Below are positions 1-64,000 of a stretch of 64,000 nucleotides of DNA, piece after piece. Numbering within the stretch: position 1 is the stretch's first letter; every line of letters starts with the position of its first letter. The DNA lies in the NCBI RefSeq assembly GCF_001577755.1, contig NZ_CP010776.1:1550001-1614000 (forward strand), in the 5' to 3' direction. The notes under the pieces are model-generated. The model saw nothing but the letters and a program-made list of their open reading frames with translations, did no database searches and was not told the origin of the DNA. Source of the DNA: Rufibacter sp. DG15C. Its GTDB lineage: Bacteria > Bacteroidota > Bacteroidia > Cytophagales > Hymenobacteraceae. The position numbers and the translations under genes were made by a program.

Positions 1-558
1 AAAGACGCCCATTGCCGGGTGCAGATAGCGGCCAGCGGGCCAGATTCGCCTACGTCCACTATTCTGTTCTCCTTGCTGCAGTCTATCTATCTGGCGCAGG
101 AGGAAGTGTTGATAACTACCCCGTATTTCATTCCCGGTGAGAGCATTTTAAACGCCTTGTGCGTGGCTGCCATGGGTGGCGTGTCTGTCAAATTGCTAGT
201 GCCGGGCATTGCAGATTCTGCCTTGGTGAACGCAGCGGCATGGTCTTACTATGATGATCTGCTCTTGGCAGGTGTGGAAATCTATCTCTACCAGAAAGGG
301 TTCATGCATGCCAAGACCATGGTCATTGACGGCAACATGTCCATGGTGGGCACCGCCAATATGGACAACCGCAGTTTTGAACTCAACTTTGAAGTGAACG
401 CCGTGGTCTATGACAAGGAAATCTCCCAGCAGCTACACAACGCCTTCTACCTAGACCTGAATGACGCCAAGAAGATAGACCCTGAGGAATGGCGCAACCG
501 CTCTAGAGTCAAGCAACTTTTTGAGAAACTGGCCAGGTTGTTATCTCCGCTACTATAA
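1..558 (+). CDS. cls: cardiolipin synthase, C-terminal part (cut by window edge)
   Basis: The open frame runs in from base 1 with no credible start, so the 5' half lies outside the window; the GTG at 19 is internal. The visible 185 residues are the second phospholipase D domain of a cardiolipin synthase, a membrane enzyme that joins phosphatidyl groups to make cardiolipin. The HxKxxxxD catalytic motif is visible as HAKTMVID near residue 103, followed by GTANMDNRSF with the conserved Asn. The motif TTPYFIPGE upstream is also typical of the family. A 37-bp copy of the dispersed palindrome begins 11 bp after the stop. Family assignment is firm; the exact paralogue is not known. Confidence 0.9.
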   Translation, partial: KDAHCRVQIAASGPDSPTSTILFSLLQSIYLAQEEVLITTPYFIPGESILNALCVAAMGGVSVKLLVPGIADSALVNAAAWSYYDDLLLAGVEIYLYQKGFMHAKTMVIDGNMSMVGTANMDNRSFELNFEVNAVVYDKEISQQLHNAFYLDLNDAKKIDPEEWRNRSRVKQLFEKLARLLSPLL

Positions 559-569
559 TTGCTAAACAT

Positions 570-606
570 CGTTTTTGGCGTAATTTCTAAGAAACAGGCC
601 AAAACG
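570..606. repeat. dispersed palindrome copy 1
   Basis: 37 bp, arms CGTTTTTGGC / GGCCAAAACG, core in the reverse orientation. It lies between the convergent cls end and the thioesterase gene end. Confidence 0.8.
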
Positions 607-618
607 GTTGTGGATAAC

Positions 619-1194
619 TTATAGGGTGAATGCCATTTGGCAGCGTTGTCCGTCTAAGGTAGGGAGGTGTTGCTGTAGCTCTAGATGCGTCTTAATCTCT
701 TTGAACTCCTGCTCTGAGCGGGCCTTTATTTCCTTGCGTTGCAAGGCCTCAATGAAACGGCGCGCGTCTTCAGGGGTTTCTAAGGTAAGGCCGGGCACCA
801 GGGCGGGTTTGTCGTCTTCGCCTTTGGCCACCATGGTAAAGTAAGAGGTGTTGGTGTGCTTGACAGAACCGCTCTTCACATTCTCAGCAATTACCTTGAT
901 GCCCACCAGCAAAGAAGTTCTTCCTACATAATTCACTGAGGCCATTAAACTCACTAGTTCACCTACCTCTACAGGCTGCAGAAAATGCACGCCGTCTACC
1001 GTCACCGTCACGCAGTAATTACCCGCGTGCTTGGCCGCGCAGGCATAGGCTACTTTATCCATCAAGGACAGCAGGATGCCGCCGTGAATCTTCCCCCCGA
1101 AGTTGGCATAGCTGGGAATCATCAGCTCGGTGAGCGTGGTGCGCGAGTGGGAGACAGGTTTGAAGAAGTCTTGGTCTGGGCTAGAAGTGGGCAT
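619..1194 (-). CDS. acyl-CoA thioesterase, hotdog fold
   Basis: 191 residues resembling YciA/ACOT-type acyl-CoA thioesterases, which hydrolyse acyl-CoA to free acid and CoA in the cytoplasm. The hotdog signature is visible: LTELMIPSYANFGGKIHGG, then LLSLMDKVAYACAAKHAG, with the conserved Asp in LMDK. A second stretch, VGRTSLLVGIKV, matches the central strand. The C-terminal about 55 residues (after about residue 137) are charged and less typical. The start is directly preceded by a copy of the palindrome, so the upstream untranslated region is that repeat. Substrate cannot be told from sequence. Confidence 0.85.
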   Translation of the reverse strand: MPTSSPDQDFFKPVSHSRTTLTELMIPSYANFGGKIHGGILLSLMDKVAYACAAKHAGNYCVTVTVDGVHFLQPVEVGELVSLMASVNYVGRTSLLVGIKVIAENVKSGSVKHTNTSYFTMVAKGEDDKPALVPGLTLETPEDARRFIEALQRKEIKARSEQEFKEIKTHLELQQHLPTLDGQRCQMAFTL

Positions 1195-1196
1195 TT

Positions 1197-1234
1197 CGGT
1201 TTTGAGCTGTTTTCCTAAAAGTAAGGCAAAAACG
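1197..1234. repeat. dispersed palindrome copy 2
   Basis: 38 bp, CGGTTTTGAGC / GGCAAAAACG. It ends 2 bp from the thioesterase start codon and 10 bp after the stop of the DUF1003 gene, so it fills the gap between the two minus-strand genes. Confidence 0.75.
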
Positions 1235-1244
1235 GGAAATGTCG

Positions 1245-1994
1245 CTAGACGTTATTCCGGAGACGGGCGTTGATTTCATTGAGCAGCTCTACCTGTATCT
1301 GCTGTATCTGGAACATTCTATGGCCTTGCTGCATGAGCAGGTGGTCAATTTTCTCATGAAGTTGGCGTATCTCCAGTTCGGCTTTCAGGTTGATCTGGAA
1401 GTCATGCTCGGCGCGCAGGCGATCCTTCTCCTCCTGGCGGTTCTGGCTCATCATGATGACGGGCGCTTGCAAGGCCGCAATGGAAGAGAGGATGAGGTTG
1501 AGCAAGATGAATGGGAAGGGATCAAACGGCTGGCCTAGAAAATGGACGACGTTAATGACCATCCAAATGATCAGAAAAGCCAGAAAGCTGAGGATAAACC
1601 GCCAGCTGCCCCCAAAATCGGCTATTTTATCTGAGATGCGCTCGCCAAAGGTGAGTTGTTCTGTATATTCTGTCTCTGTGTTTTTGGAGAGGAGCTCATT
1701 CTGCGAGATACTGCTCACCACCTCTTGCTCCAGTTCGGTGAGGTGGCCAAACTCCTCTTGCAGCAAAGATTCTACAAAGGCGGTTCTGTACTTGTTGAGC
1801 TCATCCAGCGAGATGTAGCCAGATTGGTCCCACTGTGGGTGGTCCTTGAGGATGAGTTCTACCAGTGGTTCGCGCACGGTGTTGGCGGGCATCAACTGGC
1901 TTAGCGGCAAGAGCTTGCCTGTGATCTGGCAAGTCTCCACTACCGGAAGGTCTTTCAGCGTAGACATGGGCGTTTGGCTTAAGGTGATGTTCAA
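1245..1994 (-). CDS. DUF1003 domain membrane protein
   Basis: 249 residues. The N-terminal 100 residues are soluble, with a short motif TCQITGKLLPLSQL containing one Cys. Two membrane segments follow at about residues 131-151 and 160-182, joined by the short loop LGQPFDPFP that is typical of DUF1003. The C-terminal 65 residues are Glu/Gln/Arg-rich and look like a coiled coil. No enzymatic motif is visible and the family function is not established. Met10 is an alternative start. The neighbouring thioesterase follows on the same strand but a palindrome copy separates the two. Confidence 0.85.
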   Translation of the reverse strand: MNITLSQTPMSTLKDLPVVETCQITGKLLPLSQLMPANTVREPLVELILKDHPQWDQSGYISLDELNKYRTAFVESLLQEEFGHLTELEQEVVSSISQNELLSKNTETEYTEQLTFGERISDKIADFGGSWRFILSFLAFLIIWMVINVVHFLGQPFDPFPFILLNLILSSIAALQAPVIMMSQNRQEEKDRLRAEHDFQINLKAELEIRQLHEKIDHLLMQQGHRMFQIQQIQVELLNEINARLRNNV

Positions 1995-2048
1995 AGGATC
2001 CTGCCTCTAAACTTCAATTAAGTACGCACTTACGCTGGTGAAAGGTAA

Positions 2049-2375
2049 CTACAAGAACACCACGTCGTCAATCACCGACTCGCCCACTTCGGCGTTGATG
2101 AGGGTGAGGACTTTGGCTTTGGCCATGTTGAGTTCGTGCTTGAGTGGGGCAGAGGTGAGGCGCACAAACAGCTTGCGATTGCGCACAAAGACTTCCTGTG
2201 TCTTCATGGAGATGGCCCTGCCCATGATCTTCTCCCAGGAGGCCACCAACTGCACTTCGCTCAGTTTGCCGTTGAGTTTGTACGCCCGGAGCATGGCCTC
2301 AATGCTGTCTTTCAAAGAGATGGTATCTGCTTTGCGCATGAAAGGGCTTCTGGGGTTCAACGGGCGTAATGACAT
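2049..2375 (-). CDS. DUF721 (DciA-like) protein
   Basis: 108 residues matching the DUF721 family, small basic proteins that include DciA, the loader or partner of replicative helicase in bacteria lacking DnaC. The typical pattern is visible: LKDSIEAMLRAYKLNGKLSEV, then VASWEKIMG, then VRLTSAPLKHELNMAK, ending with a hydrophobic strand. It sits downstream of recF on the same strand, a neighbourhood often seen for this family and in line with a role in DNA replication or repair. Met13 is an alternative start. The DciA role is inferred from family membership only. Confidence 0.85.
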   Translation of the reverse strand: MSLRPLNPRSPFMRKADTISLKDSIEAMLRAYKLNGKLSEVQLVASWEKIMGRAISMKTQEVFVRNRKLFVRLTSAPLKHELNMAKAKVLTLINAEVGESVIDDVVFL

Positions 2376-2504
2376 AGTTTTTGCGGGTAAGGATGCTGGG
2401 TTCTGGACTGCTAAGGTAGCCGTTTAAACCGCCCCTAAATCCTTTTACGGCAGATGAATTTATCCACCCGGTTATCCCCAGAAATACGCTAAGTTCTGCA
2501 CCTT

Positions 2505-2542
2505 CGTTTTTGCCCTGATTCTCAGAAAGTAAGGCAAAAACG
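2505..2542. repeat. dispersed palindrome copy 3
   Basis: 38 bp, CGTTTTTGCCC / GGCAAAAACG with core CTGATT..GTAAGG. It lies 12 bp beyond the stop of the acetyltransferase gene. Confidence 0.8.
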
Positions 2543-2554
2543 ACATTTGGAGTT

Positions 2555-3109
2555 TTACGAATGTTCCTCGGCCACAATCCTCTGGTAGTCACTTCTAGTG
2601 AGTTTCCAGCGGTTGACCTCCTGTTCAAAGTTGAGCGAGCCGGGTATGGTGACATAGCGTTTCTCAAACGTGAAGCCTACTTTCTCTAGCGTCTTGTTGG
2701 GAGCCACGTTGAGCGCATAGGGCTCGCAGTAAATCTCTTGCAGTTGCAGGTTCTCAAAAAAGAAAGGCAGCGATTTCTTAACCAGCTCCGTGCCCATGCC
2801 TTGTTGCCGGGTCTCAGACTGCCACAGGTGCAAATGCATGTACGCACTCTGCCCGAACTGAATGTTGTTCACATTGCAGTGGCCCACGGGTTTGCCGTCT
2901 ACCAGCCAGATCAACGCGTACGCCATCTTCTCTGTGAGTGGCAATTTTAGTTGGTGGGTAAGCATCTGGGTAAGCCCTTCGCGAGAGGGGAGTTTTTGCA
3001 AATCCACGCCCATGCTCACCAGAAAGTCTGGGTCAGACTTCAGCCAATAGTCCGCGATGAGGGGAATGTCATCTGCCTGCAGTTCTCTTACTTCTAAAGA
3101 TGCATCCAT
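2555..3109 (-). CDS. GNAT family N-acetyltransferase
   Basis: 184 residues from the start chosen here (MDASLEVREL). A longer frame to 3211 exists, but its extra 34 residues translate the palindrome copy at 3140-3177 and should not be taken as protein. The product looks like a RimJ/RimL-type GNAT: LEVRELQADDIPLIADYW at the N-terminus, QGMGTELVKKSLPFFFE with the acetyl-CoA binding Q/RxxGxG/A motif, and APNKTLEKVGFTFEKRY near the end. It would acetylate an amine using acetyl-CoA. The substrate is unknown. Confidence 0.85.
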   Translation of the reverse strand: MDASLEVRELQADDIPLIADYWLKSDPDFLVSMGVDLQKLPSREGLTQMLTHQLKLPLTEKMAYALIWLVDGKPVGHCNVNNIQFGQSAYMHLHLWQSETRQQGMGTELVKKSLPFFFENLQLQEIYCEPYALNVAPNKTLEKVGFTFEKRYVTIPGSLNFEQEVNRWKLTRSDYQRIVAEEHS

Positions 3110-3139
3110 GGGAGTGGGGATTTTAGAATTCAAGGTAAC

Positions 3140-3177
3140 CGTTTTTAGCCTGTTTTCCAGAAAGTAAGCCAAAAACG
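3140..3177. repeat. dispersed palindrome copy 4
   Basis: 38 bp, CGTTTTTAGCC / AGCCAAAAACG, forward core. It lies between the gene at 3187 and the acetyltransferase, and creates a false N-terminal extension of the latter. Confidence 0.85.
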
Positions 3178-3186
3178 ATAAAATGG

Positions 3187-3663
3187 TTATGTTAGGTATT
3201 CCCCATCCCATGGTTCTTGAAAAGAGATAGTAGAGCTGGGTTGTAAATCAATGGAGCCAGTTTCTGAATCAGGGATCAGCCCAAAAATCACACCATCAAT
3301 CTTCACACTGAAAGGTTTCACTTCAATATCTGTGTATTCTACCTGACCAAGCTCTCGCACCATTTCTTCTAGTACGGTATAAGTATCTACCTCCTGCAAA
3401 TCAGCGGTTATTCCCGTAAACTTTGACTTGGTTTCTACATGGTTGCCCGCTTTATCAAACAGATGAAGAATAGCATACTCTCTCCGGTATTTTGCCCAAT
3501 CCTCATTTTTAAAACTGCCAAAAGGTTGCGAGAAATAGAAGGTCTCATACGCCCAGAATAGTTTTCCATGGCTGGTTTTGCCCAAGAAGTGCGTATGGTA
3601 ATCCTCCATTCTATTGATTGGAAGCTTCTTCGGGAATTTAGATTTTCTAAACCAGGAGAACAT
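3187..3663 (-). CDS. unrecognised small protein
   Basis: 158 residues, predicted cytoplasmic: no signal peptide or membrane segment. The N-terminus is basic (MFSWFRKSKFPKKLP) and the rest is mixed charged with aromatic clusters (FWAYETFYFSQPFGSF). It begins 16 bp after the recF stop on the same strand and so is probably cotranscribed with recF. I see no known catalytic motif. The overall look, a compact acidic protein ending in PWDGEYLT, would suit an immunity-like or small adaptor protein, but that is a guess and no function is claimed. Confidence 0.7.
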   Translation of the reverse strand: MFSWFRKSKFPKKLPINRMEDYHTHFLGKTSHGKLFWAYETFYFSQPFGSFKNEDWAKYRREYAILHLFDKAGNHVETKSKFTGITADLQEVDTYTVLEEMVRELGQVEYTDIEVKPFSVKIDGVIFGLIPDSETGSIDLQPSSTISFQEPWDGEYLT

Positions 3664-3679
3664 AAGCGTTTGTTTTCAG

Positions 3680-4798
3680 TTAGATATCCTCATCCTCAAT
3701 GGTCTCTGCTTTTCCCTCAGAGATTCTGAACCGTCTAATGTTGTTGGAAAGCGGTTGCAGAATCTTGTCTGTTCTATCCAAGTGCGTGTCTGTCAGGAAA
3801 ATCTGCCCGAAGGTATTGTTGGCAACCAGTTGCATGAGGTGCGTGATACGCTTTTCGTCTAGGCGGTCAAAGATGTCATCTAATAACAGCAAGGGTTTGT
3901 TGTCATTTTTCTGGGCTAGGACCTCAAACTGGGCCAGCTTAAGGGCAATGACGTAGCTTTTCTGCTGGCCTTGGGAGCCGTAGTTCTTCACGCTCTTATC
4001 CGCCATCAAGAATACAAAATCGTCTTTGTGCGGGCCCACGGTGGTACGTTGCAAAAGCAAATCCTTTCGCTGGCTTTGGTCCAAAAGGTAGGCGTAGTTC
4101 TGCCGAATGAGTTGGCTCTGGTAGCCCAGCGTGACCAGCTCAGAGGAGCCGGACAAGTGCTGGTAATGCCGCTGGAACACCGGTTCAAAGGTCTCTAGGA
4201 AGGCGGCGCGGCGTATGCTTAACTCGGTGCCTAGCGGCATCAACTGCTCATCCAGAATCTGCAGGTACTCCCGGTCTATGTAATTCTTCTCCGCGAACTG
4301 CTTTAACAAAGAGTTGCGCTGCTTGAGGACGTAGTTGTATTGAATGAGCAGGTCTAGGTAGGAATGGTCCAGCTGCGCCATGAGGGAATCAAAGAATTTG
4401 CGCCGGTCTTCGCTTCCTTCCCTAATCAAATCTGTATCATACGGCGAAATCAAGACCACCGGAAACTGGCCCACGTGCTCACTCACGCGCTCATAGGGCG
4501 TTTTGTTGAGCGTGATGATTTTCTTCTGACCGGCTTTCAAATAGCACTGTACGGCGCTCACTTTGTCATTGCTCACAAAACGGCCGCGCACTATAAAGTA
4601 GTCTTCTCCGTCCTTGATGTTCTGCAGGTCGGTGCCCGTAAAGGCGCTTTTGGTGAGGGACAGGTAATGGATGGCATCCAGCAGGTTGGTCTTGCCGCTG
4701 CCGTTGTCACCTATAAAGCAGTTGATGTGCGTGGAAAAGGGTAGCGTGGCTTCCTCGTAGTTCTTAAAGTGGAGCAGGTGTAGATTTTCGAGGACCAT
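3680..4798 (-). CDS. recF: DNA replication and repair protein RecF
   Basis: 372 residues, the usual length for RecF, an SMC-like ATPase that helps load RecA at single-strand gaps. The Walker A motif GDNGSGKT is at residues 30-37, the ABC-type signature GSQGQQKS is around residue 275, and the Walker B motif LLLLDDIFDRLD is around 303-315, followed by the D-loop. The N-terminus LHLLHFKNYEEATLPF is typical. It is followed on the same strand by the unknown gene at 3187, the acetyltransferase and DUF721. Confidence 0.97.
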   Translation of the reverse strand: MVLENLHLLHFKNYEEATLPFSTHINCFIGDNGSGKTNLLDAIHYLSLTKSAFTGTDLQNIKDGEDYFIVRGRFVSNDKVSAVQCYLKAGQKKIITLNKTPYERVSEHVGQFPVVLISPYDTDLIREGSEDRRKFFDSLMAQLDHSYLDLLIQYNYVLKQRNSLLKQFAEKNYIDREYLQILDEQLMPLGTELSIRRAAFLETFEPVFQRHYQHLSGSSELVTLGYQSQLIRQNYAYLLDQSQRKDLLLQRTTVGPHKDDFVFLMADKSVKNYGSQGQQKSYVIALKLAQFEVLAQKNDNKPLLLLDDIFDRLDEKRITHLMQLVANNTFGQIFLTDTHLDRTDKILQPLSNNIRRFRISEGKAETIEDEDI

Positions 4799-4934
4799 TA
4801 ATTTGTTTCCGGTATTTTTCTTAATTTCGCATGTTTAACACCTGTCGGAACATAGCCTGTAGCAGATCTTTAGAGAAAAACTACTAATACGTTCTGGCCC
4901 CTGACTTAACTAGTACGCACAACAGACATAAAGT

Positions 4935-5972
4935 ATGGCGGAGACGAAAGACGCGAAAGCGAAGAAAGCAAAGGTAAACGCTGCCCCTGCATTTTCAAAA
5001 GAGACCTACATGCGCTGGTATGAGATGATGCAACTCATGCGCAAATTTGAGGAAAAAGCCGGCCAATTGTATGGTCAGCAGAAAATCAAAGGTTTCTGTC
5101 ACTTATACATCGGTCAGGAGGCTTGCGCTGCCGGTGCCATCACCGCGCTTACCAAAGATGACAAATGGATCACCGCCTACCGTGACCACGCGCATCCGCT
5201 GGGGTTGGGAACGTCGCCAAACGCTGTTATGGCTGAGTTGTACGCCAAGGCCACGGGTTGCTCTAAGGGGAAAGGTGGATCTATGCACATCTTTGACAAA
5301 GAGGTAAACTTTGTAGGCGGTCACGGGATTGTAGGTGCGCAAGTGCCTATGGGGGCTGGTCTGGCCTTCGCAGAGAAATACAACAAGACGGGCAATCTGT
5401 GCATCACCTATATGGGGGATGGTGCCGTGCGCCAAGGTGCGTTGCACGAGGCCTTTAACATGGCCATGCTGTGGAAACTGCCGGTTATCTTTGTGGTAGA
5501 AAACAACGGCTACGCCATGGGTACTTCTGTGGAGCGCACGTCTAACGTAACTGATCTTTATAAACTAGGTCTGGCCTATGACATGCCCTCAGAGCCGGTA
5601 AACGCCATGCGCTGCGAAGACGTGCATGAGGCCGTAGCCCGTGCCGCTGAGCGTGCCCGTGCTGGTGAGGGTCCAACCTTCCTGGAGTTTAGAACCTACC
5701 GTTACAAAGGTCACTCCATGTCTGACCCGGCTAAGTACCGCACCAAAGAAGAATTGGAGAGCTATCGTAATCAAGATCCAATTGAGAGCGTTCGTTTTAC
5801 TATCTTGGAGAACAAATTTGCCACAGAGCAGGAGTTGGAAGAGATAGACAACAAGATCAAAGGGCAGGTGCAGGAGTCAGTGGAGTTTGCTGAGAACTCG
5901 CCGTATCCAGATCCAAAAGAGTTGTACACAGACATTTACGTAGAGGCTGACTATCCTTACCTAATGGACTAA
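4935..5972 (+). CDS. pdhA: pyruvate dehydrogenase E1 component, alpha subunit
   Basis: 345 residues, a thiamine-diphosphate-dependent E1 alpha subunit that decarboxylates pyruvate for the pyruvate dehydrogenase complex. The ThDP motif runs from GDG at residues 161-163 to ENN at 189-191. The phosphorylation-loop-type sequence YRYKGHSMSDPAKYR follows near residue 257. The N-terminal 15 residues are Lys/Ala-rich. No beta subunit is adjacent, so the complex is encoded elsewhere or in split loci. A branched-chain E1 alpha is less likely given the GHSMSDPAKYR match. Confidence 0.93.
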   Translation: MAETKDAKAKKAKVNAAPAFSKETYMRWYEMMQLMRKFEEKAGQLYGQQKIKGFCHLYIGQEACAAGAITALTKDDKWITAYRDHAHPLGLGTSPNAVMAELYAKATGCSKGKGGSMHIFDKEVNFVGGHGIVGAQVPMGAGLAFAEKYNKTGNLCITYMGDGAVRQGALHEAFNMAMLWKLPVIFVVENNGYAMGTSVERTSNVTDLYKLGLAYDMPSEPVNAMRCEDVHEAVARAAERARAGEGPTFLEFRTYRYKGHSMSDPAKYRTKEELESYRNQDPIESVRFTILENKFATEQELEEIDNKIKGQVQESVEFAENSPYPDPKELYTDIYVEADYPYLMD

Positions 5973-6068
5973 AACCTTGGCGCTGCGGGAACGGTCTGTG
6001 AAAACGGGTGGTTCTTGGGGCTAGCAAGGCGAACACAAAGCAAAAAAACTTATTATCTTATATTACTG

Positions 6069-6779
6069 ATGTCAAATAACACAATGAAGCAAGAAAGCGA
6101 ATTCGAGCTAGTGGAAAACCCAGATGCCCTGGCGAATCGCCTTGTAGGCGGGTCCGAAGATTTTGTGAACCGTCACAAGAACTTGCTGATTGGAATTTTT
6201 GTGGCTATTGCCGCCGCCGTGGTAGGTGGGTTCCTGTACTACCAGAACCAGCAAACCAAAAACCAAGAGGCGCTGGCTGCCATGTTCCAGGCAGAGTATT
6301 ACCTAGAGTCTGACTCTCTGGCCAAAGCCATCAACGGTGACGGTCAGTATGACGGTTTCAAGAAAGTGGCAGATGAGTACGGAAGCACCAAAGCCGGTAA
6401 CCTGGCCAACTTCTACGCGGGTGTAGCCCTCTTGAAGGACGGTAAGTTTCAAGACGCCCTGAACTACCTAGAGAACTTCAAGTCTGATGATTTGTTGCTA
6501 CAGGCCCGCGCCTACAGCCTGCAAGGTGACGCCAACCTGGAACTTGGTAAGAAGGAAGAAGCTGCTGAACTGTACAAGAAAGCCGCCGATCACAAAGCCA
6601 ATGAGTTCTTCACGCCGCAGTATTTGATGAAAGCTGGTGTGGCGCTTGAGTCTGCCAACAAATACTCAGAGGCCGCTGAGGTGTACAACCGCATCATCAC
6701 AGACTACCCTAGTGCCCCAGAAGTAAACGATGCCAAGAAATACAAAGCCCGCAACGAGGCTTTGGCTACTAGCAAATAA
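6069..6779 (+). CDS. membrane-anchored tetratricopeptide repeat protein (YfgM-like)
   Basis: 236 residues from MSNNTMKQES; an upstream start at 6015 is open but lies in what looks like the leader. A single membrane segment at about residues 38-58 follows a short acidic N-terminus, giving a type II topology with the C-terminal TPR domain in the periplasm. Repeats such as NLANFYAGVALLKDGKFQDA and LKAGVALESANKYSEAAEVY are clear. The architecture resembles YfgM/DUF2133, an ancillary SecYEG factor. It precedes ribH, a pairing common in Bacteroidota. A strong terminator follows the stop. Confidence 0.85.
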   Translation: MSNNTMKQESEFELVENPDALANRLVGGSEDFVNRHKNLLIGIFVAIAAAVVGGFLYYQNQQTKNQEALAAMFQAEYYLESDSLAKAINGDGQYDGFKKVADEYGSTKAGNLANFYAGVALLKDGKFQDALNYLENFKSDDLLLQARAYSLQGDANLELGKKEEAAELYKKAADHKANEFFTPQYLMKAGVALESANKYSEAAEVYNRIITDYPSAPEVNDAKKYKARNEALATSK

Positions 6780-6801
6780 GTTTCTTTCATAAGAAACCCA
6801 A

Positions 6802-6846
6802 AACGGTTCGGTGGGGAGATTTTCTCTCTAGCGAACCGTTTTTTTA
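6802..6846 (+). terminator. intrinsic terminator after the TPR gene
   Basis: 9-bp stem AACGGTTCG / CGAACCGTT with a 21-nt loop, followed by a run of seven or more T. It ends the pdhA-TPR region before ribH. Confidence 0.85.
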
Positions 6847-6864
6847 TGCATTTTTGCGTAGAAC

Positions 6865-6902
6865 CGTTTTTGGCCTTATTTCCAGAAAACAAGCCGAAAA
6901 CG
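6865..6902. repeat. dispersed palindrome copy 5
   Basis: 38 bp, CGTTTTTGGCC / AGCCGAAAACG, reverse core. It lies 18 bp after the terminator and 46 bp before ribH. Confidence 0.85.
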
Positions 6903-6948
6903 GCCTTTCGCCCAGAAACCTATCGTCCCCTTAAAACTAGAAGAACGC

Positions 6949-7431
6949 ATGGCCACCAGCCTAAAAAACTTAAGCGACTACAACTCAGATAAGCTGCCAG
7001 ACATCTCTGGAAAACGGTTTGGAATAGTGGTTGCCGAGTGGAACAAAGAAATCACCGACGCCCTTTGCAAAGGCGCTTATGAAACCCTGTTAAAGCACGG
7101 CGCCCGGCCAGAGAACATTCACCGCAACACCGTACCCGGCAGCTTTGAGTTGACTTTGGGCTCGCAATACTTGGCCATGAGCAATGAGATTGATGCGGTC
7201 ATTGCGCTGGGTGTGGTGATTAAAGGCGATACCAAGCATGATGATTACATCTGCCATGCCGTTGCCAAAGGTCTTACAGACGTAGCCTTGAAATTCAACA
7301 AGCCCGTCATCTTTGGCTTAGTGACTACCAATGATGAGCAGCAGGCCAAAGACCGCGCCGGCGGAAAGCACGGCAACAAAGGCGTAGAAGCCGCTATCAC
7401 CGCCATCCAGATGTTAGCCTTGCATAACTAA
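6949..7431 (+). CDS. ribH: 6,7-dimethyl-8-ribityllumazine synthase
   Basis: 160 residues, full length for lumazine synthase, which condenses the ribityl-aminopyrimidine with dihydroxybutanone phosphate in riboflavin synthesis. Visible motifs: FGIVVAEWNKEITDALCKGA at the N-terminus, NTVPGSFELTLGSQYLA, ALGVVIKGDTKHDDYIC with the conserved His after GDT, and PVIFGLVTTNDEQQAKDRAG near the end. It forms capsid-like or pentameric assemblies in the cytoplasm. It stands between a terminator upstream and one downstream, so it may be transcribed alone. Confidence 0.97.
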   Translation: MATSLKNLSDYNSDKLPDISGKRFGIVVAEWNKEITDALCKGAYETLLKHGARPENIHRNTVPGSFELTLGSQYLAMSNEIDAVIALGVVIKGDTKHDDYICHAVAKGLTDVALKFNKPVIFGLVTTNDEQQAKDRAGGKHGNKGVEAAITAIQMLALHN

Positions 7432-7448
7432 GGTTATTCACGGCTTTT

Positions 7449-7491
7449 AAACAGAAAGACCCTCAGATATCTCTGAGGGTCTTTCTGTTTT
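7449..7491 (+). terminator. intrinsic terminator after ribH
   Basis: A 19-bp perfect stem, AAACAGAAAGACCCTCAGA with its complement, a 4-nt loop and a T-rich tail. It is symmetric enough to work in both directions between the convergent ribH and outer-membrane protein genes. Confidence 0.88.
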
Positions 7492-7508
7492 CATGGTTTA
7501 CAGAGGTT

Positions 7509-7545
7509 CGTTTTAGCCTATTTTCCAAGAATCAGGTTAAAAACG
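7509..7545. repeat. dispersed palindrome copy 6
   Basis: 37 bp, CGTTTTAGCC / GGTTAAAAACG, reverse core; the right arm carries G-to-T style decay. It sits between the two convergent gene ends, beside the terminator. Confidence 0.75.
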
Positions 7546-7568
7546 ATTATTGCTTTATAAGGAATTCT

Positions 7569-8099
7569 TTAAAATCTAAGACCTAGGGCAATGCCGGCTC
7601 TTGGTATCCAGCCGTTGTAGGCCGCGTCTTCTATTTGTTCTTCGTCTCCGTATTCTGCTTTCACACTACCGGCTGTGTACTCTGGGCCAATAAAGATGTC
7701 AAAAGATACTTTCTCTTTAAAAATCCATTGACGTCCGGCTATAAGTCCTCCTCCAAAGTTAGTGGCGTTTCCTTTGTAGTCATCAAAATCTCCGCCTTCT
7801 ACTTTAAAGTTCATAAAACTCACAAACGGAGCCACATAAAAGCCGTCTGGGGCGGGAGTATCTGACAGGTATACCCGGTATTCTGGGGTAATGCCGTAGC
7901 CAGACAAATCCCCGATCTTGGTGAAGAAAACTCCCAACTGTAGACTTTTATCTTCCTTGATCACATGCTCAAAGTAAAAAGACCCTGTCTGTATAAAAGG
8001 GGTAAGGAGATTGGTTTTGATAAGGTTGTTCTGCGCCTGCACAGGTTTAGCCGTTACGGCCAATGCGCACACTAGCGCCAGTAAGAATAGCTTTTTCAT
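7569..8099 (-). CDS. small outer-membrane beta-barrel protein (DUF3575-like)
   Basis: 176 residues. A signal peptide ends at about residue 22 (PVQAQ/NN). The mature part alternates aromatic and polar residues in strands, with LKxNLLTPF-like start NLIKTNLLTPFIQTGSFYFEHV, as in DUF3575-type Bacteroidota barrels, and ends in a C-terminal aromatic strand, GIALGLRF, as expected for an outer-membrane protein. Function is unknown. A TACCTTTG promoter element is present upstream at 8260-8267. Confidence 0.78.
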   Translation of the reverse strand: MKKLFLLALVCALAVTAKPVQAQNNLIKTNLLTPFIQTGSFYFEHVIKEDKSLQLGVFFTKIGDLSGYGITPEYRVYLSDTPAPDGFYVAPFVSFMNFKVEGGDFDDYKGNATNFGGGLIAGRQWIFKEKVSFDIFIGPEYTAGSVKAEYGDEEQIEDAAYNGWIPRAGIALGLRF

Positions 8100-8461
8100 G
8101 AGTAAAAGGGTTTAGGTAGTAGGTTTTATAGAGATAGGACAGAGAAGCTGGTCAAGAGCCCTATATCCTATGGTAAGATAGGTCTTTTGGCTGATAAACT
8201 GCCATTGCCTACATGTATAATGATTAGGATAATACTAGGAGATCAAATCTGACTTACTACAAAGGTATTACCATAATGCTCGCTATAAATAGTCATATAC
8301 ATTTCTTAAATTTTTTATAGATTCATTCTATAAGTAGGGGTATTCATATAATACTTTTAAATTTTCTAATCCTTTTTTATGATATGGTAGTAAATACTTG
8401 AAGCACAGGCTTTTCTTAGCCCTTCCCCCTTGCTATTTCACCCTTAACTTGTTGGTATGAG
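8100..8461. other. AT-rich intergenic region between divergent genes
   Basis: 362 bp, markedly more AT-rich than its surroundings, between the outer-membrane protein gene (minus) and the adhesin gene (plus). It must hold both promoters. Apart from the minus-strand TACCTTTG element I see no repeat, small gene or RNA in it. Confidence 0.6.
8260..8267 (-). promoter_or_regulatory. putative Bacteroidota -7 element, TACCTTTG
   Basis: Matches TAnnTTTG on the minus strand, about 160 nt upstream of the outer-membrane protein start. No clear -33 TTTG is present at the usual distance. Confidence 0.4.
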
Positions 8462-11400
8462 ATGAACGCTACTAAATTTTATTGGGGATTCTTATTTCTT
8501 CTCTTCTGGGTGCAAGCAAGGTCTTTTGCCCAATCAAATTGTGTCACCACCTTAACCACCACTGGATCAAAAACGCTTTGCCAAGGTGGGCAAGTGGTCT
8601 TAAAGGCAGGCTATCCTAAAGCTACCACATTTGTATGGTACAAAGACGGGCAAGTAGTTTCTGGTGAATCAAAGCAGGAGATGGCCATTCATGTGCCAGG
8701 TACCTATGCGGTAAAGGCAGAGGATGCCTCTTGCCCAAATGCAGCTAAATCTAATGAACTGGTCATTACGCAGTCTATGGGGCGAATCATCCCAGATTTT
8801 GCCATACCCACAGACACCGTCTGCTCGGGTACAATGGCGACCTTTATTAATAAGTCTGTGGGTCAGAACCTGCGCTATTCCTGGGACTTCGGGGACCCAG
8901 ACTCTGGCCCGTTTAATGTGTCTTCTTCTCCCAATCCTTCACATAAGTATACCTCTGTGGGGGGCGAGGTGACGGGCTACATTGTTACCTTGAGAGTAAG
9001 TTCGGCAGATGGGTGTAGCGCGGTCATCCAAAAGACGGTGTTGATCAAGCAGGAGCCTGAACCAGCTCTAATAGACTTGGTAGCCCAGTTTGACAACTGT
9101 GCCAATGTGGGTGCTAACAATGGGGCCTTCACCGTGCAGGTCTCTGACGTGTCCATTACCAAAGAAAGCAACGCAGAATACCACATTGACTGGGGTGACA
9201 GCACTGAGGAATTCTTCTCAGACAAGTCATTCAAAGCAGTACCGCATACCTATGCCAAGGAAGGAGTGTATTTCTTGATAGTGACCGTGATTGGCAAAAA
9301 CGGGTGCAAGGCGTTTAAGGAATACACCATCAAGAACATTGGCAAACCCGAAGGCCTGGTCCTCAGGGCGCCGCCCACTAAGCCCGATGGGTGCGGCCCT
9401 CATTCCATCACCTATACCCTCAACCAACCCAATAACGCCAAGAGTACGCTGTATACCATTGATTTCGGCGACGGCAGTCCCTTGTTACGGTTGCCTCATC
9501 CGCCGCCTGCCACCATCACCCACGTCTTTGACAGCGCGTCCTGCGCCGTGCCTAGCAAGCGGTTCACCATCCAGACCACTGCCAACAACGCCTGTAAAAC
9601 CACCATGAACACCTTTAAAGGTCCCGAGGTCTACAAAGCCCCAGTGCCGTACTTTAGTGTGAGTAATAATGGGTCAAGCTGTGTGAACCAGCCGCTGGTG
9701 TTTAAGAACATTTCTGAGGTAGGGGCCAATACAGACTGCTCCAGCACAGTGCAATACACCTGGGATTTTGGCGACGGCACCAAGATAGGTCCCTTCACCG
9801 ACACCAACGGCTCCAAGCCGGAACAGACCCATCAATACACCAAGCCCGGCACGTACACCGTCATCCTGACCGCGCAAAACGGTTGCGGTGCGTCAGAGAT
9901 GAAACGGGAGATCTGCATTAGTACCGCCCAGGCCGCTTCCTTTGCCATTGAGAAACCTACGGCCAATAGCTGCGCCACTGACGTCTTTAAACTGAAGCCT
10001 CTCTTGAATCTGCCTCCCGGCGGCTGCACCGACAGAAAGTTTAAGTGGGCCATAGCCCCAGCGCAGGGCATGCAGTTTGTGAACAATACTACAGACAGCT
10101 CTGAAGTGGCTCAAATCTCCTTTATAACGCCTGGGGAGTATAACATAGTACTCACAGTGACCAACGGCTGCGGGGTAGAAACGGCCTCTCAACAACTAAA
10201 GGTAATTGGGAAGCCACAAGTGGCCTTTACTCAGAAGCAAGTGGTGTACTGTGCGCCGCAAAAGGTCAAAGTGGGCGTAGACGGCTCCCAGCATGCGCTC
10301 TCTATTGCGGCTACTGGCGCTCCTATCACGTCCTATAAATGGATTCTTACTAATGGGGCTACTTTTGCGCAAGGCAGCTCGGCTGGGTCAGCTACGCCAG
10401 AGATTGTCTTCCCAGAAAAAGGCGAGTACAAACTAAGCTTGGTAGTTTCTGGTGCCTGCGGCCCCGCAGACACTACCTCGCAGGTGCTTTCCTTCTTTGA
10501 CGGCAACCAGGCGCTTTCCTTGGCAGGTGATACGGTTATCTGTGAAGGCAAAGCCGCTATCCTAAGCATGCGCAATCCGGTGGGAGTGTACAAATGGTAT
10601 TGGCAAGCCACCGGTGGCACTCCATTCTACACCGGGGCAATTTACACCACGCCTCCCTTAACCAAATCCATCACCTGTTATGTAGAGGAAGAGAGTACTT
10701 TGGGCTGTGTGAGTTCTACTCGCAAAGAGGTCAAAATCCATGTCTACCCGGCGGCTATTGCCAATAAACTGAGCCTAACGCAACCTGTGCAATGCGCTGG
10801 GGAAGCTCCAACGGTTATTGCGGGCACAGACCCTGCCAAATCAGATTTAACCTATACCTATAGATGGCAGATGAGCGAGGACGGGTTCCACTTTGTGGAG
10901 GCTGCCGGTGCCAATAAAGGGAAAGACTATCAAGCGCCCGCGCTCACCAAGGACATGTGGTTTAGACGGATTGTGCTAGGCGGCCATTGCTTTGAAGCAG
11001 TCAGTGATACCGTGAAGATAAGCCGCGTCACCAAGCCTGTGGCTCCCGTGCTTTTAAGCAAAACCGTGTGCGCCGGCGAAGCGGTGTCTCTACAGGTAGT
11101 CTCACCCAAAACCCAGGAGGTTTACAAGTGGTTTACCCAAGCCTCCGGCGGCACCGAGCTGGGAGAGACGGCCACCCTTAACTTACCCAGGGTCTTAAAG
11201 GACACCACTTTTTATGTACAAGCCAACAACCTGGGCTCTACCTGCGGAAGCGATGTCAGGACCAAAGTCACCGTGAAGGTCTTGCCCGCCTTGGTCAACA
11301 ATTCCATCTCAGGGGACCAGAGTATTTGTCCGGGGACAAGCTTGGCACCTTTTGTGGGAAGCTCACCAGCGGGCGGCAATGGTACTTATTCTTACCAATG

Positions 11401-12604
11401 GGAATACAGCGCAGACAACCAAGTGTACGTCCCTGCACCAGGAGTTAATCAAGGAAAAGATTACGTACCGCCAACACTAGACAGGACCACTTGGTTTAGA
11501 CGGGTCGTCGCTTCGGGCAACTGCTTCAGTAGCGCAAGCCAGCCTGTTAAAATCACGGTGTCACCGCCTATTGCCAACAACAGCATTGGCGGCAACCAAG
11601 TGGCCTGTGAAGGGCAGGCACCCAAAGTCATCTGGGGAACGGCAGCCACCGGTGGTAATGGTGTCTATGCCTATCTCTGGGAGTCAAGCGATATTGGACC
11701 AACAGGCGGATTTGTGCCAGCCCCAGGCCTGAATACAGGCAAAGATTACCAGCCGCCGCAGGTCAATGACACCAGATGGTACAGAAGAGTGGTTACCGCT
11801 GCGCCTTGCCAACAGCATATCAGTGCGGCGGTAGAAATCAGAACAGAGCCACTGCCTAAGCTTAGCTCCTTGGCCCACTTGAACCAGAAGGTGTGCGCCG
11901 GGCAATCTGCTAGGTTTGAATTGGCCAATTCTAAATGGCAATACAAATGGTATGACCAGGCAAAAGGCGGCGTGGTGTTACACACGGGCAACGTCTTTAT
12001 TTCACCCAGGCTACAGAAAGAGGCGGTCTTTTACGTAGAGGCTATCTCAGAGAGCGGCTGCGTGAGCTTAGGCCGGGAATCGGTGAAGGCAGAAGTAGTA
12101 CGGCCAGAAGTCATGGCTGGCGCTGATGTCTCTGTTCTGAAAGGCCGAGGCGTCCACCTGAGGGCCACTGCCACCCCGGCAGCTGGCGGTAAGTTCCTTT
12201 GGTCACCCGCGGCTGGATTGCAATCCCCGGAGGGGGCGGATGTAGTGGCCAATCCTGAACAAACGACTACTTATACGGTCACCTATACCTCGCCGGAAGG
12301 CTGCACAGTCTCTGACCAAGTAACGGTAGAGGTCACACCTAATCTTTTTGTGCCCAATGTCCTCACCCTGAACAATGACGGCATGAACGATGAATGGGAC
12401 ATCAAGAACATAGACGCCTATCCAGAGTGCAAAGTAGAAGTGTACAACCACTGGGGCAGCCTGGTCTTTACCTCCAACGGGTATAAAACGAAGTGGAACG
12501 GAACCTACCAGGGCACGCCATTGCCGGTAGCCGCTTACTATTATATCATCCATATCAATGCGCAGGAGAAACCAATTACGGGCAGTGTAACCATTGTGAA
12601 GTGA
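8462..12604 (+). CDS. large secreted PKD/Ig-like repeat protein with gliding-motility C-terminal sorting domain
   Basis: 1380 residues with a signal peptide of about 24 residues (..RSFAQ/SN). Residues 100-700 hold several PKD-like units, seen as YSWDFGDP, YHIDWGDST, YTIDFGDGSP and YTWDFGDGT with following THxY and GxYTVxLT strands. From about 770 to 1125 come at least three Ig-like repeats with the shared core WFRRxVxxGxC and GKDYxPP. Residues about 1295-1380 form the CHU_C/gliding-motility-associated domain (FVPNVLTLNNDGMNDEW, YNHWGSLVF, YYYIIHI), a type IX secretion signal of the type B kind. It likely acts as a surface adhesin, and its stop overlaps the start of a PorP/SprF gene. Confidence 0.92.
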   Translation: MNATKFYWGFLFLLFWVQARSFAQSNCVTTLTTTGSKTLCQGGQVVLKAGYPKATTFVWYKDGQVVSGESKQEMAIHVPGTYAVKAEDASCPNAAKSNELVITQSMGRIIPDFAIPTDTVCSGTMATFINKSVGQNLRYSWDFGDPDSGPFNVSSSPNPSHKYTSVGGEVTGYIVTLRVSSADGCSAVIQKTVLIKQEPEPALIDLVAQFDNCANVGANNGAFTVQVSDVSITKESNAEYHIDWGDSTEEFFSDKSFKAVPHTYAKEGVYFLIVTVIGKNGCKAFKEYTIKNIGKPEGLVLRAPPTKPDGCGPHSITYTLNQPNNAKSTLYTIDFGDGSPLLRLPHPPPATITHVFDSASCAVPSKRFTIQTTANNACKTTMNTFKGPEVYKAPVPYFSVSNNGSSCVNQPLVFKNISEVGANTDCSSTVQYTWDFGDGTKIGPFTDTNGSKPEQTHQYTKPGTYTVILTAQNGCGASEMKREICISTAQAASFAIEKPTANSCATDVFKLKPLLNLPPGGCTDRKFKWAIAPAQGMQFVNNTTDSSEVAQISFITPGEYNIVLTVTNGCGVETASQQLKVIGKPQVAFTQKQVVYCAPQKVKVGVDGSQHALSIAATGAPITSYKWILTNGATFAQGSSAGSATPEIVFPEKGEYKLSLVVSGACGPADTTSQVLSFFDGNQALSLAGDTVICEGKAAILSMRNPVGVYKWYWQATGGTPFYTGAIYTTPPLTKSITCYVEEESTLGCVSSTRKEVKIHVYPAAIANKLSLTQPVQCAGEAPTVIAGTDPAKSDLTYTYRWQMSEDGFHFVEAAGANKGKDYQAPALTKDMWFRRIVLGGHCFEAVSDTVKISRVTKPVAPVLLSKTVCAGEAVSLQVVSPKTQEVYKWFTQASGGTELGETATLNLPRVLKDTTFYVQANNLGSTCGSDVRTKVTVKVLPALVNNSISGDQSICPGTSLAPFVGSSPAGGNGTYSYQWEYSADNQVYVPAPGVNQGKDYVPPTLDRTTWFRRVVASGNCFSSASQPVKITVSPPIANNSIGGNQVACEGQAPKVIWGTAATGGNGVYAYLWESSDIGPTGGFVPAPGLNTGKDYQPPQVNDTRWYRRVVTAAPCQQHISAAVEIRTEPLPKLSSLAHLNQKVCAGQSARFELANSKWQYKWYDQAKGGVVLHTGNVFISPRLQKEAVFYVEAISESGCVSLGRESVKAEVVRPEVMAGADVSVLKGRGVHLRATATPAAGGKFLWSPAAGLQSPEGADVVANPEQTTTYTVTYTSPEGCTVSDQVTVEVTPNLFVPNVLTLNNDGMNDEWDIKNIDAYPECKVEVYNHWGSLVFTSNGYKTKWNGTYQGTPLPVAAYYYIIHINAQEKPITGSVTIVK

Positions 12605-13632
12605 TGAAAGCAGTAAGAGGAGTGTGCGCCGCTTTGTTGGTATGGAGTTGCGCAGTAGGGACCGGCTTTGCCCAAAAAACAGACTATTACAGCCAGTACA
12701 TGGTCAACAACCTGCTTATTAACCCAGCAGTGGCGGGTATTGAGAACTACATAGATGTCAAGAGCTCCATCAGGAAGCAGTGGGTGGGCATTGACAACAG
12801 TCCGTTCTCTGTCTACTTAAGCGCCAACGCGTCCATTGGTCACAATGACCGTAACGTGGGCCGGAATAGAATGTCCAGAGACGCTGCTTATTCTAATAAC
12901 CGCGTTGAGCATAACAACAAGTTCTATGGGGTGCGTCCGCATCATGGCGTGGGCGTGGTGTTGCAGGCAGACAGGATGGGGTTGTTACAGTCGCAGGCCA
13001 TGAACCTGGTGTACGCGTACCATATTCCCCTCACCAAGGCCATCAACTTCTCACTGGGGGCTTCGGGGGGATTTGCGCGGCAGTCTTTTAACAGCGCTCG
13101 CGCCGAGGTGAACGATGTCATGGACCCATCTTTGAACGGTCATAACATGGCCACCTTTAAGGCAGATGTGAGTTTGGGCGCCTGGATTTATACCCGAAGA
13201 GGCTACATAGGCTTCACCGGGGCCCACCTGATCAAAAGCGGCGATGACTTCAACAGTCCGTTTCTCTCTAATCTGGCCATCAGCCTGGAGCCTGTGTACG
13301 TAGCCACGGCGGGTTACCGGTTCCAGCTGCAGCGATACGTAGCCATTGTGCCCTCTGTGCTGGTTAGAAAGATGGTGGAAGGCCCCTGGATGACTGATGT
13401 GAATGCCCGCGTGGAGTATGACAACCGGGTTTGGCTGGGAGCGTCTTACAGGGATAGAAGCGCAGTTTCTGTGATGGCCGGCGTGAATGTGAACCACCTG
13501 TTCAGCGTAGGGTATGCCTATGACTGGACCACTTCCAGCCTTTCTGAAGTGAACGCCGGAAGCCATGAGGTGATGCTGGGCGTACGCTTGAAAAATTCTA
13601 CCAGAGCCCTATGCCCGCAGTGGGTTTGGTAA
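12604..13632 (+). CDS. PorP/SprF family type IX secretion outer-membrane protein
   Basis: 342 residues starting at the ATG that shares its A with the TGA of the upstream adhesin (TGATG); a longer frame from 12493 overlaps the adhesin gene and is not used. A signal peptide ends at about residue 23 (GTGFAQ/KT). DYYSQYMVNNLLINPAVAGIE is the hallmark start of PorP/SprF barrels. In flavobacteria, SprF-like proteins are needed for secretion of the adhesin encoded beside them, so this is most likely the dedicated partner of the 1380-residue protein. Translational coupling supports the pairing. Confidence 0.93.
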   Translation: MKAVRGVCAALLVWSCAVGTGFAQKTDYYSQYMVNNLLINPAVAGIENYIDVKSSIRKQWVGIDNSPFSVYLSANASIGHNDRNVGRNRMSRDAAYSNNRVEHNNKFYGVRPHHGVGVVLQADRMGLLQSQAMNLVYAYHIPLTKAINFSLGASGGFARQSFNSARAEVNDVMDPSLNGHNMATFKADVSLGAWIYTRRGYIGFTGAHLIKSGDDFNSPFLSNLAISLEPVYVATAGYRFQLQRYVAIVPSVLVRKMVEGPWMTDVNARVEYDNRVWLGASYRDRSAVSVMAGVNVNHLFSVGYAYDWTTSSLSEVNAGSHEVMLGVRLKNSTRALCPQWVW

Positions 13633-13652
13633 ACCTACTTATCTTTTAATGC

Positions 13653-13690
13653 CGTTTTTGGCCTGTTTTCCAGGAAATAGGCCAAAAACG
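13653..13690. repeat. dispersed palindrome copy 7
   Basis: 38 bp close to consensus, arms CGTTTTTGGCC / GGCCAAAAACG. The palindrome extends 5 bp further each side (AATGC..GCATT) and is followed by TTTTTT, so this copy also looks like a terminator for the PorP/SprF gene. Confidence 0.92.
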
Positions 13691-14055
13691 GCATTTTTTA
13701 TTATTTGAGTCTGATTTTAGAATAGTAGCTATAGCTACGGTTACGCTATTCAAATTCAGGTAGAACCTTTCCAGTAACACCCTTTCTCCAGCCCCCTCTG
13801 CAAACTCATCTCCTCTTACCGGCTTACCAACGTATCACTCATCCTCCGGCGCCATTCTTTCAGCAGGTGAAATCAAAGTGCGAGCCTTATTCACTGAAGT
13901 TGAACGGGTTTTGGGTTGAAACTCGTTTCCTCATCAAATCTAAGCTACAGCTTGTCTTCCTAAAAGGTACAACCCTGTTCACAGTGCATGCAACCATTGG
14001 CTTGCCAAAAGGCTCTCTCAACAATAGAATCCATTCCCAGGTCATTAACCATTTC

Positions 14056-14093
14056 CGTTTTTAGGGTATTATGGAGAAAACAGGCCAAAAACG
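14056..14093. repeat. dispersed palindrome copy 8
   Basis: 38 bp, CGTTTTTAGGG / GGCCAAAAACG, reverse core with a decayed left arm. It stands alone in the intergenic region. Confidence 0.8.
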
Positions 14094-14200
14094 GAACAGG
14101 TAAAGCGGCCTGTGGGATGAATAGGGCCAACAAAGCACCTGAAATTGTAAAATGAAGCTATCAATTTGAACTACTGCATAGTTTTCAGAAATAATAGCTG

Positions 14201-14208
14201 TATTTTTG
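14201..14208 (+). promoter_or_regulatory. putative -7 element TATTTTTG for the DksA-like gene
   Basis: Matches TAnnTTTG, 182 bp upstream of the start at 14391. This would leave a long leader. No matching -33 box is evident. Confidence 0.4.
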
Positions 14209-14390
14209 CGCAAAATTGTAACTCCCCCAACCTATGTCTTTTACCTAAATAAGAGGTAGGGTATTGAGGGCAAACGGCGTCAGGTAGGACCAAGGCCAAC
14301 AACACAAAAGGCCAAACGTCGTAACCAAGCCCGAGCCTTAAAAGCATTTATACTAACAAACTATAGCAAAACCGTTACCAACGTATAGCC

Positions 14391-14774
14391 ATGTCTGAAG
14401 AAAAACTACGGTATTCCCGCGAGGAGTTGAACGAATTTGAAGCGATAATCCTTGAGAAATTAAATAATGCGCGCAAAGAGGTGGCTTTTATCAAAGAGAC
14501 CCTGAGCCGCCGCAATGACGAGGGTACTGACAACACCGCCAACACCTCTAAGGTTTTGGAAGACGGTGCAGACACCCAGGAGAAAGAAAGCTTAAACCAG
14601 TTAGCCTCCAGACAGCTGAAATTTATCCAGCAGCTAGAGAACGCCCTGATCCGGATTAAAAACGGAAGCTACGGCGTGTGCATCAAGACTGGTAAATTGA
14701 TACCAAAAGAGCGCTTGAAGGCCGTGCCGCACACGCAGCACACCATTGAAGCCAAAATGAACCGCAACGACTAA
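14391..14774 (+). CDS. TraR/DksA-family regulator with degenerate zinc finger
   Basis: 127 residues. The N-terminal half is a long helical, charged region as in DksA, and the C-terminal motif GVCIKTGKLIPKERL aligns with the DksA zinc finger. Only one of the four expected cysteines is present (Cys97); the partner at 100 is Thr, and the distal pair is replaced by His114 and His117. DksA-like proteins bind the RNA polymerase secondary channel with ppGpp to adjust rRNA and stress transcription. Many Bacteroidota homologues have similarly reduced fingers. It precedes scpB by 16 bp. Confidence 0.85.
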   Translation: MSEEKLRYSREELNEFEAIILEKLNNARKEVAFIKETLSRRNDEGTDNTANTSKVLEDGADTQEKESLNQLASRQLKFIQQLENALIRIKNGSYGVCIKTGKLIPKERLKAVPHTQHTIEAKMNRND

Positions 14775-14790
14775 TTAAGGAGTACCTGAT

Positions 14791-15354
14791 TTGAACCTGC
14801 TATTGAATCACCTACAGGCACTTATCTTTTGTGCCACCTCGCCAGTGTCTATTGAGGAGTTGCAGAAATGCCTCTCAGAAGCCTTGGTTACGGAGGTGAG
14901 TGTGAGTGACGTCCTGGAGGGAATTGAGCAATTGAATGCTCAATTTTCTACAGACGCGTTCTCTTTCCAGATTTACGCCATTGGCGGCGGGTATCAGTTT
15001 TTGACCAAGCCGGCCTACCAGGACTCGGTGAGTATTTTATTAAAGCATAAGTCCAAGAAGAAGCTCTCTGCCTCTGCGCTGGAGACCTTGGCCATCATTG
15101 CCTACAAACAGCCCATCACCCGCACCCAATTAGAACAGATAAGAGGCGTAAGTTGTGACTACGCCATCCAGCGCCTGCTGGAGAAAGACCTTGTAGAGAT
15201 CAAAGGCAAGGCAAACACCATTGGACGCCCCGTGTTGTATGGCACCAGCCAGAAATTCATGGAGTACTTTGGCATCAACCACCTCAGAGACCTGCCTCAG
15301 CTCAGAGACTTGGCCCCAGAAGAGAACACCATCGGCGAGACCGCTGATTTATAA
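14791..15354 (+). CDS. scpB: segregation and condensation protein B
   Basis: 187 residues. ScpB binds ScpA and SMC in the chromosome condensation complex and carries two winged-helix domains. Visible features are NLLLNHLQALIFCATSPVSIEEL at the start, LSASALETLAIIAYKQPITRTQLEQIRG in the second winged helix, and LLEKDLVEIKGKANTIGRPVLYGTS. The start is TTG, supported by a strong TAAGGAG ribosome site 8 bp upstream at 14776-14782, unusual for this phylum. It follows the DksA-like gene closely. Confidence 0.93.
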   Translation: MNLLLNHLQALIFCATSPVSIEELQKCLSEALVTEVSVSDVLEGIEQLNAQFSTDAFSFQIYAIGGGYQFLTKPAYQDSVSILLKHKSKKKLSASALETLAIIAYKQPITRTQLEQIRGVSCDYAIQRLLEKDLVEIKGKANTIGRPVLYGTSQKFMEYFGINHLRDLPQLRDLAPEENTIGETADL

Positions 15355-15410
15355 GTAGATAGTACACATCCTTTTATACAGTAGCGATACTGCAATTTTT
15401 TAATTTCAAC

Positions 15411-17189
15411 ATGGCTAGAAGAGAAGACACGCCCCAAGAAGGCAGAGACAGAGACCGTAGCGCAGGCAACGGCGAGAGAAAAGTATTTGGCCGTGGTACC
15501 CGCTTTGATCGCCCAGCCGGCGGTGACAGAGACAGAGGCCCGCGTAGAGATAGCAATGACAGAAGCCGTCCTTCCTCAGACAGAGGAGGAGACCGTGCAG
15601 AGCGTCCAAAAAGAGAACACAAAGACGACTACAGCGGCTATGAGACTCCCTCAAGAAGCGCAGACAGAGAAAGAGCCCCGCGCCGCGAGAATGACCGCCG
15701 TGGAGGTGACTTCCGTCCGGTAGAACGCAACAGCAATAGCCGCTCAGACAGACCTTCCTTTGGAGACCGTGACAGAGCGCCACGCCGCGATGATGACAGA
15801 GGCGGGTTCAAAAGACCAGGTTCTTCAGATAGAAACGAAAGAGGCAGCTTCTCAAGAGGCGGTGAAGACCGCAACCGCGAGGGAGGCTACAAAAAACCAG
15901 GGGCCTTTGGTGGCGATAGAGACCGTTCTTCCTCAAGAGGTGAAGGAGAGAGACGCAGCTTTGGCAGCTCTGACAACAGAGAGGACCGTAGAGGCGGCTT
16001 TAGACCAGCCGGCGGCGATGACAGAGAAAGCCGTGGCTTTAACCGTGGTGGAGACAGCCGCCGTGAGGGAGGTTTCAATCCTTCAGAAGGCAAGAAACGA
16101 TTTGCACCCAATCCACACCCAAGCAGAAGCGAAGGCAGAGAAGAGCGCCCAAGAGACGGACGCCCAAGAGATGAGCGTCCGCGTAAATTTGAGGACAGAC
16201 CTAAGCGTGCATTTGAAATAGACAATCCAGACCGCGTTGCTTCTAGACCAGATAGAGGCGACAAACCTTCTTTTAACAAAGGAGGAGACCGTCCGTCTTT
16301 CCAGGGTCGTGATGACCGTCGCGGTAACGATAGAAACAACAGAACCAACGACCGCGACGCCAGCAAACCGCGTAGCACCAGCCGGTATGACCGTAGCAAT
16401 GAAGAAACCCAAGAGGCGCCTTCTTACAACTTAAAGCACTACGAAGACCGCAAGAAGCGCAAGCAAAAAGATGACGTAGAAGACGGCATCCGTTTGAACC
16501 GCTACATTGCCAACGCTGGTATCTGCTCCCGCAGAGAAGCAGATGAGTTGATTGCCGCCGGTGAGATAAAAGTAAACGGCGAAGTAGTGACCGAGATGGG
16601 CTACAAAGTAGATCCTTCTGACACCGTGCAGTACGGCCGCAAGACTTTGAACCGTGAGAAAACGGTATATGTGCTCTTAAACAAGCCCAAAGACTTTATC
16701 ACTACCACTGAGGATCCAGAAGGCCGCAAGACCGTGATGGATCTGGTGAAGAATGCCTCTAAGGAGCGCTTGTTCCCCGTGGGTAGACTAGATAGAAACA
16801 CCACCGGTCTGTTGCTGTTCACCAATGACGGCGAGCTGGCCCAGAAACTGACGCACCCTTCGCACAAAATCACTAAAATCTACCAGGTAGAATTGGACAA
16901 GCCCATCACCAAAGATGACTTGGCTAAAGTAGCCGAAGGGTTAGAACTGGAAGACGGTAAAGCAACCGTAGATGATGTGGCCTTGCTGGGTGATTCTAAC
17001 AAGTTCTTGGGCATTGAGATTCACATTGGCCGTAACCGCATTGTGCGCCGCATTTTTGAGCACCTGGGTTATGAGGTAGTATCTCTGGACCGGGTGCAAT
17101 ACGCCAGCTTGACTAAGAAAGACCTTCCTAGAGGAGACTGGAGATTCCTTTCAGAAAAAGAAGTAGTGCGTTTGAAATACTTCATGTAA
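15411..17189 (+). CDS. rluB: RluB/RsuA-type 23S rRNA pseudouridine synthase with very long Arg/Asp/Gly-rich N-terminus
   Basis: 592 residues, about twice the usual length. Residues 1 to about 345 are low-complexity, built from RDR, DRGG, RRGG and RPSF units, and probably disordered and RNA-binding. From about 360 comes an S4 domain (IRLNRYIANAGICSRREADELIAAGEI), then the pseudouridine synthase domain with the catalytic motif GRLDRNTTGLLLF (Asp461) and the C-terminal GRNRIVRRIFEHLGYEVVSLDRVQ. It isomerises a uridine in 23S rRNA; the choice of RluB over RluE/F or RsuA is from overall similarity. Such N-terminal tails recur in Bacteroidota homologues, but 345 residues is long. Confidence 0.9.
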   Translation: MARREDTPQEGRDRDRSAGNGERKVFGRGTRFDRPAGGDRDRGPRRDSNDRSRPSSDRGGDRAERPKREHKDDYSGYETPSRSADRERAPRRENDRRGGDFRPVERNSNSRSDRPSFGDRDRAPRRDDDRGGFKRPGSSDRNERGSFSRGGEDRNREGGYKKPGAFGGDRDRSSSRGEGERRSFGSSDNREDRRGGFRPAGGDDRESRGFNRGGDSRREGGFNPSEGKKRFAPNPHPSRSEGREERPRDGRPRDERPRKFEDRPKRAFEIDNPDRVASRPDRGDKPSFNKGGDRPSFQGRDDRRGNDRNNRTNDRDASKPRSTSRYDRSNEETQEAPSYNLKHYEDRKKRKQKDDVEDGIRLNRYIANAGICSRREADELIAAGEIKVNGEVVTEMGYKVDPSDTVQYGRKTLNREKTVYVLLNKPKDFITTTEDPEGRKTVMDLVKNASKERLFPVGRLDRNTTGLLLFTNDGELAQKLTHPSHKITKIYQVELDKPITKDDLAKVAEGLELEDGKATVDDVALLGDSNKFLGIEIHIGRNRIVRRIFEHLGYEVVSLDRVQYASLTKKDLPRGDWRFLSEKEVVRLKYFM

Positions 17190-17204
17190 TCAATCGTTCT
17201 CTGG

Positions 17205-17921
17205 ATGTTGAATCTAGCCATTGACATGGGCAACTCCCGCATCAAAGTCGGCTTTTTTGAAGGCGGTGCTTTGGTGCGGGAGTCCATTTTTTCTGAGCTC
17301 TCTGAAGTGGGCGAGGCCGTGAAAGACCAGCTCGTGCAGCACGTGATTGTCTCTTCGGTACGCAAAACGCCTGAGAAGCTGAGCGCCGTGGTACCAATAA
17401 CGGGTAAGCAGATTCTGTTTTCTACCCAAACACCGGTGCCCTTGCAGAATGCCTACGCCACGCCCAGCACGCTGGGGGTAGACAGGCTGGCCGCCGCCGT
17501 GGGCGCACAGTATTTGTTCCCTGAGCGTACCTGCCTGGTCATTGACGCGGGCACTTGCATCACCTATGACGTAGTGGAGGCAGAAGGTATTTACCAAGGC
17601 GGCAGTATTTCTCCGGGGATAAACATGCGCTATCAGGCCATGCATACGTTCACTGGTAAGTTGCCGCTCCTGTCTGGTACTGAGTTGCCACCAAGAACGG
17701 GGAAAACCACTGAGGAGGCCATGAAAAGCGGGGTGCTCTACGGGGTCATAGCCGAGGTGGAGGGCATGATTCAACATTATGAGCGTCAATACAAATCATT
17801 GACCGTGGTTCTTTGCGGCGGTGACGCTCCGTTTTTTGAAAGTACAGTAAAAGCACGCATCTTTGTCATTCCCGAATTGGTTTTAATCGGGCTAAACCGA
17901 ATTTTAGAGTATAATGTATAA
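17205..17921 (+). CDS. coaX: type III pantothenate kinase
   Basis: 238 residues. CoaX phosphorylates pantothenate in the first step of coenzyme A synthesis and, unlike CoaA, needs no classical Walker motif. Visible are the phosphate-binding start LAIDMGNSRIKVGFFEGG, GVDRLAAAVGA, VIDAGTCITYDVV, and GGSISPGINMRYQAMHTFTGKLP. It begins 16 bp after rluB and overlaps the next gene by 8 bp, so it heads a cluster with the beta-barrel protein, lptC and the gldE-like gene. Confidence 0.95.
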   Translation: MLNLAIDMGNSRIKVGFFEGGALVRESIFSELSEVGEAVKDQLVQHVIVSSVRKTPEKLSAVVPITGKQILFSTQTPVPLQNAYATPSTLGVDRLAAAVGAQYLFPERTCLVIDAGTCITYDVVEAEGIYQGGSISPGINMRYQAMHTFTGKLPLLSGTELPPRTGKTTEEAMKSGVLYGVIAEVEGMIQHYERQYKSLTVVLCGGDAPFFESTVKARIFVIPELVLIGLNRILEYNV

Positions 17922-19245
17922 GCCTTTTCGCGCACTGCTTCTCCTTTCAGGTCTTGTTATTGGGTCGCATGTACAAGCGCAACAACTCGCCAACTCGCCG
18001 TATTCACGGTTTGGAGTGGGTGATGTAGTGCAGGGCACCGGCGGTGTTCGTAATTTTGGAATGGGGAATGTGGGAATAGCCACCGCCAGCTTGGGCGCGG
18101 TCAATGACATAAACCCTGCGCTCCTGTATTACAACAACATGGTGACCTTTGAGGCCGCGGTTATCTCTGAACTCAAAAAGCTGGAAGACAGAACAGACTC
18201 ACAGGTAGACGGCAAGACCAACCTCAACTACTTGGCGTTGTCTATTCCAATCACTAGCAGATGGACTGCCTCTGTAGGTCTTAAGCCTTACAGCCGCGTC
18301 AACTACAATACTATTTTCACTTCTCCAGTGCTTAATCCGTCTACGGGTAGTACAGTGGCTACTTCTTACACAGAATACAGAGGAAGCGGCGGCCTGAATG
18401 AGGTGCATTTCTCGCATGGAGTTTCTTTGGCCCCTGGATTGACTATTGGTGCGGCGGGTTCTTACATCTTCGGGACTATTGAGAAAGACGCCTCTACTAT
18501 TTTAGTAGAGAACGGCGAAACAGACATCTCAGCGGTACAAAAGGCCTTGGTGCACAGCACTACCAAATACTCTGGGTTTATGTTCAAAGGCGGCACCCAC
18601 TACCGCAGAAAGCTGGCAGACAAATGGAACGTAGGCGTAGGTGCTACTTACACCGCTCAGTCTGTTCTGGACGCCGATAGACAGGTGAGCCAAGAACGCA
18701 GAAGGGTAGATGAGTCTATTGTGTCTCAAGTATTGGTAGACAGTCTAGGCGGCTATAGCACCCTTCCGCAGAACCTACAGGTAGGATTAGCCTTGGACAA
18801 TGCCAAGAACTTGGTGATGGGGTTAGATTTTGCTTCATACAAAGGATCTGAGTTTAGAGGATTCAGCAGTGAAAAGAACGCCGGCCGCCAGGAACTAGGG
18901 GACGGCTATAGAATTGGCTTGGGCGGTGAATTTACGCCAGACGCCGGTTCTGTAAGTTCTTACCTGAAGCGTATGACCTACCGTGTGGGTGGTTACTACA
19001 GCGCCAATGAGGTAATGGCCAGCACAGGCGTACAAGAAGTAAAAGACATGGGCCTTACCTGGGGCTTCACCTTGCCGTTGGGCAGAGGCGTTCGTCCGCC
19101 AGACTATACTCAAGCCTTGGTTAACACCAGCTTCGCAGTAGGTCGCCTAGAAGGAAAGCAAACCGAATTGGAAGAGCTTTACTTTAGAGTGAACCTGGGC
19201 ATCAACTTTAACAGCCGCTGGTTCATCAAGCGTAAGTTTGACTAA
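17914..19245 (+). CDS. outer-membrane beta-barrel protein of the coaX-lptC cluster
   Basis: 443 residues with a signal peptide (..GSHVQA/QQ). The mature start SPYSRFGVGDV and NFGMGNVGIATASLGAVNDINPAL resembles FadL/PorV-like barrels of Bacteroidota, whose N-terminal hatch region carries the pattern AxxGxxxxxxxDxxxxxxNPA. The rest alternates beta strands and turns, and the end KRKFD is atypically charged. It overlaps coaX by 8 bp. Placement between coaX and lptC suggests an envelope role, but cargo or ligand is unknown. Confidence 0.8.
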   Translation: MYKPFRALLLLSGLVIGSHVQAQQLANSPYSRFGVGDVVQGTGGVRNFGMGNVGIATASLGAVNDINPALLYYNNMVTFEAAVISELKKLEDRTDSQVDGKTNLNYLALSIPITSRWTASVGLKPYSRVNYNTIFTSPVLNPSTGSTVATSYTEYRGSGGLNEVHFSHGVSLAPGLTIGAAGSYIFGTIEKDASTILVENGETDISAVQKALVHSTTKYSGFMFKGGTHYRRKLADKWNVGVGATYTAQSVLDADRQVSQERRRVDESIVSQVLVDSLGGYSTLPQNLQVGLALDNAKNLVMGLDFASYKGSEFRGFSSEKNAGRQELGDGYRIGLGGEFTPDAGSVSSYLKRMTYRVGGYYSANEVMASTGVQEVKDMGLTWGFTLPLGRGVRPPDYTQALVNTSFAVGRLEGKQTELEELYFRVNLGINFNSRWFIKRKFD

Positions 19246-19290
19246 TCCCGGGGTAGCGCTGTCCATTTTATAAACCAAAACTTCTCCTAC

Positions 19291-19821
19291 ATGAAGGCAT
19301 ACGCTGTGTACGTGCTGGCATTGTTGGCCCTGGTGAGCGTAAGCTGCTCTGGGTCTGGAGATGAGGCGGTCAAAGTGGTGCAGTACAAAGGCCCAGAGGC
19401 CGAGACCAAGGACCTGGTTACCATTTATAGTGATTCGGCCAAGACCGTCTTGAAGATGACCGCGCCACTGGAGCAGAAGATGCAGAACGGTGACATTCTT
19501 TACCCCAAAGGACTGCACATCACCTTTTATGAAGAAGGCAAACCGTCCAGCGTGGTGTCTTCTAAGTACGGCAAGTATGACCAGTCCAAGGACCAGTACT
19601 TTGTGCGCAACAACGTGGTGGTTAAGAACATCACCAAGAATGAGCAGCTCAACACAGAGGAGCTGTACTGGGACAAGAAGAAACGCATCATCTTCACAGA
19701 AAAGTTTGTGCGCATCACCAGTGCCAAAGAGGTTGCCACCGGGCACGGCCTCACCGCTAATGAGGATTTCTCAGACTATCAGATTAAAAACTTCTCGGGT
19801 AGCTTTACCCTGCAGCAATGA
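19291..19821 (+). CDS. lptC: LPS export protein LptC
   Basis: 176 residues. A lipoprotein signal ends in LVSVSC with Cys19 as the lipidation site, unlike the membrane-anchored enterobacterial LptC. The body is beta-rich with the LptC/LptA-like pattern ILYPKGLHITFYEEGKPSSVVSSKYGKYDQ and VVVKNITKNEQLNTEELYWDKKK. LptC bridges the LptBFG transporter to LptA in moving LPS across the periplasm. Its TGA overlaps the ATG of the next small gene (ATGA). Confidence 0.88.
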   Translation: MKAYAVYVLALLALVSVSCSGSGDEAVKVVQYKGPEAETKDLVTIYSDSAKTVLKMTAPLEQKMQNGDILYPKGLHITFYEEGKPSSVVSSKYGKYDQSKDQYFVRNNVVVKNITKNEQLNTEELYWDKKKRIIFTEKFVRITSAKEVATGHGLTANEDFSDYQIKNFSGSFTLQQ

Positions 19822-19973
19822 CCATTAAGCAAACTATTTACTTGGCTCTTTCTGTAGTGGCCATTGTGATTGGCATTCACCGCGCTACGCAGGACGGCAT
19901 TGTGGAGAGCTACTGGATTTTCATGATCGCCATGATCTTTCTATTCCTTTTTCGTATGAACAAAGGGAAATAA
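19818..19973 (+). CDS. 51-residue membrane protein between lptC and gldE-like gene
   Basis: An open frame of 51 residues starts at an ATG overlapping the lptC stop by the ATGA arrangement and ends 19 bp before the next gene. It has two hydrophobic segments, TIYLALSVVAIVIGI and SYWIFMIAMIFLFLFRM, flanked by polar residues, and ends MNKGK. The coupling and the tight packing argue that it is a real gene of the operon. No function can be given; a small membrane partner of the Lpt or GldE-like proteins is possible. Confidence 0.72.
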   Translation: MTIKQTIYLALSVVAIVIGIHRATQDGIVESYWIFMIAMIFLFLFRMNKGK

Positions 19974-19992
19974 GCCTCGTTCCTTCCACTGA

Positions 19993-21267
19993 ATGGATTC
20001 AGACATACCCTACATACTTCTTAGCCTGGGAGCAATCCTGCTATTATTATTAGCCACTAGTGAAGTGGCCTTGCGGCACCTCAATCCAGTGGTGGCCAAA
20101 TTAGAGGCAACCGAACAAAAAAGCCTGATCGGGTTCCTCCTTCGCCGCGAATCTCAAGTCTTTCTTACCATCCAACTGGGCCTGGGCATTGGCCTGCTTC
20201 TGTTTGCCGCGGGGCTATATGAGGTAGTCTATACGCTGCTCCTGGATAAAACCGCGCTCATGCACAGCCTGGTCATGGTATTGGCCGCCGGCAGTACGTT
20301 TCTAGTAAGCTGGCTGCTTTTTTTAAGCGTGGGCATGATGGCCTCTTTGGCGACCAGCGGTAAAATCATCAGGATTCTGTCTGGCCCCTTGACCTTGGTG
20401 TGGGTGCTTCTTTATCCTTTTACTGCTGCGGTGAACGTTGTTTTTGGCCTGTTTTCTGGAAAAGACACCAAAAACGAAGAGGAGCTGCTGACCAATGCGC
20501 TGGCGTTTGAGCCTTTCGCTACCAAGCTACCCACCCCAGAGGAGTCTACCCTGGCCTTATTAGCCACCGAAGAGGTGGACAGCAAAATTTTCCACAATGC
20601 CTTGGAGTTCAAGAACGTGAAGGTGCGTGAGTGCATGGTGCCCCGCACCGAGATTGACGCCCTTGAGCTAGAAGCTGGCGTTGACGCCCTGCGTGAAGCC
20701 TTCATTGAAACCGGCCACTCCAAAATCCTCATCTACCAAGATTCTCTGGATCATATTCTGGGCTACTGCCACCAGTTCAGTCTGTTTGACCAACCCAAGA
20801 GCCTGCAAGACATCCTTATGCCCATGGAGGCGGTGCCGGAGACCATGCTGGCGCGCGAGTTATTTGTCAAGTTCATTACAGACCACCGCAGCATTGTGTT
20901 GGTGGTGGACGAGTTTGGCGGCACGTCTGGCATTGTAACCTTAGAGGACGTGATGGAGGAGATCTTTGGCGATATCAACGATGAGTATGACGAGGAGGAC
21001 CTGCTGGAGCAGACCTTGCCAGAGCCCAACACCTACCTGTTCTCGGCGCGCCAGGAGATTGACTACCTCAATGAGGAATATGCCTTGAACCTGCCAGAGG
21101 GAGACTATGAAACCTTGGGCGGGTTTATTTTATCTGTGCTGGAAGAAATCCCCTCTACCGGAGACATAATCACGGTCTTACCCTTTGAAATACGCATTCT
21201 GTCCATGGATGAGCACCGCATCAACACCGTGCACCTGTCTGTCAAGAATCCCTACCCAGAAGAATAA
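19993..21267 (+). CDS. gldE: GldE-like CNNM/CBS domain membrane protein (HlyC/CorC family)
   Basis: 424 residues. A DUF21/CNNM membrane domain covers about residues 5-150 with four hydrophobic segments. A linker follows, then a CBS pair (about 205-330, with VRECMVPRTEI and LVVDEFGGTSGIVTLEDVMEEIFGDI) and a C-terminal CorC_HlyC domain to the end. GldE is an accessory gliding and secretion protein in flavobacteria, and other members of the family move divalent cations. The linker at residues 149-161 is encoded by an in-frame copy of the dispersed palindrome (VFGLFSGKDTKN). The gldE name is by homology and context only. Confidence 0.85.
   Translation: MDSDIPYILLSLGAILLLLLATSEVALRHLNPVVAKLEATEQKSLIGFLLRRESQVFLTIQLGLGIGLLLFAAGLYEVVYTLLLDKTALMHSLVMVLAAGSTFLVSWLLFLSVGMMASLATSGKIIRILSGPLTLVWVLLYPFTAAVNVVFGLFSGKDTKNEEELLTNALAFEPFATKLPTPEESTLALLATEEVDSKIFHNALEFKNVKVRECMVPRTEIDALELEAGVDALREAFIETGHSKILIYQDSLDHILGYCHQFSLFDQPKSLQDILMPMEAVPETMLARELFVKFITDHRSIVLVVDEFGGTSGIVTLEDVMEEIFGDINDEYDEEDLLEQTLPEPNTYLFSARQEIDYLNEEYALNLPEGDYETLGGFILSVLEEIPSTGDIITVLPFEIRILSMDEHRINTVHLSVKNPYPEE
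20439..20476. repeat. dispersed palindrome copy 9, inside the gldE-like coding region
   Basis: 38 bp aligned with the family. The left 24 bases (from GTTTTTGGCC through GGAAAA) match the consensus exactly, and the right end CAAAAACG is kept. The usual TAGGCC is GACACC here, which removes an in-frame TAG. It encodes the linker between membrane and CBS domains. Confidence 0.8.
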
Positions 21268-21349
21268 CTGGCCGCTAGGCACTTATATTTTGATTTTACC
21301 ACTTATTCAGATTATTTTGCATAACGCATAAAATACGTCAATTACTTAC

Positions 21350-23455
21350 ATGGCATTAATTAACAAGATTCGGGAGAAGTCAGGCTTCGCTATTGGTGCG
21401 ATTGCTGTGGGCTTACTTTTTTTCATTGTGTTGGGAGACTTGCTGGGACCTAATTCCCGGTTGTTCAATGACAAAATGGTAGTGGGGGAGATTGCCGGGC
21501 ATGAGGTGCCTGTGCAAGACTTTGAGCTCATGGTGGAGGAAGCCAAGAACAACTACGCACAGCAGTACGGTCGTCAGCCCGGTGAAGCCGAAATGGCACA
21601 ATTGCGTGAGCAGACCTGGAACCAGCTGGTATTCAAATACGCCTTTGAAGAGGAGTTTGAGAAACTGGGCTTAGGAGTTTCTGATGATGAGCTGTATGAC
21701 ATGGTGCAGGGCAAGAACATCCACCCTGCCATCAGACAGATGTTCACAGACCAGCAGACGGGACAGTTTGATATAAACAGAGTTCGCCAGACGTTGCAAA
21801 ACCTAAAGACCATGGACCCTGCCCAGCGCGAGTCTTGGTACAAGTACGAGGCAGAACTGGCCACAGACCGCCTTCGTAACAAATACTACAACCTGTTCAC
21901 GCTGTCTAACTACGTGACCACCGAAGAAGTGAAGCGCTACAACGCAGAGCAGAACAGCCGCGCAGCCATGAAATACCTGTTCATCCCGTATTTCACCATC
22001 TCTGATTCTGCCGTGAAGGTAACGGACAACCAGTTGCAGGACTACCTGGACAAGAACAAGAAGAAGTTTGAAGTAGAAGAAGGACGTTCTATCTCTTACG
22101 TGACCATTCCAGTGTCTGCCTCTAGAGAAGACAGCACCGAGTACCAGAAAGAGACCTCTGAGCTAGCCGCTGAATTCAGCAAGACCCAGAACGACTCCCT
22201 TTTTGTGAAAGCCGAGTCTGACACGCCTTACAACGGTGCGTTTGTATCTGTGAGCGAGTTGCCAGAAGCGTTGAGAACCCAGACTCTAGAGCAAGGTAAA
22301 CTGTACGGTCCTTTCATGGAGAACGGCACGTTCAGCTTGATCAAAGTAACCGGTGTGAAAGACGGTGGTACGCCTTCTGCCCGCGCCAGCCACATCTTGA
22401 TCAAACCAGAAAACACTACCCCAGAGGCCAAGGCCGCTGCTAAGACAAAAGCCCAGGACATCTACAACCAAATCAAAGGCGGTGCTGACTTTGCCATGAT
22501 GGCGGCCAAGCACGGTACTGACGGAACAGCCTCACAAGGCGGTGACCTAGGTTGGTTTACCCAAGGCCGCATGGTGCCAGCGTTTGAGAAAGCAGTATTT
22601 GGTGCCTCTTCTGCCGGATTGTTGCCTAACTTGGTAGAGACTGAATATGGTTTCCACATTGTGAAAGTAACGGCACCTAAAACCAGCAAGTCGTACCAAT
22701 TGGCGCAGGTGACCCGCACCATCACGCCAAGCGATGCCTCTAGAGAAGACGCCTTCAGAAGAGCCAGCATCTTGGCCTCTGAGAGCAAAAATGCAGATGA
22801 GTTTGAGAAAGCCATCGCCAAAGAAAAAGGCCTGGTAAAAGCTGAAGCCAAGAACATCACCGCCGCTGACCGTGGCGTAAACAACTTGCAGAACGCCCGT
22901 GAACTGGTGCGTTGGGCTTTTGACAAAGAAACCGAAGTTGGAAAAGTTTCTCCGGTCATGACCTTGGACGACCAGTACGTAGTAGCCGTGTTAACCGGCA
23001 AGCGTGAAAAAGGAACCGCCAAAGTAGCTGATGTGAAAGACGAGTTGACCGCCGCCGTGCGCAATGAGTTAAAGGCAAAGCAAATCCAGGAGAAATTGGG
23101 TAAAATCACAGGCACCTTGGAGCAAGCCGCCGCTAAATATGGTCCAAATGCCATCGTTCGTTCAGTGACGGATGTAACGCTTGCTACGGCCAACGCGCAA
23201 GGATTGGGCTTTGAGCCGGTGGCTGTGGGCAACGCCTTCGGGTTGAAGCCAGGACAGCGCACGCAGCCTATCCAAGGCGAAGCCGGTGTAGTGGTGATGG
23301 AAATGACCAGCGTGACGCCAGCCCCTCCGGTAACGGACGTAAACACCTTCAAGCAGCAACTAGCCGGTCAGCGTGCCGGCCGTGTGCAAGGTGCTATCTA
23401 TGAGGCCGTTAAGAAAAACGCCAACGTAGAAGACAACCGCGTACGTTTCTTTTAA
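21350..23455 (+). CDS. ppiD: PpiD/SurA-like periplasmic peptidyl-prolyl isomerase
   Basis: 701 residues. One membrane anchor at about 12-32 places the rest in the periplasm. A SurA_N-type chaperone region follows (GEIAGHEVPVQDFELMVEEAK..), then a parvulin domain from about 346 (ASHILIKPENTTPEAK, GGDLGWFTQGRMVPAFEKAVF, TEYGFHIVKV), and a degenerate second parvulin-like part toward the C-terminus. It helps outer-membrane proteins fold at the Sec exit. It closes the coaX-lptC-gldE cluster and is followed by a strong terminator. Confidence 0.93.
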   Translation: MALINKIREKSGFAIGAIAVGLLFFIVLGDLLGPNSRLFNDKMVVGEIAGHEVPVQDFELMVEEAKNNYAQQYGRQPGEAEMAQLREQTWNQLVFKYAFEEEFEKLGLGVSDDELYDMVQGKNIHPAIRQMFTDQQTGQFDINRVRQTLQNLKTMDPAQRESWYKYEAELATDRLRNKYYNLFTLSNYVTTEEVKRYNAEQNSRAAMKYLFIPYFTISDSAVKVTDNQLQDYLDKNKKKFEVEEGRSISYVTIPVSASREDSTEYQKETSELAAEFSKTQNDSLFVKAESDTPYNGAFVSVSELPEALRTQTLEQGKLYGPFMENGTFSLIKVTGVKDGGTPSARASHILIKPENTTPEAKAAAKTKAQDIYNQIKGGADFAMMAAKHGTDGTASQGGDLGWFTQGRMVPAFEKAVFGASSAGLLPNLVETEYGFHIVKVTAPKTSKSYQLAQVTRTITPSDASREDAFRRASILASESKNADEFEKAIAKEKGLVKAEAKNITAADRGVNNLQNARELVRWAFDKETEVGKVSPVMTLDDQYVVAVLTGKREKGTAKVADVKDELTAAVRNELKAKQIQEKLGKITGTLEQAAAKYGPNAIVRSVTDVTLATANAQGLGFEPVAVGNAFGLKPGQRTQPIQGEAGVVVMEMTSVTPAPPVTDVNTFKQQLAGQRAGRVQGAIYEAVKKNANVEDNRVRFF

Positions 23456-23479
23456 TTAGAAGACAACATCATCTATTGC

Positions 23480-23513
23480 AAAAGCCGCACCCACCGTGCG
23501 GCTTTTGTGTTTT
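23480..23513 (+). terminator. intrinsic terminator after ppiD
   Basis: 11-bp stem AAAAGCCGCAC / GTGCGGCTTTT with a 5-nt loop, then GTGTTTT. A palindrome copy starts 10 bp later. Confidence 0.88.
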
Positions 23514-23523
23514 CAGCCAATAG

Positions 23524-23561
23524 CGTTTTCGGCCTGATTTCTGGAAAATAGGCCGAAAACG
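23524..23561. repeat. dispersed palindrome copy 10 (compensatory variant)
   Basis: 38 bp, arms CGTTTTCGGCC / GGCCGAAAACG: position 7 changed in both arms, keeping the pairing. Flanks ATAG / CTAT extend the stem by 4 bp. Confidence 0.92.
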
Positions 23562-23677
23562 CTATCTTGTAAGAAGGACGCAAGGTCTGGAGCACTGTGA
23601 GACAATCTACGCGCCAGAAATACGTATACTTCCTTCTACATCGTTTATAAAGACATCACCTCTGTTTTAAGAAAGAT

Positions 23678-25513
23678 ATGAGCAAGCGACTGGGTTTGGG
23701 TGGATTGCTAGTGTGCTGGTGCCTTTGCGCCAGTCCGGTGCAGAGCATGGCGCAAACCCAGCCTCAGACGCAAAGCGTGCCAGAGCAGATGGCACTGATT
23801 AAGGAATACCTCCGCAAGAATGAGTTTCAGAAAGCCGAGGTATTGTTAAGCCAGCTCATTGAGCAGGACGTGCAGTTTGGTTTGGTCTACGCAGACTATC
23901 TCAAGACCCTACTGGCCCTCAGTAATTTCAAGGAAGCCGAAAAGCTGGTGAAGCGCGCCCAGAAGAAGTTTCCGGGCGTAGCCAACTACGCCGTGGACGA
24001 GGGCAAGGTGTTGCAGGCCGCCGGCAACAATGCCGCCGCCGAAAAGCAATGGGCGGAGGTGATCCGGTCCGTGAACCCAGAGAACGTGTACAGCGTGGCC
24101 GCCGCCTTCCAGCAGGCCGAGATGTTTGACCAGATGGAACAGGCTTATCTGCAAGCCAGAAAACTGAGCGGTAATGAGAAAGCCTTCGCACCGCAACTGC
24201 TGCAGATCTATTCCTTTCAGCGTAAGAGCGAGCAGTTGATCAACGAGGTCATGCTGCAGGTGAAAAGCAACGCCGTGCCGGTGAACTTCGCGCAGAACAT
24301 GCTCCAGAACACGCTCCGAGACGAAGAGTCCTTAAATCTGCTGGAGTCCAAATTGATGCAGGCCGTGCAGCTGGAGCCAGATGCCACGCCCTTGCAGGAA
24401 CTGCTCATCTGGACCCTGGTGCAACGCAAGGACTTCGGGCCGGCGCTAATGCAGGCCCGGGCGCTGGACCGGCGCACCCAAGGCGGCGGCGAACGCGTGC
24501 TTTCCCTGGCGGACATCAGCTTGCGCAACAAAGACTACGCTACCTCCATTGACGCCTACACCTACCTCATGCAGCAGTACAAAGGCACTGAGGTCTACCC
24601 GGTGGCCCGGCAGCGCATTATCAGGGCCAGAGAGGAGCAGGTCAAAAACACGTTCCCAGTAGACAAGGAGAAGATAAAGCTGCTGGCGCAGGAATATGAA
24701 GCGCTTTTAGTAGAGTTAGGCAGAACTGGCCGCACCTCCGAAATCATCAAAGACCTGGGCGAACTGCAGGCTTTCTACCTGGACCAACCCGAACAAGCCA
24801 TCAAGCACCTGCAGGAAGTGATTGCCCTGCCCGGCGCCAACCCTAACGTGGTGGCAGAGGCCAAACTAGTGCTGGCAGACGTGTACCTCTTGCGCGGCGA
24901 GCCCTGGGAAAGCACCCTGCTCTATAGCCAGGTGGAGAAATCGCATAAGGAACAGCCGCTGGGCTATGAGGCCAAACTGCGCAACGCCCGCCTCAGCTAC
25001 TACAAAGGAGACTTTGAACTGGCCCAAAGCCACCTTGATATCTTGAAACTAGCCACCAGCCGCGAGATTGCCAATGACGCCTTGGACCTGAGCCTTTTGA
25101 TTGTGGACAACACCGGCATGGACACATCTGCCGTTGCCCTCAAAGAATACGCCGCTATTGACTTCTTGGTATTTCAGCATAAAACCGCGGAGGCCCTCAA
25201 AGCCTTGGACGGTCTGCTCACCAAATACCCCGGGCACAGCCTCACCGATGAAATCTATTACCAGAAGGCGCAGTTGCTTTATCAGACCGGCCAGTTTGAA
25301 ATAGCCGCCCAGAACCTGCAGAAGATTATTGACAACCCCAGGTATGACATCCTCTCAGACGACGCCTTGTTCCTGCTGGCCAAAATCAACGAGGAAAACC
25401 TAAAACAGCCTGCCAAAGCGCAGGAACTCTACAACCAACTGCTGGTCAAGTACCCCGGCAGCGTGTTTGTAGCGGAGGCTAGAAAGCGGTTCAGAACGTT
25501 ACGTGGAAGTTGA
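23678..25513 (+). CDS. secreted tetratricopeptide repeat protein
   Basis: 611 residues with a signal peptide (..SMAQ/TQ). The body is a long series of TPR-like helical pairs; examples are FQKAEVLLSQLIEQDVQFGLVY, FKEAEKLVKRAQKKFPG and QFEIAAQNLQKIIDNPRYD, and the C-terminal part resembles outer-membrane assembly TPR lipoproteins such as BamD (QELYNQLLVKYPGSVFVAEARKRF). It lacks a lipobox, so it is likely periplasmic. A scaffold role is inferred; partners are unknown. It stands alone, between two palindrome copies. Confidence 0.85.
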   Translation: MSKRLGLGGLLVCWCLCASPVQSMAQTQPQTQSVPEQMALIKEYLRKNEFQKAEVLLSQLIEQDVQFGLVYADYLKTLLALSNFKEAEKLVKRAQKKFPGVANYAVDEGKVLQAAGNNAAAEKQWAEVIRSVNPENVYSVAAAFQQAEMFDQMEQAYLQARKLSGNEKAFAPQLLQIYSFQRKSEQLINEVMLQVKSNAVPVNFAQNMLQNTLRDEESLNLLESKLMQAVQLEPDATPLQELLIWTLVQRKDFGPALMQARALDRRTQGGGERVLSLADISLRNKDYATSIDAYTYLMQQYKGTEVYPVARQRIIRAREEQVKNTFPVDKEKIKLLAQEYEALLVELGRTGRTSEIIKDLGELQAFYLDQPEQAIKHLQEVIALPGANPNVVAEAKLVLADVYLLRGEPWESTLLYSQVEKSHKEQPLGYEAKLRNARLSYYKGDFELAQSHLDILKLATSREIANDALDLSLLIVDNTGMDTSAVALKEYAAIDFLVFQHKTAEALKALDGLLTKYPGHSLTDEIYYQKAQLLYQTGQFEIAAQNLQKIIDNPRYDILSDDALFLLAKINEENLKQPAKAQELYNQLLVKYPGSVFVAEARKRFRTLRGS

Positions 25514-25522
25514 GAAGAAAAG

Positions 25523-25560
25523 CGTTTTAGGGCTAATTCTCAGGAAATAGGCCAAAAACG
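25523..25560. repeat. dispersed palindrome copy 11
   Basis: 38 bp, CGTTTTAGGGC / GGCCAAAAACG. It starts 9 bp after the TPR gene stop, between convergent genes. Confidence 0.8.
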
Positions 25561-25587
25561 AAGGATTTCTCTTTGGTTAGGTGCGAG

Positions 25588-26025
25588 TTACTTTACCTGT
25601 ATAGATGGGTTAATCTCCTGCAAAGCCTTGACAAACGCCTCCTTATCCTTGGGCGAAAGGTAAATCTCATCCCACTTATGGTAATGCAGGATAAGGCCAT
25701 GGAGGCCCAGCGCCGGCCGCAGCCCGGACCACAAACGTTCCTTCTGTTTGACTATCCTGATCTCTTGAATGGGGATTCTGCCGTGCAGGGGTCCGCACCG
25801 GTAGTAAAGATGATGGCCAGCCACCCGGTAATAGGTGCCAAACCACGTCCAGAGCAGTAGCCCAATCATCGCCAAAGAGAAACCCAAGAAGATCAGCTTC
25901 CCGGCCAAGGACCCTGCCGTCAGGAAGTCTTGAATAGTCATTACTGCCAGAAAAAGGGAAGTGCCTAAAAGGGCCAAGCTGACAAACCAGCTCTTGGAAG
26001 AGGTGAATGTACGGGTGCTGTCCAT
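25588..26025 (-). CDS. PH-domain-like membrane protein
   Basis: 145 residues. Two membrane segments at about 13-32 and 42-63 are followed by a short beta-rich domain with YYRVAGHHLYYRCGPLHGRIPIQEIRIVKQ, which fits the bacterial PH (bPH2/YdbT-like) pattern of a strand pair plus IPxxxIxxV. The end KDKEAFVKALQEINPSIQVK matches the closing helix of these domains, including the FxxxLxxxNP motif. It has no known function. Confidence 0.8.
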   Translation of the reverse strand: MDSTRTFTSSKSWFVSLALLGTSLFLAVMTIQDFLTAGSLAGKLIFLGFSLAMIGLLLWTWFGTYYRVAGHHLYYRCGPLHGRIPIQEIRIVKQKERLWSGLRPALGLHGLILHYHKWDEIYLSPKDKEAFVKALQEINPSIQVK

Positions 26026-26071
26026 TCAGGAAGGTACAAATTGTCTTCCTATAATATCAAGATGACTGCTT

Positions 26072-26109
26072 TGGTTTTGGCGCGTTTTCCAGAAAAGAGG
26101 TCAAGAACG
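26072..26109. repeat. dispersed palindrome copy 12 (degenerate)
   Basis: 38-bp frame with several mismatches in both arms (TGGTTTTGGC / GGTCAAGAACG) and core GTTTTCCAGAAAA kept. It lies between two minus-strand genes. Confidence 0.5.
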
Positions 26110-26118
26110 CTCTGCAAC

Positions 26119-26232
26119 CTACGCGAAGAAGAGGAACAGCAGCCCCAGGAAAAGGAAGAAGGAGAGGTACATGAGGGCGTCCACCAGACCGTAGGCTTTG
26201 TACTTGTGGTAAAATTCTTTCAGGTTTTTCAC
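26119..26232 (-). CDS. 37-residue membrane protein upstream of recJ
   Basis: A short frame with GTG start gives MKNLKEFYHKYKAYG, then a hydrophobic helix of about 20 residues rich in Phe and Leu ending in FFA. Basic amphipathic N-terminus plus one membrane span is typical of real small membrane proteins, and the reading frame closes cleanly before the palindrome copy. It is divergent from recJ. It is shorter than most gene finders report. Function unknown. Confidence 0.55.
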   Translation of the reverse strand: MKNLKEFYHKYKAYGLVDALMYLSFFLFLGLLFLFFA

Positions 26233-26307
26233 GGAAGTCAGGAATTAAAAAAGAGGTTTCAGGATTTCTAACAGCGGGCAAGACGCAACAGTGCCAGATG
26301 AATTCGT

Positions 26308-26315
26308 TATTTTTG
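26308..26315 (+). promoter_or_regulatory. putative -7 element TATTTTTG for recJ
   Basis: Matches TAnnTTTG, 42 bp upstream of the chosen recJ start. It falls inside the longer open frame and so supports the later start codon. Confidence 0.5.
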
Positions 26316-26357
26316 CGCCCGCTTGTCAAATACATTAAACGCCGCAGCAACACACCA

Positions 26358-28070
26358 ATGCAGAAGAGATGGGTAGTTAAGGAGGTGCCGGACGCCGCAA
26401 AAGTACAGAATCTGAGTGACAGCCTGAAGATTGGTTTGCCCTTGGCCGCCATTCTCTGTCAGCGCGGTATCTGTACCTATGAGGAGGCTCGCTCGTTCTT
26501 TAGGCCGTCTCTGGAAGACCTGCATGACCCATTCCTGCTCAAGGACATGGACAAGGCTGTCAACCGCCTGGTAGACGCCCTGCACCGCCAGGAACGCATC
26601 CTCATCTACGGCGACTATGACGTGGACGGCACTACCTCGGTGGCGCTGGTCTTCAGCTTTCTCAAAGACTTCTTTAGAGACAACATCCAATACTACATTC
26701 CAGACCGCTACGCCGAGGGCTACGGCATCTCATTCCAAGGCATTGACTGGGCGCAGGAGAACGGCTTCAGCCTGATTATCTCCCTGGACTGCGGCGTCAA
26801 GTCCATTGACAAGATTGCCTACGCCAACGAGAAGGGAATTGACTTTATCATCTGCGACCACCACTTACCCGATGACATGCTCCCGGAGGCCGTGGCCGTA
26901 TTGGATGCCAAGCGCCTGGACTGTCCCTACCCGTACAAAGAACTGGCCGGTTGCGGCGTAGGCTTCAAGTTCATGCAGGCCTTCTGCCTTCAGCAGGGCT
27001 TTGACCTAGAACCGCTGTACCAGTTATTAGACTTAGTGGTGGTGAGCATCGCCGCTGATATTGTACCTATCACGGGTGAGAACCGCATTCTGGCCTACCA
27101 TGGTTTGCAGCGCATGAACAGCGGCCGACTGTTACGCCCGGGCCTGGAAGCATTGAAAGAACTGGCTGGCTTGCGGTCAGAGCTGGACATTACGCAGATT
27201 GTGTTCGGGTTTGCGCCGCGCATCAACGCCGCCGGTCGTATGGGTGATGCCAAGCGCTCAGTAGCTATGTTATTGGCTAAGACCAAGGAAGAAGCCTTTG
27301 ACATGGCCGCCAACATTAACCTCTCCAACTCTGAGCGGCGCGGGCATGATACCAGCATTACCAAAGAGGCCTTGCAGATGATTGAGCAGGATGATTTTCT
27401 GCGCAACGCCCGTTCCACGGTCCTGTTCAAAGACAGCTGGCACAAAGGCGTGGTAGGAATTGTGGCCTCCCGGTGCATTGAGAAATACTACCGCCCCACC
27501 ATCATCCTCACCGAGTCCCACGGCAAAGCCACCGGTTCTGCCCGGTCGGTGCATGGCTTTGACGTTCACCAGGCCATCCTGGCCTGCTCTGACCTTCTGG
27601 ACCAGTTTGGCGGGCATATGTACGCCGCCGGCTTGACTATGCCCGTGGAGAACGTGCCGGCCTTTAGAGCGCGCTTTGAAGAGATTGTGGCCAACACCAT
27701 CCTGGACGAGCAACTGGTGCCCATGGTAGAGATTGACCTGCCCCTGGAGTTCCATCAAATCAAACCGAACTTCTTCAGAGTGCTCAAGCAGATGGAGCCG
27801 TTCGGGCCGGGTAATATGTCGCCGGTCTTTATGAGCACCTGCGTGTATGACACCGGTTCTGTGCGGGTGGTAGGGGACACCCACCTCAAATTGCGCCTTA
27901 CCCAAGACGGGGACATTTCCTTTGACGCCATCGCGTTCGGTATGGCCGAGTTCTACCCGATGATTCAGAAAGGCATTCCGTTTGACGTCTGCTACAGCAT
28001 TGAAGAGAACGTCTACCGCGGCAACGTGACATTGCAACTGCGCATCAAAGACATTCGATTCTCTTCTTAG
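26358..28070 (+). CDS. recJ: single-stranded-DNA-specific exonuclease RecJ
   Basis: 570 residues from MQKRWVV; the frame is open to 26298 but a promoter-like TATTTTTG lies in that stretch. RecJ degrades single-stranded DNA 5' to 3' in recombination and mismatch repair. The DHH-family motifs are clear: YGDYDVDGTTS at about 83-93, IICDHHLPD near 167, and the DHHA1 part WHKGVVGIVASR with HGKATGSARSV. The OB-like C-terminal domain ends VTLQLRIKDIRFSS. A palindrome copy follows the stop. Confidence 0.95.
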   Translation: MQKRWVVKEVPDAAKVQNLSDSLKIGLPLAAILCQRGICTYEEARSFFRPSLEDLHDPFLLKDMDKAVNRLVDALHRQERILIYGDYDVDGTTSVALVFSFLKDFFRDNIQYYIPDRYAEGYGISFQGIDWAQENGFSLIISLDCGVKSIDKIAYANEKGIDFIICDHHLPDDMLPEAVAVLDAKRLDCPYPYKELAGCGVGFKFMQAFCLQQGFDLEPLYQLLDLVVVSIAADIVPITGENRILAYHGLQRMNSGRLLRPGLEALKELAGLRSELDITQIVFGFAPRINAAGRMGDAKRSVAMLLAKTKEEAFDMAANINLSNSERRGHDTSITKEALQMIEQDDFLRNARSTVLFKDSWHKGVVGIVASRCIEKYYRPTIILTESHGKATGSARSVHGFDVHQAILACSDLLDQFGGHMYAAGLTMPVENVPAFRARFEEIVANTILDEQLVPMVEIDLPLEFHQIKPNFFRVLKQMEPFGPGNMSPVFMSTCVYDTGSVRVVGDTHLKLRLTQDGDISFDAIAFGMAEFYPMIQKGIPFDVCYSIEENVYRGNVTLQLRIKDIRFSS

Positions 28071-28077
28071 ATAACGC

Positions 28078-28115
28078 CGCTTTTAGCCTGTTTTATAGGA
28101 ATCAAACCAAAAACG
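28078..28115. repeat. dispersed palindrome copy 13
   Basis: 38 bp, CGCTTTTAGCC / AACCAAAAACG, forward core, starting 7 bp after the recJ stop. Confidence 0.78.
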
Positions 28116-28239
28116 GAAGGGTGGTTCATTGCTGATTGTCAATTGCTGGTTGCTAAACCAGCTCGTGTAAACACACCTCTATTGAGCTGTGCTCGCTGCC
28201 TCAAACACCCCTCTACGCTCCCCTCAAGGGGAGAATCTG

Positions 28240-28550
28240 CGATTAGTAAAAGCCTTTGCCACTGGGACCTGATCCAGTCTTTCTGGCGAGTCGTCTAAGC
28301 AGGTTGCCACCTCTGACAAGAACAGCGGTCACGACAAGGTGGGGCTAGGCAATCACCCAAAGGAGTAACGATGCAGAAGAGGCAAGTTGGTGTAACGCGA
28401 GGCGGGAAGACGGCGCGGCGCGGCCGTGACCGCTTAGCGGAGAACAGGGTACCGGAAGGAAGAGCTTTCTCAGGGATAGCCAATGGAAGCGCAAGGCGGC
28501 TAAGGCAGAAAGTAATAGCGGTTGGAGAGCCAGTTCATGGTTGTTGGTAA
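28240..28550 (+). ncRNA. possible remnant of a structured RNA (group II intron-like?)
   Basis: GC-rich patch with nested pairings, for example CCACCT / AGGTGG enclosing TGAC / GTCA at about 28303-28345, and CCGCTTAGCGG at 28430-28440. It contains a 59-residue basic frame (28371-28550, MQKRQVGVTRGGK..) with an AAAGGAG site 7 bp before its ATG. The style recalls the 5' domains of ORF-containing group II introns, but no reverse transcriptase gene follows and no intron boundary is visible. This is a weak call. Confidence 0.25.
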
Positions 28551-28654
28551 TAACATCAACAATGGCGAGTATGTATGCTAATCTAGGGTATAGATTAAGG
28601 GATTAATTTTTAATATTACATTTAGGAACGACTGAATCTATATTATAAAGTTAA

Positions 28655-28897
28655 ATGAAAAAAATAATTAACATCCTTAGTATTATAGCACTTATACTTT
28701 CTGTAATTATTGTGCCATACGATTTTACTCAAGGTAAAGAAGTTCCTGAAGGAATAAATCCAGAAGCATTTAAAATATATGCTCTAATATCTTTGAGTAA
28801 GTTTAAGTATATAAACTTTACTAGATTATTTATTCAAACATCTATCCTTATTTTTATAAAAGAAATTACAGATAAGGAACAACTAGAAAAGGCATAG
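28655..28897 (+). CDS. AT-rich small membrane protein, unknown
   Basis: 80 residues: a basic N-terminus (MKKIINILSIIALILSVIIVP) forming a signal or membrane segment, a polar middle (DFTQGKEVPEGINPEAFKIY), and a second moderately hydrophobic stretch (FTRLFIQTSILIFIKEI). Base composition is far more AT-rich than all neighbours, which suggests acquired DNA. No family is recognised. It is not certain that it is expressed. Confidence 0.5.
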   Translation: MKKIINILSIIALILSVIIVPYDFTQGKEVPEGINPEAFKIYALISLSKFKYINFTRLFIQTSILIFIKEITDKEQLEKA

Positions 28898-29047
28898 AAT
28901 AATTATTTAATTATTGCTCATTTAAAGGAAGCTTCACTTATATAGTGATGTGTCACAATCTGATTTAATCACATTTGTAATAATTCAGAAAGCGCAAAAG
29001 CCGTATCTTTCTTCTTTCCCAATCACACTACCTACAAACAAATCTTT

Positions 29048-31972
29048 ATGAAAATACCTTCTCTCCTCATAGGGCTGGTACTAGGGGCAGGTTCGATGAC
29101 CGTGCAAGCGCAGTCCGTCGCCAAAAAGCCCCTGACCCATGATGTCTATGACTCCTGGAAAAACATTGAAGGCGACTCCCTCTCAGCAGACGGGAAATAC
29201 CTACTATATGCTATCAACCCGCAAGAAGGCGACGGCCTATTGCATCTACGCGACTTGACGGCCAACGCATCTAAGCAGTTCGCCAGAGGCTACAGAAGCG
29301 CCTTTACCACAGACAGCCGGTTTGCTGTTTTCCAGATAAAGCCGGCTTTTGCCGCAACGCGCCAAGCCAAACTCAAAAAGAAGAAGCCCGAGGAAATGCC
29401 CAAAGACTCCCTGGCCATTCATGACCTGAGCAAAGGCAACACCCAATATGTGGCCCGTGTGAAGACCTACAAACTACCCAAGCAGAACGGCGAATGGCTG
29501 GCTTATCACCTAGAAGCGCCGTTGGCATCAAAAGCGCCCAAAGATACTACCAAAGGCAAAGCCCCCGCCAAACCTGCCGCGAAACCAGCGCCTAAGCCCG
29601 CTACGGGAGCCAATAAGCAAGACCCTACGGAGTTAGTGTTGCGCCATTTGCCTACCGGCCAGGAGTTTCGGTTTGACCGCGTGACAGATTACTTGTTCTC
29701 CAGCAAAGGCAGTACGCTGTTCTTCGTGAAAGCCGAAACCGATTCTCTGCACAAGGCAGGTGTACACGCCTTCAACACGGCTACTCGCAAAGCCATGCCG
29801 ATAGACACGGGTAGAGTGAGCTATAAGAACCTCGCGACAGATGCCACTGGTCAGCAACTGGCGTTTGTAGCCAGCAAGGACAGCACAGGCAAAGACCTGC
29901 GCTACTTCCATCTCATGCACTGGACGCAGAAAGACAATCGCGCCAAAGTGTTGGCTGACACGGTCTACAAAGGCATGCCATCTAAATGGATGGTGAGTGA
30001 GCACGCGCAGTTAGGTTTTGATGACAAGGGCGAGCGCCTGTTCTTCGGGACGTTTCCGCGCCCTACGCAATATGAGAAAGACACCACCAAGCTGGAGGAG
30101 GACAAAGTAAGCTTGGACATCTGGACCTACAAAGACCCGCTCATTCAGCCTATGCAGTTAAAGCAGTTGGAGCGCGAGCAAAAGCGGTCTTTTTTGGCGG
30201 TGTATGACCTAAAGGCCAAGAAGATGATTCAGCTGGCCACACTTGAAATCCCAGAAGTAGCCCTGAACCCGGGCCGAACCGCTGATTACGCAGTGGGCAC
30301 CAGCAACGTGAACTACCTGTTGAGCGTGGGCTATGACACGCCTTCTAAGCAAGATGCCTGGCTGATTAACCTCAAAGACGGAAGCCGAAAACTGGTCGCC
30401 AAAGCTGTGAGAGGCAATCCACGTTTGTCGCCGGCCGGCAAGTACCTGTACTGGTTTGAGCCCGCCGACAGCTCCTGGAAAGCCATGAGCGTGAAAGCCA
30501 ACACGCCTATGAACCTGACCCGTGCGCTTAAAACGCCTTTTTATGACGTACAGCACGACATGCCCACCTTGCCAGAGGAATATGGTCTAGCCGGCTGGAC
30601 CAAAGAAGATGAGCACCTGTTGGTATATGACCAGTATGATATCTGGCGTTTGGACCCAAGTGGAAAAGACAAAGCGGTAAACGTAACAGATGGCTTCGGG
30701 CGTCAGAACAACCTGCAGTTTAGGTACCTGAGCCTGAACCCAACCCAGCGCACTATTCCGGCAGAAGACAAGCTGTTGTTGAGAACCTTCGACCTGAAGA
30801 CTAAGAGCAATGGTTTCTACACAGACTTCGTGTCTAAATCTGGCGCTCCGCAGAAGGTGTTGATGGAGCCGAACTCCTTCACCGCCGTGCAGAAAGCCAG
30901 GAGCGCTGACCGCCTCATCTTTAGAAGAGGCAGTTACCGCGAGTTCCCGGATGTGTGGGTGACCAACACCAGCTTCAATGCTCCGCAGAAAGTAAGTGAC
31001 GCCAACCCACAGCAGAGCGAGTACGCCTGGGGCAACGTGGAACTAATCAACTGGCGCTCTAATGACAATATTCCGTTGGAAGGTCTGTTGTTCAAACCAG
31101 ACAACTTTGACCCGAACAAGAAGTACCCGATGCTGGTGTATTTCTATGAGCGCACCTCTGAGACCTTGCATAATTACCGTCAGCCGGCGCCAAGCGCCTC
31201 TACCATCAACATTCCGTTGTTCGTGAGCCAGGGCTATCTGGTGTTTGTGCCAGACATTGTGTACAAAGACGGCTACCCAGGTGAGAGCGCTTACAACTCC
31301 ATCATCCCGGGTGTGCAGAGTTTAGTAGCCAAAGGATTTGTGGACGAAAAGAACATGGCCTTACAGGGACAGAGCTGGGGTGGTTACCAGATTGCCTACT
31401 TGGTGACGCGTACCAATCTGTTCAAAGCGGCCATGGCCGGAGCGCCGGTCAGCAACATGACCAGCGCCTACGGCGGAATTAGATGGGAAACCGGCATGAG
31501 CCGTCAGTTCCAGTATGAGCGCACGCAGAGCCGTATTGGTGGTACCCTTTGGGAAAAGCCGATGCAGTACATTGAGAACTCACCGCTGTTCTTCGCACCT
31601 AAGGTAGAGACCCCCTTGATGATTATGAGCAATGACAATGACGGCGCCGTTCCGTGGTACCAAGGCATTGAGTTCTTTATGGCCCTGCGCCGTCTGGAGA
31701 AACCGGTGTGGATGCTAGTTTACAACGGTGAGGCCCACAATCTGGTGCAAAGAAAGAACCGCAAAGACCTGTCCGTGCGTCTATCACAGTTCTTTGACCA
31801 TTACCTGAAAGGCGCCCCAGAACCAGCTTGGATGAAGAAAGGTGTACCAACGCTGGTGAAAGGCAAAGAATACGGCTTGGAGCTAATTGAAGAGCCCACC
31901 ACTACTACGCCCACGCCGGGTCAGCCACCGGTTACCAACACCACGGCCGTGCCTGTGAACGCCGGTAAATAG
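29048..31972 (+). CDS. prolyl oligopeptidase family (S9) serine peptidase, secreted
   Basis: 974 residues with a signal peptide (..MTVQA/QS). A long beta-propeller-like N-terminal region, interrupted by an Ala/Pro/Lys-rich insert at about 157-195, is followed by an alpha/beta-hydrolase domain. The catalytic Ser776 lies in GQSWGGY, the likely Asp865 in NDNDGAVPW, and His897 in GEAHNL. S9 enzymes cleave short proline- or other dipeptide-containing peptides, here in the periplasm or outside. The last 25 residues are Thr/Pro-rich. It is followed by a palindrome copy fused to a terminator. Confidence 0.93.
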   Translation: MKIPSLLIGLVLGAGSMTVQAQSVAKKPLTHDVYDSWKNIEGDSLSADGKYLLYAINPQEGDGLLHLRDLTANASKQFARGYRSAFTTDSRFAVFQIKPAFAATRQAKLKKKKPEEMPKDSLAIHDLSKGNTQYVARVKTYKLPKQNGEWLAYHLEAPLASKAPKDTTKGKAPAKPAAKPAPKPATGANKQDPTELVLRHLPTGQEFRFDRVTDYLFSSKGSTLFFVKAETDSLHKAGVHAFNTATRKAMPIDTGRVSYKNLATDATGQQLAFVASKDSTGKDLRYFHLMHWTQKDNRAKVLADTVYKGMPSKWMVSEHAQLGFDDKGERLFFGTFPRPTQYEKDTTKLEEDKVSLDIWTYKDPLIQPMQLKQLEREQKRSFLAVYDLKAKKMIQLATLEIPEVALNPGRTADYAVGTSNVNYLLSVGYDTPSKQDAWLINLKDGSRKLVAKAVRGNPRLSPAGKYLYWFEPADSSWKAMSVKANTPMNLTRALKTPFYDVQHDMPTLPEEYGLAGWTKEDEHLLVYDQYDIWRLDPSGKDKAVNVTDGFGRQNNLQFRYLSLNPTQRTIPAEDKLLLRTFDLKTKSNGFYTDFVSKSGAPQKVLMEPNSFTAVQKARSADRLIFRRGSYREFPDVWVTNTSFNAPQKVSDANPQQSEYAWGNVELINWRSNDNIPLEGLLFKPDNFDPNKKYPMLVYFYERTSETLHNYRQPAPSASTINIPLFVSQGYLVFVPDIVYKDGYPGESAYNSIIPGVQSLVAKGFVDEKNMALQGQSWGGYQIAYLVTRTNLFKAAMAGAPVSNMTSAYGGIRWETGMSRQFQYERTQSRIGGTLWEKPMQYIENSPLFFAPKVETPLMIMSNDNDGAVPWYQGIEFFMALRRLEKPVWMLVYNGEAHNLVQRKNRKDLSVRLSQFFDHYLKGAPEPAWMKKGVPTLVKGKEYGLELIEEPTTTTPTPGQPPVTNTTAVPVNAGK

Positions 31973-31974
31973 TC

Positions 31975-32012
31975 CGTTTTCGGGCTAATTCCCGGAAAAC
32001 AAGCCAAAAACG
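31975..32012. repeat. dispersed palindrome copy 14
   Basis: 38 bp, CGTTTTCGGGC / AGCCAAAAACG, reverse core. It starts 2 bp after the peptidase stop and shares its last CG with the terminator stem. Confidence 0.85.
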
Positions 32013-32043
32013 CCCAGCTACATTCAAGTAGCTGGGCGTTTTA
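32011..32043. terminator. bidirectional terminator between the S9 peptidase and GH25 genes
   Basis: 11-bp stem CGCCCAGCTAC / GTAGCTGGGCG with a 6-nt loop. TTTTA follows on the plus strand. On the minus strand the T run is supplied by the right arm of palindrome copy 14. Confidence 0.88.
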
Positions 32044-32096
32044 GTTAGAATTAATATGCTTGGGTTGGGATTTGTCTTTAATAATGGTGCTTTTCT

Positions 32097-32134
32097 CGTT
32101 TTCAGCCTGTTTCTCAGGAAATAGCCTTAAAACG
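32097..32134. repeat. dispersed palindrome copy 15, overlapping the GH25 gene end
   Basis: 38 bp, CGTTTTCAGCC / CCTTAAAACG, forward core. Its right arm supplies the TAA stop and the last residue of the GH25 protein. Confidence 0.82.
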
Positions 32135-32891
32135 CAGGCTCGGCCTGGGCTATGGCAGTGGAAGCAGTAGTCGTAGTTGCCTTTACCGGGGCAGGCAGGC
32201 AGTGCGCGTTGAGGGCGTTGATGTCGCCGTAGAACCAGTTCACGTCTACGGGGGTGTTGATGCCTTTCACGGTGCCTTTCTCTGAGTACTGCCAGAACGC
32301 CATCTGGTCACTGGGGTGGGTAGAGGGTTCCTCGTTCTTGTAGCGGGCAATCCAGAACTTGTAGCCGGCGAAGTGGCCGCGCAGTTTCTTGTCGTAGAAG
32401 CCCTGGTAGGTGTAGATGATGGGCTTGATGCCGTAATGGGCCTCAATGCCTACCAACCAGCGCTTGATGTCAGCGCGCATCTGCACATCAGAAATGTCTT
32501 TGGCGTAGGTCTCCAGGTCCAAGACCGGGGCTAAATCGCCTGGTTGTAAATCAACGGTGCTTTTAAATAATTCTAACTGACTGTCTACGTCTACCCAAGG
32601 CAGGTAGAAATGGTAGGCACCACGTTTGATGCCGTGTTTGCGGCTTGACTCCCAGTTGCGCTTAAAGTATGGGTCCTTCAGAAAATTACCTTCGGTGGCT
32701 TTCATGAACGCGAAGGCAATGTTAGACTCCTTTACGTGCTCCCAATTCACCTCTGCCTGGTACCTGGACACGTCAATGCCGTGCAGAAAGCTGGAGGAGT
32801 TGGTATTGGCTCCCATCAAAGTGATACTACCTGCTAATAAGACAGAAGCAGTAAGGGTTTTCCAACCAGCCGTAGTAAAAAATGAAGCCAT
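32127..32891 (-). CDS. glycoside hydrolase family 25 lysozyme
   Basis: 254 residues with an N-terminal signal or membrane segment (WKTLTASVLLAGSITLMGA). GH25 muramidases cleave between MurNAc and GlcNAc in peptidoglycan. Family motifs: HGIDVSRYQAEVNWEHVK (catalytic-site Asp), FAFMKATEGNFLKDPYF (Glu), and APVLDLETYAKD with the acidic pair, then PIIYTYQGFYDKKL. The C-terminal 20 residues are Thr/Ala-rich and the stop lies inside a palindrome copy. A role in cell-wall turnover is inferred. Confidence 0.93.
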   Translation of the reverse strand: MASFFTTAGWKTLTASVLLAGSITLMGANTNSSSFLHGIDVSRYQAEVNWEHVKESNIAFAFMKATEGNFLKDPYFKRNWESSRKHGIKRGAYHFYLPWVDVDSQLELFKSTVDLQPGDLAPVLDLETYAKDISDVQMRADIKRWLVGIEAHYGIKPIIYTYQGFYDKKLRGHFAGYKFWIARYKNEEPSTHPSDQMAFWQYSEKGTVKGINTPVDVNWFYGDINALNAHCLPAPVKATTTTASTAIAQAEPAF

Positions 32892-33086
32892 AACAGATAA
32901 GCGCTTGTACTAAAAGGTATTGTAAATTAGAAAGAAGAATAAAATCAATCAAACATTCTCTGAATTTTAAAATAAAGTCCCTTGTAAAGTGCAATTATAA
33001 GTGAAACATTGGCGAACGATATGCGTAACGCCCTCACTTATGCGTTAGACTATCACATCTGCGGTTTATTGCCTATTTTTAGCCCA

Positions 33087-33818
33087 ATGATTTTAAGAGC
33101 TGAACACCTATTCAAAAAATATAAGTCGCGCACGGTGGTGAACGACGTGAGCGTGGAAGTCAACCAAGGCGAGATTGTGGGACTACTGGGGCCAAACGGC
33201 GCGGGAAAGACTACTTCGTTCTACATGATTGTAGGCTTGGTGAAGCCCAACTCGGGGCGAATCTATCTTGACCAGGAGGACATCACCGAGCTGCCCATGT
33301 ACCGCCGGGCCAAGAAAGGCGTGGGCTATCTGGCGCAAGAGGCCTCTGTCTTCAGAGACCTCACCGTGGAGGAGAACATCCTGTCGGTACTGGAGATGAC
33401 GGGCCGGCCCAAACAGGAACAGAAGGAGAAGGTAGAAGAGCTCTTAGAGGAGTTCTCTCTTACGCATGTACGTAAAAACAAGGGCGTAGTCTTGTCGGGT
33501 GGGGAACGCCGCCGCACCGAGATTGCCCGCGCCTTGGCCGTAGACCCCAGCTTCGTGCTGTTGGATGAGCCCTTTGCCGGCGTTGACCCTATTGCCGTGG
33601 AGGAGATCCAGAGCATTGTGGCCAAGCTCAAGACCAAAAACATTGGCATTCTCATCACAGACCACAACGTGAACGAGACTCTCTCCATCGTGGACCGTGC
33701 CTACCTTCTCTTTGAAGGCAAAATCCTCAAATCCGGCACCGCCGAAGAACTTGCCGCCGATGAGCAGGTGAGACGCGTGTACCTAGGCAAGCACTTTGAG
33801 CTGAAAAGGAAGGTTTAG
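33087..33818 (+). CDS. lptB: LPS export ABC transporter ATP-binding protein LptB
   Basis: 243 residues from [12 protein letters not shown]; the frame is open from 33009 but the usual LptB start is here. LptB is the ATPase that powers LPS extraction by LptFG. Walker [10 protein letters not shown], the Q-loop region [18 protein letters not shown], signature [15 protein letters not shown], Walker [13 protein letters not shown] and the switch His in LITDHNV are all present, and the pattern is LptB-specific. It is far from lptC in the window. Confidence 0.95.
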
Positions 33819-33841
33819 AACCTATTACTAGGCTGAATCCC

Positions 33842-34267
33842 ATGAGAACAATATTCATAATAATGTTATCCATGGTTTATCAATTAGCCTCTGCTCAAAT
33901 AGTGACAAACATTGAGGGCAAAATAATTGATGATAAACTGCATTGTTTGACCGGAGTAGTTATCTCTAATTTGAAAAGTGGAGCAAAAGCGACTTCTGAC
34001 CAGAAAGGCCAATTTAAAATTATTGCTAGCCAAGGTGACTCTCTTGAATTCCGAATGGTTGGATTCACAACAGACAAAATCTTAATCAAAGATTCATCCC
34101 TTCCTATAAAGCTTATAATGGCTGACAAGGAAGTGAATTGCTTAGGAGCATTTTGGACTGAAAGGCAATATCGAGTAGCAAGTAGACGAATGGATAGGCG
34201 TATGAAGAAGCTGTATAAACAAGCGAATGGTAAGGACGCTTGGGAACAATGCTTCAATCAAATCTGA
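33842..34267 (+). CDS. carboxypeptidase-regulatory-like domain protein
   Basis: 141 residues with a signal peptide (..YQLASA/QI). The mature domain, IEGKIIDDKLHCLTGVVISNLKSGAKATSDQKGQFKI, then GDSLEFRMVGFTT, is the carboxypeptidase-regulatory/transthyretin-like fold common at the start of TonB-dependent receptors, here alone and followed by a basic tail (RMDRRMKKLYKQ). It is more AT-rich than its neighbours and starts 23 bp after lptB. Function unknown. Confidence 0.75.
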   Translation: MRTIFIIMLSMVYQLASAQIVTNIEGKIIDDKLHCLTGVVISNLKSGAKATSDQKGQFKIIASQGDSLEFRMVGFTTDKILIKDSSLPIKLIMADKEVNCLGAFWTERQYRVASRRMDRRMKKLYKQANGKDAWEQCFNQI

Positions 34268-34368
34268 AAGAATTGCAGTAAGAGAAGCCCGGCTTAAACC
34301 AAAATGCCATTCAAGAGTACAAGCACATACTTTAACGTAATCAACAACCAACAATTAGCAATCAATAA

Positions 34369-35889
34369 GTGGAAATCATCAATTCAATTGTGACGTGGGT
34401 AATGAAGAAGCGGGTCCACCAGATAGACCTGTTCAGAAAATACCCGCATGACGTCCAGACTGAATTGTTTTCCAGTTTGATTAATACCGCCAAGTACACG
34501 GAGTGGGGCAAGCAGTACGGCTACTCAGACAAGCTGAGCGTACGCGAGTTTCAGGAGCGCGTGCCTATCTGCACCTATGAGGACTTGTACCCGCAGATTG
34601 AGCGTATCATGCGCGGGGAGCAGAATGTGCTGTGGCCTTCTAAGATTGAGTGGTTTGCTAAGTCTTCTGGCACTACCAATGCCCGCAGTAAATTCATTCC
34701 CGTAAGCCCCGAGGCCCTGGAAGACTGCCATTACAAAGGCGGGAAGGACATGCTTTCCATCTACGTCAACAACTACCCAGATACCAAAGTCTTCGCGGGG
34801 AAGGGCTTGTCTATTGGCGGGACGCACCATCCCAATGAGTTCAACGCAGACACCCGCTGCGGCGACGTCTCTGCCGTGATTATGCAGAACCTACCCCTGT
34901 GGGCCGAGGCCATGCGTACGCCACCTTTGAAAGTGGCGCTCATGGACAAGTGGGAGGAGAAGATAGCCAAGATGGTGGAAATCTGCGTCAAGGAGAACGT
35001 GACCAGCATATCGGGCGTGCCTACCTGGACCTATGTGCTCTTGAACAGGATTTTGGAGGAGACGGGCGCCAAGGACATCACTGAGGTTTGGCCTAATCTG
35101 GAGCTGTTCGCGCACGGGGCAGTAGCCTTTGGTCCGTATAGAGAACTCTTCCGGCAGATTATCCCCACAGATAAGATGCACTACCTGGAGATTTACAACG
35201 CCTCTGAAGGCTTCTTCGGGATACAGGATGAGCCAAGCCTCAAAGACGAAATGCTCTTGATGCTGGATTATGGCGTGTTCTATGAGTTCATCCCTATGGA
35301 GGAGGAGGGCAAAGAAAACCCGAAGGTGCTTACCCTTGACCAAGTAGAACTGGGCCAGAACTACGCGCTCCTTATATCTACCAACGCCGGCCTCTGGCGC
35401 TATAAGATTGGCGACACTGTCAAGTTCACCTCTCTGGCCCCGTACCGCATTAAAATATCAGGCCGGACCAAGCACTTCATCAACGCCTTCGGCGAAGAGG
35501 TGGTGGTAGAGAACGCCGAGACGGCCATTACCAAAGCCTGCGACGCTACCGGCGCCACCATCACCAACTTCACAGCCGCACCCATCTACTTTGAAGGCAA
35601 AAGCAAAGGCGGTCACCAGTGGATTATAGAGTTCTCTAAACATCCGTCCAGCATAGAAAAATTCACAGACATACTGGACCAGACGCTTCGGCAAATCAAC
35701 TCAGACTATGACGCCAAGCGCTACAAGGACATGGCCCTGCAGGCGCCGCTAATCACGGTGGCTCCCAAAGGCGCTTTCCTGAACTGGCTGGAGCACAAAG
35801 GAAAGATGGGCGGACAGCACAAAGTTCCCAGACTGGCCAACAACCGCGATTACCTGGAAGAGATTCTGGAGGTGAACAACCTGGTATAA
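34369..35889 (+). CDS. GH3 auxin-responsive promoter family protein
   Basis: 506 residues, GTG start. Members are acyl-adenylating enzymes of the ANL superfamily; in plants they conjugate amino acids to hormones, while bacterial roles are unknown. Visible: EWFAKSSGTTNARSKFIPV (the nucleotide-binding Ser/Thr-rich loop), YNASEGFFGIQ, and the motif GLWRYKIGDTVKFTSLAPYRIKISGRTKHFINAFGEEV near the end. It is cytoplasmic, with no membrane segment. A palindrome copy follows the stop by 6 bp. Confidence 0.92.
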   Translation: MEIINSIVTWVMKKRVHQIDLFRKYPHDVQTELFSSLINTAKYTEWGKQYGYSDKLSVREFQERVPICTYEDLYPQIERIMRGEQNVLWPSKIEWFAKSSGTTNARSKFIPVSPEALEDCHYKGGKDMLSIYVNNYPDTKVFAGKGLSIGGTHHPNEFNADTRCGDVSAVIMQNLPLWAEAMRTPPLKVALMDKWEEKIAKMVEICVKENVTSISGVPTWTYVLLNRILEETGAKDITEVWPNLELFAHGAVAFGPYRELFRQIIPTDKMHYLEIYNASEGFFGIQDEPSLKDEMLLMLDYGVFYEFIPMEEEGKENPKVLTLDQVELGQNYALLISTNAGLWRYKIGDTVKFTSLAPYRIKISGRTKHFINAFGEEVVVENAETAITKACDATGATITNFTAAPIYFEGKSKGGHQWIIEFSKHPSSIEKFTDILDQTLRQINSDYDAKRYKDMALQAPLITVAPKGAFLNWLEHKGKMGGQHKVPRLANNRDYLEEILEVNNLV

Positions 35890-36319
35890 GCCATCCGTTT
35901 TTGGCCTGTCTTCTGGAAAGGAGGCCAAAAACCATAAGTCTATTTGAGTAGACGAAAGACTGGTCTGGAGTGTAAAGCAGATGCTGCCACCTAAACGCTG
36001 ATAAACCACCGGCGCCTATCTTTTTATACTGGCAGAATTAGCTTTCAAAAAATAATTGGATAGAAACACTATCCTTCTTGCATTTTAAGAGTATACGTTC
36101 TTAAGTTCTATCCTTAAAAGCTGGTAGAGGTCCCTCTACACCATGCTGTAAGAATAAAGTAAACGAGTAGCTTATACATCTTCCAAGCAACCCCAGCGGT
36201 TCTCCGGTAATCTCCCTCTTTAATATCCCCATTTCTTAAGACGCACTATTTATGCCCGTGTGGGTTTAAGCTTGGCTGCGTCTGTTTGCTGTATTCTCTC
36301 ACTCTAATCAAAAATAGCC
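35890..36319. other. 430-bp intergenic region before cytochrome c gene
   Basis: It holds palindrome copy 16 at its left end. The remaining 380 bp contains short AT-rich stretches but no gene, RNA or clear promoter that I can support. Confidence 0.55.
35896..35933. repeat. dispersed palindrome copy 16
   Basis: 38 bp, CGTTTTTGGCC / GGCCAAAAACC, forward core with CTTCTGGAAAGG; the final G is changed. Confidence 0.85.
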
Positions 36320-36934
36320 ATGAAAAACTTTTTTGCTATGCTCTTTGCAACCGCTTTGTTGCTAGGTTGCGAAAGTAAAACCCAGGACAAAGCGACGACT
36401 GTTGCCAATATTCCAGAAACAGAAAGTGAAGACAATGCAACGCTAAGCCAGGACCAGTTACTGGAAAGGGGAAACTACCTGGTGACAATAGGGGCCTGTG
36501 GTGATTGCCACTCGCCTAAACTGGCGCCTTCAGACAAAGTGCCACCTATGACAGAAGACCCAGCTAGGCGATTGTCTGGCCATCCAGCCAATGAGAAATT
36601 ACCTCCCGCAGGACCGGGCGCTGGCAAAGACGGATGGGTGCGGTTTAGTATGAACAGTACCGCCATGATAGGCCCTTGGGGAACCTCCTTCTCTGCGAAC
36701 CTTACGCCAGACCCAACCGGCATAGGCAACTGGACCTTAGACAATTTTAAAACGGCTCTTCGCAAGGGCAAATACAAAGGCATGGAGAATGGCAGAGATA
36801 TACTGCCTCCAATGCCATGGCCTCATTACCGCCACATGACCGACCAAGACTTAGAAGCCATCTTCACCTATCTCAAGTCCCTTCCGCCAGTTAAAAATGT
36901 AGTGCCGGCACCTATACCGCCAGCGGCATCTTAA
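36320..36934 (+). CDS. lipoprotein cytochrome c
   Basis: 204 residues. The lipoprotein signal ends LLLGC with Cys17. A single haem-binding motif CGDCH (Cys60, Cys63, His64) follows QLLERGNYLVTIGA, and a candidate axial Met lies in LPPMPWPHYR. The pattern of NLTPDPTGIGNWTLDNFKTALRKG is common to periplasmic c-type cytochromes that accompany alcohol or sugar dehydrogenases. No such dehydrogenase is adjacent here. It probably carries electrons at the periplasmic face. Confidence 0.9.
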   Translation: MKNFFAMLFATALLLGCESKTQDKATTVANIPETESEDNATLSQDQLLERGNYLVTIGACGDCHSPKLAPSDKVPPMTEDPARRLSGHPANEKLPPAGPGAGKDGWVRFSMNSTAMIGPWGTSFSANLTPDPTGIGNWTLDNFKTALRKGKYKGMENGRDILPPMPWPHYRHMTDQDLEAIFTYLKSLPPVKNVVPAPIPPAAS

Positions 36935-36948
36935 AACGATTTGCTAGC

Positions 36949-36986
36949 CGTTTTTGGCCTGTTTTCAAGAATATAGGTTAAAAAAG
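36949..36986. repeat. dispersed palindrome copy 17
   Basis: 38 bp, CGTTTTTGGCC intact on the left; the right arm has decayed to GGTTAAAAAAG. It starts 14 bp after the cytochrome stop. Confidence 0.8.
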
Positions 36987-36997
36987 ATACTTACAAA

Positions 36998-37028
36998 AAA
37001 TGCCCGGTTATCGCCGGGCATTTATATT
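36998..37028. terminator. intrinsic terminator after the cytochrome c gene
   Basis: 10-bp stem AAATGCCCGG / CCGGGCATTT with a 6-nt loop and T-rich tail; it is symmetric, serving the convergent AIM24 gene too. Confidence 0.85.
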
Positions 37029-37045
37029 ATCATTGAAAGCGAAGA

Positions 37046-37807
37046 CTATTCCATGAAGCTGCTCAAAAGGCCGCCTTCTTTTCCAGCATTTCCGCCGTGT
37101 GGCATCAAGGCTTGGATGAGCTTCTTGATGGGCATGGACTGAATCCAAACTCTGCCGGTTCCGCGCAAAGTTGCCAAAAACAGACCCTCGCCGCCGAACA
37201 CCATGGATTTTAAGCCGCCCGTCTGCTGAATGTCAAAGTCAATGCCGGACTCATAGGCCACCACGCAACCGGTGTCTATGCGTAGGGTTTCATTGTGCAG
37301 ATGCCGCTCAATGACCGTACCGCCGGCATGAATGAAAGCCAGGCCGTCGCCTGTGAGTTTTTGCATGATGAAGCCCTCGCCGCCAAAGAAGCCCGCGCCC
37401 AGCCGTTGGTTCAAGTGCATGGCAATCTTGGTGCCCATGGCCGCGGCCAGAAAGCCGTCTTTCTGCACAATCAGGCCCTGCGGAAACTGCGCCAGGTCAA
37501 TGGGCATGATGGTGCCTGGATAAGGCGCTGAGAAGGCTACCTTGGCCTTGCTGTACCCGCGGTGCGTGAAGTGCGTCATGAACAGAGACTCACCCGTGAT
37601 TAAGCGGCTACCGGCAGACACCAGCTTCCCGAAGAAGCCTTGGCTGGGGTTGGAGCCGTCGCCCATTTTGGTTTCAAACTGGATGCCGTCCTCCATGAAG
37701 ACCATGGCGCCGGCCTCGGCAATGACGGTTTCCTGTGGGTCTAGTTCTACTTCCAGCACCTGAATGTCAGAGCCATGGATGCGGTAATCAATCTCGTGTG
37801 ATCTCAT
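37046..37807 (-). CDS. AIM24/TIGR00266 family protein
   Basis: 253 residues of the AIM24 (tryptophan RNA-binding attenuator-like fold) family, whose function is not known in bacteria. The typical glycine-rich trimer of beta repeats is visible: [59 protein letters not shown] and [27 protein letters not shown]. The last residues are Gly-rich. It begins 6 bp after the stop of the charged gene upstream (37814) and is likely cotranscribed with it. Confidence 0.88.
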
Positions 37808-37813
37808 ATAGTT

Positions 37814-38182
37814 TTATTTTTTCTTAGGCTTCTTGTCGTCCGCCGGCGGGTCTTTCAGTTCTTTGCCTAGGTCAGCCTCGTCTTCTTCAGACAATTTAGC
37901 CTTTCCTTTAAAGAAATCCTCTTCGTTCTCCTCCACGTCGGTGGTTTCCTCAATCGGGAACTCCTCTTCCTCTTGGCCGGGGCGTTTCTTGCCTTGTTCG
38001 CCTACCAGTTTCTTGTCGCGCACGTTGCGGTCCAGAAAGTCATTGAGTTGGTCTATGTTGAAGTTAGAGGTAATGTCGCCCAGCGGGTTTATCTTAATCT
38101 CGAAGCCTTCCAGCTCAGGGTGCACCTTCGCTTTTTTCTCCGGCTTGCTCTCCTTCTTGTTTTCAGGTTTTTTCTTAGCCAT
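37814..38182 (-). CDS. highly charged small protein
   Basis: 122 residues. Nearly half are Lys, Glu or Asp: a Lys/Glu-rich N-terminus (MAKKKPENKKESKPEKK), a short ordered core LEGFEIKINPLGDITSNFNIDQLNDFLDRNVRDKKL, then an acidic stretch and a Lys-rich end. The core looks like a conserved Bacteroidota motif of unknown function. It probably is largely disordered. It lies between gltX and the AIM24 gene on the same strand. Confidence 0.7.
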   Translation of the reverse strand: MAKKKPENKKESKPEKKAKVHPELEGFEIKINPLGDITSNFNIDQLNDFLDRNVRDKKLVGEQGKKRPGQEEEEFPIEETTDVEENEEDFFKGKAKLSEEDEADLGKELKDPPADDKKPKKK

Positions 38183-38343
38183 GGCAGTAGGTATTTGTGG
38201 TGAACCAAGCCTTGCGGCCCGGTAGAACAGATGTTCCTACAAACGGGAAAAATCCTAAGAAGGATAAGCGAATTAAGAAGAAACCATTGGCTTACGCAAG
38301 CACTTGTCCGTTCCTTTTGCAAACAGCGCCTAAAAGAAGAAGC

Positions 38344-38381
38344 CGTTTTTGGCCTGCTTTCTGAAAAGCAGGCCAAAAACG
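38344..38381. repeat. dispersed palindrome copy 18 (perfect palindrome variant)
   Basis: 38 bp, arms CGTTTTTGGCC / GGCCAAAAACG. The core CTGCTTTC / GAAAAGCAG has the compensatory TGC..GCA pair, and the flanks GAAGC / GCTTC extend the stem by 5 bp. Confidence 0.93.
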
Positions 38382-38410
38382 GCTTCTAAAAATATGGAGT
38401 AGCTCTCTAC

Positions 38411-39955
38411 TTAAACAGCGTACTGGCTCAGTTTGGCAATGGCGGCGTCAATGCGTTGCTGCGTTTCTTCCTTACCAATAATCTCAATGATGGCCATCAG
38501 ATCGGGGCCAGCTTCTACGCCGGTCACCGCAATTCTCAAAGCCTGCATCACCTGGCCAATCTTCAGGCCGTTGCGCTCTAGAATCTGCAACAACAGTGCT
38601 TTCACGGTGTCTGCGTTGAAGTCCTCCAGCGTGCTCAACTCATTCCGGAACTGCTCAAAGGCGGCGGCCCCGGCGGCGTTCCATTTCTTGGCGGCCACCT
38701 GCTCATTGTACTGCGTAGGGGCAGAGAAGAAATACGTAGCCTCTTTGGCGAAGTCCTGCGGGAAGGTCACGCGCTCTTTCATGAGGCTCACAATCTTCAC
38801 GGCGCGGTCTTCTGAACAATCAACGTTCTGGTCTTTTAAGGAAGCCAACAGGTATTGGGCTAGTTCTGTATCTGGCTTGGCGCGCAGGTACTGCTCATTG
38901 TACCAACGGGCTTTCTGAATGTCAAAACGGGTCCCGGACTTACCAATGCGCTCAATGCTGAAGGCCTCAATCAGTTCTTCCATGGTGAACAGCTCCTGCT
39001 GGGTGCCAGGGTTCCAGCCCAAGAAGGCCAGGAAGTTGATGAACGCCTCTGGCAGGTAACCGCTCTCGCGGTAGCCGCTGGCTGTCTCACCGGTGTTAGG
39101 GTCTTGCCAGAACAACGGGAACACCGGGAAGCCTAGCTTGTCGCCGTCACGCTTGCTTAGTTTACCGTTACCGTCTGGCTTCAACAACAAAGGCAAGTGA
39201 GCGAATTCTGGCATAGTATCTTCCCAACCAAAATAGCGGTACAACAACACGTGCAGCGGCGCACTAGGCAACCACTCTTCGCCGCGTATCACGTGGGTGA
39301 TTTCCATCAAATGGTCATCCACGATGTTGGCTAAGTGGTACGTTGGCATGCCGTCAGACTTCATCAGGACCTTGTCATCAATAGCCGAGGAGTGCACCAT
39401 AACCCAGCCTCTGATCATGTCCTTCAGTCTGATTTCCTCTTTGCGGGGTACTTTCAAACGAATCACGTACGGGTCACCGCTTTCCAGTCGGCGCTTCACC
39501 TCATCCTCTGGCAGGGTAAGGGAGTTCTTCATGGTGGTGCGCGTGATGGCGTTGTACTGCGGGGTGGCTACCTTGGCGGCCTTCAGGCGCTCGCGCATGG
39601 CGTCCAGCTCCTCGGCGGTGTCAAAGGCGTAGTAGGCGTGTCCGGCGTTTACCAGCTGCAGGGCGTAGTCCATGTACATGGGCTTGCGCTCAGACTGACG
39701 GTACGGCGCGTGCGGTCCGCCGTGCACGGGGCTCTCGTCTAACTTGATGCCGCACCATTCCAGGCTGTCAAAGATGTATTGCTCGGCACCGGGCACAAAG
39801 CGGTTTTGGTCTGTATCTTCAATGCGCAGCAACATCTTGCCGCCCATTTTCTTTGCAAAAAGGTAATTATATAACGCAGTGCGTACCCCGCCAATGTGCA
39901 AGGCCCCGGTTGGGCTAGGGGCAAAGCGTACACGTACTTCTCTTTCCATGGTCAT
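38411..39955 (-). CDS. gltX: glutamate--tRNA ligase
   Basis: 514 residues, full length. GltX charges tRNA-Glu with glutamate. The HIGH motif region RFAPSPTGALHIGGVRTALYNY is at the N-terminus and the KMSKS-type KLSKRDG is near residue 261. The anticodon-binding domain follows to the end. The start may be Met1 or Met3. A TACTTTTG promoter element lies 19 bp upstream. Confidence 0.97.
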   Translation of the reverse strand: MTMEREVRVRFAPSPTGALHIGGVRTALYNYLFAKKMGGKMLLRIEDTDQNRFVPGAEQYIFDSLEWCGIKLDESPVHGGPHAPYRQSERKPMYMDYALQLVNAGHAYYAFDTAEELDAMRERLKAAKVATPQYNAITRTTMKNSLTLPEDEVKRRLESGDPYVIRLKVPRKEEIRLKDMIRGWVMVHSSAIDDKVLMKSDGMPTYHLANIVDDHLMEITHVIRGEEWLPSAPLHVLLYRYFGWEDTMPEFAHLPLLLKPDGNGKLSKRDGDKLGFPVFPLFWQDPNTGETASGYRESGYLPEAFINFLAFLGWNPGTQQELFTMEELIEAFSIERIGKSGTRFDIQKARWYNEQYLRAKPDTELAQYLLASLKDQNVDCSEDRAVKIVSLMKERVTFPQDFAKEATYFFSAPTQYNEQVAAKKWNAAGAAAFEQFRNELSTLEDFNADTVKALLLQILERNGLKIGQVMQALRIAVTGVEAGPDLMAIIEIIGKEETQQRIDAAIAKLSQYAV

Positions 39956-39973
39956 GCTAGGTTAAACAGGGTG

Positions 39974-39981
39974 CAAAAGTA
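39974..39981 (-). promoter_or_regulatory. putative -7 element TACTTTTG for gltX
   Basis: Matches TAnnTTTG on the minus strand, 19 bp upstream of gltX, with a TTTA 19 bp further upstream in place of the -33 TTTG. Confidence 0.5.
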
Positions 39982-40156
39982 CAGTATTTAAAGGCGTTGG
40001 TAAAGCTTTTGCCCGTAAAACCTTGCGGTTCTGTGAGGTATTCTTAAAGGGCGGCCCTTGCTCATTCAACTTACTCACTATGAGTTAAACCTTGTGCCTT
40101 GCAGGAAGTTTGAAAACCTATAAGGTGTACTGCGTATGAAGGGGAAATCCTGATCT

Positions 40157-41155
40157 ATGTTTAAGAAGATTTTTGTGGAAGGCTGGTGCATCATCAAAGA
40201 GGTCTGGTATGACTTTCTGGACAATAACTCGTTCCAGAAAGGGGCAGCGCTGGCCTATTACACCATTTTCGCGCTGCCGCCCATTCTCATCATCATGATT
40301 AACACCGCTGGGGCGGTTTTTGGCCGCGAGGCGGTGCAGGGCGAGGTCTACACCCAGCTACGGGAGCTCATGGGCAGCAAAGGCGCCGCCGACATACAGG
40401 AGATGGTAGAAAGCATCCATCAGTCCGCAGATTTTAACCTGGCCACTATTATTGGAGTTTTCACTTTGCTGGTGGGGGCTACCGGGGTGTTTATTTCCTT
40501 GCAAGAGTCTTTGAACCAGATTTGGGGCGTAAAGCCGAAACCCAAGAACGAATACTTGAAGATTCTGGTGGACCGGCTGTTGTCGTTCGCTATGATTTTT
40601 GGGATTGTGTTCCTGCTGTTGGTGAGTTTGATTGTGAATGCTATTCTGGTAGTGATTACCTCCTACCTAGCCAATAAAATAGACCCGTCACTGGTTCACA
40701 TCACCCAGATTACCAATTTTCTGGTGTCCACTGCTGTGGTGACGTTCCTGTTCGCACTTATCTACAAGTACCTGCCCGACGCTAAAATCAAGTGGAAGGA
40801 TGTGTGGGTAGGCTCTTTGGTGACGGCCCTGCTCTTTGCGCTGGGGAAGAGCCTGATTGGTATTTACTTGGGCAACAGTGACTTTTCCAGCATTTATGGG
40901 GCGGCTGGCTCAGTGATTGTGGTGCTGGTATGGGTGTTTTATACCTCGCAGATTATCTTTCTGGGCGCGCAGTTTACGCTGGTGTATGCCCGCCGCTATG
41001 GAGCCAACATTTACCCGTCCACGTACGCGGTGCGGATAGAAAGTAAAGAGGTAGAACTAGGCAAGTCTCCTCTGAACGCAGAGCCCGGGCCCAATGAAGC
41101 CAAGGCCAAAGGAGAGGAAGACCCCGAAGAAGAGGAAGAGGCGGCGAAAAAATAA
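40157..41155 (+). CDS. YihY/BrkB family membrane protein
   Basis: 332 residues with about six membrane segments, beginning AYYTIFALPPILIIMINTAG and ending VLVWVFYTSQIIFLGAQFTLVYARRYG, the strongly conserved end of the YihY family. The tail of about 40 residues is acidic (EEDPEEEEEAAKK). Family members were once called ribonuclease BN, but that assignment has been withdrawn; their function remains unclear. A palindrome copy starts 5 bp after the stop. Confidence 0.92.
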   Translation: MFKKIFVEGWCIIKEVWYDFLDNNSFQKGAALAYYTIFALPPILIIMINTAGAVFGREAVQGEVYTQLRELMGSKGAADIQEMVESIHQSADFNLATIIGVFTLLVGATGVFISLQESLNQIWGVKPKPKNEYLKILVDRLLSFAMIFGIVFLLLVSLIVNAILVVITSYLANKIDPSLVHITQITNFLVSTAVVTFLFALIYKYLPDAKIKWKDVWVGSLVTALLFALGKSLIGIYLGNSDFSSIYGAAGSVIVVLVWVFYTSQIIFLGAQFTLVYARRYGANIYPSTYAVRIESKEVELGKSPLNAEPGPNEAKAKGEEDPEEEEEAAKK

Positions 41156-41160
41156 CCTTC

Positions 41161-41198
41161 CGTTTTTGGCCTATTCCCTGAGAAACAAGCCAAAAACG
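41161..41198. repeat. dispersed palindrome copy 19
   Basis: 38 bp, CGTTTTTGGCC / AGCCAAAAACG, reverse core. It fills the gap between two convergent genes. Confidence 0.85.
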
Positions 41199-41204
41199 AG
41201 AAGA

Positions 41205-41804
41205 TTAAGACATTTCTTGGTAGGTGCCTTCCCAAGTACCCACGTGCACGGTCTCTTGTAGCGCCTTGCGCGTAGATTTGGTCTGCTCGCGCGTTTGTAA
41301 GTCCTGGGTTGGGAGTAAGGTGAAAGGAGCTGGGTGTCCAACTACGGCCATGGCAATGGGCTGGTAGTCACTTGGCACCTGTAGAGCCTCATTGGCCTTG
41401 TCCATGGCGAAGCCACCCATCTGGTGCACTTGTAGTCCCATGGCTGTGGCCTGCAAACAAAACTGCCCCATGGCCAATCCCGTGTCATACAGGTGGCCAG
41501 CATGCGGCTTGCCGTTGTCTCTAGTAGTTTTGGAGAATACCACCATCAAAAAAGGCGCGTTCTTAGCCCAGATGGCATTGCCCTCATCTAACAGATTTAC
41601 TAACCTCTGGAAATCCTCTTGCTGGTCACTGGTAGCGTACACAAACCGCCAAGGCTGCCCGTTCCCCGAAGAAGGTGCCCAGCGCGCCGACTGGAACAGA
41701 GCTTCTATCTGGTCCTTGGTGAGTAACTCAGACGAGAAGCTTCTGGGACTCCAACGCGCCTGCATGAGCTCATGGATGTTGTGCTGTTCTTCGCGGTGCT
41801 GCAT
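41205..41804 (-). CDS. nitroreductase family protein
   Basis: 199 residues from MQHREEQHNIHELMQARWSPRSF; the frame is open to 41864 but the extra 20 residues translate a simple repeat-like spacer. FMN-dependent nitroreductases use NAD(P)H to reduce nitro or quinone compounds. Typical features are RWSPRSFSSELLTKDQIEALFQSARWAPSSGNGQPWRFVYA and GHLYDTGLAMGQFCLQATAMGLQVHQMGGF. The substrate is unknown. It lies between YihY and RidA. Confidence 0.9.
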   Translation of the reverse strand: MQHREEQHNIHELMQARWSPRSFSSELLTKDQIEALFQSARWAPSSGNGQPWRFVYATSDQQEDFQRLVNLLDEGNAIWAKNAPFLMVVFSKTTRDNGKPHAGHLYDTGLAMGQFCLQATAMGLQVHQMGGFAMDKANEALQVPSDYQPIAMAVVGHPAPFTLLPTQDLQTREQTKSTRKALQETVHVGTWEGTYQEMS

Positions 41805-41906
41805 AATGGGTTGCGTGAATGAGTGCTTGAATGATTGAGAGGGAGGATAGGGCTGAAAATGCAAGAATTGCCCATTCTTTCAATCATTCAACCATTCAAT
41901 CTAACA

Positions 41907-42290
41907 TTAGAATTTAACCGCGATGCAGGAGATTTCTACGTTCACGTCTTTCGGCAGGCGGCTTACCTCCACCGTTTCACGTGCAGGTGAATTGGTAGAA
42001 AAGTAGCTGCCATACGCGTCATTAATCGCCCCGAAATTGCCTAAGTCCTTCACGAAAATAGAGCACTTCACTACATTGTGGAAACCCATGCCCGCCTCTT
42101 CCAAGATGTACTGCAGGTTTTTCATGACCTGATGGGTTTCTGCCTGAATGTCTCCTACTACCAATTGGCCGGTGGCCTGGTCCAAAGGAATCTGACCAGA
42201 AACATACAAGGTATTGCCTGCCATCACGGCTTGGCTATAGGGTCCAATAGGGGCCGGTGCTGCTTTGCTTTCTATAATGTTGGTTGCCAT
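41907..42290 (-). CDS. ridA: RidA family enamine/imine deaminase
   Basis: 127 residues, the standard length. RidA hydrolyses 2-aminoacrylate and related imines released by PLP enzymes, preventing damage. Motifs: APAPIGPYSQAVMAGNTLYVSGQIPLD, NLQYILEEAGMGFHNVVKCSIFVKDL, YGSYFSTNSPARETVEVSRLPKDVNVEISCIA with the conserved Arg. Residue pattern fits active RidA rather than the inactive paralogues. Confidence 0.93.
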   Translation of the reverse strand: MATNIIESKAAPAPIGPYSQAVMAGNTLYVSGQIPLDQATGQLVVGDIQAETHQVMKNLQYILEEAGMGFHNVVKCSIFVKDLGNFGAINDAYGSYFSTNSPARETVEVSRLPKDVNVEISCIAVKF

Positions 42291-42310
42291 AACAAGAATA
42301 GTTAAATCAG

Positions 42311-42318
42311 TATCTTTG
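42311..42318 (+). promoter_or_regulatory. putative -7 element TATCTTTG
   Basis: Matches TAnnTTTG, 21 bp upstream of the gene at 42340. No -33 box at the standard distance. Confidence 0.45.
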
Positions 42319-42339
42319 TGCGCTTAAAGGTACAGATTT

Positions 42340-43017
42340 ATGAAGACATTGGTTTTGGCCTCTCCAGAAATGGAGCAAGAATACAGTTTGAAGTTCCCCA
42401 ACAGAGCGTACCTCTACCTGCAGCACCCGGCAGAACTAGGTTTGTGGCTGAACCAGGTGGAAGTGGTTTTTGACCTGCTGTTGCATGAACAGCCGGAGCG
42501 CCTGGCCCAGTATGCCAAGGCTGAGAAAGGGGAAGACTTGGTGATTTTCTGCAATGCGGCTAAGCTACAGCTAGCTGCTTTCGCTAAAGAGCACGGTCCG
42601 GTCAACTTCCATCTATGTGGTGTCAACGCTCTACCTAGCTTGTTTAACCGCGAGGTATTGGAAGTAAACGTCTTGAAACCGGAGTCTGAAAAAGAAGTGG
42701 CCCGCGTCATGGAGGTTCTGGGCACTGGATATGAGTTGGTAGCGGACCGAGTAGGCATGGTTACACCGCGCATCTTGTGTATGATTATCAATGAAGCCTG
42801 CTACACGCTGCAAGAAGGGACCGCCTCCAAGGAAGACATTGACCTGGGCATGAAGCTGGGGACCAACTATCCCTTCGGGCCATTTGAATGGGCGAACAAG
42901 ATTGGCGTTGCCAATGTCTATGAGTTGCTGCAAGCTGTCTATGAAGACACCAAAGATGAACGCTACAAGATTTGTCCCTTGTTAAAAACTGCCTATCTAA
43001 AAGGGGAGGAGCTATAA
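42340..43017 (+). CDS. 3-hydroxyacyl-CoA dehydrogenase C-terminal-like protein
   Basis: 225 residues. The C-terminal part, GYELVADRVGMVTPRILCMIINEACYTLQEGTASKEDIDLGMKLGTNYPFGPFEWANKIG, is the conserved C-terminal domain of 3-hydroxyacyl-CoA dehydrogenases. The N-terminal 120 residues lack the GxGxxG nucleotide-binding loop of the normal Rossmann domain and do not look like an NAD-binding fold. A full dehydrogenase is therefore doubtful; it may be a degenerate or specialised relative. Confidence 0.82.
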   Translation: MKTLVLASPEMEQEYSLKFPNRAYLYLQHPAELGLWLNQVEVVFDLLLHEQPERLAQYAKAEKGEDLVIFCNAAKLQLAAFAKEHGPVNFHLCGVNALPSLFNREVLEVNVLKPESEKEVARVMEVLGTGYELVADRVGMVTPRILCMIINEACYTLQEGTASKEDIDLGMKLGTNYPFGPFEWANKIGVANVYELLQAVYEDTKDERYKICPLLKTAYLKGEEL

Positions 43018-43026
43018 GTTAAAATT

Positions 43027-43064
43027 CGTTTTTAGCCTGTTTTGTGAGAAACACGCCAAAAATG
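43027..43064. repeat. dispersed palindrome copy 20
   Basis: 38 bp, CGTTTTTAGCC / CGCCAAAAATG. It starts 9 bp after the dehydrogenase-like stop and 10 bp before a terminator. Confidence 0.78.
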
Positions 43065-43073
43065 GAGCAAACG

Positions 43074-43104
43074 AAAAGGGCACCTGTTGCGGTGCCCTTT
43101 TTGT
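43074..43104 (+). terminator. intrinsic terminator between convergent genes
   Basis: 11-bp stem AAAAGGGCACC / GGTGCCCTTTT with a 6-nt loop and T tail, facing glmS on the other strand. Confidence 0.88.
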
Positions 43105-43120
43105 TTATGTATGAACCGGA

Positions 43121-44959
43121 TTATTCAACAGTTACAGACTTCGCCAAGTTTCTAGGCTGGTCTACGTTGCAACCACGCATCACTGCAATGTGGTAGCTCA
43201 GTAATTGTAACGGAATCACAGAAAGCAATGGCACTAAGGCCTCATGCGCTTCAGGCACCTCAATCACAAACTCTGCCATTTCTGGGATAACAGTGTCGCC
43301 TTCGGTCACGATGGCAATTACACGGCCTTTGCGGGCTCTTACCTCCTGAATGTTAGAAACTACCTTCTCATAAGAGTTGTCCTTGGTGGCAATCACCACC
43401 ACTGGCATGTTCTCATCAATCAAGGCAATAGGACCGTGCTTCATTTCTGCCGCTGGGTATCCTTCTGCGTGGATGTAAGAAATCTCCTTCAGTTTCAAGG
43501 CGCCTTCCAAGGCCACCGGGAAATTCAATCCGCGGCCCAGGTAAATGAAGTTGCTGGAATCTTTGAAGATTTCGGCAATCGCCTGGATCTCTTTGTCCAA
43601 CTGCAGGGCTTTCTCTACCTTGGCTGGAATCTGCTCCATCTCCAGCATTAACTGGTGCAAAGCAGATTTCTCCATGGTGCCGCGCTTCTCGGCCAGCATC
43701 ATAGCAATTAGGGTAAGAACCGTTACCTGGGCCGTGAAGGCTTTGGTACTGGCTACGCCAATCTCTGGACCAGCGTGGGTATAAGCACCTGCGTCTGTGG
43801 CACGGGCAATAGAAGAACCTACTACGTTACATACCCCAAAGATGAGGGCGCCTTTAGACTTGGCCAGCTCAAGAGCTGCCAAGGTATCTGCCGTTTCACC
43901 AGACTGCGAAATAGCAATAACAATGTCACCTTCGTTGATGATGGGGTTTCTATAGCGGAACTCAGAAGCGTATTCAACTTCTACCGGGATGCGGGCTAGT
44001 TCTTCAATAAGGTATTCGGCTACTAGGCCGGCATGCCAAGAAGTACCACACGCTACAATGAGAATACGGTTAGCATTCTTGAAGCGGTTTTCATACTCTC
44101 TAATGCTGGACATGGTCAACTGCGTATTCTCGGCCACTAAACGGCCGCGCATGCTGTCCATGATAGAACGAGGCTGCTCAAAAATCTCCTTCAGCATGAA
44201 GTGAGGATAGCCGCCTTTCTCAATAGACTCTAACTCCAGCTCTAGCGTTTGGATGTAAGGGGTCTGCACCACATCTTCTTTAGTACGAAGATCCAATACG
44301 CCATCCTTGATCAACGCAATCTCAAAGTCGTTCAAATACACCACATCTTTGGTATACTCAATGATAGGCGTCGCATCAGAAGCCAAGAAGTATTCTCCGT
44401 CTCCAATACCAATCACCAACGGGCTCCCCTTACGGGCTGCAATCAGTTCAGTAGGAGAGTCATGGGAGATAACCACAATCGCGTAAGCACCAACTACTTC
44501 ATGCAAAGCCAAACGCACTGCTTCAGCTAGGTTTACCTTGGTGGTTTCTCTGATGTCCTCAATCAGGTTCACAAATACCTCAGAGTCAGTGTCGCTGTGG
44601 AATTCGTAGCCTTTGTTGATTAAGTGTTGCTTTAAAGAAGCGTAGTTCTCAATGATACCATTGTGAATAATAGCGATCTTTTTAGAGCTAGAATAATGGG
44701 GGTGGGCGTTGGCATCATTTGGCTCCCCGTGGGTAGCCCAACGCGTGTGGCCAATACCAATGTGGCTGCTAGTATCTTGGTCGCCAATGAAAGCTTCTAG
44801 GTCGCTTACCTTGCCTTTCCTCTTGAATACCTTTAATTCGCCGTCATTTAACAAAGCCACACCGGCGCTGTCATAACCACGGTACTCTAATCTTTTTAAA
44901 CCTTTAAGGATTATAGGGCAAGCTTCACGCTGCCCAACATAGGCTACAATTCCACACAT
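43121..44959 (-). CDS. glmS: glutamine--fructose-6-phosphate aminotransferase
   Basis: 612 residues, full length. GlmS makes glucosamine-6-phosphate from fructose-6-phosphate and glutamine for peptidoglycan and LPS. The N-terminal class II glutamine amidotransferase starts MCGIVAYVG (catalytic Cys2) and contains GHTRWATHGEPNDANAHPH. Two SIS domains follow (IVACGTSWHAGLVAEYLIEE; YLGRGLNFPVALEGALKLKEISYIHAEGYPAAEMKHGPIALI). The C-terminus is LAKSVTVE, as usual. No glmS-type riboswitch is recognised in the short upstream region. Confidence 0.98.
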   Translation of the reverse strand: MCGIVAYVGQREACPIILKGLKRLEYRGYDSAGVALLNDGELKVFKRKGKVSDLEAFIGDQDTSSHIGIGHTRWATHGEPNDANAHPHYSSSKKIAIIHNGIIENYASLKQHLINKGYEFHSDTDSEVFVNLIEDIRETTKVNLAEAVRLALHEVVGAYAIVVISHDSPTELIAARKGSPLVIGIGDGEYFLASDATPIIEYTKDVVYLNDFEIALIKDGVLDLRTKEDVVQTPYIQTLELELESIEKGGYPHFMLKEIFEQPRSIMDSMRGRLVAENTQLTMSSIREYENRFKNANRILIVACGTSWHAGLVAEYLIEELARIPVEVEYASEFRYRNPIINEGDIVIAISQSGETADTLAALELAKSKGALIFGVCNVVGSSIARATDAGAYTHAGPEIGVASTKAFTAQVTVLTLIAMMLAEKRGTMEKSALHQLMLEMEQIPAKVEKALQLDKEIQAIAEIFKDSSNFIYLGRGLNFPVALEGALKLKEISYIHAEGYPAAEMKHGPIALIDENMPVVVIATKDNSYEKVVSNIQEVRARKGRVIAIVTEGDTVIPEMAEFVIEVPEAHEALVPLLSVIPLQLLSYHIAVMRGCNVDQPRNLAKSVTVE

Positions 44960-45033
44960 AGTAAGTGATCTTCTTTAAATTAACCGACAAGACTCTGGTC
45001 TGCAGCGGCTAACACATAAAATTGGTGATAAGT

Positions 45034-46458
45034 TTATTGAACAGTTGAATAATAAATCCGGAGGCGTGGTCTTCTATTAGTGTTAGACTCCGAAGGGGAA
45101 TACGGATTGGCTTCTAGGATTGCTCTATTTATTTGCTGCCCATTAAAGGCAGGCGTAGAGACTGTGGTGCTCACGTTAGATGGCAATAGAATAATGCCAT
45201 TGTTCTTTCTTTTATTGTACAACACGTTTTGTATGTATGAAGTCACATTTACCACGTAGGCCTTGAGAGCCTTGTCATACGTCAACGTTGCTGGATTGGA
45301 TACGCCTTCTGCTACTAGAACATTAGGAAAACCCTGAGTTCTGCCAATTAGATTATTAGAGGTAGCTTCTACTACTGTAATAGTAGAAGGTAGCGGATAG
45401 ATAGTCGTGTCAGCTAAGGCAGAAGCTAAGATTGGAATTACCAATTCTGCTTTGTTAACTACCAATTCTTGCGTTTCATTAGTTACTGTCTTCCTAAAAT
45501 TCTCCAAATTAGGGAAGGTCAACTTTGTTACTAAACCAGTACCAGATTGTAAAAACGTTGAGTTTCCTGTTTGTCCAGAAGGTTTCATTTGTCCATAGCT
45601 TGTAAATCCAGCTAAGTAAGAGCCTTCTCTGTCTGCAGAAATTTGGTTGAAGTACCTACTAGAGAAACGGAAAACGTACTTTTTAGCTTTCCCGTTTTTG
45701 TCCTTGAAATGCAAAGTTAAGTTGCTTCTTGGAGAAGGGGGAAGAATACCCAACATGCTTTTTGTATCACCAGACGGCACAATAGCAATTCCCTTAAAAA
45801 AGTTTAAGAATTCATCTTGCTTAGTTAAGGTAACTGTTTCTGCCTTGTCCAATATACTTAATGCCAATGCCCGTCCCGTTGACTGCTCATCTAATCTAAA
45901 TTTGGCCAAAACTGGGACACCACCAGCAATAGTGTCAGTAGGCATGGGTCTAAAAGTAGAAGTAGCTAAAAGGCTGTTAGTGTTATAGGCTAGTTCTGAG
46001 GTTGTGAAGTATGTGGTTTTGTCACTAAACCCTTGTGTCAGAGGGTATATATTCCAAGTAACGAGAGACCGCATATTAGCATTCTCTTTTGGATAAACCG
46101 CGTCTCCGTAGGCATACGAGTAATCCAAGGATAATACCAGTGAATCCAAAGTAGAACCTTTAGAGATGGTGTCATTGCCACCTACCAGCGTAAGCTCACC
46201 AAACGTTCTGGCGGTTACTTTGCCAAAAGTCCCATCATTTATCTGACCTACCAATGCACTGGTAGCGCCTAAAGTAAAGATAGAGTCCTTTAAAAGAACC
46301 GTAGAAGCCAAAACCGCAGTTGTATCTGAAAACTTGGTTCCAATCTGGCTGCCGGGCTCCTGTAGCTCTAAGCCTACGCCAGTAGGGTCTTCACAAGAGA
46401 AGAAAAACAGAGAAGATAGGAAGAGTGCCGCGGTAACTTTATTAATTCGCCAGTTCAT
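45034..46458 (-). CDS. DUF4270 domain lipoprotein
   Basis: 474 residues. A lipoprotein signal ends LSSLFFFSC with Cys22. The mature part begins EDPTGVGLELQEPGSQIGTKFSDT, the hallmark of DUF4270, a Bacteroidota-specific beta-rich outer-membrane-associated family. The function is unknown. It overlaps the end of the glycogen-synthase-like gene by 17 bp and shares its strand, an arrangement frequently seen in the phylum and suggestive of a joint role in cell envelope or polysaccharide work. Confidence 0.88.
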   Translation of the reverse strand: MNWRINKVTAALFLSSLFFFSCEDPTGVGLELQEPGSQIGTKFSDTTAVLASTVLLKDSIFTLGATSALVGQINDGTFGKVTARTFGELTLVGGNDTISKGSTLDSLVLSLDYSYAYGDAVYPKENANMRSLVTWNIYPLTQGFSDKTTYFTTSELAYNTNSLLATSTFRPMPTDTIAGGVPVLAKFRLDEQSTGRALALSILDKAETVTLTKQDEFLNFFKGIAIVPSGDTKSMLGILPPSPRSNLTLHFKDKNGKAKKYVFRFSSRYFNQISADREGSYLAGFTSYGQMKPSGQTGNSTFLQSGTGLVTKLTFPNLENFRKTVTNETQELVVNKAELVIPILASALADTTIYPLPSTITVVEATSNNLIGRTQGFPNVLVAEGVSNPATLTYDKALKAYVVNVTSYIQNVLYNKRKNNGIILLPSNVSTTVSTPAFNGQQINRAILEANPYSPSESNTNRRPRLRIYYSTVQ

Positions 46459-47254
46459 TATATAAGTTGAAGTAAGAATCCATTACGTTGTCATCAGAGG
46501 CAATCATCCCAATGTGCTTGGTATTGTTGTACTCCGTGAACATTGCGTTTAAGTTGTCGCTGAAATCCTCATTTGACTTAAGTACCATATCAGCGTACTG
46601 CATGCCCATCTTGATGAACGCGCCAAAATCTGCGGTCTTCAGGTGTTGCAGCATGTCATCTTCAATGTCCAGCATTTTGGCCTTCTCCAACAAATCGCCT
46701 TCAAACTTGTGGGCAAACTCATTGTTGTAGACACTGAACACAGACTTAGACGCCTTAAAGATAGGATCGTTTTTGTAAGTGGTCTTCAAATAAAGAGGCA
46801 TTAAGCTAGTCATCCAGTCGTTGCAATGCACAATGTCTGGGGCCCAGCCTAGTTTTTTCACGGTTTCCAAAACGCCTTTGCAGAAGAAGATGGCACGCTC
46901 ATCATTGTCTGCATGAAATTTGTTATCCTTGTCCACCAAAACGGACTTGCGGTGGAAATAGTCTTCGTTGTCAATAAAATAAACCTGCAGCTTGGCATTT
47001 GGAATGGAAGCCACCTTGATAATCAGGGGTTTCTCTTCTTCACCTACTGCAATGTTGATGCCCGAAAGGCGAACCACCTCATGCAAACGGTTTTTACGCT
47101 CATTGATCAAGCCAAAACGAGGAACGAAAATACGAACTTCCATCCCACGCTCCTGCATGGCCTGTGGCAACATCCTCAAAAATTCCGCTACTTTTGTGGT
47201 CTGCAGAAAAGGGTCAATCTCGGTGGCCGCGTATAATATTCTCAATTTGGACAT
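46442..47254 (-). CDS. glycogen/starch synthase N-terminal domain protein
   Basis: 270 residues from MSKLRILYAATEIDPF; an 11-residue longer frame is possible. It matches only the N-terminal Rossmann domain of GT5 glycogen synthases (ILYAATEIDPFLQTTKVAEFLRMLPQAMQ.., APDIVHCNDWMTSLMPLYLK) and lacks the C-terminal GT-B half with its Glu-x7-Glu motif. The usual KxGGL is altered to TKVAEF, so ADP-glucose transfer is uncertain. It may be a regulatory or specialised relative. It has a good minus-strand promoter element at 47304-47334. Confidence 0.85.
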   Translation of the reverse strand: MSKLRILYAATEIDPFLQTTKVAEFLRMLPQAMQERGMEVRIFVPRFGLINERKNRLHEVVRLSGINIAVGEEEKPLIIKVASIPNAKLQVYFIDNEDYFHRKSVLVDKDNKFHADNDERAIFFCKGVLETVKKLGWAPDIVHCNDWMTSLMPLYLKTTYKNDPIFKASKSVFSVYNNEFAHKFEGDLLEKAKMLDIEDDMLQHLKTADFGAFIKMGMQYADMVLKSNEDFSDNLNAMFTEYNNTKHIGMIASDDNVMDSYFNLYNELAN

Positions 47255-47303
47255 AAGTTGGAAGTAATTAGACTTTGAATTAGGCAATAGGAATCGCGAG
47301 GTG

Positions 47304-47334
47304 CAAAATTACGCATTTCTTAGCTGATTTTCAA
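47304..47334 (-). promoter_or_regulatory. Bacteroidota-type promoter of the glgA-like gene
   Basis: Minus strand: TAATTTTG (47304-47311), with TTG at 47332-47334 separated by 20 bp, in line with the TTTG..TAnnTTTG consensus. Confidence 0.65.
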
Positions 47335-47399
47335 TTTATTTGGCGAAAACCCTACCTTTACCTCCTTTAACAAATCCTGCTTTAACTCAGTTCTCTGCC

Positions 47400-48248
47400 A
47401 TGTTGCAGCTTTCCGCGCTCTCAGATATCCGTCAGCAATGTGAACAAGTACGTTGTCAGGGCCTTAGAATAGGTTTTGTGCCTACCATGGGCGCCTTGCA
47501 TGAAGGTCATCTCTCTCTCCTGAAAGCGGCCAAAGAACAGAACGACGTGGTAGTCTGCAGCGTCTTCGTTAACCCCACCCAATTCAACAACGCAGAGGAC
47601 TACAAGCTGTATCCAAGGCTTTTGGTAGAAGACGCAGAGATGCTGGCCCAGGTAGGGTGTGATGTGCTGTTTGCCCCCTCGGCGGCCGAGATGTACCTAA
47701 AGCCTGCCAAGCTCACTTTCGATTTTGGAAGTCTGGAGAACGTGATGGAAGGCGCACACAGGCCCGGTCACTTCAACGGGGTGGCTACCGTAGTCAGTAA
47801 GCTGTTTCACTTAGTGCGTCCGCACCAAGCGTTTTTTGGCCAGAAGGACCTACAACAGTTTGCCATAGTACAGCAGATGGTGCAGGATCTGAGCTTTGAC
47901 TTAGAGCTGGTGTGCTATCCCATCATTAGAGAAGAGGACGGACTAGCTATGTCCTCCAGAAACAGAAGGCTTACTCCTGAGCAACGACAAATAGCTCCCA
48001 AGTTGCATGAAGCCTTGCAACTGCTAGAAACCCAGTTGGCAAAGACCTCCATTGAAGAAGCCAAGCAAGCTGCCGTACAATTCTTATCCAACTACCCACA
48101 GCTTAGGTTAGAGTATTTGGAAGTGATTGATGCCAATACGTTGCAACCAATTGAACAACTGCAGGAGGCTGAGAAAGCGGCGATCTGCCTGGCGGCTTTT
48201 TTAGGCGAAGTGAGGCTGATTGACAACGTGTTGGTTGCTAAGAAATAA
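47400..48248 (+). CDS. panC: pantothenate synthetase
   Basis: 282 residues from MLQLSALSDIRQQ; an in-frame TTG at 47340 is open but less likely. PanC condenses pantoate and beta-alanine with ATP. Motifs: GFVPTMGALHEGHLSLL with the HxGH class I signature, VCSVFVNPTQFNNAEDY, GHFNGVATVVSKLF, AFFGQKDLQQF and AMSSRNRRL. It works with panD just downstream, which supplies beta-alanine. Confidence 0.96.
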   Translation: MLQLSALSDIRQQCEQVRCQGLRIGFVPTMGALHEGHLSLLKAAKEQNDVVVCSVFVNPTQFNNAEDYKLYPRLLVEDAEMLAQVGCDVLFAPSAAEMYLKPAKLTFDFGSLENVMEGAHRPGHFNGVATVVSKLFHLVRPHQAFFGQKDLQQFAIVQQMVQDLSFDLELVCYPIIREEDGLAMSSRNRRLTPEQRQIAPKLHEALQLLETQLAKTSIEEAKQAAVQFLSNYPQLRLEYLEVIDANTLQPIEQLQEAEKAAICLAAFLGEVRLIDNVLVAKK

Positions 48249-48366
48249 GAACGGTTAAAAGCCAGCTTTGCTGGTTGAAATCATTCCAGAAAATTTTTGG
48301 TTATGGCCTTGGAGCGTCCTTCGGTATTCTAGAATGGCCAGATAGACGGGTCTCGTAAATTATTGG

Positions 48367-48374
48367 TAACTTTG
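48367..48374 (+). promoter_or_regulatory. putative -7 element TAACTTTG for panD
   Basis: Matches TAnnTTTG, 21 bp upstream of the panD start, so panD may have its own promoter besides readthrough from panC. No clear -33 box. Confidence 0.5.
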
Positions 48375-48395
48375 CGGGCTTTTTAGATTTTTCTG

Positions 48396-48743
48396 ATGCA
48401 GATTGAAGTATTAAAATCCAAGATTCACCGGGCTAAGGTAACACAGGCGGAATTACATTATGTGGGGAGCATTACCATAGATGAGGATCTATTGGATGCC
48501 GCCAACATGGTGCCGCATGAGAAGGTGACAATTGTTAACGTGAACAACGGTGAGCGGTTTGAGACCTATATCATCAAAGGCGAGCGCGGCAGCGGCATGA
48601 TTTGCCTCAACGGCCCCGCGGCGCGTAAAGTACAGGTAGGCGATGTGATCATCATTATCTCCTATGCCTTGATTCCTTTCCAAGATGCTCGTGCCCACGA
48701 GCCCACCGTGATTTTCCCGGATCAGCACAACAGGTTAGTGTAA
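48396..48743 (+). CDS. panD: aspartate 1-decarboxylase precursor
   Basis: 115 residues, the usual length. PanD makes beta-alanine from aspartate and self-cleaves at a Gly-Ser bond, here within [20 protein letters not shown] (near residues 24-25), to form a pyruvoyl group. [42 protein letters not shown] and the end [13 protein letters not shown] are typical. It stands in the panC-panD pair. Confidence 0.96.
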
Positions 48744-48758
48744 GCCTTTCTGTTAAGG

Positions 48759-49778
48759 ATGAAGAAAACCGCCAATATTGTCAAGTATCTGCTGCTTTTG
48801 GCGGTGTCTATTTTCTTGATGGCATATGCCCTCAGAAGCATCAACTTTGCGGCGGTGAAAACGGAGCTCAGCCAGGCCAACTTCTTCTGGATTGGCGTGA
48901 CCTTGCTTTTGTCTGTGGCGGGGTATGTGAGCAGGGCCATACGATGGCGCATGCAGTACACCCCGGTGGGCTATCAGCCTTCGTTCTGGCAGGTATACCA
49001 TGCGCAGATGGTGGGTTACCTAGCCAATATAGTGTTGCCAAGAGCCGGCGAAGTGATTAGATGCACCATCCTGCGCCGTACGGCCAGCGTGCCGGTCAAT
49101 GTGTCTCTAGGAACGGTCATCACAGAACGTATTCTGGATCTAGTGATTCTGGTTTCCTGCATTGGCGCTACATTTCTCTTAGAGTTTGACCGTTTGAATG
49201 AGTTCTTTCTGCAGATTTTCTCAGATAAATACCAAGGCCTTCAGCAGAATTTAGAGACGTTGTATCTCTTGATAGGCGTGGTCCTTTTGGGGACGTTTTT
49301 TGTAGTGTGGTACATCTACAAGAACATAAGCAGGCTGCAGCACAACCGGCACTTCCAGAAGGTGAGCCAGTTTGTAAAAGGGCTTTGGCAGGGTATTTTC
49401 AGTATTAGAAAGATGGACCAGAAAGGCCAGTTTCTACTGCATACGGCATTTGTCTGGCTCTCGTACTTCCTTACCAGCTACTTGGCTTTTTTTGTGCTGC
49501 CGGGCACTTCGCATTTGTCATGGCAAGCCGGGATGACCATTTTTGTGATGGGCGGGATTGGCATGTCGGCGCCGGTGCAAGGTGGTATTGGCGTATACCA
49601 TATCTTGGTGAGAACGGCCTTGTTGCTATACGCGGTGCCGCTGGACAAAGGCATGGCCTATGCCTTGATTGTGCATGCCACCGGAGCCATCCTAGTGGTA
49701 GTCTTAGGCGTGATTAGTTTGGTGGCCAGCCTGGGTGCTAAAAAAAAAGAAGCGGTGCTGGTTAGTCAGCCTGCGTAA
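48759..49778 (+). CDS. flippase-like (UPF0104/AglD) membrane protein
   Basis: 339 residues with 7 or 8 membrane segments, of the lysylphosphatidylglycerol synthase transmembrane-region family. Typical features include AYALRSINFAAVKTELSQANFFWIGV at the start, VLPRAGEVIRCTILRRTASVPVNVSLGTVITERILDLVIL in the middle, and IFVMGGIGMSAPVQGGIGVYHILV. The domain is often part of lipid or glycolipid flippases. No soluble lysyl-transfer domain is present. It starts 15 bp after panD. Confidence 0.9.
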   Translation: MKKTANIVKYLLLLAVSIFLMAYALRSINFAAVKTELSQANFFWIGVTLLLSVAGYVSRAIRWRMQYTPVGYQPSFWQVYHAQMVGYLANIVLPRAGEVIRCTILRRTASVPVNVSLGTVITERILDLVILVSCIGATFLLEFDRLNEFFLQIFSDKYQGLQQNLETLYLLIGVVLLGTFFVVWYIYKNISRLQHNRHFQKVSQFVKGLWQGIFSIRKMDQKGQFLLHTAFVWLSYFLTSYLAFFVLPGTSHLSWQAGMTIFVMGGIGMSAPVQGGIGVYHILVRTALLLYAVPLDKGMAYALIVHATGAILVVVLGVISLVASLGAKKKEAVLVSQPA

Positions 49779-49780
49779 TT

Positions 49781-49818
49781 CGTTTTTAGGCTATTTTCTG
49801 GAAAATAGGCCAAAAACG
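49781..49818. repeat. dispersed palindrome copy 21
   Basis: 38 bp, CGTTTTTAGGC / GGCCAAAAACG with a fully symmetric core TATTTTCTGGAAAATA. It starts 2 bp after the flippase stop. Confidence 0.9.
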
Positions 49819-49852
49819 GCGTCCTTTCTCTATTCTCAAATTCTATTTTGCT

Positions 49853-50335
49853 ATGCTTCCGTCTCAGGCTAAAATTTGCACGCTCCCAGAACTGTTAGGT
49901 AAAGTCCAGGAATGGCGTTCCCAAAACCAGAAGATCGTGTTCACCAACGGGTGCTTTGACATTGTGCACGTGGGGCATGTGGATTATCTGGAGCGGGCTA
50001 GGCTTTTGGGCGATAAGCTAATTTTAGGCTTGAATACTGACCAGTCTGTCAGTAGGTTAAAGGGGCCAAGTCGCCCGCTGCAGGACGAAATGTCACGCCA
50101 GCGGGTCATGGCATCATTTTGGTTTGTAGACGCTATAGTGCTATTTGACGAGGAGACGCCCTATGAGTTGATCAAAGCCGTGCAGCCAGACGTGTTGGTG
50201 AAAGGCGATGATTATACCATAGATACCATTGTGGGCCATGACCTCGTATTAGAGAGGGGGGGAGAGGTGAAAACCATTCCGCTGGTAAAGGGGTATTCAA
50301 CCTCACAGGTGGTTGCCAGGATCCTCGGCGCGTAG
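49853..50335 (+). CDS. rfaE2: D-glycero-beta-D-manno-heptose 1-phosphate adenylyltransferase
   Basis: 160 residues, a stand-alone C-terminal (nucleotidyltransferase) module of HldE, making ADP-heptose for LPS. The HxGH signature appears in VFTNGCFDIVHVGHVDYLERARLLGDKLILGLNTDQSV, and KGDDYTIDTIVGHDLVLERGGEVKTIPLVKGYSTSQVV is family-typical. The kinase half is not nearby. The stop lies within the leader of the next gene. Confidence 0.93.
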   Translation: MLPSQAKICTLPELLGKVQEWRSQNQKIVFTNGCFDIVHVGHVDYLERARLLGDKLILGLNTDQSVSRLKGPSRPLQDEMSRQRVMASFWFVDAIVLFDEETPYELIKAVQPDVLVKGDDYTIDTIVGHDLVLERGGEVKTIPLVKGYSTSQVVARILGA

Positions 50336-50363
50336 CACCTCCACTAAAAAAAACTACAAGACC

Positions 50364-51044
50364 ATGGGAGGCATTTATTTAATAGTGATTGTGACCATGC
50401 TGGCCTCTGCGGCGGTCAGCTGGATGCTAAAGAGCAAGTTTGAGAAATACTCAAAGATAGGCTTGCAGTCAGGATTGAGCGGCCGCGAGGTAGCAGAAAT
50501 GATGCTGGCCGACAACGGCATTACCGGCGTACGCGTGATTTCCACCCCGGGTAAGCTAACGGACCATTACAACCCGGCGGACAAAACCGTGAACCTGAGC
50601 GAGTATGTGTATGAGGGAAGAAGCGCCGCCGCTGCCGCCGTGGCTGCCCATGAATGCGGGCACGCCGTGCAGCATGCCAAAGCGTATGCATTCCTTAAGT
50701 TTCGGTCAGCGTTGGTGCCTGCTTTGAGTGTGGCCAGCCGGTACATGCAATGGATTCTCTTAATAGGAGTGATCTTGGTTCAGTCCACGCCTATTCCGCT
50801 GGCTATAGGGGTGGCGCTTTTTGCCTTGACGACGCTGTTCAGTTTCATCACCCTGCCAGTGGAGTTTGATGCCAGTAAACGCGCTTTGGCTTGGATGGAC
50901 ACCAAAGGTATTGTTAACGCGCAAGAACATGGCATGGCCAAAGACGCTCTTAAGTGGGCTGCCATGACGTACGTGGTGGCTGCCATTGGTTCACTAGCCA
51001 CGTTGTTGTACTATGCTTCTATGCTGTTTGGCAGAAGAGACTAA
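50364..51044 (+). CDS. zinc metallopeptidase (YugP-like)
   Basis: 226 residues from MGGIYLIVIV; the frame is open to 50313 but overlaps rfaE2. The family (Zn_peptidase_2) is a membrane metallopeptidase. The metal-binding motif AAHECGHAVQHA is near residue 95, followed by further membrane segments (LIGVILVQSTPIPLAIGVALFALTTLFSFI) and the conserved LPVEFDASKRALAWM. Substrate unknown. Confidence 0.93.
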   Translation: MGGIYLIVIVTMLASAAVSWMLKSKFEKYSKIGLQSGLSGREVAEMMLADNGITGVRVISTPGKLTDHYNPADKTVNLSEYVYEGRSAAAAAVAAHECGHAVQHAKAYAFLKFRSALVPALSVASRYMQWILLIGVILVQSTPIPLAIGVALFALTTLFSFITLPVEFDASKRALAWMDTKGIVNAQEHGMAKDALKWAAMTYVVAAIGSLATLLYYASMLFGRRD

Positions 51045-51065
51045 TCTTTTAAGACTTATTTTGGG

Positions 51066-51096
51066 AAGGGGCAATCTGAGGGTTGTCCCTTTTTTG
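51066..51096 (+). terminator. intrinsic terminator after the Zn peptidase
   Basis: Stem GGGGCAA / TTGTCCC with one G-T pair, 8-nt loop, then seven T. Confidence 0.75.
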
Positions 51097-51265
51097 TGTA
51101 AACCCCTAAGGGATAGGTCAATTTTTGCCCCAAACTGATGGATAAGAGCAAAACAAATGTTAGCTTGCCTGTTGATATAAGCAGGAGCGTGAAAGGTACC
51201 TGTACTAGTAATTTCCTGCTTTGTCCTTAGAAATAGTACACAAGAATTTATAACACCTTTTTGAT

Positions 51266-52405
51266 ATGGAATTCCAATTTACCGAAGAGCAGTTAGCGGT
51301 GCAGGCGGCTGCGCGTGACTTTGCACAGACAGAATTATTGCCGGGCGTCATTGAGCGCGATGAGCTACAGAAGTTCCCAACGGAGCAGATGAAGAAGCTG
51401 GGAGAGCTGGGCTTTCTGGGCATGATGGTAGACCCTAAGTACGGCGGCGGCGGAATGGACACCGTTTCTTACGTGCTGGCCATGGAAGAAATCTCTAAAA
51501 TTGACGCCTCTGCCTCTGTGGTGATGTCTGTAAACAACTCTCTGGTTTGCTGGGGATTGGAAAAATACGGCAACGAAGAGCAAAAGCAGAAATACCTGAC
51601 GCGTCTGGCCACCGGCGAAATCATTGGCGCCTTCTGTCTTTCTGAGCCAGAAGCCGGTTCTGACGCCACCATGCAGCGCACCACGGCTGTAGACATGGGC
51701 GACCATTACCTGTTGAACGGTACCAAAAACTGGATCACCAACGGTAGTACTGCCTCTGTATATTTAGTGATTGCGCAGACCAACCCAGAGCTTCGTCACA
51801 AGGGCATCAACGCCTTTATTGTGGAGAAGGGCATGCCTGGTTTTGAGATTGGGCCTAAAGAGAACAAACTGGGCATTAGAGGTTCAGACACGCACTCCTT
51901 GATGTTCACAGACGTGAAGGTGCCTAAGGAGAACCGCATTGGTGAGGACGGCTTCGGGTTTAAGTTTGCCATGTCTACCTTGAACGGTGGTCGAATTGGT
52001 ATTGCTTCTCAGGCTTTGGGTATTGCCTCGGGCGCCTATGAGCTGGCGCTTAAGTATTCAAAAGAGCGCAAAGCGTTTGGCGTTCCAATTTCTCAGCACC
52101 AGGGCATCCAGTTCAAGCTGGCAGACATGGCCACCAACATTGACGCAGCACGCCTTCTGTGCCTGCAGGCGGCCGCCGATAAGGACGCACATCGGGATTA
52201 TTCAAAAACAGGGGCAATGGCCAAGCTGTTCGCCTCTAAAGTGGCTATGGACACTACCGTTGAAGCAGTGCAAGTACACGGCGGTTACGGTTTTGTGAAA
52301 GAATACCATGTTGAGCGGTTAATGCGTGATGCCAAAATCACCCAAATTTATGAGGGTACTTCTGAGATTCAGAAGATTGTGATATCCCGTGAAATATTAA
52401 AATAA
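51266..52405 (+). CDS. short-chain acyl-CoA dehydrogenase
   Basis: 379 residues, full length. FAD-dependent, it introduces the trans-2 double bond in acyl-CoA and passes electrons to ETF. Motifs: ASASVVMSVNNSLVCWGLEKYG, AFCLSEPEAGSDATMQRT, YLLNGTKNWITNG, RIGIASQALGIASGAYELALKYSKERKAFGVPISQHQGIQFKLADM, and VEAVQVHGGYGFVKEYHVERLMRDAKITQIYEGTSEIQ with the catalytic Glu of IYEGT. Chain-length preference is a guess from similarity to butyryl-CoA types. Confidence 0.96.
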   Translation: MEFQFTEEQLAVQAAARDFAQTELLPGVIERDELQKFPTEQMKKLGELGFLGMMVDPKYGGGGMDTVSYVLAMEEISKIDASASVVMSVNNSLVCWGLEKYGNEEQKQKYLTRLATGEIIGAFCLSEPEAGSDATMQRTTAVDMGDHYLLNGTKNWITNGSTASVYLVIAQTNPELRHKGINAFIVEKGMPGFEIGPKENKLGIRGSDTHSLMFTDVKVPKENRIGEDGFGFKFAMSTLNGGRIGIASQALGIASGAYELALKYSKERKAFGVPISQHQGIQFKLADMATNIDAARLLCLQAAADKDAHRDYSKTGAMAKLFASKVAMDTTVEAVQVHGGYGFVKEYHVERLMRDAKITQIYEGTSEIQKIVISREILK

Positions 52406-52415
52406 GGAGTATTTG

Positions 52416-52463
52416 TATACCCTCTATCGCTTGATACATAGCAAGATAGTGATAGAGGGTATA
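52416..52463. terminator. hairpin after the acyl-CoA dehydrogenase gene
   Basis: 13-bp stem TATACCCTCTATC / GATAGAGGGTATA with a 22-nt loop. No strong T run follows, so it may be a weak terminator or a transcript-end stabiliser. Confidence 0.6.
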
Positions 52464-52573
52464 TAATTATTTGTTAAAGTAATTTGACAAAGTCAAAGAT
52501 AAGTACTAGTTTTAGGGCGACAGACAATCTTGAAAAACAACAAATTAAGAAACCCTTTATCTAGTACCCCTCC

Positions 52574-53494
52574 ATGGAAGATTACAATAAAATAATTGAG
52601 TCGCTGAAGGTTCGCTACATTAAGGCCAAAAACCTTGTGTTGCAGCAGCCGCTCACAGTGCGTAACTACTATGACGTTGGCAACAACCTCATCTTAGTGC
52701 ACAATGGAATTATCGCTTTCGGGGATGACAAACAAATGGTAGAAGAGGGGCAGTTGCTCTTTATACCAGGTGGCCGAAGCACCAAGATCTACTACGGCGA
52801 CACTGAGAGCCGCGTCATCTCAAATGATGACTACATCACCACCAAAGACAAATTCTTCAGAAGCAACACAGACTTAGACCTTATTGGCGAAGCCGATGAC
52901 AGCCACAGCCACGTAAGCTTTGAGGCCAAGGTGTTTGATTCCGTGAACTTCTTTACCTCTCTGGAGGTACCGGCGTTTGTGATCACCAGCAACAAGCTGG
53001 CTACGCTTATCATTAAAATTGTAGAGGAAAGCATGCAGGACTTGCCGGGCAAGGAGCGCATCATCAGCCTTTACACTGAGCAGATGGTAGTGGAGCTGAT
53101 CCGTTACATCTTAAAGAACAAGATGTTTGTGGAGCAGCTGGCTACGAACAGCACCTACTTTAAGGATCCGCGCCTCATTGACTTGTTCAACTACATCAAA
53201 GAGAACCTAGGCGGTGACTTGTCTAACAAAGTGTTGAGCAACGTGGCCAACGTTTCTGAGGACTACGTAGGGCAGTACTTTAAAATGCTGACCGGCATCA
53301 ATCCACAAGATTATATTGAGTACCAGCGTATGGAGCGCGCCGTGTTCTTATTGCGCACTACCAAGAAGAGCATCAGAGAGATTGGCAAGGACGTGGGCTA
53401 CAAAGACACCGCGTATTTCTGCCGTCGCTTTAAGATGATGTTCGGGATTCCGGCGGGCAAGATGCGCCGCAGAGAGTCTTCCATGAACGTGTAG
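52574..53494 (+). CDS. AraC family transcriptional regulator
   Basis: 306 residues. The C-terminal two helix-turn-helix motifs are clear from about 210 to 300: LSNKVLSNVANVSEDYVGQYFKMLTGINPQDYIEYQRMERAVFLLRTTKKSIREIGKDVGYKDTAYFCRRFKMMFGIPAGKMRR. The N-terminal part is a cupin-like sensing domain with VEEGQLLFIPGGRSTKIYYG. The regulator acts on unknown genes; the acyl-CoA dehydrogenase upstream is a neighbour but no binding site is visible. Confidence 0.92.
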   Translation: MEDYNKIIESLKVRYIKAKNLVLQQPLTVRNYYDVGNNLILVHNGIIAFGDDKQMVEEGQLLFIPGGRSTKIYYGDTESRVISNDDYITTKDKFFRSNTDLDLIGEADDSHSHVSFEAKVFDSVNFFTSLEVPAFVITSNKLATLIIKIVEESMQDLPGKERIISLYTEQMVVELIRYILKNKMFVEQLATNSTYFKDPRLIDLFNYIKENLGGDLSNKVLSNVANVSEDYVGQYFKMLTGINPQDYIEYQRMERAVFLLRTTKKSIREIGKDVGYKDTAYFCRRFKMMFGIPAGKMRRRESSMNV

Positions 53495-53516
53495 ACAGAC
53501 TAGTGACTTTTTATAG

Positions 53517-53549
53517 GAAAGGCCCGCGCAAGCGGGCCTTTCTGTTTTT
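53517..53549 (+). terminator. intrinsic terminator after the AraC gene, T run inside palindrome
   Basis: 11-bp stem GAAAGGCCCGC / GCGGGCCTTTC with loop GCAA. The T run TGTTTTT is the 5' arm of palindrome copy 22. Confidence 0.9.
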
Positions 53550-53580
53550 AGGCTGTTTTCTGGAAATCAGGCCAAAAACG
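53543..53580. repeat. dispersed palindrome copy 22
   Basis: 38 bp, TGTTTTTAGGC / GGCCAAAAACG, forward core. It overlaps the AraC terminator tail. Confidence 0.88.
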
Positions 53581-53598
53581 ACTTCCTATAAATTGAAA

Positions 53599-54027
53599 TT
53601 AATAGGCTCTGCTTTGAAACCAGTTGGCGCGACGCATCAGCCAGTTCTTGGCAGACTCCAGGTCTTCAAACACTTTGGCCTTGAAATAGCGCACCTGCTC
53701 ATAGAAGGAATCTGCTGAAGCCTCTGCAAAGGATTCTGGCTCTACCACCATGGCATAGTACTGCAATCCGGCGCGAGCCGCCTGCGGAGCCCATTCCTCT
53801 AGCATCCAACCCAGGGAGTGGTGCCAGGAGCCCACCATGGCCCGGGTGTCTATAAGCATAGAATGAAAGTCAGCCGACTCCAGCGCTTGGGTGTAAGCCT
53901 CCAAACCGGTCTTGATGGACTCTTCGGTGGAGTAGCCTTGCCACTTGGCCGTAATCCATCTATTCTCATGATCTAGCGTGATGGTGAGAAACACATTCCC
54001 AAAAGCATTGACAAGTTCAGTTTTCAT
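53599..54027 (-). CDS. STAS/SpoIIAA-like domain protein
   Basis: 142 residues from MKTELVNAFG; a 48-residue longer frame starts inside palindrome copy 23 and is not accepted. The pattern DHENRWITAKWQGYSTEESIKTGLEAYTQALESADFHSMLIDTRAMVGSWHHSLGWMLEEWAPQAARAGLQYYAMVVEPESFAEASADSFYEQV fits SpoIIAA-like STAS proteins of Bacteroidota. Function unknown. It probably has no close operon partner. Confidence 0.75.
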   Translation of the reverse strand: MKTELVNAFGNVFLTITLDHENRWITAKWQGYSTEESIKTGLEAYTQALESADFHSMLIDTRAMVGSWHHSLGWMLEEWAPQAARAGLQYYAMVVEPESFAEASADSFYEQVRYFKAKVFEDLESAKNWLMRRANWFQSRAY

Positions 54028-54138
54028 GATACAGGGGTTTAAAGGGTGAAAGCATCTGGGCAAGACAGGCGTTACGCTGCCTTGCTTAGACGTTTTAAAG
54101 CATGTCAGTTTTCTTGCGCAATGGGCATAAGAATATTT

Positions 54139-54176
54139 CGTTTTCGGCCTGTTTTCTGAAAAACAAGCCAAAAACG
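54139..54176. repeat. dispersed palindrome copy 23
   Basis: 38 bp, CGTTTTCGGCC / AGCCAAAAACG, symmetric core GTTTTCTGAAAAAC. It forms a false N-terminal extension of the STAS-like gene. Confidence 0.88.
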
Positions 54177-54206
54177 AACATTCAAGCCCAAGGCTTACTG
54201 CGAAGG

Positions 54207-54611
54207 CTACAAATGAAAATCGCCGGCGGCTTCTGGTTGGTACATGACTTCTTCAATCTCATACAACAGCGTGCCGCCGGGAGCAGGGCATTCTATCTCT
54301 TCGCCCACTTTGCGGCCCAAGATGGCAGAGCCTACCGGCGCCAGGACGGAAATCTTACGGGTAGCTACATCTGCTTCTTTGGGGTACACCAAGGATAGGT
54401 CCATCACCACGCCGCTTTTCTTTTCGCGCAGGCGCACTTGTGAGTGCATGGTCACCACGTCTACGGGTACTTCATGCGCGGGAATGATGGTGGCCAAGCG
54501 TAGCTCTTTGCACAAGCCTTCTACCACGGCGGCATTGGTAATGGAACGATGGGTCTGCGCCAGAGACAACAGGCGTTCGTAATCCTTCTCGGTTAAAAAA
54601 ATAGGGTTCAT
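54207..54611 (-). CDS. GreA/GreB-family (Rnk-like) protein
   Basis: 134 residues from MNPIFLTEKDYERLL; a longer frame to 54707 looks untranslated. It matches the Gre C-terminal domain (SAILGRKVGEEIECPAPGGTLLYEIEEVMYQPE) with a short N-terminal helical region as in Rnk, rather than the long coiled coil of GreA. Such proteins bind RNA polymerase but do not stimulate transcript cleavage. The visible LAPVGSAILGRKVGEEIE is diagnostic. Confidence 0.85.
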   Translation of the reverse strand: MNPIFLTEKDYERLLSLAQTHRSITNAAVVEGLCKELRLATIIPAHEVPVDVVTMHSQVRLREKKSGVVMDLSLVYPKEADVATRKISVLAPVGSAILGRKVGEEIECPAPGGTLLYEIEEVMYQPEAAGDFHL

Positions 54612-54763
54612 ACAAATTGAGTTTAAATGGAAATTCAGGAATGGAGAATCTCCCAAAGCCTTTGCTTTTTCTGGCTCCAACAATAAAAGCAGACGGGCCA
54701 CCAGCATAGGTGCTGTGGCTGAGTAGAATGCTGATTAGAAAGGAAGCTGGAAAAGAAAACGCC

Positions 54764-55009
54764 ATGCAGAGCACTAGCAGAAACTGCTTTAAAGCAATCT
54801 CAGCTAACTACAAGGCATGGCAAAAGGGTAACAGGGCCGGATATGCTCCCGGCCTACTTGTTAAAGTCTTTGGGAGAGGTAAAAAAGGAAAGGCAATACC
54901 CGTTCAGGACATCACGCAGGGACGCATGATGAGACGCTGCTACCAAGCCCATGAAAGGCTGCAAGACGGTAGTGGGTATGTCTCTAAAAGGGTACACGTT
55001 TATAAATAG
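54764..55009 (+). CDS. possible small basic protein
   Basis: 81 residues from MQSTSRNCFK. Lys, Arg and Gln-rich with a Gly/Lys stretch (LVKVFGRGKKGKAIPVQDI) and end SGYVSKRVHVYK. It looks DNA- or RNA-binding but no known domain can be seen. It is divergent from the Gre-like gene. It could be chance open frame. Confidence 0.35.
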   Translation: MQSTSRNCFKAISANYKAWQKGNRAGYAPGLLVKVFGRGKKGKAIPVQDITQGRMMRRCYQAHERLQDGSGYVSKRVHVYK

Positions 55010-55059
55010 GATCTAATCAAAGATACCCCTTCTTTTACTGGTAAGCAACTTGTAAGAGG

Positions 55060-55854
55060 TTAAGCTTCTTGGGTTTGCGGCAAGGCCACGTTGAACCGGT
55101 GTTTTACCTCGCTTACCTCGGCAATGAACTGGGGGCTTTTCTCTATGTGGTTGCCCACAACCAAAACATCGGCGCCGGCTTTCCAGGCGGCTTCTGCTTT
55201 CTCTGCCGTGTTTACGCCACCTCCCACAATCACAGGCACGTCTACTGCTTGGCGCACCGCTTGAATCATGGCAGGGCTTATGGGGTACATGGCGCCGCTT
55301 CCGCCGTCCATATAGATGTTCTGCAAGCCTAGCATCTCACCAGCCAAGGCGGTGCAGGCGGCAATGGAAGGCTTGTCATGCGGAATAGGGGTAGTACCGC
55401 TCATGTAAGACGCCGTAGTCTGCCGGCCTGAGTCTATGAGCATGTAGCCGGTAGAGTACAAAGGCAAGCCGCTGGACTTGAGCAAAGGTGCCGCCGCCAC
55501 GTGCTGGCCAATCAAGAAATCTGGGTTACGCCCCGAAATCAAGGATAACAGCAAAAGCCCATCTGCCTTGGCGTCAATGTACAAGCCGCTGCTGGGGAAC
55601 AGGATGACTGGAATGGAGCTGTGCTGCTTGATAAAGGAGACAAACGAGGTCTGGTCTGGGTTGGAAATCAGGCTGCCCCCCATGAAAAAGAAATCCACCC
55701 CATGTTTGTGGCTCAAGGCCAGGATCTCCTGGCAGCGGGCTACGGTGAGGTGGTCTGGATCTAACAGCACAGCCAACCGCTTGTGGCGGCTGGCTGGCGA
55801 AGTAGCATCTGGTATGGAAAGTAAGTTAGAACTGCGGTGTGGATGGATGGGCAT
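55060..55854 (-). CDS. geranylgeranylglyceryl phosphate synthase family protein (PcrB-like)
   Basis: 264 residues with a TIM-barrel. It joins glycerol-1-phosphate to a polyprenyl diphosphate to form an ether lipid, as in archaea; the Bacteroidota form is a known branch. Motifs: KRLAVLLDPDHLT, GVDFFFMGGSLISNP, ILFPSSGLYIDAKADGLLLLSLISGRNPDFLIGQH, YMDGGSGAMYPISPAMI and VIVGGGVNTAEKAEAAWKAGADVLVVGNHIEKSP. It overlaps the upstream gene on the same strand by 29 bp. The chain length of the product cannot be told. Confidence 0.9.
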   Translation of the reverse strand: MPIHPHRSSNLLSIPDATSPASRHKRLAVLLDPDHLTVARCQEILALSHKHGVDFFFMGGSLISNPDQTSFVSFIKQHSSIPVILFPSSGLYIDAKADGLLLLSLISGRNPDFLIGQHVAAAPLLKSSGLPLYSTGYMLIDSGRQTTASYMSGTTPIPHDKPSIAACTALAGEMLGLQNIYMDGGSGAMYPISPAMIQAVRQAVDVPVIVGGGVNTAEKAEAAWKAGADVLVVGNHIEKSPQFIAEVSEVKHRFNVALPQTQEA

Positions 55855-56458
55855 GGGTGTCCTCGTCAGTCTGTAAGTGATAGACCACGTCTGTGGTTTC
55901 TGGCTCCTCTTGGGTATGAGACGTAAGGGCGGCGGTTACATGAAAGCGCTCCTCAATGATCTTAGAGAGGTACACCATCAGCATGGCCGCCAGTTGGTGC
56001 TCTACCGCCTTAAACAAATCTGACTGTAGAAACGACTTGGCCGCCGACATGAACCCGCTTTCTCTTTTGTGTCTGCCCGCCGTGAAGAGGGTGCCCGTGT
56101 TGGGATGATAAACGGCCGGGTATGTGCGCTCAATGGCGCTGTACAAAGGCTCGTCATCCTCCACGTCTGGAATGTTGGCAATCCAGGCACGGTCCTCGGC
56201 GCCTTTGAAAGCGGCCGCCTTCTTTAACTTGTTACTTTTTTTTTTCTTAGGCTTGTCCCCGTTGCCGCCACTAAAGGCTTTGCCCAGCAGGTACATTCCC
56301 ACTAGAAGGCCACCAGCCATCAGCACGTTTTTACCCACCTGGGTAGATTGGGTTTTTAGGTCTGCCACGTCGCTGAGCAACGCATTCTTATATTCTTCTT
56401 TCTGGCGTTCCAGCAGTTCGCGCTGGTCTTCAAAAAGGGGATTGTTCAACTCGCTCAT
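55826..56458 (-). CDS. membrane protein of unknown function
   Basis: 210 residues. A Glu/Gln-rich helical N-terminus of about 40 residues precedes a membrane segment (NVLMAGGLLVGMYLLGKAF), then a strongly Lys-rich stretch (DKPKKKKSNKLKKAAAFKG) that is encoded across a 10-T tract, and a polar C-terminus with histidines. It overlaps the GGGP synthase start and follows the holin-like gene, so an envelope-related operon of three genes is likely. Nothing more is recognised. Confidence 0.7.
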   Translation of the reverse strand: MSELNNPLFEDQRELLERQKEEYKNALLSDVADLKTQSTQVGKNVLMAGGLLVGMYLLGKAFSGGNGDKPKKKKSNKLKKAAAFKGAEDRAWIANIPDVEDDEPLYSAIERTYPAVYHPNTGTLFTAGRHKRESGFMSAAKSFLQSDLFKAVEHQLAAMLMVYLSKIIEERFHVTAALTSHTQEEPETTDVVYHLQTDEDTHAHPSTPQF

Positions 56459-56472
56459 GGGTATAAATGAGG

Positions 56473-56844
56473 TTAATTGGTTTGTTCAGATTCGTCTGCT
56501 TTGTAAATGGTATTTCTAAAGGCCTTGTCTGCCATGCCTTGAAACACTTTCTTATCTAAGCCAACAAAGAGAACAATCAGCAAAATAAGGTAAAAAAGTG
56601 TAATGATCCCGAAACCCCAGAACCGGCTGTCTAATAAATCATTCAAAAGCAGGGCCAAGAAGATGTTGAGGAACAGCAAAACCATCAAGCCCACCAGCCC
56701 CAGCAGCACGCCGTGAATGGTGCTCACAAAAGCGCTCTTCAGTTTGGTTTGCATGTCTAGCTTGAGGAGGTCTATGCGGGTGTCTATGTACCCCATCATG
56801 TTGCCAATGATGCTGTCCGTCTTGCTTTTCTCGTCTTGCGCCAT
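56473..56844 (-). CDS. phage holin-like (DUF1469 family) membrane protein
   Basis: 123 residues from MAQDEKSKTDSI; the frame is open to 56907. The N-terminus is charged and helical (GNMMGYIDTRIDLLKLDMQTKLKSA), followed by two membrane segments (LLGLVGLMVLLFLNIFLALLLNDLL and FGIITLFYLILLIVLFVGL). This is the usual shape of the putative Actinobacteriophage holin III-like family found widely in bacterial chromosomes; no phage is present. It starts the minus-strand trio with the next two genes. Confidence 0.82.
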   Translation of the reverse strand: MAQDEKSKTDSIIGNMMGYIDTRIDLLKLDMQTKLKSAFVSTIHGVLLGLVGLMVLLFLNIFLALLLNDLLDSRFWGFGIITLFYLILLIVLFVGLDKKVFQGMADKAFRNTIYKADESEQTN

Positions 56845-56981
56845 TTGTTTCTTTCTGGTAAAGGTTTTAGTGAGGATATACGGGAACATGGCCGGAAAAT
56901 ATTCCAAAATTGTTTCCCATCAAAACCGCATACGTAAAACTGGGACCTATGGCTAACCCAAGTAAAAATTGTGCTCTTGGC

Positions 56982-57018
56982 CGTTTTTGTGCTAATTCTC
57001 AGAAAACAGACCAAAACG
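56982..57018. repeat. dispersed palindrome copy 24
   Basis: 37 bp, CGTTTTTGTGC / AGACCAAAACG, reverse core, decayed. It lies between divergent genes. Confidence 0.7.
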
Positions 57019-57054
57019 GAAGAGCCTCTAGCCACCATGCCGCTAAAAACCACG

Positions 57055-57062
57055 TACTTTTG
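57055..57062 (+). promoter_or_regulatory. putative -7 element TACTTTTG for the DnaJ-TPR gene
   Basis: Matches TAnnTTTG, 27 bp upstream of the TTG start. No -33 box at the normal distance. Confidence 0.5.
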
Positions 57063-57089
57063 TAGCGGCCACCGCGCCTAGCACAGACC

Positions 57090-58169
57090 TTGACCAAAAA
57101 TTATTACCATATCCTGGGCATTGCCCCCAACGCCAGCGGCCCCGAGATAAAGGCTGCCTATAAGCGTTTGGCCCTCAAGTACCACCCAGACCGCAACCCG
57201 CTCAATGACCGCGCCGAGGAGCAGTTCAAGCTGGTCAATGAAGCCTACCAAACCCTCTCTGACCCCCGCCGAAAAACCAGCTATGACCTAAAGCGGCAGT
57301 ACGAGAAAAACTACGGCCAGACGCAGGCCTACAGCAACCCGCGCTACCACTACACCCGCCAGCCCGCCGGTTTTCAAGAGCGCCATTACCGCCAACGGCC
57401 CAAGAAGCACAGCCACTTCTCTAAAAAAGACAGGCTTATCACGTTGGGCATCATTGCCTTGGTGGTAGTATTATTAGCTACCATTAAGCTCACCTGGGAC
57501 AGTTTTGCCGGCCAAAGAGCCTACCAGCAGGGCATCCAAGCCGAAGCCCAAAAACACTGGGCCGAAGCCGAAGTTGCCTTCACCACGGTGCTGGAGTATG
57601 ACGCCGACCAGGCCGATGTGCGCCTGAAAAGAGCCAGAATGCGCCTGCAGAAACTACAGGATGCCCAAGGCGCCGTGGCAGATTATTCTGTGCTTTTAGA
57701 CCGAGGCAGTAATCCTAATCCGCAACTCTGGCAGGAGCGCGCCAACGCCTTTCTGCAACTCAAAAAATACCCGCAGGCCTTGCATGATTTAGACAGAAGC
57801 GTAAAGCTGGGCGCAGAGAATACGTCAGTTTATTTTGACCGAGGCGTAGCCCGCTTGCACCTAGAAGAAGACCTGCCTTTAGCAGTCAAGGACTTGTCCC
57901 TGTTTTTAGAAAAACCTTCTCAGGATAGGAAGTTGGCAGACGCGTGGCTGTACCGGGGCTTTGCTTATTTTAAACTAGACAAGCTGAACCTGGCCAAAAA
58001 AGACGTAGCCAAGGCCATAGAGTTAGATTCTTTGAACGCCCGGGCGCACTACTTACAGGCGCAGGTGTTAAAGGCCCAGAAGAACGTTTCTGGCGCGTAC
58101 CAGTCTTTTAAAAAAGCGGCAGACCTGGGGTTTTCAGAAGCGGCTATGGAAGCCGATAGGTTGCAGTGA
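57090..58169 (+). CDS. J-domain protein with membrane span and TPR region
   Basis: 359 residues, TTG start. Residues 3-68 are a J domain (NYYHILGIAPNASGPEIKAAYKRLALKYHPDRNP with the HPD motif), followed by a basic linker, a membrane segment at about 112-132 (RLITLGIIALVVVLLATIKL) and TPR repeats to the end. The J domain would be cytoplasmic and recruit DnaK, with the TPRs on the other side of the membrane if the span is used. The role is unknown; this fusion is typical of Bacteroidota. Confidence 0.9.
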   Translation: MTKNYYHILGIAPNASGPEIKAAYKRLALKYHPDRNPLNDRAEEQFKLVNEAYQTLSDPRRKTSYDLKRQYEKNYGQTQAYSNPRYHYTRQPAGFQERHYRQRPKKHSHFSKKDRLITLGIIALVVVLLATIKLTWDSFAGQRAYQQGIQAEAQKHWAEAEVAFTTVLEYDADQADVRLKRARMRLQKLQDAQGAVADYSVLLDRGSNPNPQLWQERANAFLQLKKYPQALHDLDRSVKLGAENTSVYFDRGVARLHLEEDLPLAVKDLSLFLEKPSQDRKLADAWLYRGFAYFKLDKLNLAKKDVAKAIELDSLNARAHYLQAQVLKAQKNVSGAYQSFKKAADLGFSEAAMEADRLQ

Positions 58170-58173
58170 GGGG

Positions 58174-59100
58174 TTAGTCTTCCCAGATGCGCACTACCGG
58201 GTCATCGCCGCCTTGTCTAAAGCCCCTGAACATGAGGTTGCAGTTGTAGACCATCCCCACTTCGCCGTTAGGATCCATGGCAATGATGCCTTTGTCGCCA
58301 CCAATCTTTTTCTTGTACATGTCTACGGCTTCGTCAACGGCTTCTTGCACAGAAAGGCCTTTGTATTTCATGAGGGCGTACACTTCATGGGCCAGTACGG
58401 AGCGCATGATTTCCTCGCCTTCGCCGGTGCAGGAGACGGCCACTACCTCACTGTTGGCATAGGTGCCGGCGCCAATGATGGGACTGTCGCCTACGCGGCC
58501 GTTCATCTGGTTGGTGAGCCCGCCGGTAGAGGTGGCAGCGGCCAGGTTGCCATCCTGGTCCAAGGCTACGGCACCCACGGTGTCTACCCGTAGTTTGGCA
58601 CGGGCCTCAGGCTTTTTCTTTTCTTTTTCGTGCTGTTTTTCCCATTCCTTGATGCGTTCCTCCTCTTGAAAATAGGGGATGGGCTTGAGGGTGAGTTCCT
58701 GCTCGCGGGCAAAGTCCATGGCGCCGTCGCTGGTCAGGTAGACGTGTTTGGTTTTCTCCATGATGGCGCGCGCCAGGGAGATGGGGTTTTTAACCTGCTG
58801 CACATTGCTACAGGCACCGGCGTTCATGTCTTTGCCGTCCATGATGGCTGCGTCCATTTTGTTTTCGCCTAGTTCTGTAAGCGCCGCGCCTTTACCGGCG
58901 TTGAACAGGGGATTGTCTTCTAAAGACCTGACCGCGGTTTCTACCGCATCTACCGCCGTGCCGCCTTTCTTTAACACGCGCCAACCCGCATTAAGCGCCT
59001 CTGAGAGACCATCACGGTAGGCCTTTTCTTTTTCGGGGCTTACCTCGCTCTTTTTCATGTTCTCGGCACCGGCATGGATGGCAATCGCGAATTTTTTCAT
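58174..59100 (-). CDS. isoaspartyl peptidase/L-asparaginase (Ntn hydrolase)
   Basis: 308 residues, no signal peptide, so a cytoplasmic plant-type (type III) enzyme. It self-cleaves before the nucleophilic Thr in VDTVGAVALDQDGNLAAATSTGG (TVG near residue 174). Other motifs: AIHAGAENMKKSEVSPEKE at the start, GKGAALTELGENKMDAAIMDG, and GRVGDSPIIGAGTYA. It removes beta-aspartyl dipeptides or asparagine. It is close to the DnaJ-TPR gene end (convergent). Confidence 0.93.
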   Translation of the reverse strand: MKKFAIAIHAGAENMKKSEVSPEKEKAYRDGLSEALNAGWRVLKKGGTAVDAVETAVRSLEDNPLFNAGKGAALTELGENKMDAAIMDGKDMNAGACSNVQQVKNPISLARAIMEKTKHVYLTSDGAMDFAREQELTLKPIPYFQEEERIKEWEKQHEKEKKKPEARAKLRVDTVGAVALDQDGNLAAATSTGGLTNQMNGRVGDSPIIGAGTYANSEVVAVSCTGEGEEIMRSVLAHEVYALMKYKGLSVQEAVDEAVDMYKKKIGGDKGIIAMDPNGEVGMVYNCNLMFRGFRQGGDDPVVRIWED

Positions 59101-59402
59101 GGCGTCTTTGGTTAGTAGGAACGTCCTCTAAAACGAAGGCCTATGCGCAGAGTTGCGTCAGGCTCTGCCGCTGGGACTTGTAGAATGGCTTGATTAAGCG
59201 AGTGGGCTTTTGGCCGCAGTTGCCTTCTGAAAGACAGGGTTAGAGGTGAGGTGGTAGAAAATCGGATTTGAGCAAGAATCTTATGGTGTTCTCACGGGAA
59301 ACGGCCTGCCGCTGCAACAGGATATCTTGAAAAGAGTAATAAATTAGCCGGTGAACGTACTAAACATAAGGCTAGAAGCGTATTTTAAAAACAGCCACTG
59401 AG
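59101..59402. other. 302-bp intergenic region
   Basis: Between divergent genes. I see no gene, RNA or clear terminator in it. A stretch near 59203-59240 is faintly like the palindrome family but too decayed to call. Confidence 0.5.
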
Positions 59403-59678
59403 ATGAAGGATATGCAAGTAAAGGAGTTTGTGGAGTTGCCGCTGGTAGAGCAGATAAAGCAGGTGCAGGACCAAGGCCGCTACCTGCACTCGCGCCTGAA
59501 GGGGTGGTGCCACATCAGTCTGTACGGCATGGGCTCTTTCTACGCCGAGGTCTGGCTGCTGGAGCACTGCGGCAGTATTGCCCTGGTGCGCACGTTCACC
59601 TCACAGAAACAGCTGGATCCCTACCTGCAAACCACTTGCATGGAAAACTTCCTCAAGCAGCTTGCCCCTTCAGAGTAA
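59403..59678 (+). CDS. small conserved-looking protein, unknown
   Basis: 91 residues, no signal or membrane segment. The sequence VEQIKQVQDQGRYLHSRLKGWCHISLYGMGSFYAEVWLLEHCGSIALVRTFTSQKQLDPYLQ has the look of a short alpha-beta fold with strongly hydrophobic strands, and the frame ends FLKQLAPSE. The start may be Met1 or Met4. No family is recognised. It stands alone. Confidence 0.65.
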   Translation: MKDMQVKEFVELPLVEQIKQVQDQGRYLHSRLKGWCHISLYGMGSFYAEVWLLEHCGSIALVRTFTSQKQLDPYLQTTCMENFLKQLAPSE

Positions 59679-59719
59679 CCCTCAACTTTAAGCTCTTCTT
59701 GCCGCGTTACGCTATCTTT

Positions 59720-59758
59720 CGTTTTTGGCATCTTTTCCAGAAACCAGCCTAAAAAACG
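59720..59758. repeat. dispersed palindrome copy 25
   Basis: 39 bp, CGTTTTTGGCA / AGCCTAAAAAACG, one extra A in the right arm. Confidence 0.72.
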
Positions 59759-59920
59759 GATTCCTTTTCCCTCGCTCTTCCTGTTTTCAAGCAGATTTCA
59801 GAAACAATCTTTTGGAGGGCGTCTGTCTGTAATATAATTCTGGTCTAATTGCCGTAAGTTGGTACTTCATTGAGCGAAGCCGTTCTTAACTAGCGCTTCG
59901 CTTAAGCAAAATCCTGTACC

Positions 59921-61063
59921 ATGAACCGTGAAATAACCTACCAGGCAGCTCTGGCGGTGGCAGAAACCATAGAAACGCATTTTGTGCAACACCTGCGGGA
60001 GGCTCGTGCCCGCGGCGAGAAAGGCTTGGCTCCAGAGCCGCACGCCAAGGTGATTGCCGCCATGATTGACACTGCCTTCTGGGCCAGCCTGCGGCGCGAA
60101 GAAGGAAACTCGCCTAAGATATCTCTAGCATTTCTACCTCCAGAGAAAGCCCAACGTCCGCTGGTGTTTGAGCAGCGTCTGCCGCTTTCTTCTTATATGT
60201 TGACCAAACTGGCCCCCGGTGTAGAGCGGGCGGGTATTCATTTGGGGGTCTGGTACCAAGGGCAGGAGCTGTATATCTGGGGCACCATGCATGAGATTAC
60301 TAATTTCTGCTTCGTGCTGGACGTTTCTGAGCCGGGTCTGCTGGTGATTAAACACCGCCGGCAGGGTGGCTTTGGAAAGTTCAACAACGTAGCCGTGCTC
60401 AAAGGGGACCAGATCAAGGTGGTGGATGAAAGCAGCGCGTCCATGCCCGACTGCCCGGCGGTGCTTTCCTCGCTACTGGGCTTTGCAGCGGCCTCTTCCT
60501 GGAACGATTCTGTGAACGTGCTGGTACAGATGGCGGTGTCTATGCGCGCCCACGGCCGCGGGGGCACCTTGCTGGTGGTGCCTTCTGGCAAAGAGGACTG
60601 GCGCGGTTCCATCATGCATCCTATTCAATACGCCATCGCGCCTGCTTTCTCTGAGCTCGCGGACCTTATGCGCCAAGACGTGTCTGTACGCAGCCGTAGC
60701 AAATGGCAGACCGCCCTGGTGCAGGCCATTGACAACATTGCCGGGCTCACCGCCATAGACGGCGCCACGGTCATCACGGATCAGTATGAGTTATTGGCCT
60801 TCGGGGCGAAGATTGTACGCGCCACGGACAGCGCCCAAGTAGAGCAGATGACCTTCACGGAGCCCGTGCTAGGCGGCGAGGCCATGGTGGTGTCCCCCTC
60901 GCAGAGCGGTGGCACCCGTCACCTCTCTGCCGCTCAGTTTGTCTATGATCAACAAGACGCTTTAGCACTAGTCGCCTCACAAGACGGCCGGTTCACCATC
61001 TTCAGCTGGTCCCCGTGTGAAGGCATGGTGCACGCCCACCGGGTGGATGCGTTGTTATTGTAG
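59921..61063 (+). CDS. DACNV-type protein with DisA-like diadenylate cyclase domain
   Basis: 380 residues. The C-terminal part resembles the DisA_N nucleotide cyclase fold: IDGATVITDQYELLAFGAKI (DGA at about 280-282) and GGTRHLSAAQFVYDQQDALALVASQDG (Arg333-His334-Leu335). In active enzymes the DGA and RHR motifs bind ATP; here the second motif is RHL. The N-terminal part matches the sensor-type region of the DACNV family seen in Bacteroidota. It may make or sense c-di-AMP, but the active site is only partly conserved. Its neighbours give no clue. Confidence 0.7.
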   Translation: MNREITYQAALAVAETIETHFVQHLREARARGEKGLAPEPHAKVIAAMIDTAFWASLRREEGNSPKISLAFLPPEKAQRPLVFEQRLPLSSYMLTKLAPGVERAGIHLGVWYQGQELYIWGTMHEITNFCFVLDVSEPGLLVIKHRRQGGFGKFNNVAVLKGDQIKVVDESSASMPDCPAVLSSLLGFAAASSWNDSVNVLVQMAVSMRAHGRGGTLLVVPSGKEDWRGSIMHPIQYAIAPAFSELADLMRQDVSVRSRSKWQTALVQAIDNIAGLTAIDGATVITDQYELLAFGAKIVRATDSAQVEQMTFTEPVLGGEAMVVSPSQSGGTRHLSAAQFVYDQQDALALVASQDGRFTIFSWSPCEGMVHAHRVDALLL

Positions 61064-61067
61064 AAGG

Positions 61068-61105
61068 CGTTTTTGGCTTGTTATCTGGGAATTAGGCTGA
61101 AAATG
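61068..61105. repeat. dispersed palindrome copy 26
   Basis: 38 bp, CGTTTTTGGCT / AGGCTGAAAATG, forward core. It lies 4 bp after the DACNV stop and 1 bp before a terminator. Confidence 0.78.
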
Positions 61106-61106
61106 G

Positions 61107-61142
61107 AACATCCCACGGTGTATAAATGCCGTGGGATGTTTC
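61107..61142. terminator. intrinsic terminator between DACNV gene and lipoprotein gene
   Basis: 12-bp perfect stem AACATCCCACGG / CCGTGGGATGTT, loop 10 nt, symmetric; serves both converging genes. Confidence 0.85.
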
Positions 61143-61163
61143 TGTAGTATAAAACCCTAAGTA

Positions 61164-61364
61164 TTAGTTACCAGCGCCCAGCGTCAAGGTGTCTGAGGTG
61201 ATGGAAACGTCTTTGGTAGTGTCTGCCACTGTCTTAGTGGTATCTGTAGTAACAGTAGTAGTGTCGGTGGTGGTGGTTTCTGCGGTCTCTGCCTCAGCGC
61301 CTTTTTTCATATCTGAGCAAGACATAAAGGAAAGAAGCGCTACAACGGTTAATAATTTTTTCAT
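61164..61364 (-). CDS. small Thr-rich lipoprotein
   Basis: 66 residues. A lipoprotein signal ends LLSFMSC with Cys16, and the mature part is largely Thr, Asp and Ala (TTTTDTTTVTTDTTKTVADTTKD). It is typical of small surface or periplasmic spacer lipoproteins of Bacteroidota with no assigned function. The gene is flanked by the terminator above and palindrome copy 27. Confidence 0.75.
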   Translation of the reverse strand: MKKLLTVVALLSFMSCSDMKKGAEAETAETTTTDTTTVTTDTTKTVADTTKDVSITSDTLTLGAGN

Positions 61365-61479
61365 AAGGGTATAGTGGATAAGGTTTTAAGATATAATATG
61401 GGCTGAAGGTATTGACTTACTATCATATATGCAATTTCCTATACTTTGGAATGGCTTGGAAGAAAGACGAAGGATAATC

Positions 61480-61517
61480 TGATTTTGGCCTCTTTTCGGC
61501 AAAACAGACCAAAAACA
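61480..61517. repeat. dispersed palindrome copy 27 (degenerate)
   Basis: 38-bp frame TGATTTTGGCC / AGACCAAAAACA with core TTTTCGGCAAAA. Its right arm supplies the T run of the tRNA-Phe terminator on the minus strand. Confidence 0.65.
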
Positions 61518-61550
61518 AAAATCCCGCTCCAATTGCTTGAAGCGGGATTC
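61511..61550 (-). terminator. terminator of tRNA-Phe
   Basis: Minus strand stem AATCCCGCT / AGCGGGATT with a 12-nt loop, followed by TTTGTTTTT drawn partly from palindrome copy 27. Confidence 0.8.
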
Positions 61551-61563
61551 TCTTTTGTACCGG

Positions 61564-61636
61564 TGGTGATGATTGGAATCGAACCAACGACACAAGGATT
61601 TTCAGTCCTTTGCTCTACCGACTGAGCTACATCACC
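61564..61636 (-). tRNA. trnF: tRNA-Phe (GAA anticodon)
   Basis: 73 nt on the minus strand. The acceptor stem pairs GGTGATG with CATCACC, the D-arm contains TAGCTCAGTCGGTAGAGCA, the anticodon loop is CTGAAAA with GAA, and the T-loop reads GGTTCGATTCC. The 3' CCA is not fully encoded. A promoter lies 58 bp upstream and a terminator follows. Confidence 0.97.
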
Positions 61637-61693
61637 AGCACTGTTTCTAACTAGTCCAGCAGTCTGTTACTGCCGTTCCCGTTAAAAAGTATG

Positions 61694-61724
61694 CAAAGGT
61701 AAGCAGGCAGACCACATTTGCAAA
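61694..61724 (-). promoter_or_regulatory. promoter of tRNA-Phe
   Basis: Minus strand: TTTG at 61721-61724, 19 bp spacer, TACCTTTG at 61694-61701. This is a full match to the Bacteroidota TTTG / TAnnTTTG promoter and the best in the window. Confidence 0.85.
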
Positions 61725-61817
61725 ACTTCTGGCAAAAAAATCTTTTACCGCGGTTTAAGAATACTTTGCTAAATTCGTTCGTAGTAGAAGCAGATTTCAA
61801 CGCTAAACTTCCTTCCT

Positions 61818-63170
61818 GTGATTAATTCTATCGCCTTTATCATAGTGGCCGTGCTGGGTATCGGTCTGTTTGTCTGGCAGATCCGCAAAATCATGCGCAA
61901 CATTAACCTGGGCCGCGACAAAGTCATTTCGGGCCACACGCCAGAGCGCGTCAACAAGCTTTTATTGATTGCCTTCGGGCAACAAAAAATGTTTAAGCGC
62001 CCTTTGCCGGCCGTTTTGCACCTGTTTGTCTATGTGGGTTTCCTGGTGATTAACATAGAAGTGCTGGAGATTTTCATTGATGGCATCTTCGGGACGCACC
62101 GTGTGTTGGGCTTTATGGGTCCCGTGTATGACGCCCTGATTGGCTTCAATGAGATTTTGGCGTTTTTGGTGATTATTGCCTGCGTTATTTTCCTGGCGCG
62201 CCGCAACATCACCAAAGTGCCCCGTCTGACCACTAGCCCAGAGATGCGCGCTTGGCCAAAGATGGACGCCAACATCATTCTGATGATTGAGATTGTCTTG
62301 ATGGTGGCCCTATTCGTCTTCAATATTGCAGACCAGAAACTACACCAACTGCGCGGCGCCGAACTGGCGGGCGCATTCCCCATCACTGGTTCTTTGGTGG
62401 ACTTGTTCGGGAGCAACCCAGAATCCCTGCACGTGATTGAGCGCACCGGCTGGTGGTTCCACATCATAGGCATCCTGGCCTTCATGAACTACCTGCCCAG
62501 CTCCAAGCACTTGCACATTGTGACTGCGTTCCCTAACGTGTACTATAGCAAAGTAGAACCGAAGGGTCAGTTCAGCAACGTGGAAAGCATCACGCATGAG
62601 ATTAAAGCCATGCTGGACCCAAGCTACCAAGTGCCAGCTATGCCAGAAGGTGCTGAGCCGCAGAAGTTCGGGGTGAAGGACGTAGAAGACCTGAGCTGGA
62701 AACAACTCTTGGATTCTTACTCTTGTACCGAGTGCGGTCGTTGCACCAGCGTATGTCCCGCCAACCTGACCGGTAAGTTGTTGTCGCCGCGTAAGATTGT
62801 GATGGATACCCGTGACCGCATGGAGGAGAAAGGCGAATCACCGCTCATCTTCGACCCGGCCAACTATAAAATCGAGTCTGAGCGCGTGAAGGTGACTGAG
62901 GAAAAAACTTTACTACGTGGTTACGTGACCCCAGAAGAACTGTGGGCCTGTACCACTTGTAATGCCTGCGTAGAGTCATGCCCAGTGAACATTGACCAGC
63001 TGTCTTCTATCATGGACATGCGCCGTTACCTGGTGCTGGAAGAGTCGGCGGCGCCGGCTTCTTTGAACACCATGTTCAACAACATTGAGAACAACGGCGC
63101 GCCGTGGGCCTTCTCGCCAAGCGACCGCTTCAACTGGGCAGACAACCTGTTTGTCACTTCTAAGTATTAA
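61818..63170 (+). CDS. membrane (Fe-S)-binding oxidoreductase subunit
   Basis: 450 residues, GTG start. The N-terminal half has about five membrane segments and resembles NarI-like cytochrome-binding membrane domains. The C-terminal part holds two [4Fe-4S] clusters: CTECGRCTSVCP with the later Cys near residue 300, and CTTCNACVESCP near 380. It is likely an electron-transfer subunit in a quinone-linked complex with the CCG-domain protein encoded next. Such pairs in Bacteroidota are annotated as heterodisulfide reductase-related. The redox partner is unknown. Confidence 0.88.
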   Translation: MINSIAFIIVAVLGIGLFVWQIRKIMRNINLGRDKVISGHTPERVNKLLLIAFGQQKMFKRPLPAVLHLFVYVGFLVINIEVLEIFIDGIFGTHRVLGFMGPVYDALIGFNEILAFLVIIACVIFLARRNITKVPRLTTSPEMRAWPKMDANIILMIEIVLMVALFVFNIADQKLHQLRGAELAGAFPITGSLVDLFGSNPESLHVIERTGWWFHIIGILAFMNYLPSSKHLHIVTAFPNVYYSKVEPKGQFSNVESITHEIKAMLDPSYQVPAMPEGAEPQKFGVKDVEDLSWKQLLDSYSCTECGRCTSVCPANLTGKLLSPRKIVMDTRDRMEEKGESPLIFDPANYKIESERVKVTEEKTLLRGYVTPEELWACTTCNACVESCPVNIDQLSSIMDMRRYLVLEESAAPASLNTMFNNIENNGAPWAFSPSDRFNWADNLFVTSKY

Positions 63171-63266
63171 TACCTTCCTGCTGTCAGGAAGCATAAAATA
63201 ACCTCTGCTGAAATTCTATCTGAACAATAGCACATCAGCACATTAAGAAATTAGCACATTAATAAA

Positions 63267-64000
63267 ATGTCAGAGAAAAGACAGATAGAAGTACCGGTAA
63301 TGGCAGACCTGGCCGCCCGCGGCGAATCTCCAGAAGTATTGTTTTGGGTAGGCTGTGCCGGCGCTTTTGATGACCGTTACAAGAACGTGACCCGTGCCTT
63401 TGTGCGCATCTTAGAGCACGTGGGTACCAAATACGCCGTACTGGGCATGGAAGAGTCTTGCACCGGTGATCCGGCCAAGCGCGCCGGCAACGAGTTTCTG
63501 TTCCAGATGCAGGCCATGACCAACATTGCCACGCTAGACGGGTACGGCATTAAAACTATTGTGACAGCCTGTCCGCATTGCTTCAACACCATCAAGAATG
63601 AGTACCCAGCCCTGGGCGGAAACTACGAAGTCATCCACCACTCCACCTTCTTGCAAAACCTTATCAATGAGGGCAAAGTAAAGATTCAGGGAGGTGGAGA
63701 GTTCAAAGGCAAGCGCATCACGTTCCATGACTCTTGCTACCTGGGCCGTGCCAACGACATCTATGAAGCCCCGCGCGAAGTGCTGGCCGCTCTAGATGCT
63801 GACTTGGTAGAAATGAAGCGTAGCCGCGCCAACGGGTTATGCTGTGGTGCCGGTGGTGCCCAGATGTGGAAAGAGCCAGAGCCAGGCAAGAAAGACATCA
63901 ACGTAGAACGCGCCGAAGAAGCCTTGGGGACCGGTGCCACCATCATCGCCTCTGCCTGCCCGTTCTGTATGACTATGATGTCTGATGGCGTAAAAAGCCA
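63267..64000 (+). CDS. CCG-domain (Fe-S)-binding protein, cut by window edge
   Basis: An open frame begins at ATG 63267 and runs past the window end without a stop, giving 244 visible residues. Motifs: [79 protein letters not shown], and [12 protein letters not shown]: two CCG domains as in HdrB/GlpC/LutA proteins that bind Fe-S clusters. It probably pairs with the membrane subunit upstream. Confidence 0.9.

What the first reader, a model, noticed from the sequence alone, without database searches (positions are those of the whole stretch)
570..61517. A dense family of about 38-bp palindromes spread through intergenic DNA
Seen: 27 recognisable copies in 64 kb (about one per 2.4 kb), nearly all 37-39 bp, with arms CGTTTTTGGCC and GGCCAAAAACG around a near-symmetric core such as TGTTTTCTGGAAAATA. 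Most start 2-15 bp after a stop codon. The T run is inside the 5' arm and the A run inside the 3' arm, the opposite of a usual intrinsic terminator, so most copies are not terminators by themselves. Many copies in the forward orientation would give a G-U pair in RNA where DNA would mismatch, which favours an RNA hairpin. This resembles REP or Rickettsia-palindrome type elements, but I know no named family with this sequence.
Basis: partly seen in the sequence, partly recalled or inferred. Interest (0 to 1): 0.88.

Follow-up and report, generated by a model that had tools for sequence, protein, structure and literature searches.

The report
Palindromic boundary marks between Rufibacter genes
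Rufibacter chromosomes carry roughly 1,700 copies of a 38-base symmetric DNA mark, usually one at a boundary between neighbouring transcription units; the copies behave like docking sites for an unknown protein and not like RNA hairpins or mobile repeats, and some species have rewritten theirs in a dialect of their own.

Summary
The palindromes are real: 27 copies of 38 bp in the window, an estimated 1,661-1,759 in the genome. The genus is Rufibacter; all 16 held species carry them, other sampled genera at most a few strays. The RNA-hairpin and REP readings fail. Oriented by transcription, G-T and A-C mismatches are equal (120 v 121). The arms vary nearly independently in 16 species. There is no REP tag and no Y1 transposase match in this genome. 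Isolated half-sites are rare. Sites occupy 46 of 56 convergent gaps, 83 of 126 tandem gaps of 120 bp or more, and 23 of 49 long divergent gaps, usually one per gap. Positions are conserved across the genus, while the sequence follows a species dialect. One site lies inside a gene, in frame in 16 of 16 species and missing from 13 of 13 outgroup orthologues. Best explanation: a double-stranded operator for an unidentified, co-evolving DNA-binding protein that marks or insulates transcription units, sometimes combined with a terminator. The protein and its function are inferred, not shown.

The parts
570..607 (.). 38-bp palindromic site, convergent gap, 11 bp from both stop codons
1197..1234 (.). 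site, tandem (-) gap, 10 bp after a stop
2505..2542 (.). site, tandem (-) gap, 12 bp after a stop
3140..3177 (.). site, tandem (-) gap
6865..6902 (.). site 85 bp after the stop of the gene ending at 6779; present in 14 of 14 orthologues, 83-89 bp after the stop
7508..7545 (.). site, convergent gap, 23 bp from the nearer stop
13653..13690 (.). site at the tip of an extended hairpin (AATGC/GCATT flanks) with a T run: terminator-embedded copy
14056..14093 (.). site, tandem gap
20439..20476 (.). site inside the CorC/CBS-domain gene 19993-21267; same reading phase in 16 of 16 Rufibacter species, missing from 13 of 13 outgroup orthologues
23524..23561 (.). site 68 bp after the stop of the gene 21350-23455; present in 15 of 15 orthologues, 52-74 bp after the stop
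25523..25560 (.). site, convergent gap, 9 bp after a stop
26072..26109 (.). site, divergent gap by my gene calls
28078..28115 (.). site, 7 bp after a stop
31975..32012 (.). site, 2 bp after the stop of 29048-31972; present in 14 of 14 orthologues; first of two in this convergent gap
32097..32134 (.). site overlapping by 8 bp the end of the gene 32127-32816 (-); a site lies -8 to +2 bp from the stop in 15 of 15 orthologues
35896..35933 (.). site, 6 bp after a stop
36949..36986 (.). site, convergent gap
38344..38381 (.). site at the tip of an extended hairpin (6 flanking pairs), 29 bp after a stop
41161..41198 (.). site, convergent gap, 5 and 6 bp from both stops
43027..43064 (.). site, convergent gap, 9 bp after a stop
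49781..49818 (.). site, tandem gap, 2 bp after a stop
53543..53580 (.). site, convergent gap, 18 bp from the nearer stop
54139..54176 (.). site, tandem (-) gap, 30 bp after a stop
56982..57019 (.). site between two divergent genes, 92 and 70 bp from the starts
59720..59757 (.). site, tandem gap, 41 bp after a stop
61068..61105 (.). site, convergent gap, 4 bp after a stop
61480..61517 (.). site 44 bp beyond the 3' end of the tRNA-Phe gene 61562-61636 (-)

Best explanation
Each copy is a double-stranded, two-fold symmetric operator, half-site consensus Y-CGTTTTTGGCCTGTTTTCY in this genome. It would be bound by an unidentified sequence-specific DNA-binding protein of Rufibacter, as a dimer or pair of dimers touching two T-tracts one helical turn apart in each half. 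Usually one site stands at a transcription-unit boundary: between convergent genes, between tandem operons, and between divergent genes. There the bound protein would separate neighbouring units, by blocking read-through and/or the spread of supercoils; at about a fifth of sites it is combined with a longer, terminator-like hairpin. The recognition sequence drifts with the protein, so copies in one species share a dialect. Shown here: copy number, symmetry, absence of a strand bias, near-independence of the arms, positional conservation, constraint, dialects, usually one per gap, near-restriction to Rufibacter, scarcity on the one plasmid sampled. Inferred: that a protein reads it, which protein, and that the effect is insulation.
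For: Discrete family (198 places at >=6 bits, 194 at >=25). Strand neutrality: 120 G-T v 121 A-C in 109 tandem copies. Arms independent: mirrored pairing 0.759 observed v 0.757 permuted, n=197; similar in 16 species. Isolated half-sites: 4 at >=16 bits against 197 full sites. T-tract positions 4-6 and 15-16 are 97-100% conserved here. Sister-species orthologues: site 0.82 identical, ungapped flanks 0.49-0.58, 57 pairs. Occupancy: 46/56 convergent gaps >=45 bp, 83/126 tandem gaps >=120 bp; among gaps of 45-120 bp 21/27 convergent but 13/64 tandem. Usually one per gap: in 94 gaps of 120-250 bp 35/57/2 have 0/1/2 sites v 49/32/10 by Poisson. Positions: of 18 genes with a site here and 11 or more orthologues, 14 have it in >=85% of them. 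Dialects: paralogue identity 0.743 (G012) and 0.716 (G005), orthologues to G000 0.679 and 0.618. In-gene site in 16/16 species, same phase, in none of 13 outgroup orthologues. R. tibetensis: 58 sites per 100 kb of chromosome v 2 per 95 kb of plasmid, same model and threshold.
Against: No binding protein was identified; HU/IHF-family counts are 1-2 per genome inside and outside the genus. A weak residual covariation remains in a scaffold-only test (Stouffer z 2.0 over 16 species, mainly G003 and G011), and in the weight-matrix test z reaches +2.5 (G003) and +2.1 (G001). Flanks pair more often than chance in 44 of 197 copies (8.7 expected), so hairpin formation matters for some. Of 160 gene ends with a site within 100 bp, 82 have a terminator-like structure with its tail beyond the site (10 of 66 in the shuffled control); some of these hairpins contain the site, others lie wholly beyond it, so the site is not always the terminator. 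26 of 49 long divergent, 43 of 126 long tandem and 10 of 56 convergent gaps have none. Gaps under 45 bp (0 of 54 tandem) are too short to test. Four of the 18 genes keep the site in only 43-67% of orthologues. Long gaps quite often hold two (40 of 152 gaps of 400-700 bp over 16 species). Gene calls are my own, not a curated annotation.
Confidence: 0.55

Rival explanations
1. Self-DNA mark for natural transformation: a DNA-uptake-sequence analogue kept homogeneous by biased uptake and recombination (molecular drive).
For: High copy number, dialects, concerted change in place, near absence from one plasmid. Neisseriaceae DUS have dialects (PMC3630211, passages), are over-represented in core genomes and conserved within more permissive DNA (PMC2397512, passages).
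Against: Isolated half-sites are rare, whereas transformation depends only on a single DUS (PMC2397512). Only 4 of 140 and 3 of 88 copies are inside genes. Usually one per gap and largely fixed positions across the genus are not what I would expect of drive.
Confidence: 0.13
2. RNA hairpin in 3' untranslated regions, acting in termination or mRNA stability.
For: Bias to stop codons: 59 of 109 tandem copies within 30 bp of the upstream stop, 7 within 30 bp of the next start. 44 of 197 have >=3 extra flanking pairs (8.7 expected), and 21 of 44 gene ends of such copies carry TTTT after the extended stem. Weak covariation in some species.
Against: No excess of G-T over A-C; pairing near the permuted level; double substitutions in sister-species orthologues 49 v 42.5 expected; in R. 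tibetensis only 52% of mirrored positions pair; 26 of 197 copies lie between divergent genes.
Confidence: 0.1
3. REP/MITE-type mobile palindrome spread by an IS200-like (RAYT) transposase.
For: High-copy extragenic palindromes downstream of genes, as REPs are (PMC3733652, passages); Y1_Tnp matches exist in 12 of 12 other Rufibacter genomes in that search. Some gain or loss: 4 gene ends with a site only here and 4 only in G013.
Against: No Y1_Tnp match in this genome; GTAG or CGTC near only 12 and 8 of 197; positions largely conserved across the genus; position-specific constraint on the sequence.
Confidence: 0.06
4. Site of a chromosome-structuring machine (topoisomerase, condensin loader or nucleoid protein) whose purpose is global topology and not insulation of each unit.
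For: Placement where supercoils of neighbouring units meet; chromosome more than plasmid in R. tibetensis. It differs from the best explanation only in purpose.
Against: Sites also lie between divergent genes. No candidate machine found.
Confidence: 0.16

Closest known systems
REP elements / REPINs with RAYT (TnpA-REP)
   Same: 20-50-nt palindromes, high copy, mostly intergenic, between convergent and tandem genes (PMC8266576, PMC3733652, passages)
   Different: No conserved tetranucleotide tag, no Y1_Tnp match in this genome, arms hardly covary, positions largely fixed across the genus, usually one per gap
DNA uptake sequences (Neisseriaceae DUS; Pasteurellaceae USS, recalled)
   Same: Very high copy number (2,245-5,918 for the dialects quoted), species dialects, core-genome rich, conserved within faster-evolving DNA, some built into terminators
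   Different: 38-bp obligate palindrome, rarely inside genes, usually one per gap, largely conserved positions
Operators of global regulators / nucleoid-associated proteins (recalled: IHF, MatP-matS, Noc)
   Same: Symmetric double-stranded site under sequence constraint
   Different: Far more sites than such site-specific systems (recalled), placed by transcription-unit boundary and not by regulon or chromosomal domain
Eukaryotic insulator and roadblock factors (recalled: CTCF, Reb1)
   Same: Sequence-specific marks at gene boundaries that can stop polymerase (recalled)
   Different: No relation claimed; a resemblance of logic only, untested

Membership tests
REP/RAYT | high-copy palindrome in intergenic DNA | tested here: met
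REP/RAYT | conserved GTAG or CGTC tag at one end | tested here: not met
   GTAG within 12 bp of 12 of 197, CGTC of 8 of 197
REP/RAYT | Y1/IS200-like transposase in the genome | tested here: not met
   PF01797: 0 matches at E<=0.001 in G000 (4 candidates scored), 1-6 in each of 12 other Rufibacter genomes; G013-G015 were not in that search
REP/RAYT | stem read as a folded single strand (base pairs kept) | tested here: not met
   mirrored pairing near the permuted level; weak residue z 2.0
REP/RAYT | dispersal to new places | tested here: not met
   positions largely conserved in 15 relatives; 4 single on each side against G013
DNA uptake sequence | very high copy number with a species dialect | tested here: met
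DNA uptake sequence | single copies suffice and are common, also inside genes | tested here: not met
   4 isolated half-sites at >=16 bits v 197 full sites; 4 of 140 inside genes
DNA uptake sequence | promotes uptake of self DNA | not testable with these tools
   needs a transformation assay
intrinsic terminator | stable hairpin directly followed by a T run | tested here: not met
   9 of 116 gene ends of unextended copies have TTTT within 10 nt; 21 of 44 of extended copies do, so a minority may qualify
known RNA family (Rfam 15) | match at the gathering score | tested here: not met
   only tRNA-Phe in the window
HU/IHF-type nucleoid site | genus-specific HU/IHF paralogue that could read it | tested here: inconclusive
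   PF00216 1-2 per genome in 25 genomes inside and outside the genus; binding itself not testable
two-fold symmetric protein operator | strand neutral, arms independent, position-specific constraint | tested here: met
   no protein shown

The most novel reading that the evidence does not exclude
Rufibacter carries a chromosome-wide insulator system: one protein, co-evolving with its site, occupies a 38-bp operator at most transcription-unit boundaries and keeps neighbouring units transcriptionally or topologically apart. A bacterial genus would thus have a general boundary factor, with dialect changes showing how a protein with about 1,700 sites can still change specificity.
Probability: 0.4. 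Interest if true: 0.95.

Novelty: categorically new. Interest (0 to 1): 0.86.

Why it matters
In the paper searches listed in the full report I found no bacterium described as marking most of its transcription-unit boundaries with one dedicated, sequence-specific double-stranded site. If the reading protein exists it would be a general boundary or insulator factor, testable by pull-down in a soil genus. The dialects make it a natural experiment in how a protein and some 1,700 sites change together: in the two more distant species compared, orthologous sites keep their places yet are hardly more alike than random pairs, even where the rewriting coincides with amino-acid changes. It is also a caution: an abundant palindrome downstream of genes need be neither an RNA hairpin nor a REP.

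Tried and rejected
RNA hairpin, REP/RAYT, known Rfam family and uptake sequence are treated above.

Looking for the reading protein: HU-HIG PF18291 (25 genomes) and HU PF00216 (25 genomes) gave 1-2 matches in every genome, inside and outside the genus, so no genus-specific paralogue. Sister genus g3 has 1-6 matches (both strands counted, so fewer places) in 8 genomes at E<=0.001. I hoped these were the operator of the protein's own gene (note), but genes around 10 fetched regions are unrelated to one another, and some sites lie near contig ends or beside transposases, so they look like imported segments.

A search for a different palindrome dialect in other genera found none. A weight matrix refined on G017 only drifted to A+T-rich sequence. 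Generic palindromes are more frequent than in shuffles in every genome tested, outgroups included, but the T-tract scaffold is at chance level outside the genus (0-2 hits in six outgroup stretches).

One search counted terminators without masking the T runs inside the sites and is superseded. One search stopped part-way with an error and was continued; its distance counts printed before the error are used. One search missed genes on the reverse strand and was redone. The genome-contig scan with P0001 returned one distant locus and no near names. The genus name rests on R. tibetensis plasmid DNA matching G008. The core-versus-accessory comparison is uninformative, because orthologues outside the fetched stretch count as missing.
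Full report
What is there. The window is bases 1,550,001-1,614,000 of a 4.14-Mb single-contig genome. In 464 kb of this genome (window plus 400 kb fetched) a symmetrised weight matrix finds 197 copies at >=12 bits, 198 at >=6 and 194 at >=25, with 0-1 in a shuffle, so there is no tail of decayed copies. Density varies from 0.29 to 0.46 per kb among three stretches and gives about 1,759 copies per genome; the 607 exact scaffold matches, 72 of which fall in the 464 kb with its 197 copies, give about 1,661. The stricter exact-arm pattern gives 158 forward and 161 reverse matches, largely the same places seen on both strands.

Taxonomy. A 2,403-bp piece of Rufibacter tibetensis plasmid NZ_CP012644.1 matches same-genus genome G008 contig C2 at 100% and at identical coordinates, so G008 is R. 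tibetensis and the window's genus is Rufibacter (Hymenobacteraceae). All 16 held genomes of the genus carry the family (0.38-0.75 copies per kb in stretches of 40-304 kb). In 150 genomes of the family, the 16 of this genus have 33-43 matches (43 is the scoring cap), 11 others have 1-6 and 123 none. The scaffold pattern has 607 matches here and 0-4 in each of 394 other genomes of the phylum, where the reversed control gives 0-5 (no other Rufibacter was in that draw).

It is not, in the main, a selected RNA hairpin. For 109 copies in tandem gaps, oriented by transcription, G-T mismatches number 120 and A-C mismatches 121; over eleven stretches from nine species the figures are 345 and 333. A transcript-level hairpin would tolerate the first and not the second. 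The arms vary nearly as if unconnected: mirrored pairing is 0.759 against 0.757 after permuting arms among copies (n=197). In the 16-species analysis z ranges from -2.3 to +2.5. In R. tibetensis only 52% of mirrored positions pair. In sister-species orthologues double substitutions number 49 against 42.5 expected. A test that selects copies by scaffold only and scores the nine free positions leaves a slight positive residue (Stouffer z 2.0 over 16 species, driven by G003 and G011). That could come from the minority of copies that are part of longer hairpins: 44 of 197 have >=3 contiguous flanking pairs against 8.7 expected, and 21 of 44 gene ends of such copies have TTTT just after the stem, against 9 of 116 for the rest. 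The inner dinucleotides of the arms are anti-correlated in this genome (GT/GT 26 seen, 41 expected), as a threshold on total binding strength would give.

It looks like a double-stranded operator. The half-site consensus here is CGTTTTTGGCCTGTTTTCY, with T at 97-100% in positions 4-6 and 15-16 and a pyrimidine (85%) just outside. The two T-tracts of a half lie 11 bp apart. Isolated half-sites are rare: 4 at >=16 bits in 464 kb (14 at >=12, where a shuffle gives 10), so both halves seem to be required.

Where it lies. By my own gene calls (a simple codon-usage caller, not a curated annotation), sites occupy 46 of 56 convergent gaps of >=45 bp, 83 of 126 tandem gaps of >=120 bp, and 23 of 49 divergent gaps of >=200 bp. 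In gaps of 45-120 bp they are in 21 of 27 convergent but only 13 of 64 tandem ones, many of which are probably inside operons. Gaps under 45 bp (0 of 54 tandem) are too short to be a test. In tandem gaps 59 of 109 are within 30 bp of the upstream stop and 7 within 30 bp of the next start. Of 26 copies between divergent genes, 9 have both starts 49-138 bp away. Number per gap is under-dispersed: among 94 gaps of 120-250 bp, 35, 57 and 2 have 0, 1 and 2 sites against 49, 32 and 10 by Poisson; over all 16 species 135, 203 and 8 of 346 against 184, 116 and 37. Long gaps hold two more often (40 of 152 gaps of 400-700 bp). Inside called genes lie 4 of 140 (304-kb stretch) and 3 of 88 (G013). Of 160 gene ends with a site within 100 bp, 82 have a terminator-like structure with its tail beyond the site, some containing the site and some not (10 of 66 in a shuffled control).

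Positions are old, sequences are rewritten. Downstream of orthologous genes, sites coincide more than chance in all 15 relatives: sister species G013 69 both, 4+4 single, 37 expected; G005 23 both, 0+3, 13 expected. Of 36 genes with 11 or more orthologues, 18 have a site here; 14 of these have one in >=85% of orthologues (for example 15/15, 14/14), the other four in 43-67%. Of the 18 without, 13 have it in at most one relative; the rest range up to 10 of 14. Orthologous copies in G000 and G013 are 0.82 identical where ungapped flanks are 0.49-0.58 (57 pairs) and random cross-species pairs 0.742, so near relatives still show locus memory. Further out the consensus differs: CGTTTTcGGgCTCATTTCc in G012 and CGTTTAGgGGCTcTTTTTc in G005. 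Paralogues within G012 and G005 are 0.743 and 0.716 identical, while their orthologues to G000 are 0.679 and 0.618 (25 and 23 pairs), hardly better than random cross-species pairs (0.667, 0.612). Half-site information is 21-26 bits in seven species and 13-17 bits in nine (17-140 copies each; small samples inflate it). G005, sharp, nests with the looser G002 and G011 (29-gene tree), so sharpening or loosening happened more than once.

The in-gene copy is telling. Site 20439-20476 lies inside a CorC/CBS-domain gene (PF03471, PF00571). It is present in the same reading phase in all 16 species. It is missing from 13 of 13 outgroup orthologues (best scores -10.2 to 11.4, the highest in G018, against 30.3-43.4 in the six Rufibacter genes scored alongside). 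Under six species models the copy scores best with its own model in G013, G012, G005 and G001, with the sister's model in G000, and not with its own in G006. In G012 and G005 the dialect coincides with amino-acid changes. DNA-level selection at that place is hard to avoid.

Chromosome more than plasmid. With one model and threshold, R. tibetensis has 58 sites in 100 kb of chromosome and 2 in 95.4 kb of plasmid; with its own model the chromosome has 60 (Fisher p 1.7e-15 for 60 v 2). The plasmid stretch is rich in polysaccharide-use genes, so this may reflect recent acquisition as much as replicon.

Mechanism. I think a sequence-specific protein binds these sites and separates neighbouring transcription units, as a roadblock to read-through and/or a barrier to supercoils. 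Steps shown: abundance, symmetry, strand neutrality, constraint, placement, dialects. Steps inferred: the protein, its occupancy, its effect. HU/IHF counts do not point to a candidate.

Known kinds. From passages read, not whole papers: REPs are palindromes of 20-50 nt preceded by a conserved tetranucleotide, usually GTAG, recognised as folded single strands by TnpA-REP (PMC8266576). They lie mostly between convergent and tandem genes, and some lie inside genes (PMC3733652; that paper takes GT pairs as a sign of transcription). These sites meet the placement but not the tag, transposase, folding or mobility features. [quoted passage not shown] These sites share the dialects but not the single-copy or in-gene habit. 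Paper searches found nothing on such sites in Rufibacter: 2 papers, unrelated by title and abstract start; 0; 0; 1, unrelated by the same listing. Wider searches showed no match by title or abstract start among 20 of 24, 15 of 324 and 12 of 74 papers listed. The library is open-access only, so this is weak evidence of absence.

Noticed in passing
G088, G096, G134, G110, G146, G022 (loci L142-L166): Sister genus g3 carries a few strong sites, some in pairs 70-86 bp apart, in unrelated contexts, some near contig ends or transposases; they look like imported Rufibacter-type segments.
   Followed up: partly
G000 whole genome: No Y1_Tnp (PF01797) match at E<=0.001 in this genome, although each of 12 other Rufibacter genomes in that search has 1-6; possible loss of the whole family here.
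   Followed up: no
L187, L188 (R. tibetensis plasmid NZ_CP012644.1): The two plasmid stretches, rich in SusC/SusD and glycoside-hydrolase genes, are almost free of the sites (2 in 95 kb).
   Followed up: yes
window 61480-61517 and 61562-61636: A site lies 44 bp beyond the 3' end of the tRNA-Phe gene, so RNA genes may be marked as well.
   Followed up: no
Rufibacter tree: Sharp consensus (21-26 bits per half) and loose consensus (13-17 bits) species are both common; G005 is sharp beside loose relatives. Why sharpness differs is unexplained.
   Followed up: partly
window 31975-32134: Two sites 122 bp apart share one convergent gap, an exception to one per gap.
   Followed up: no
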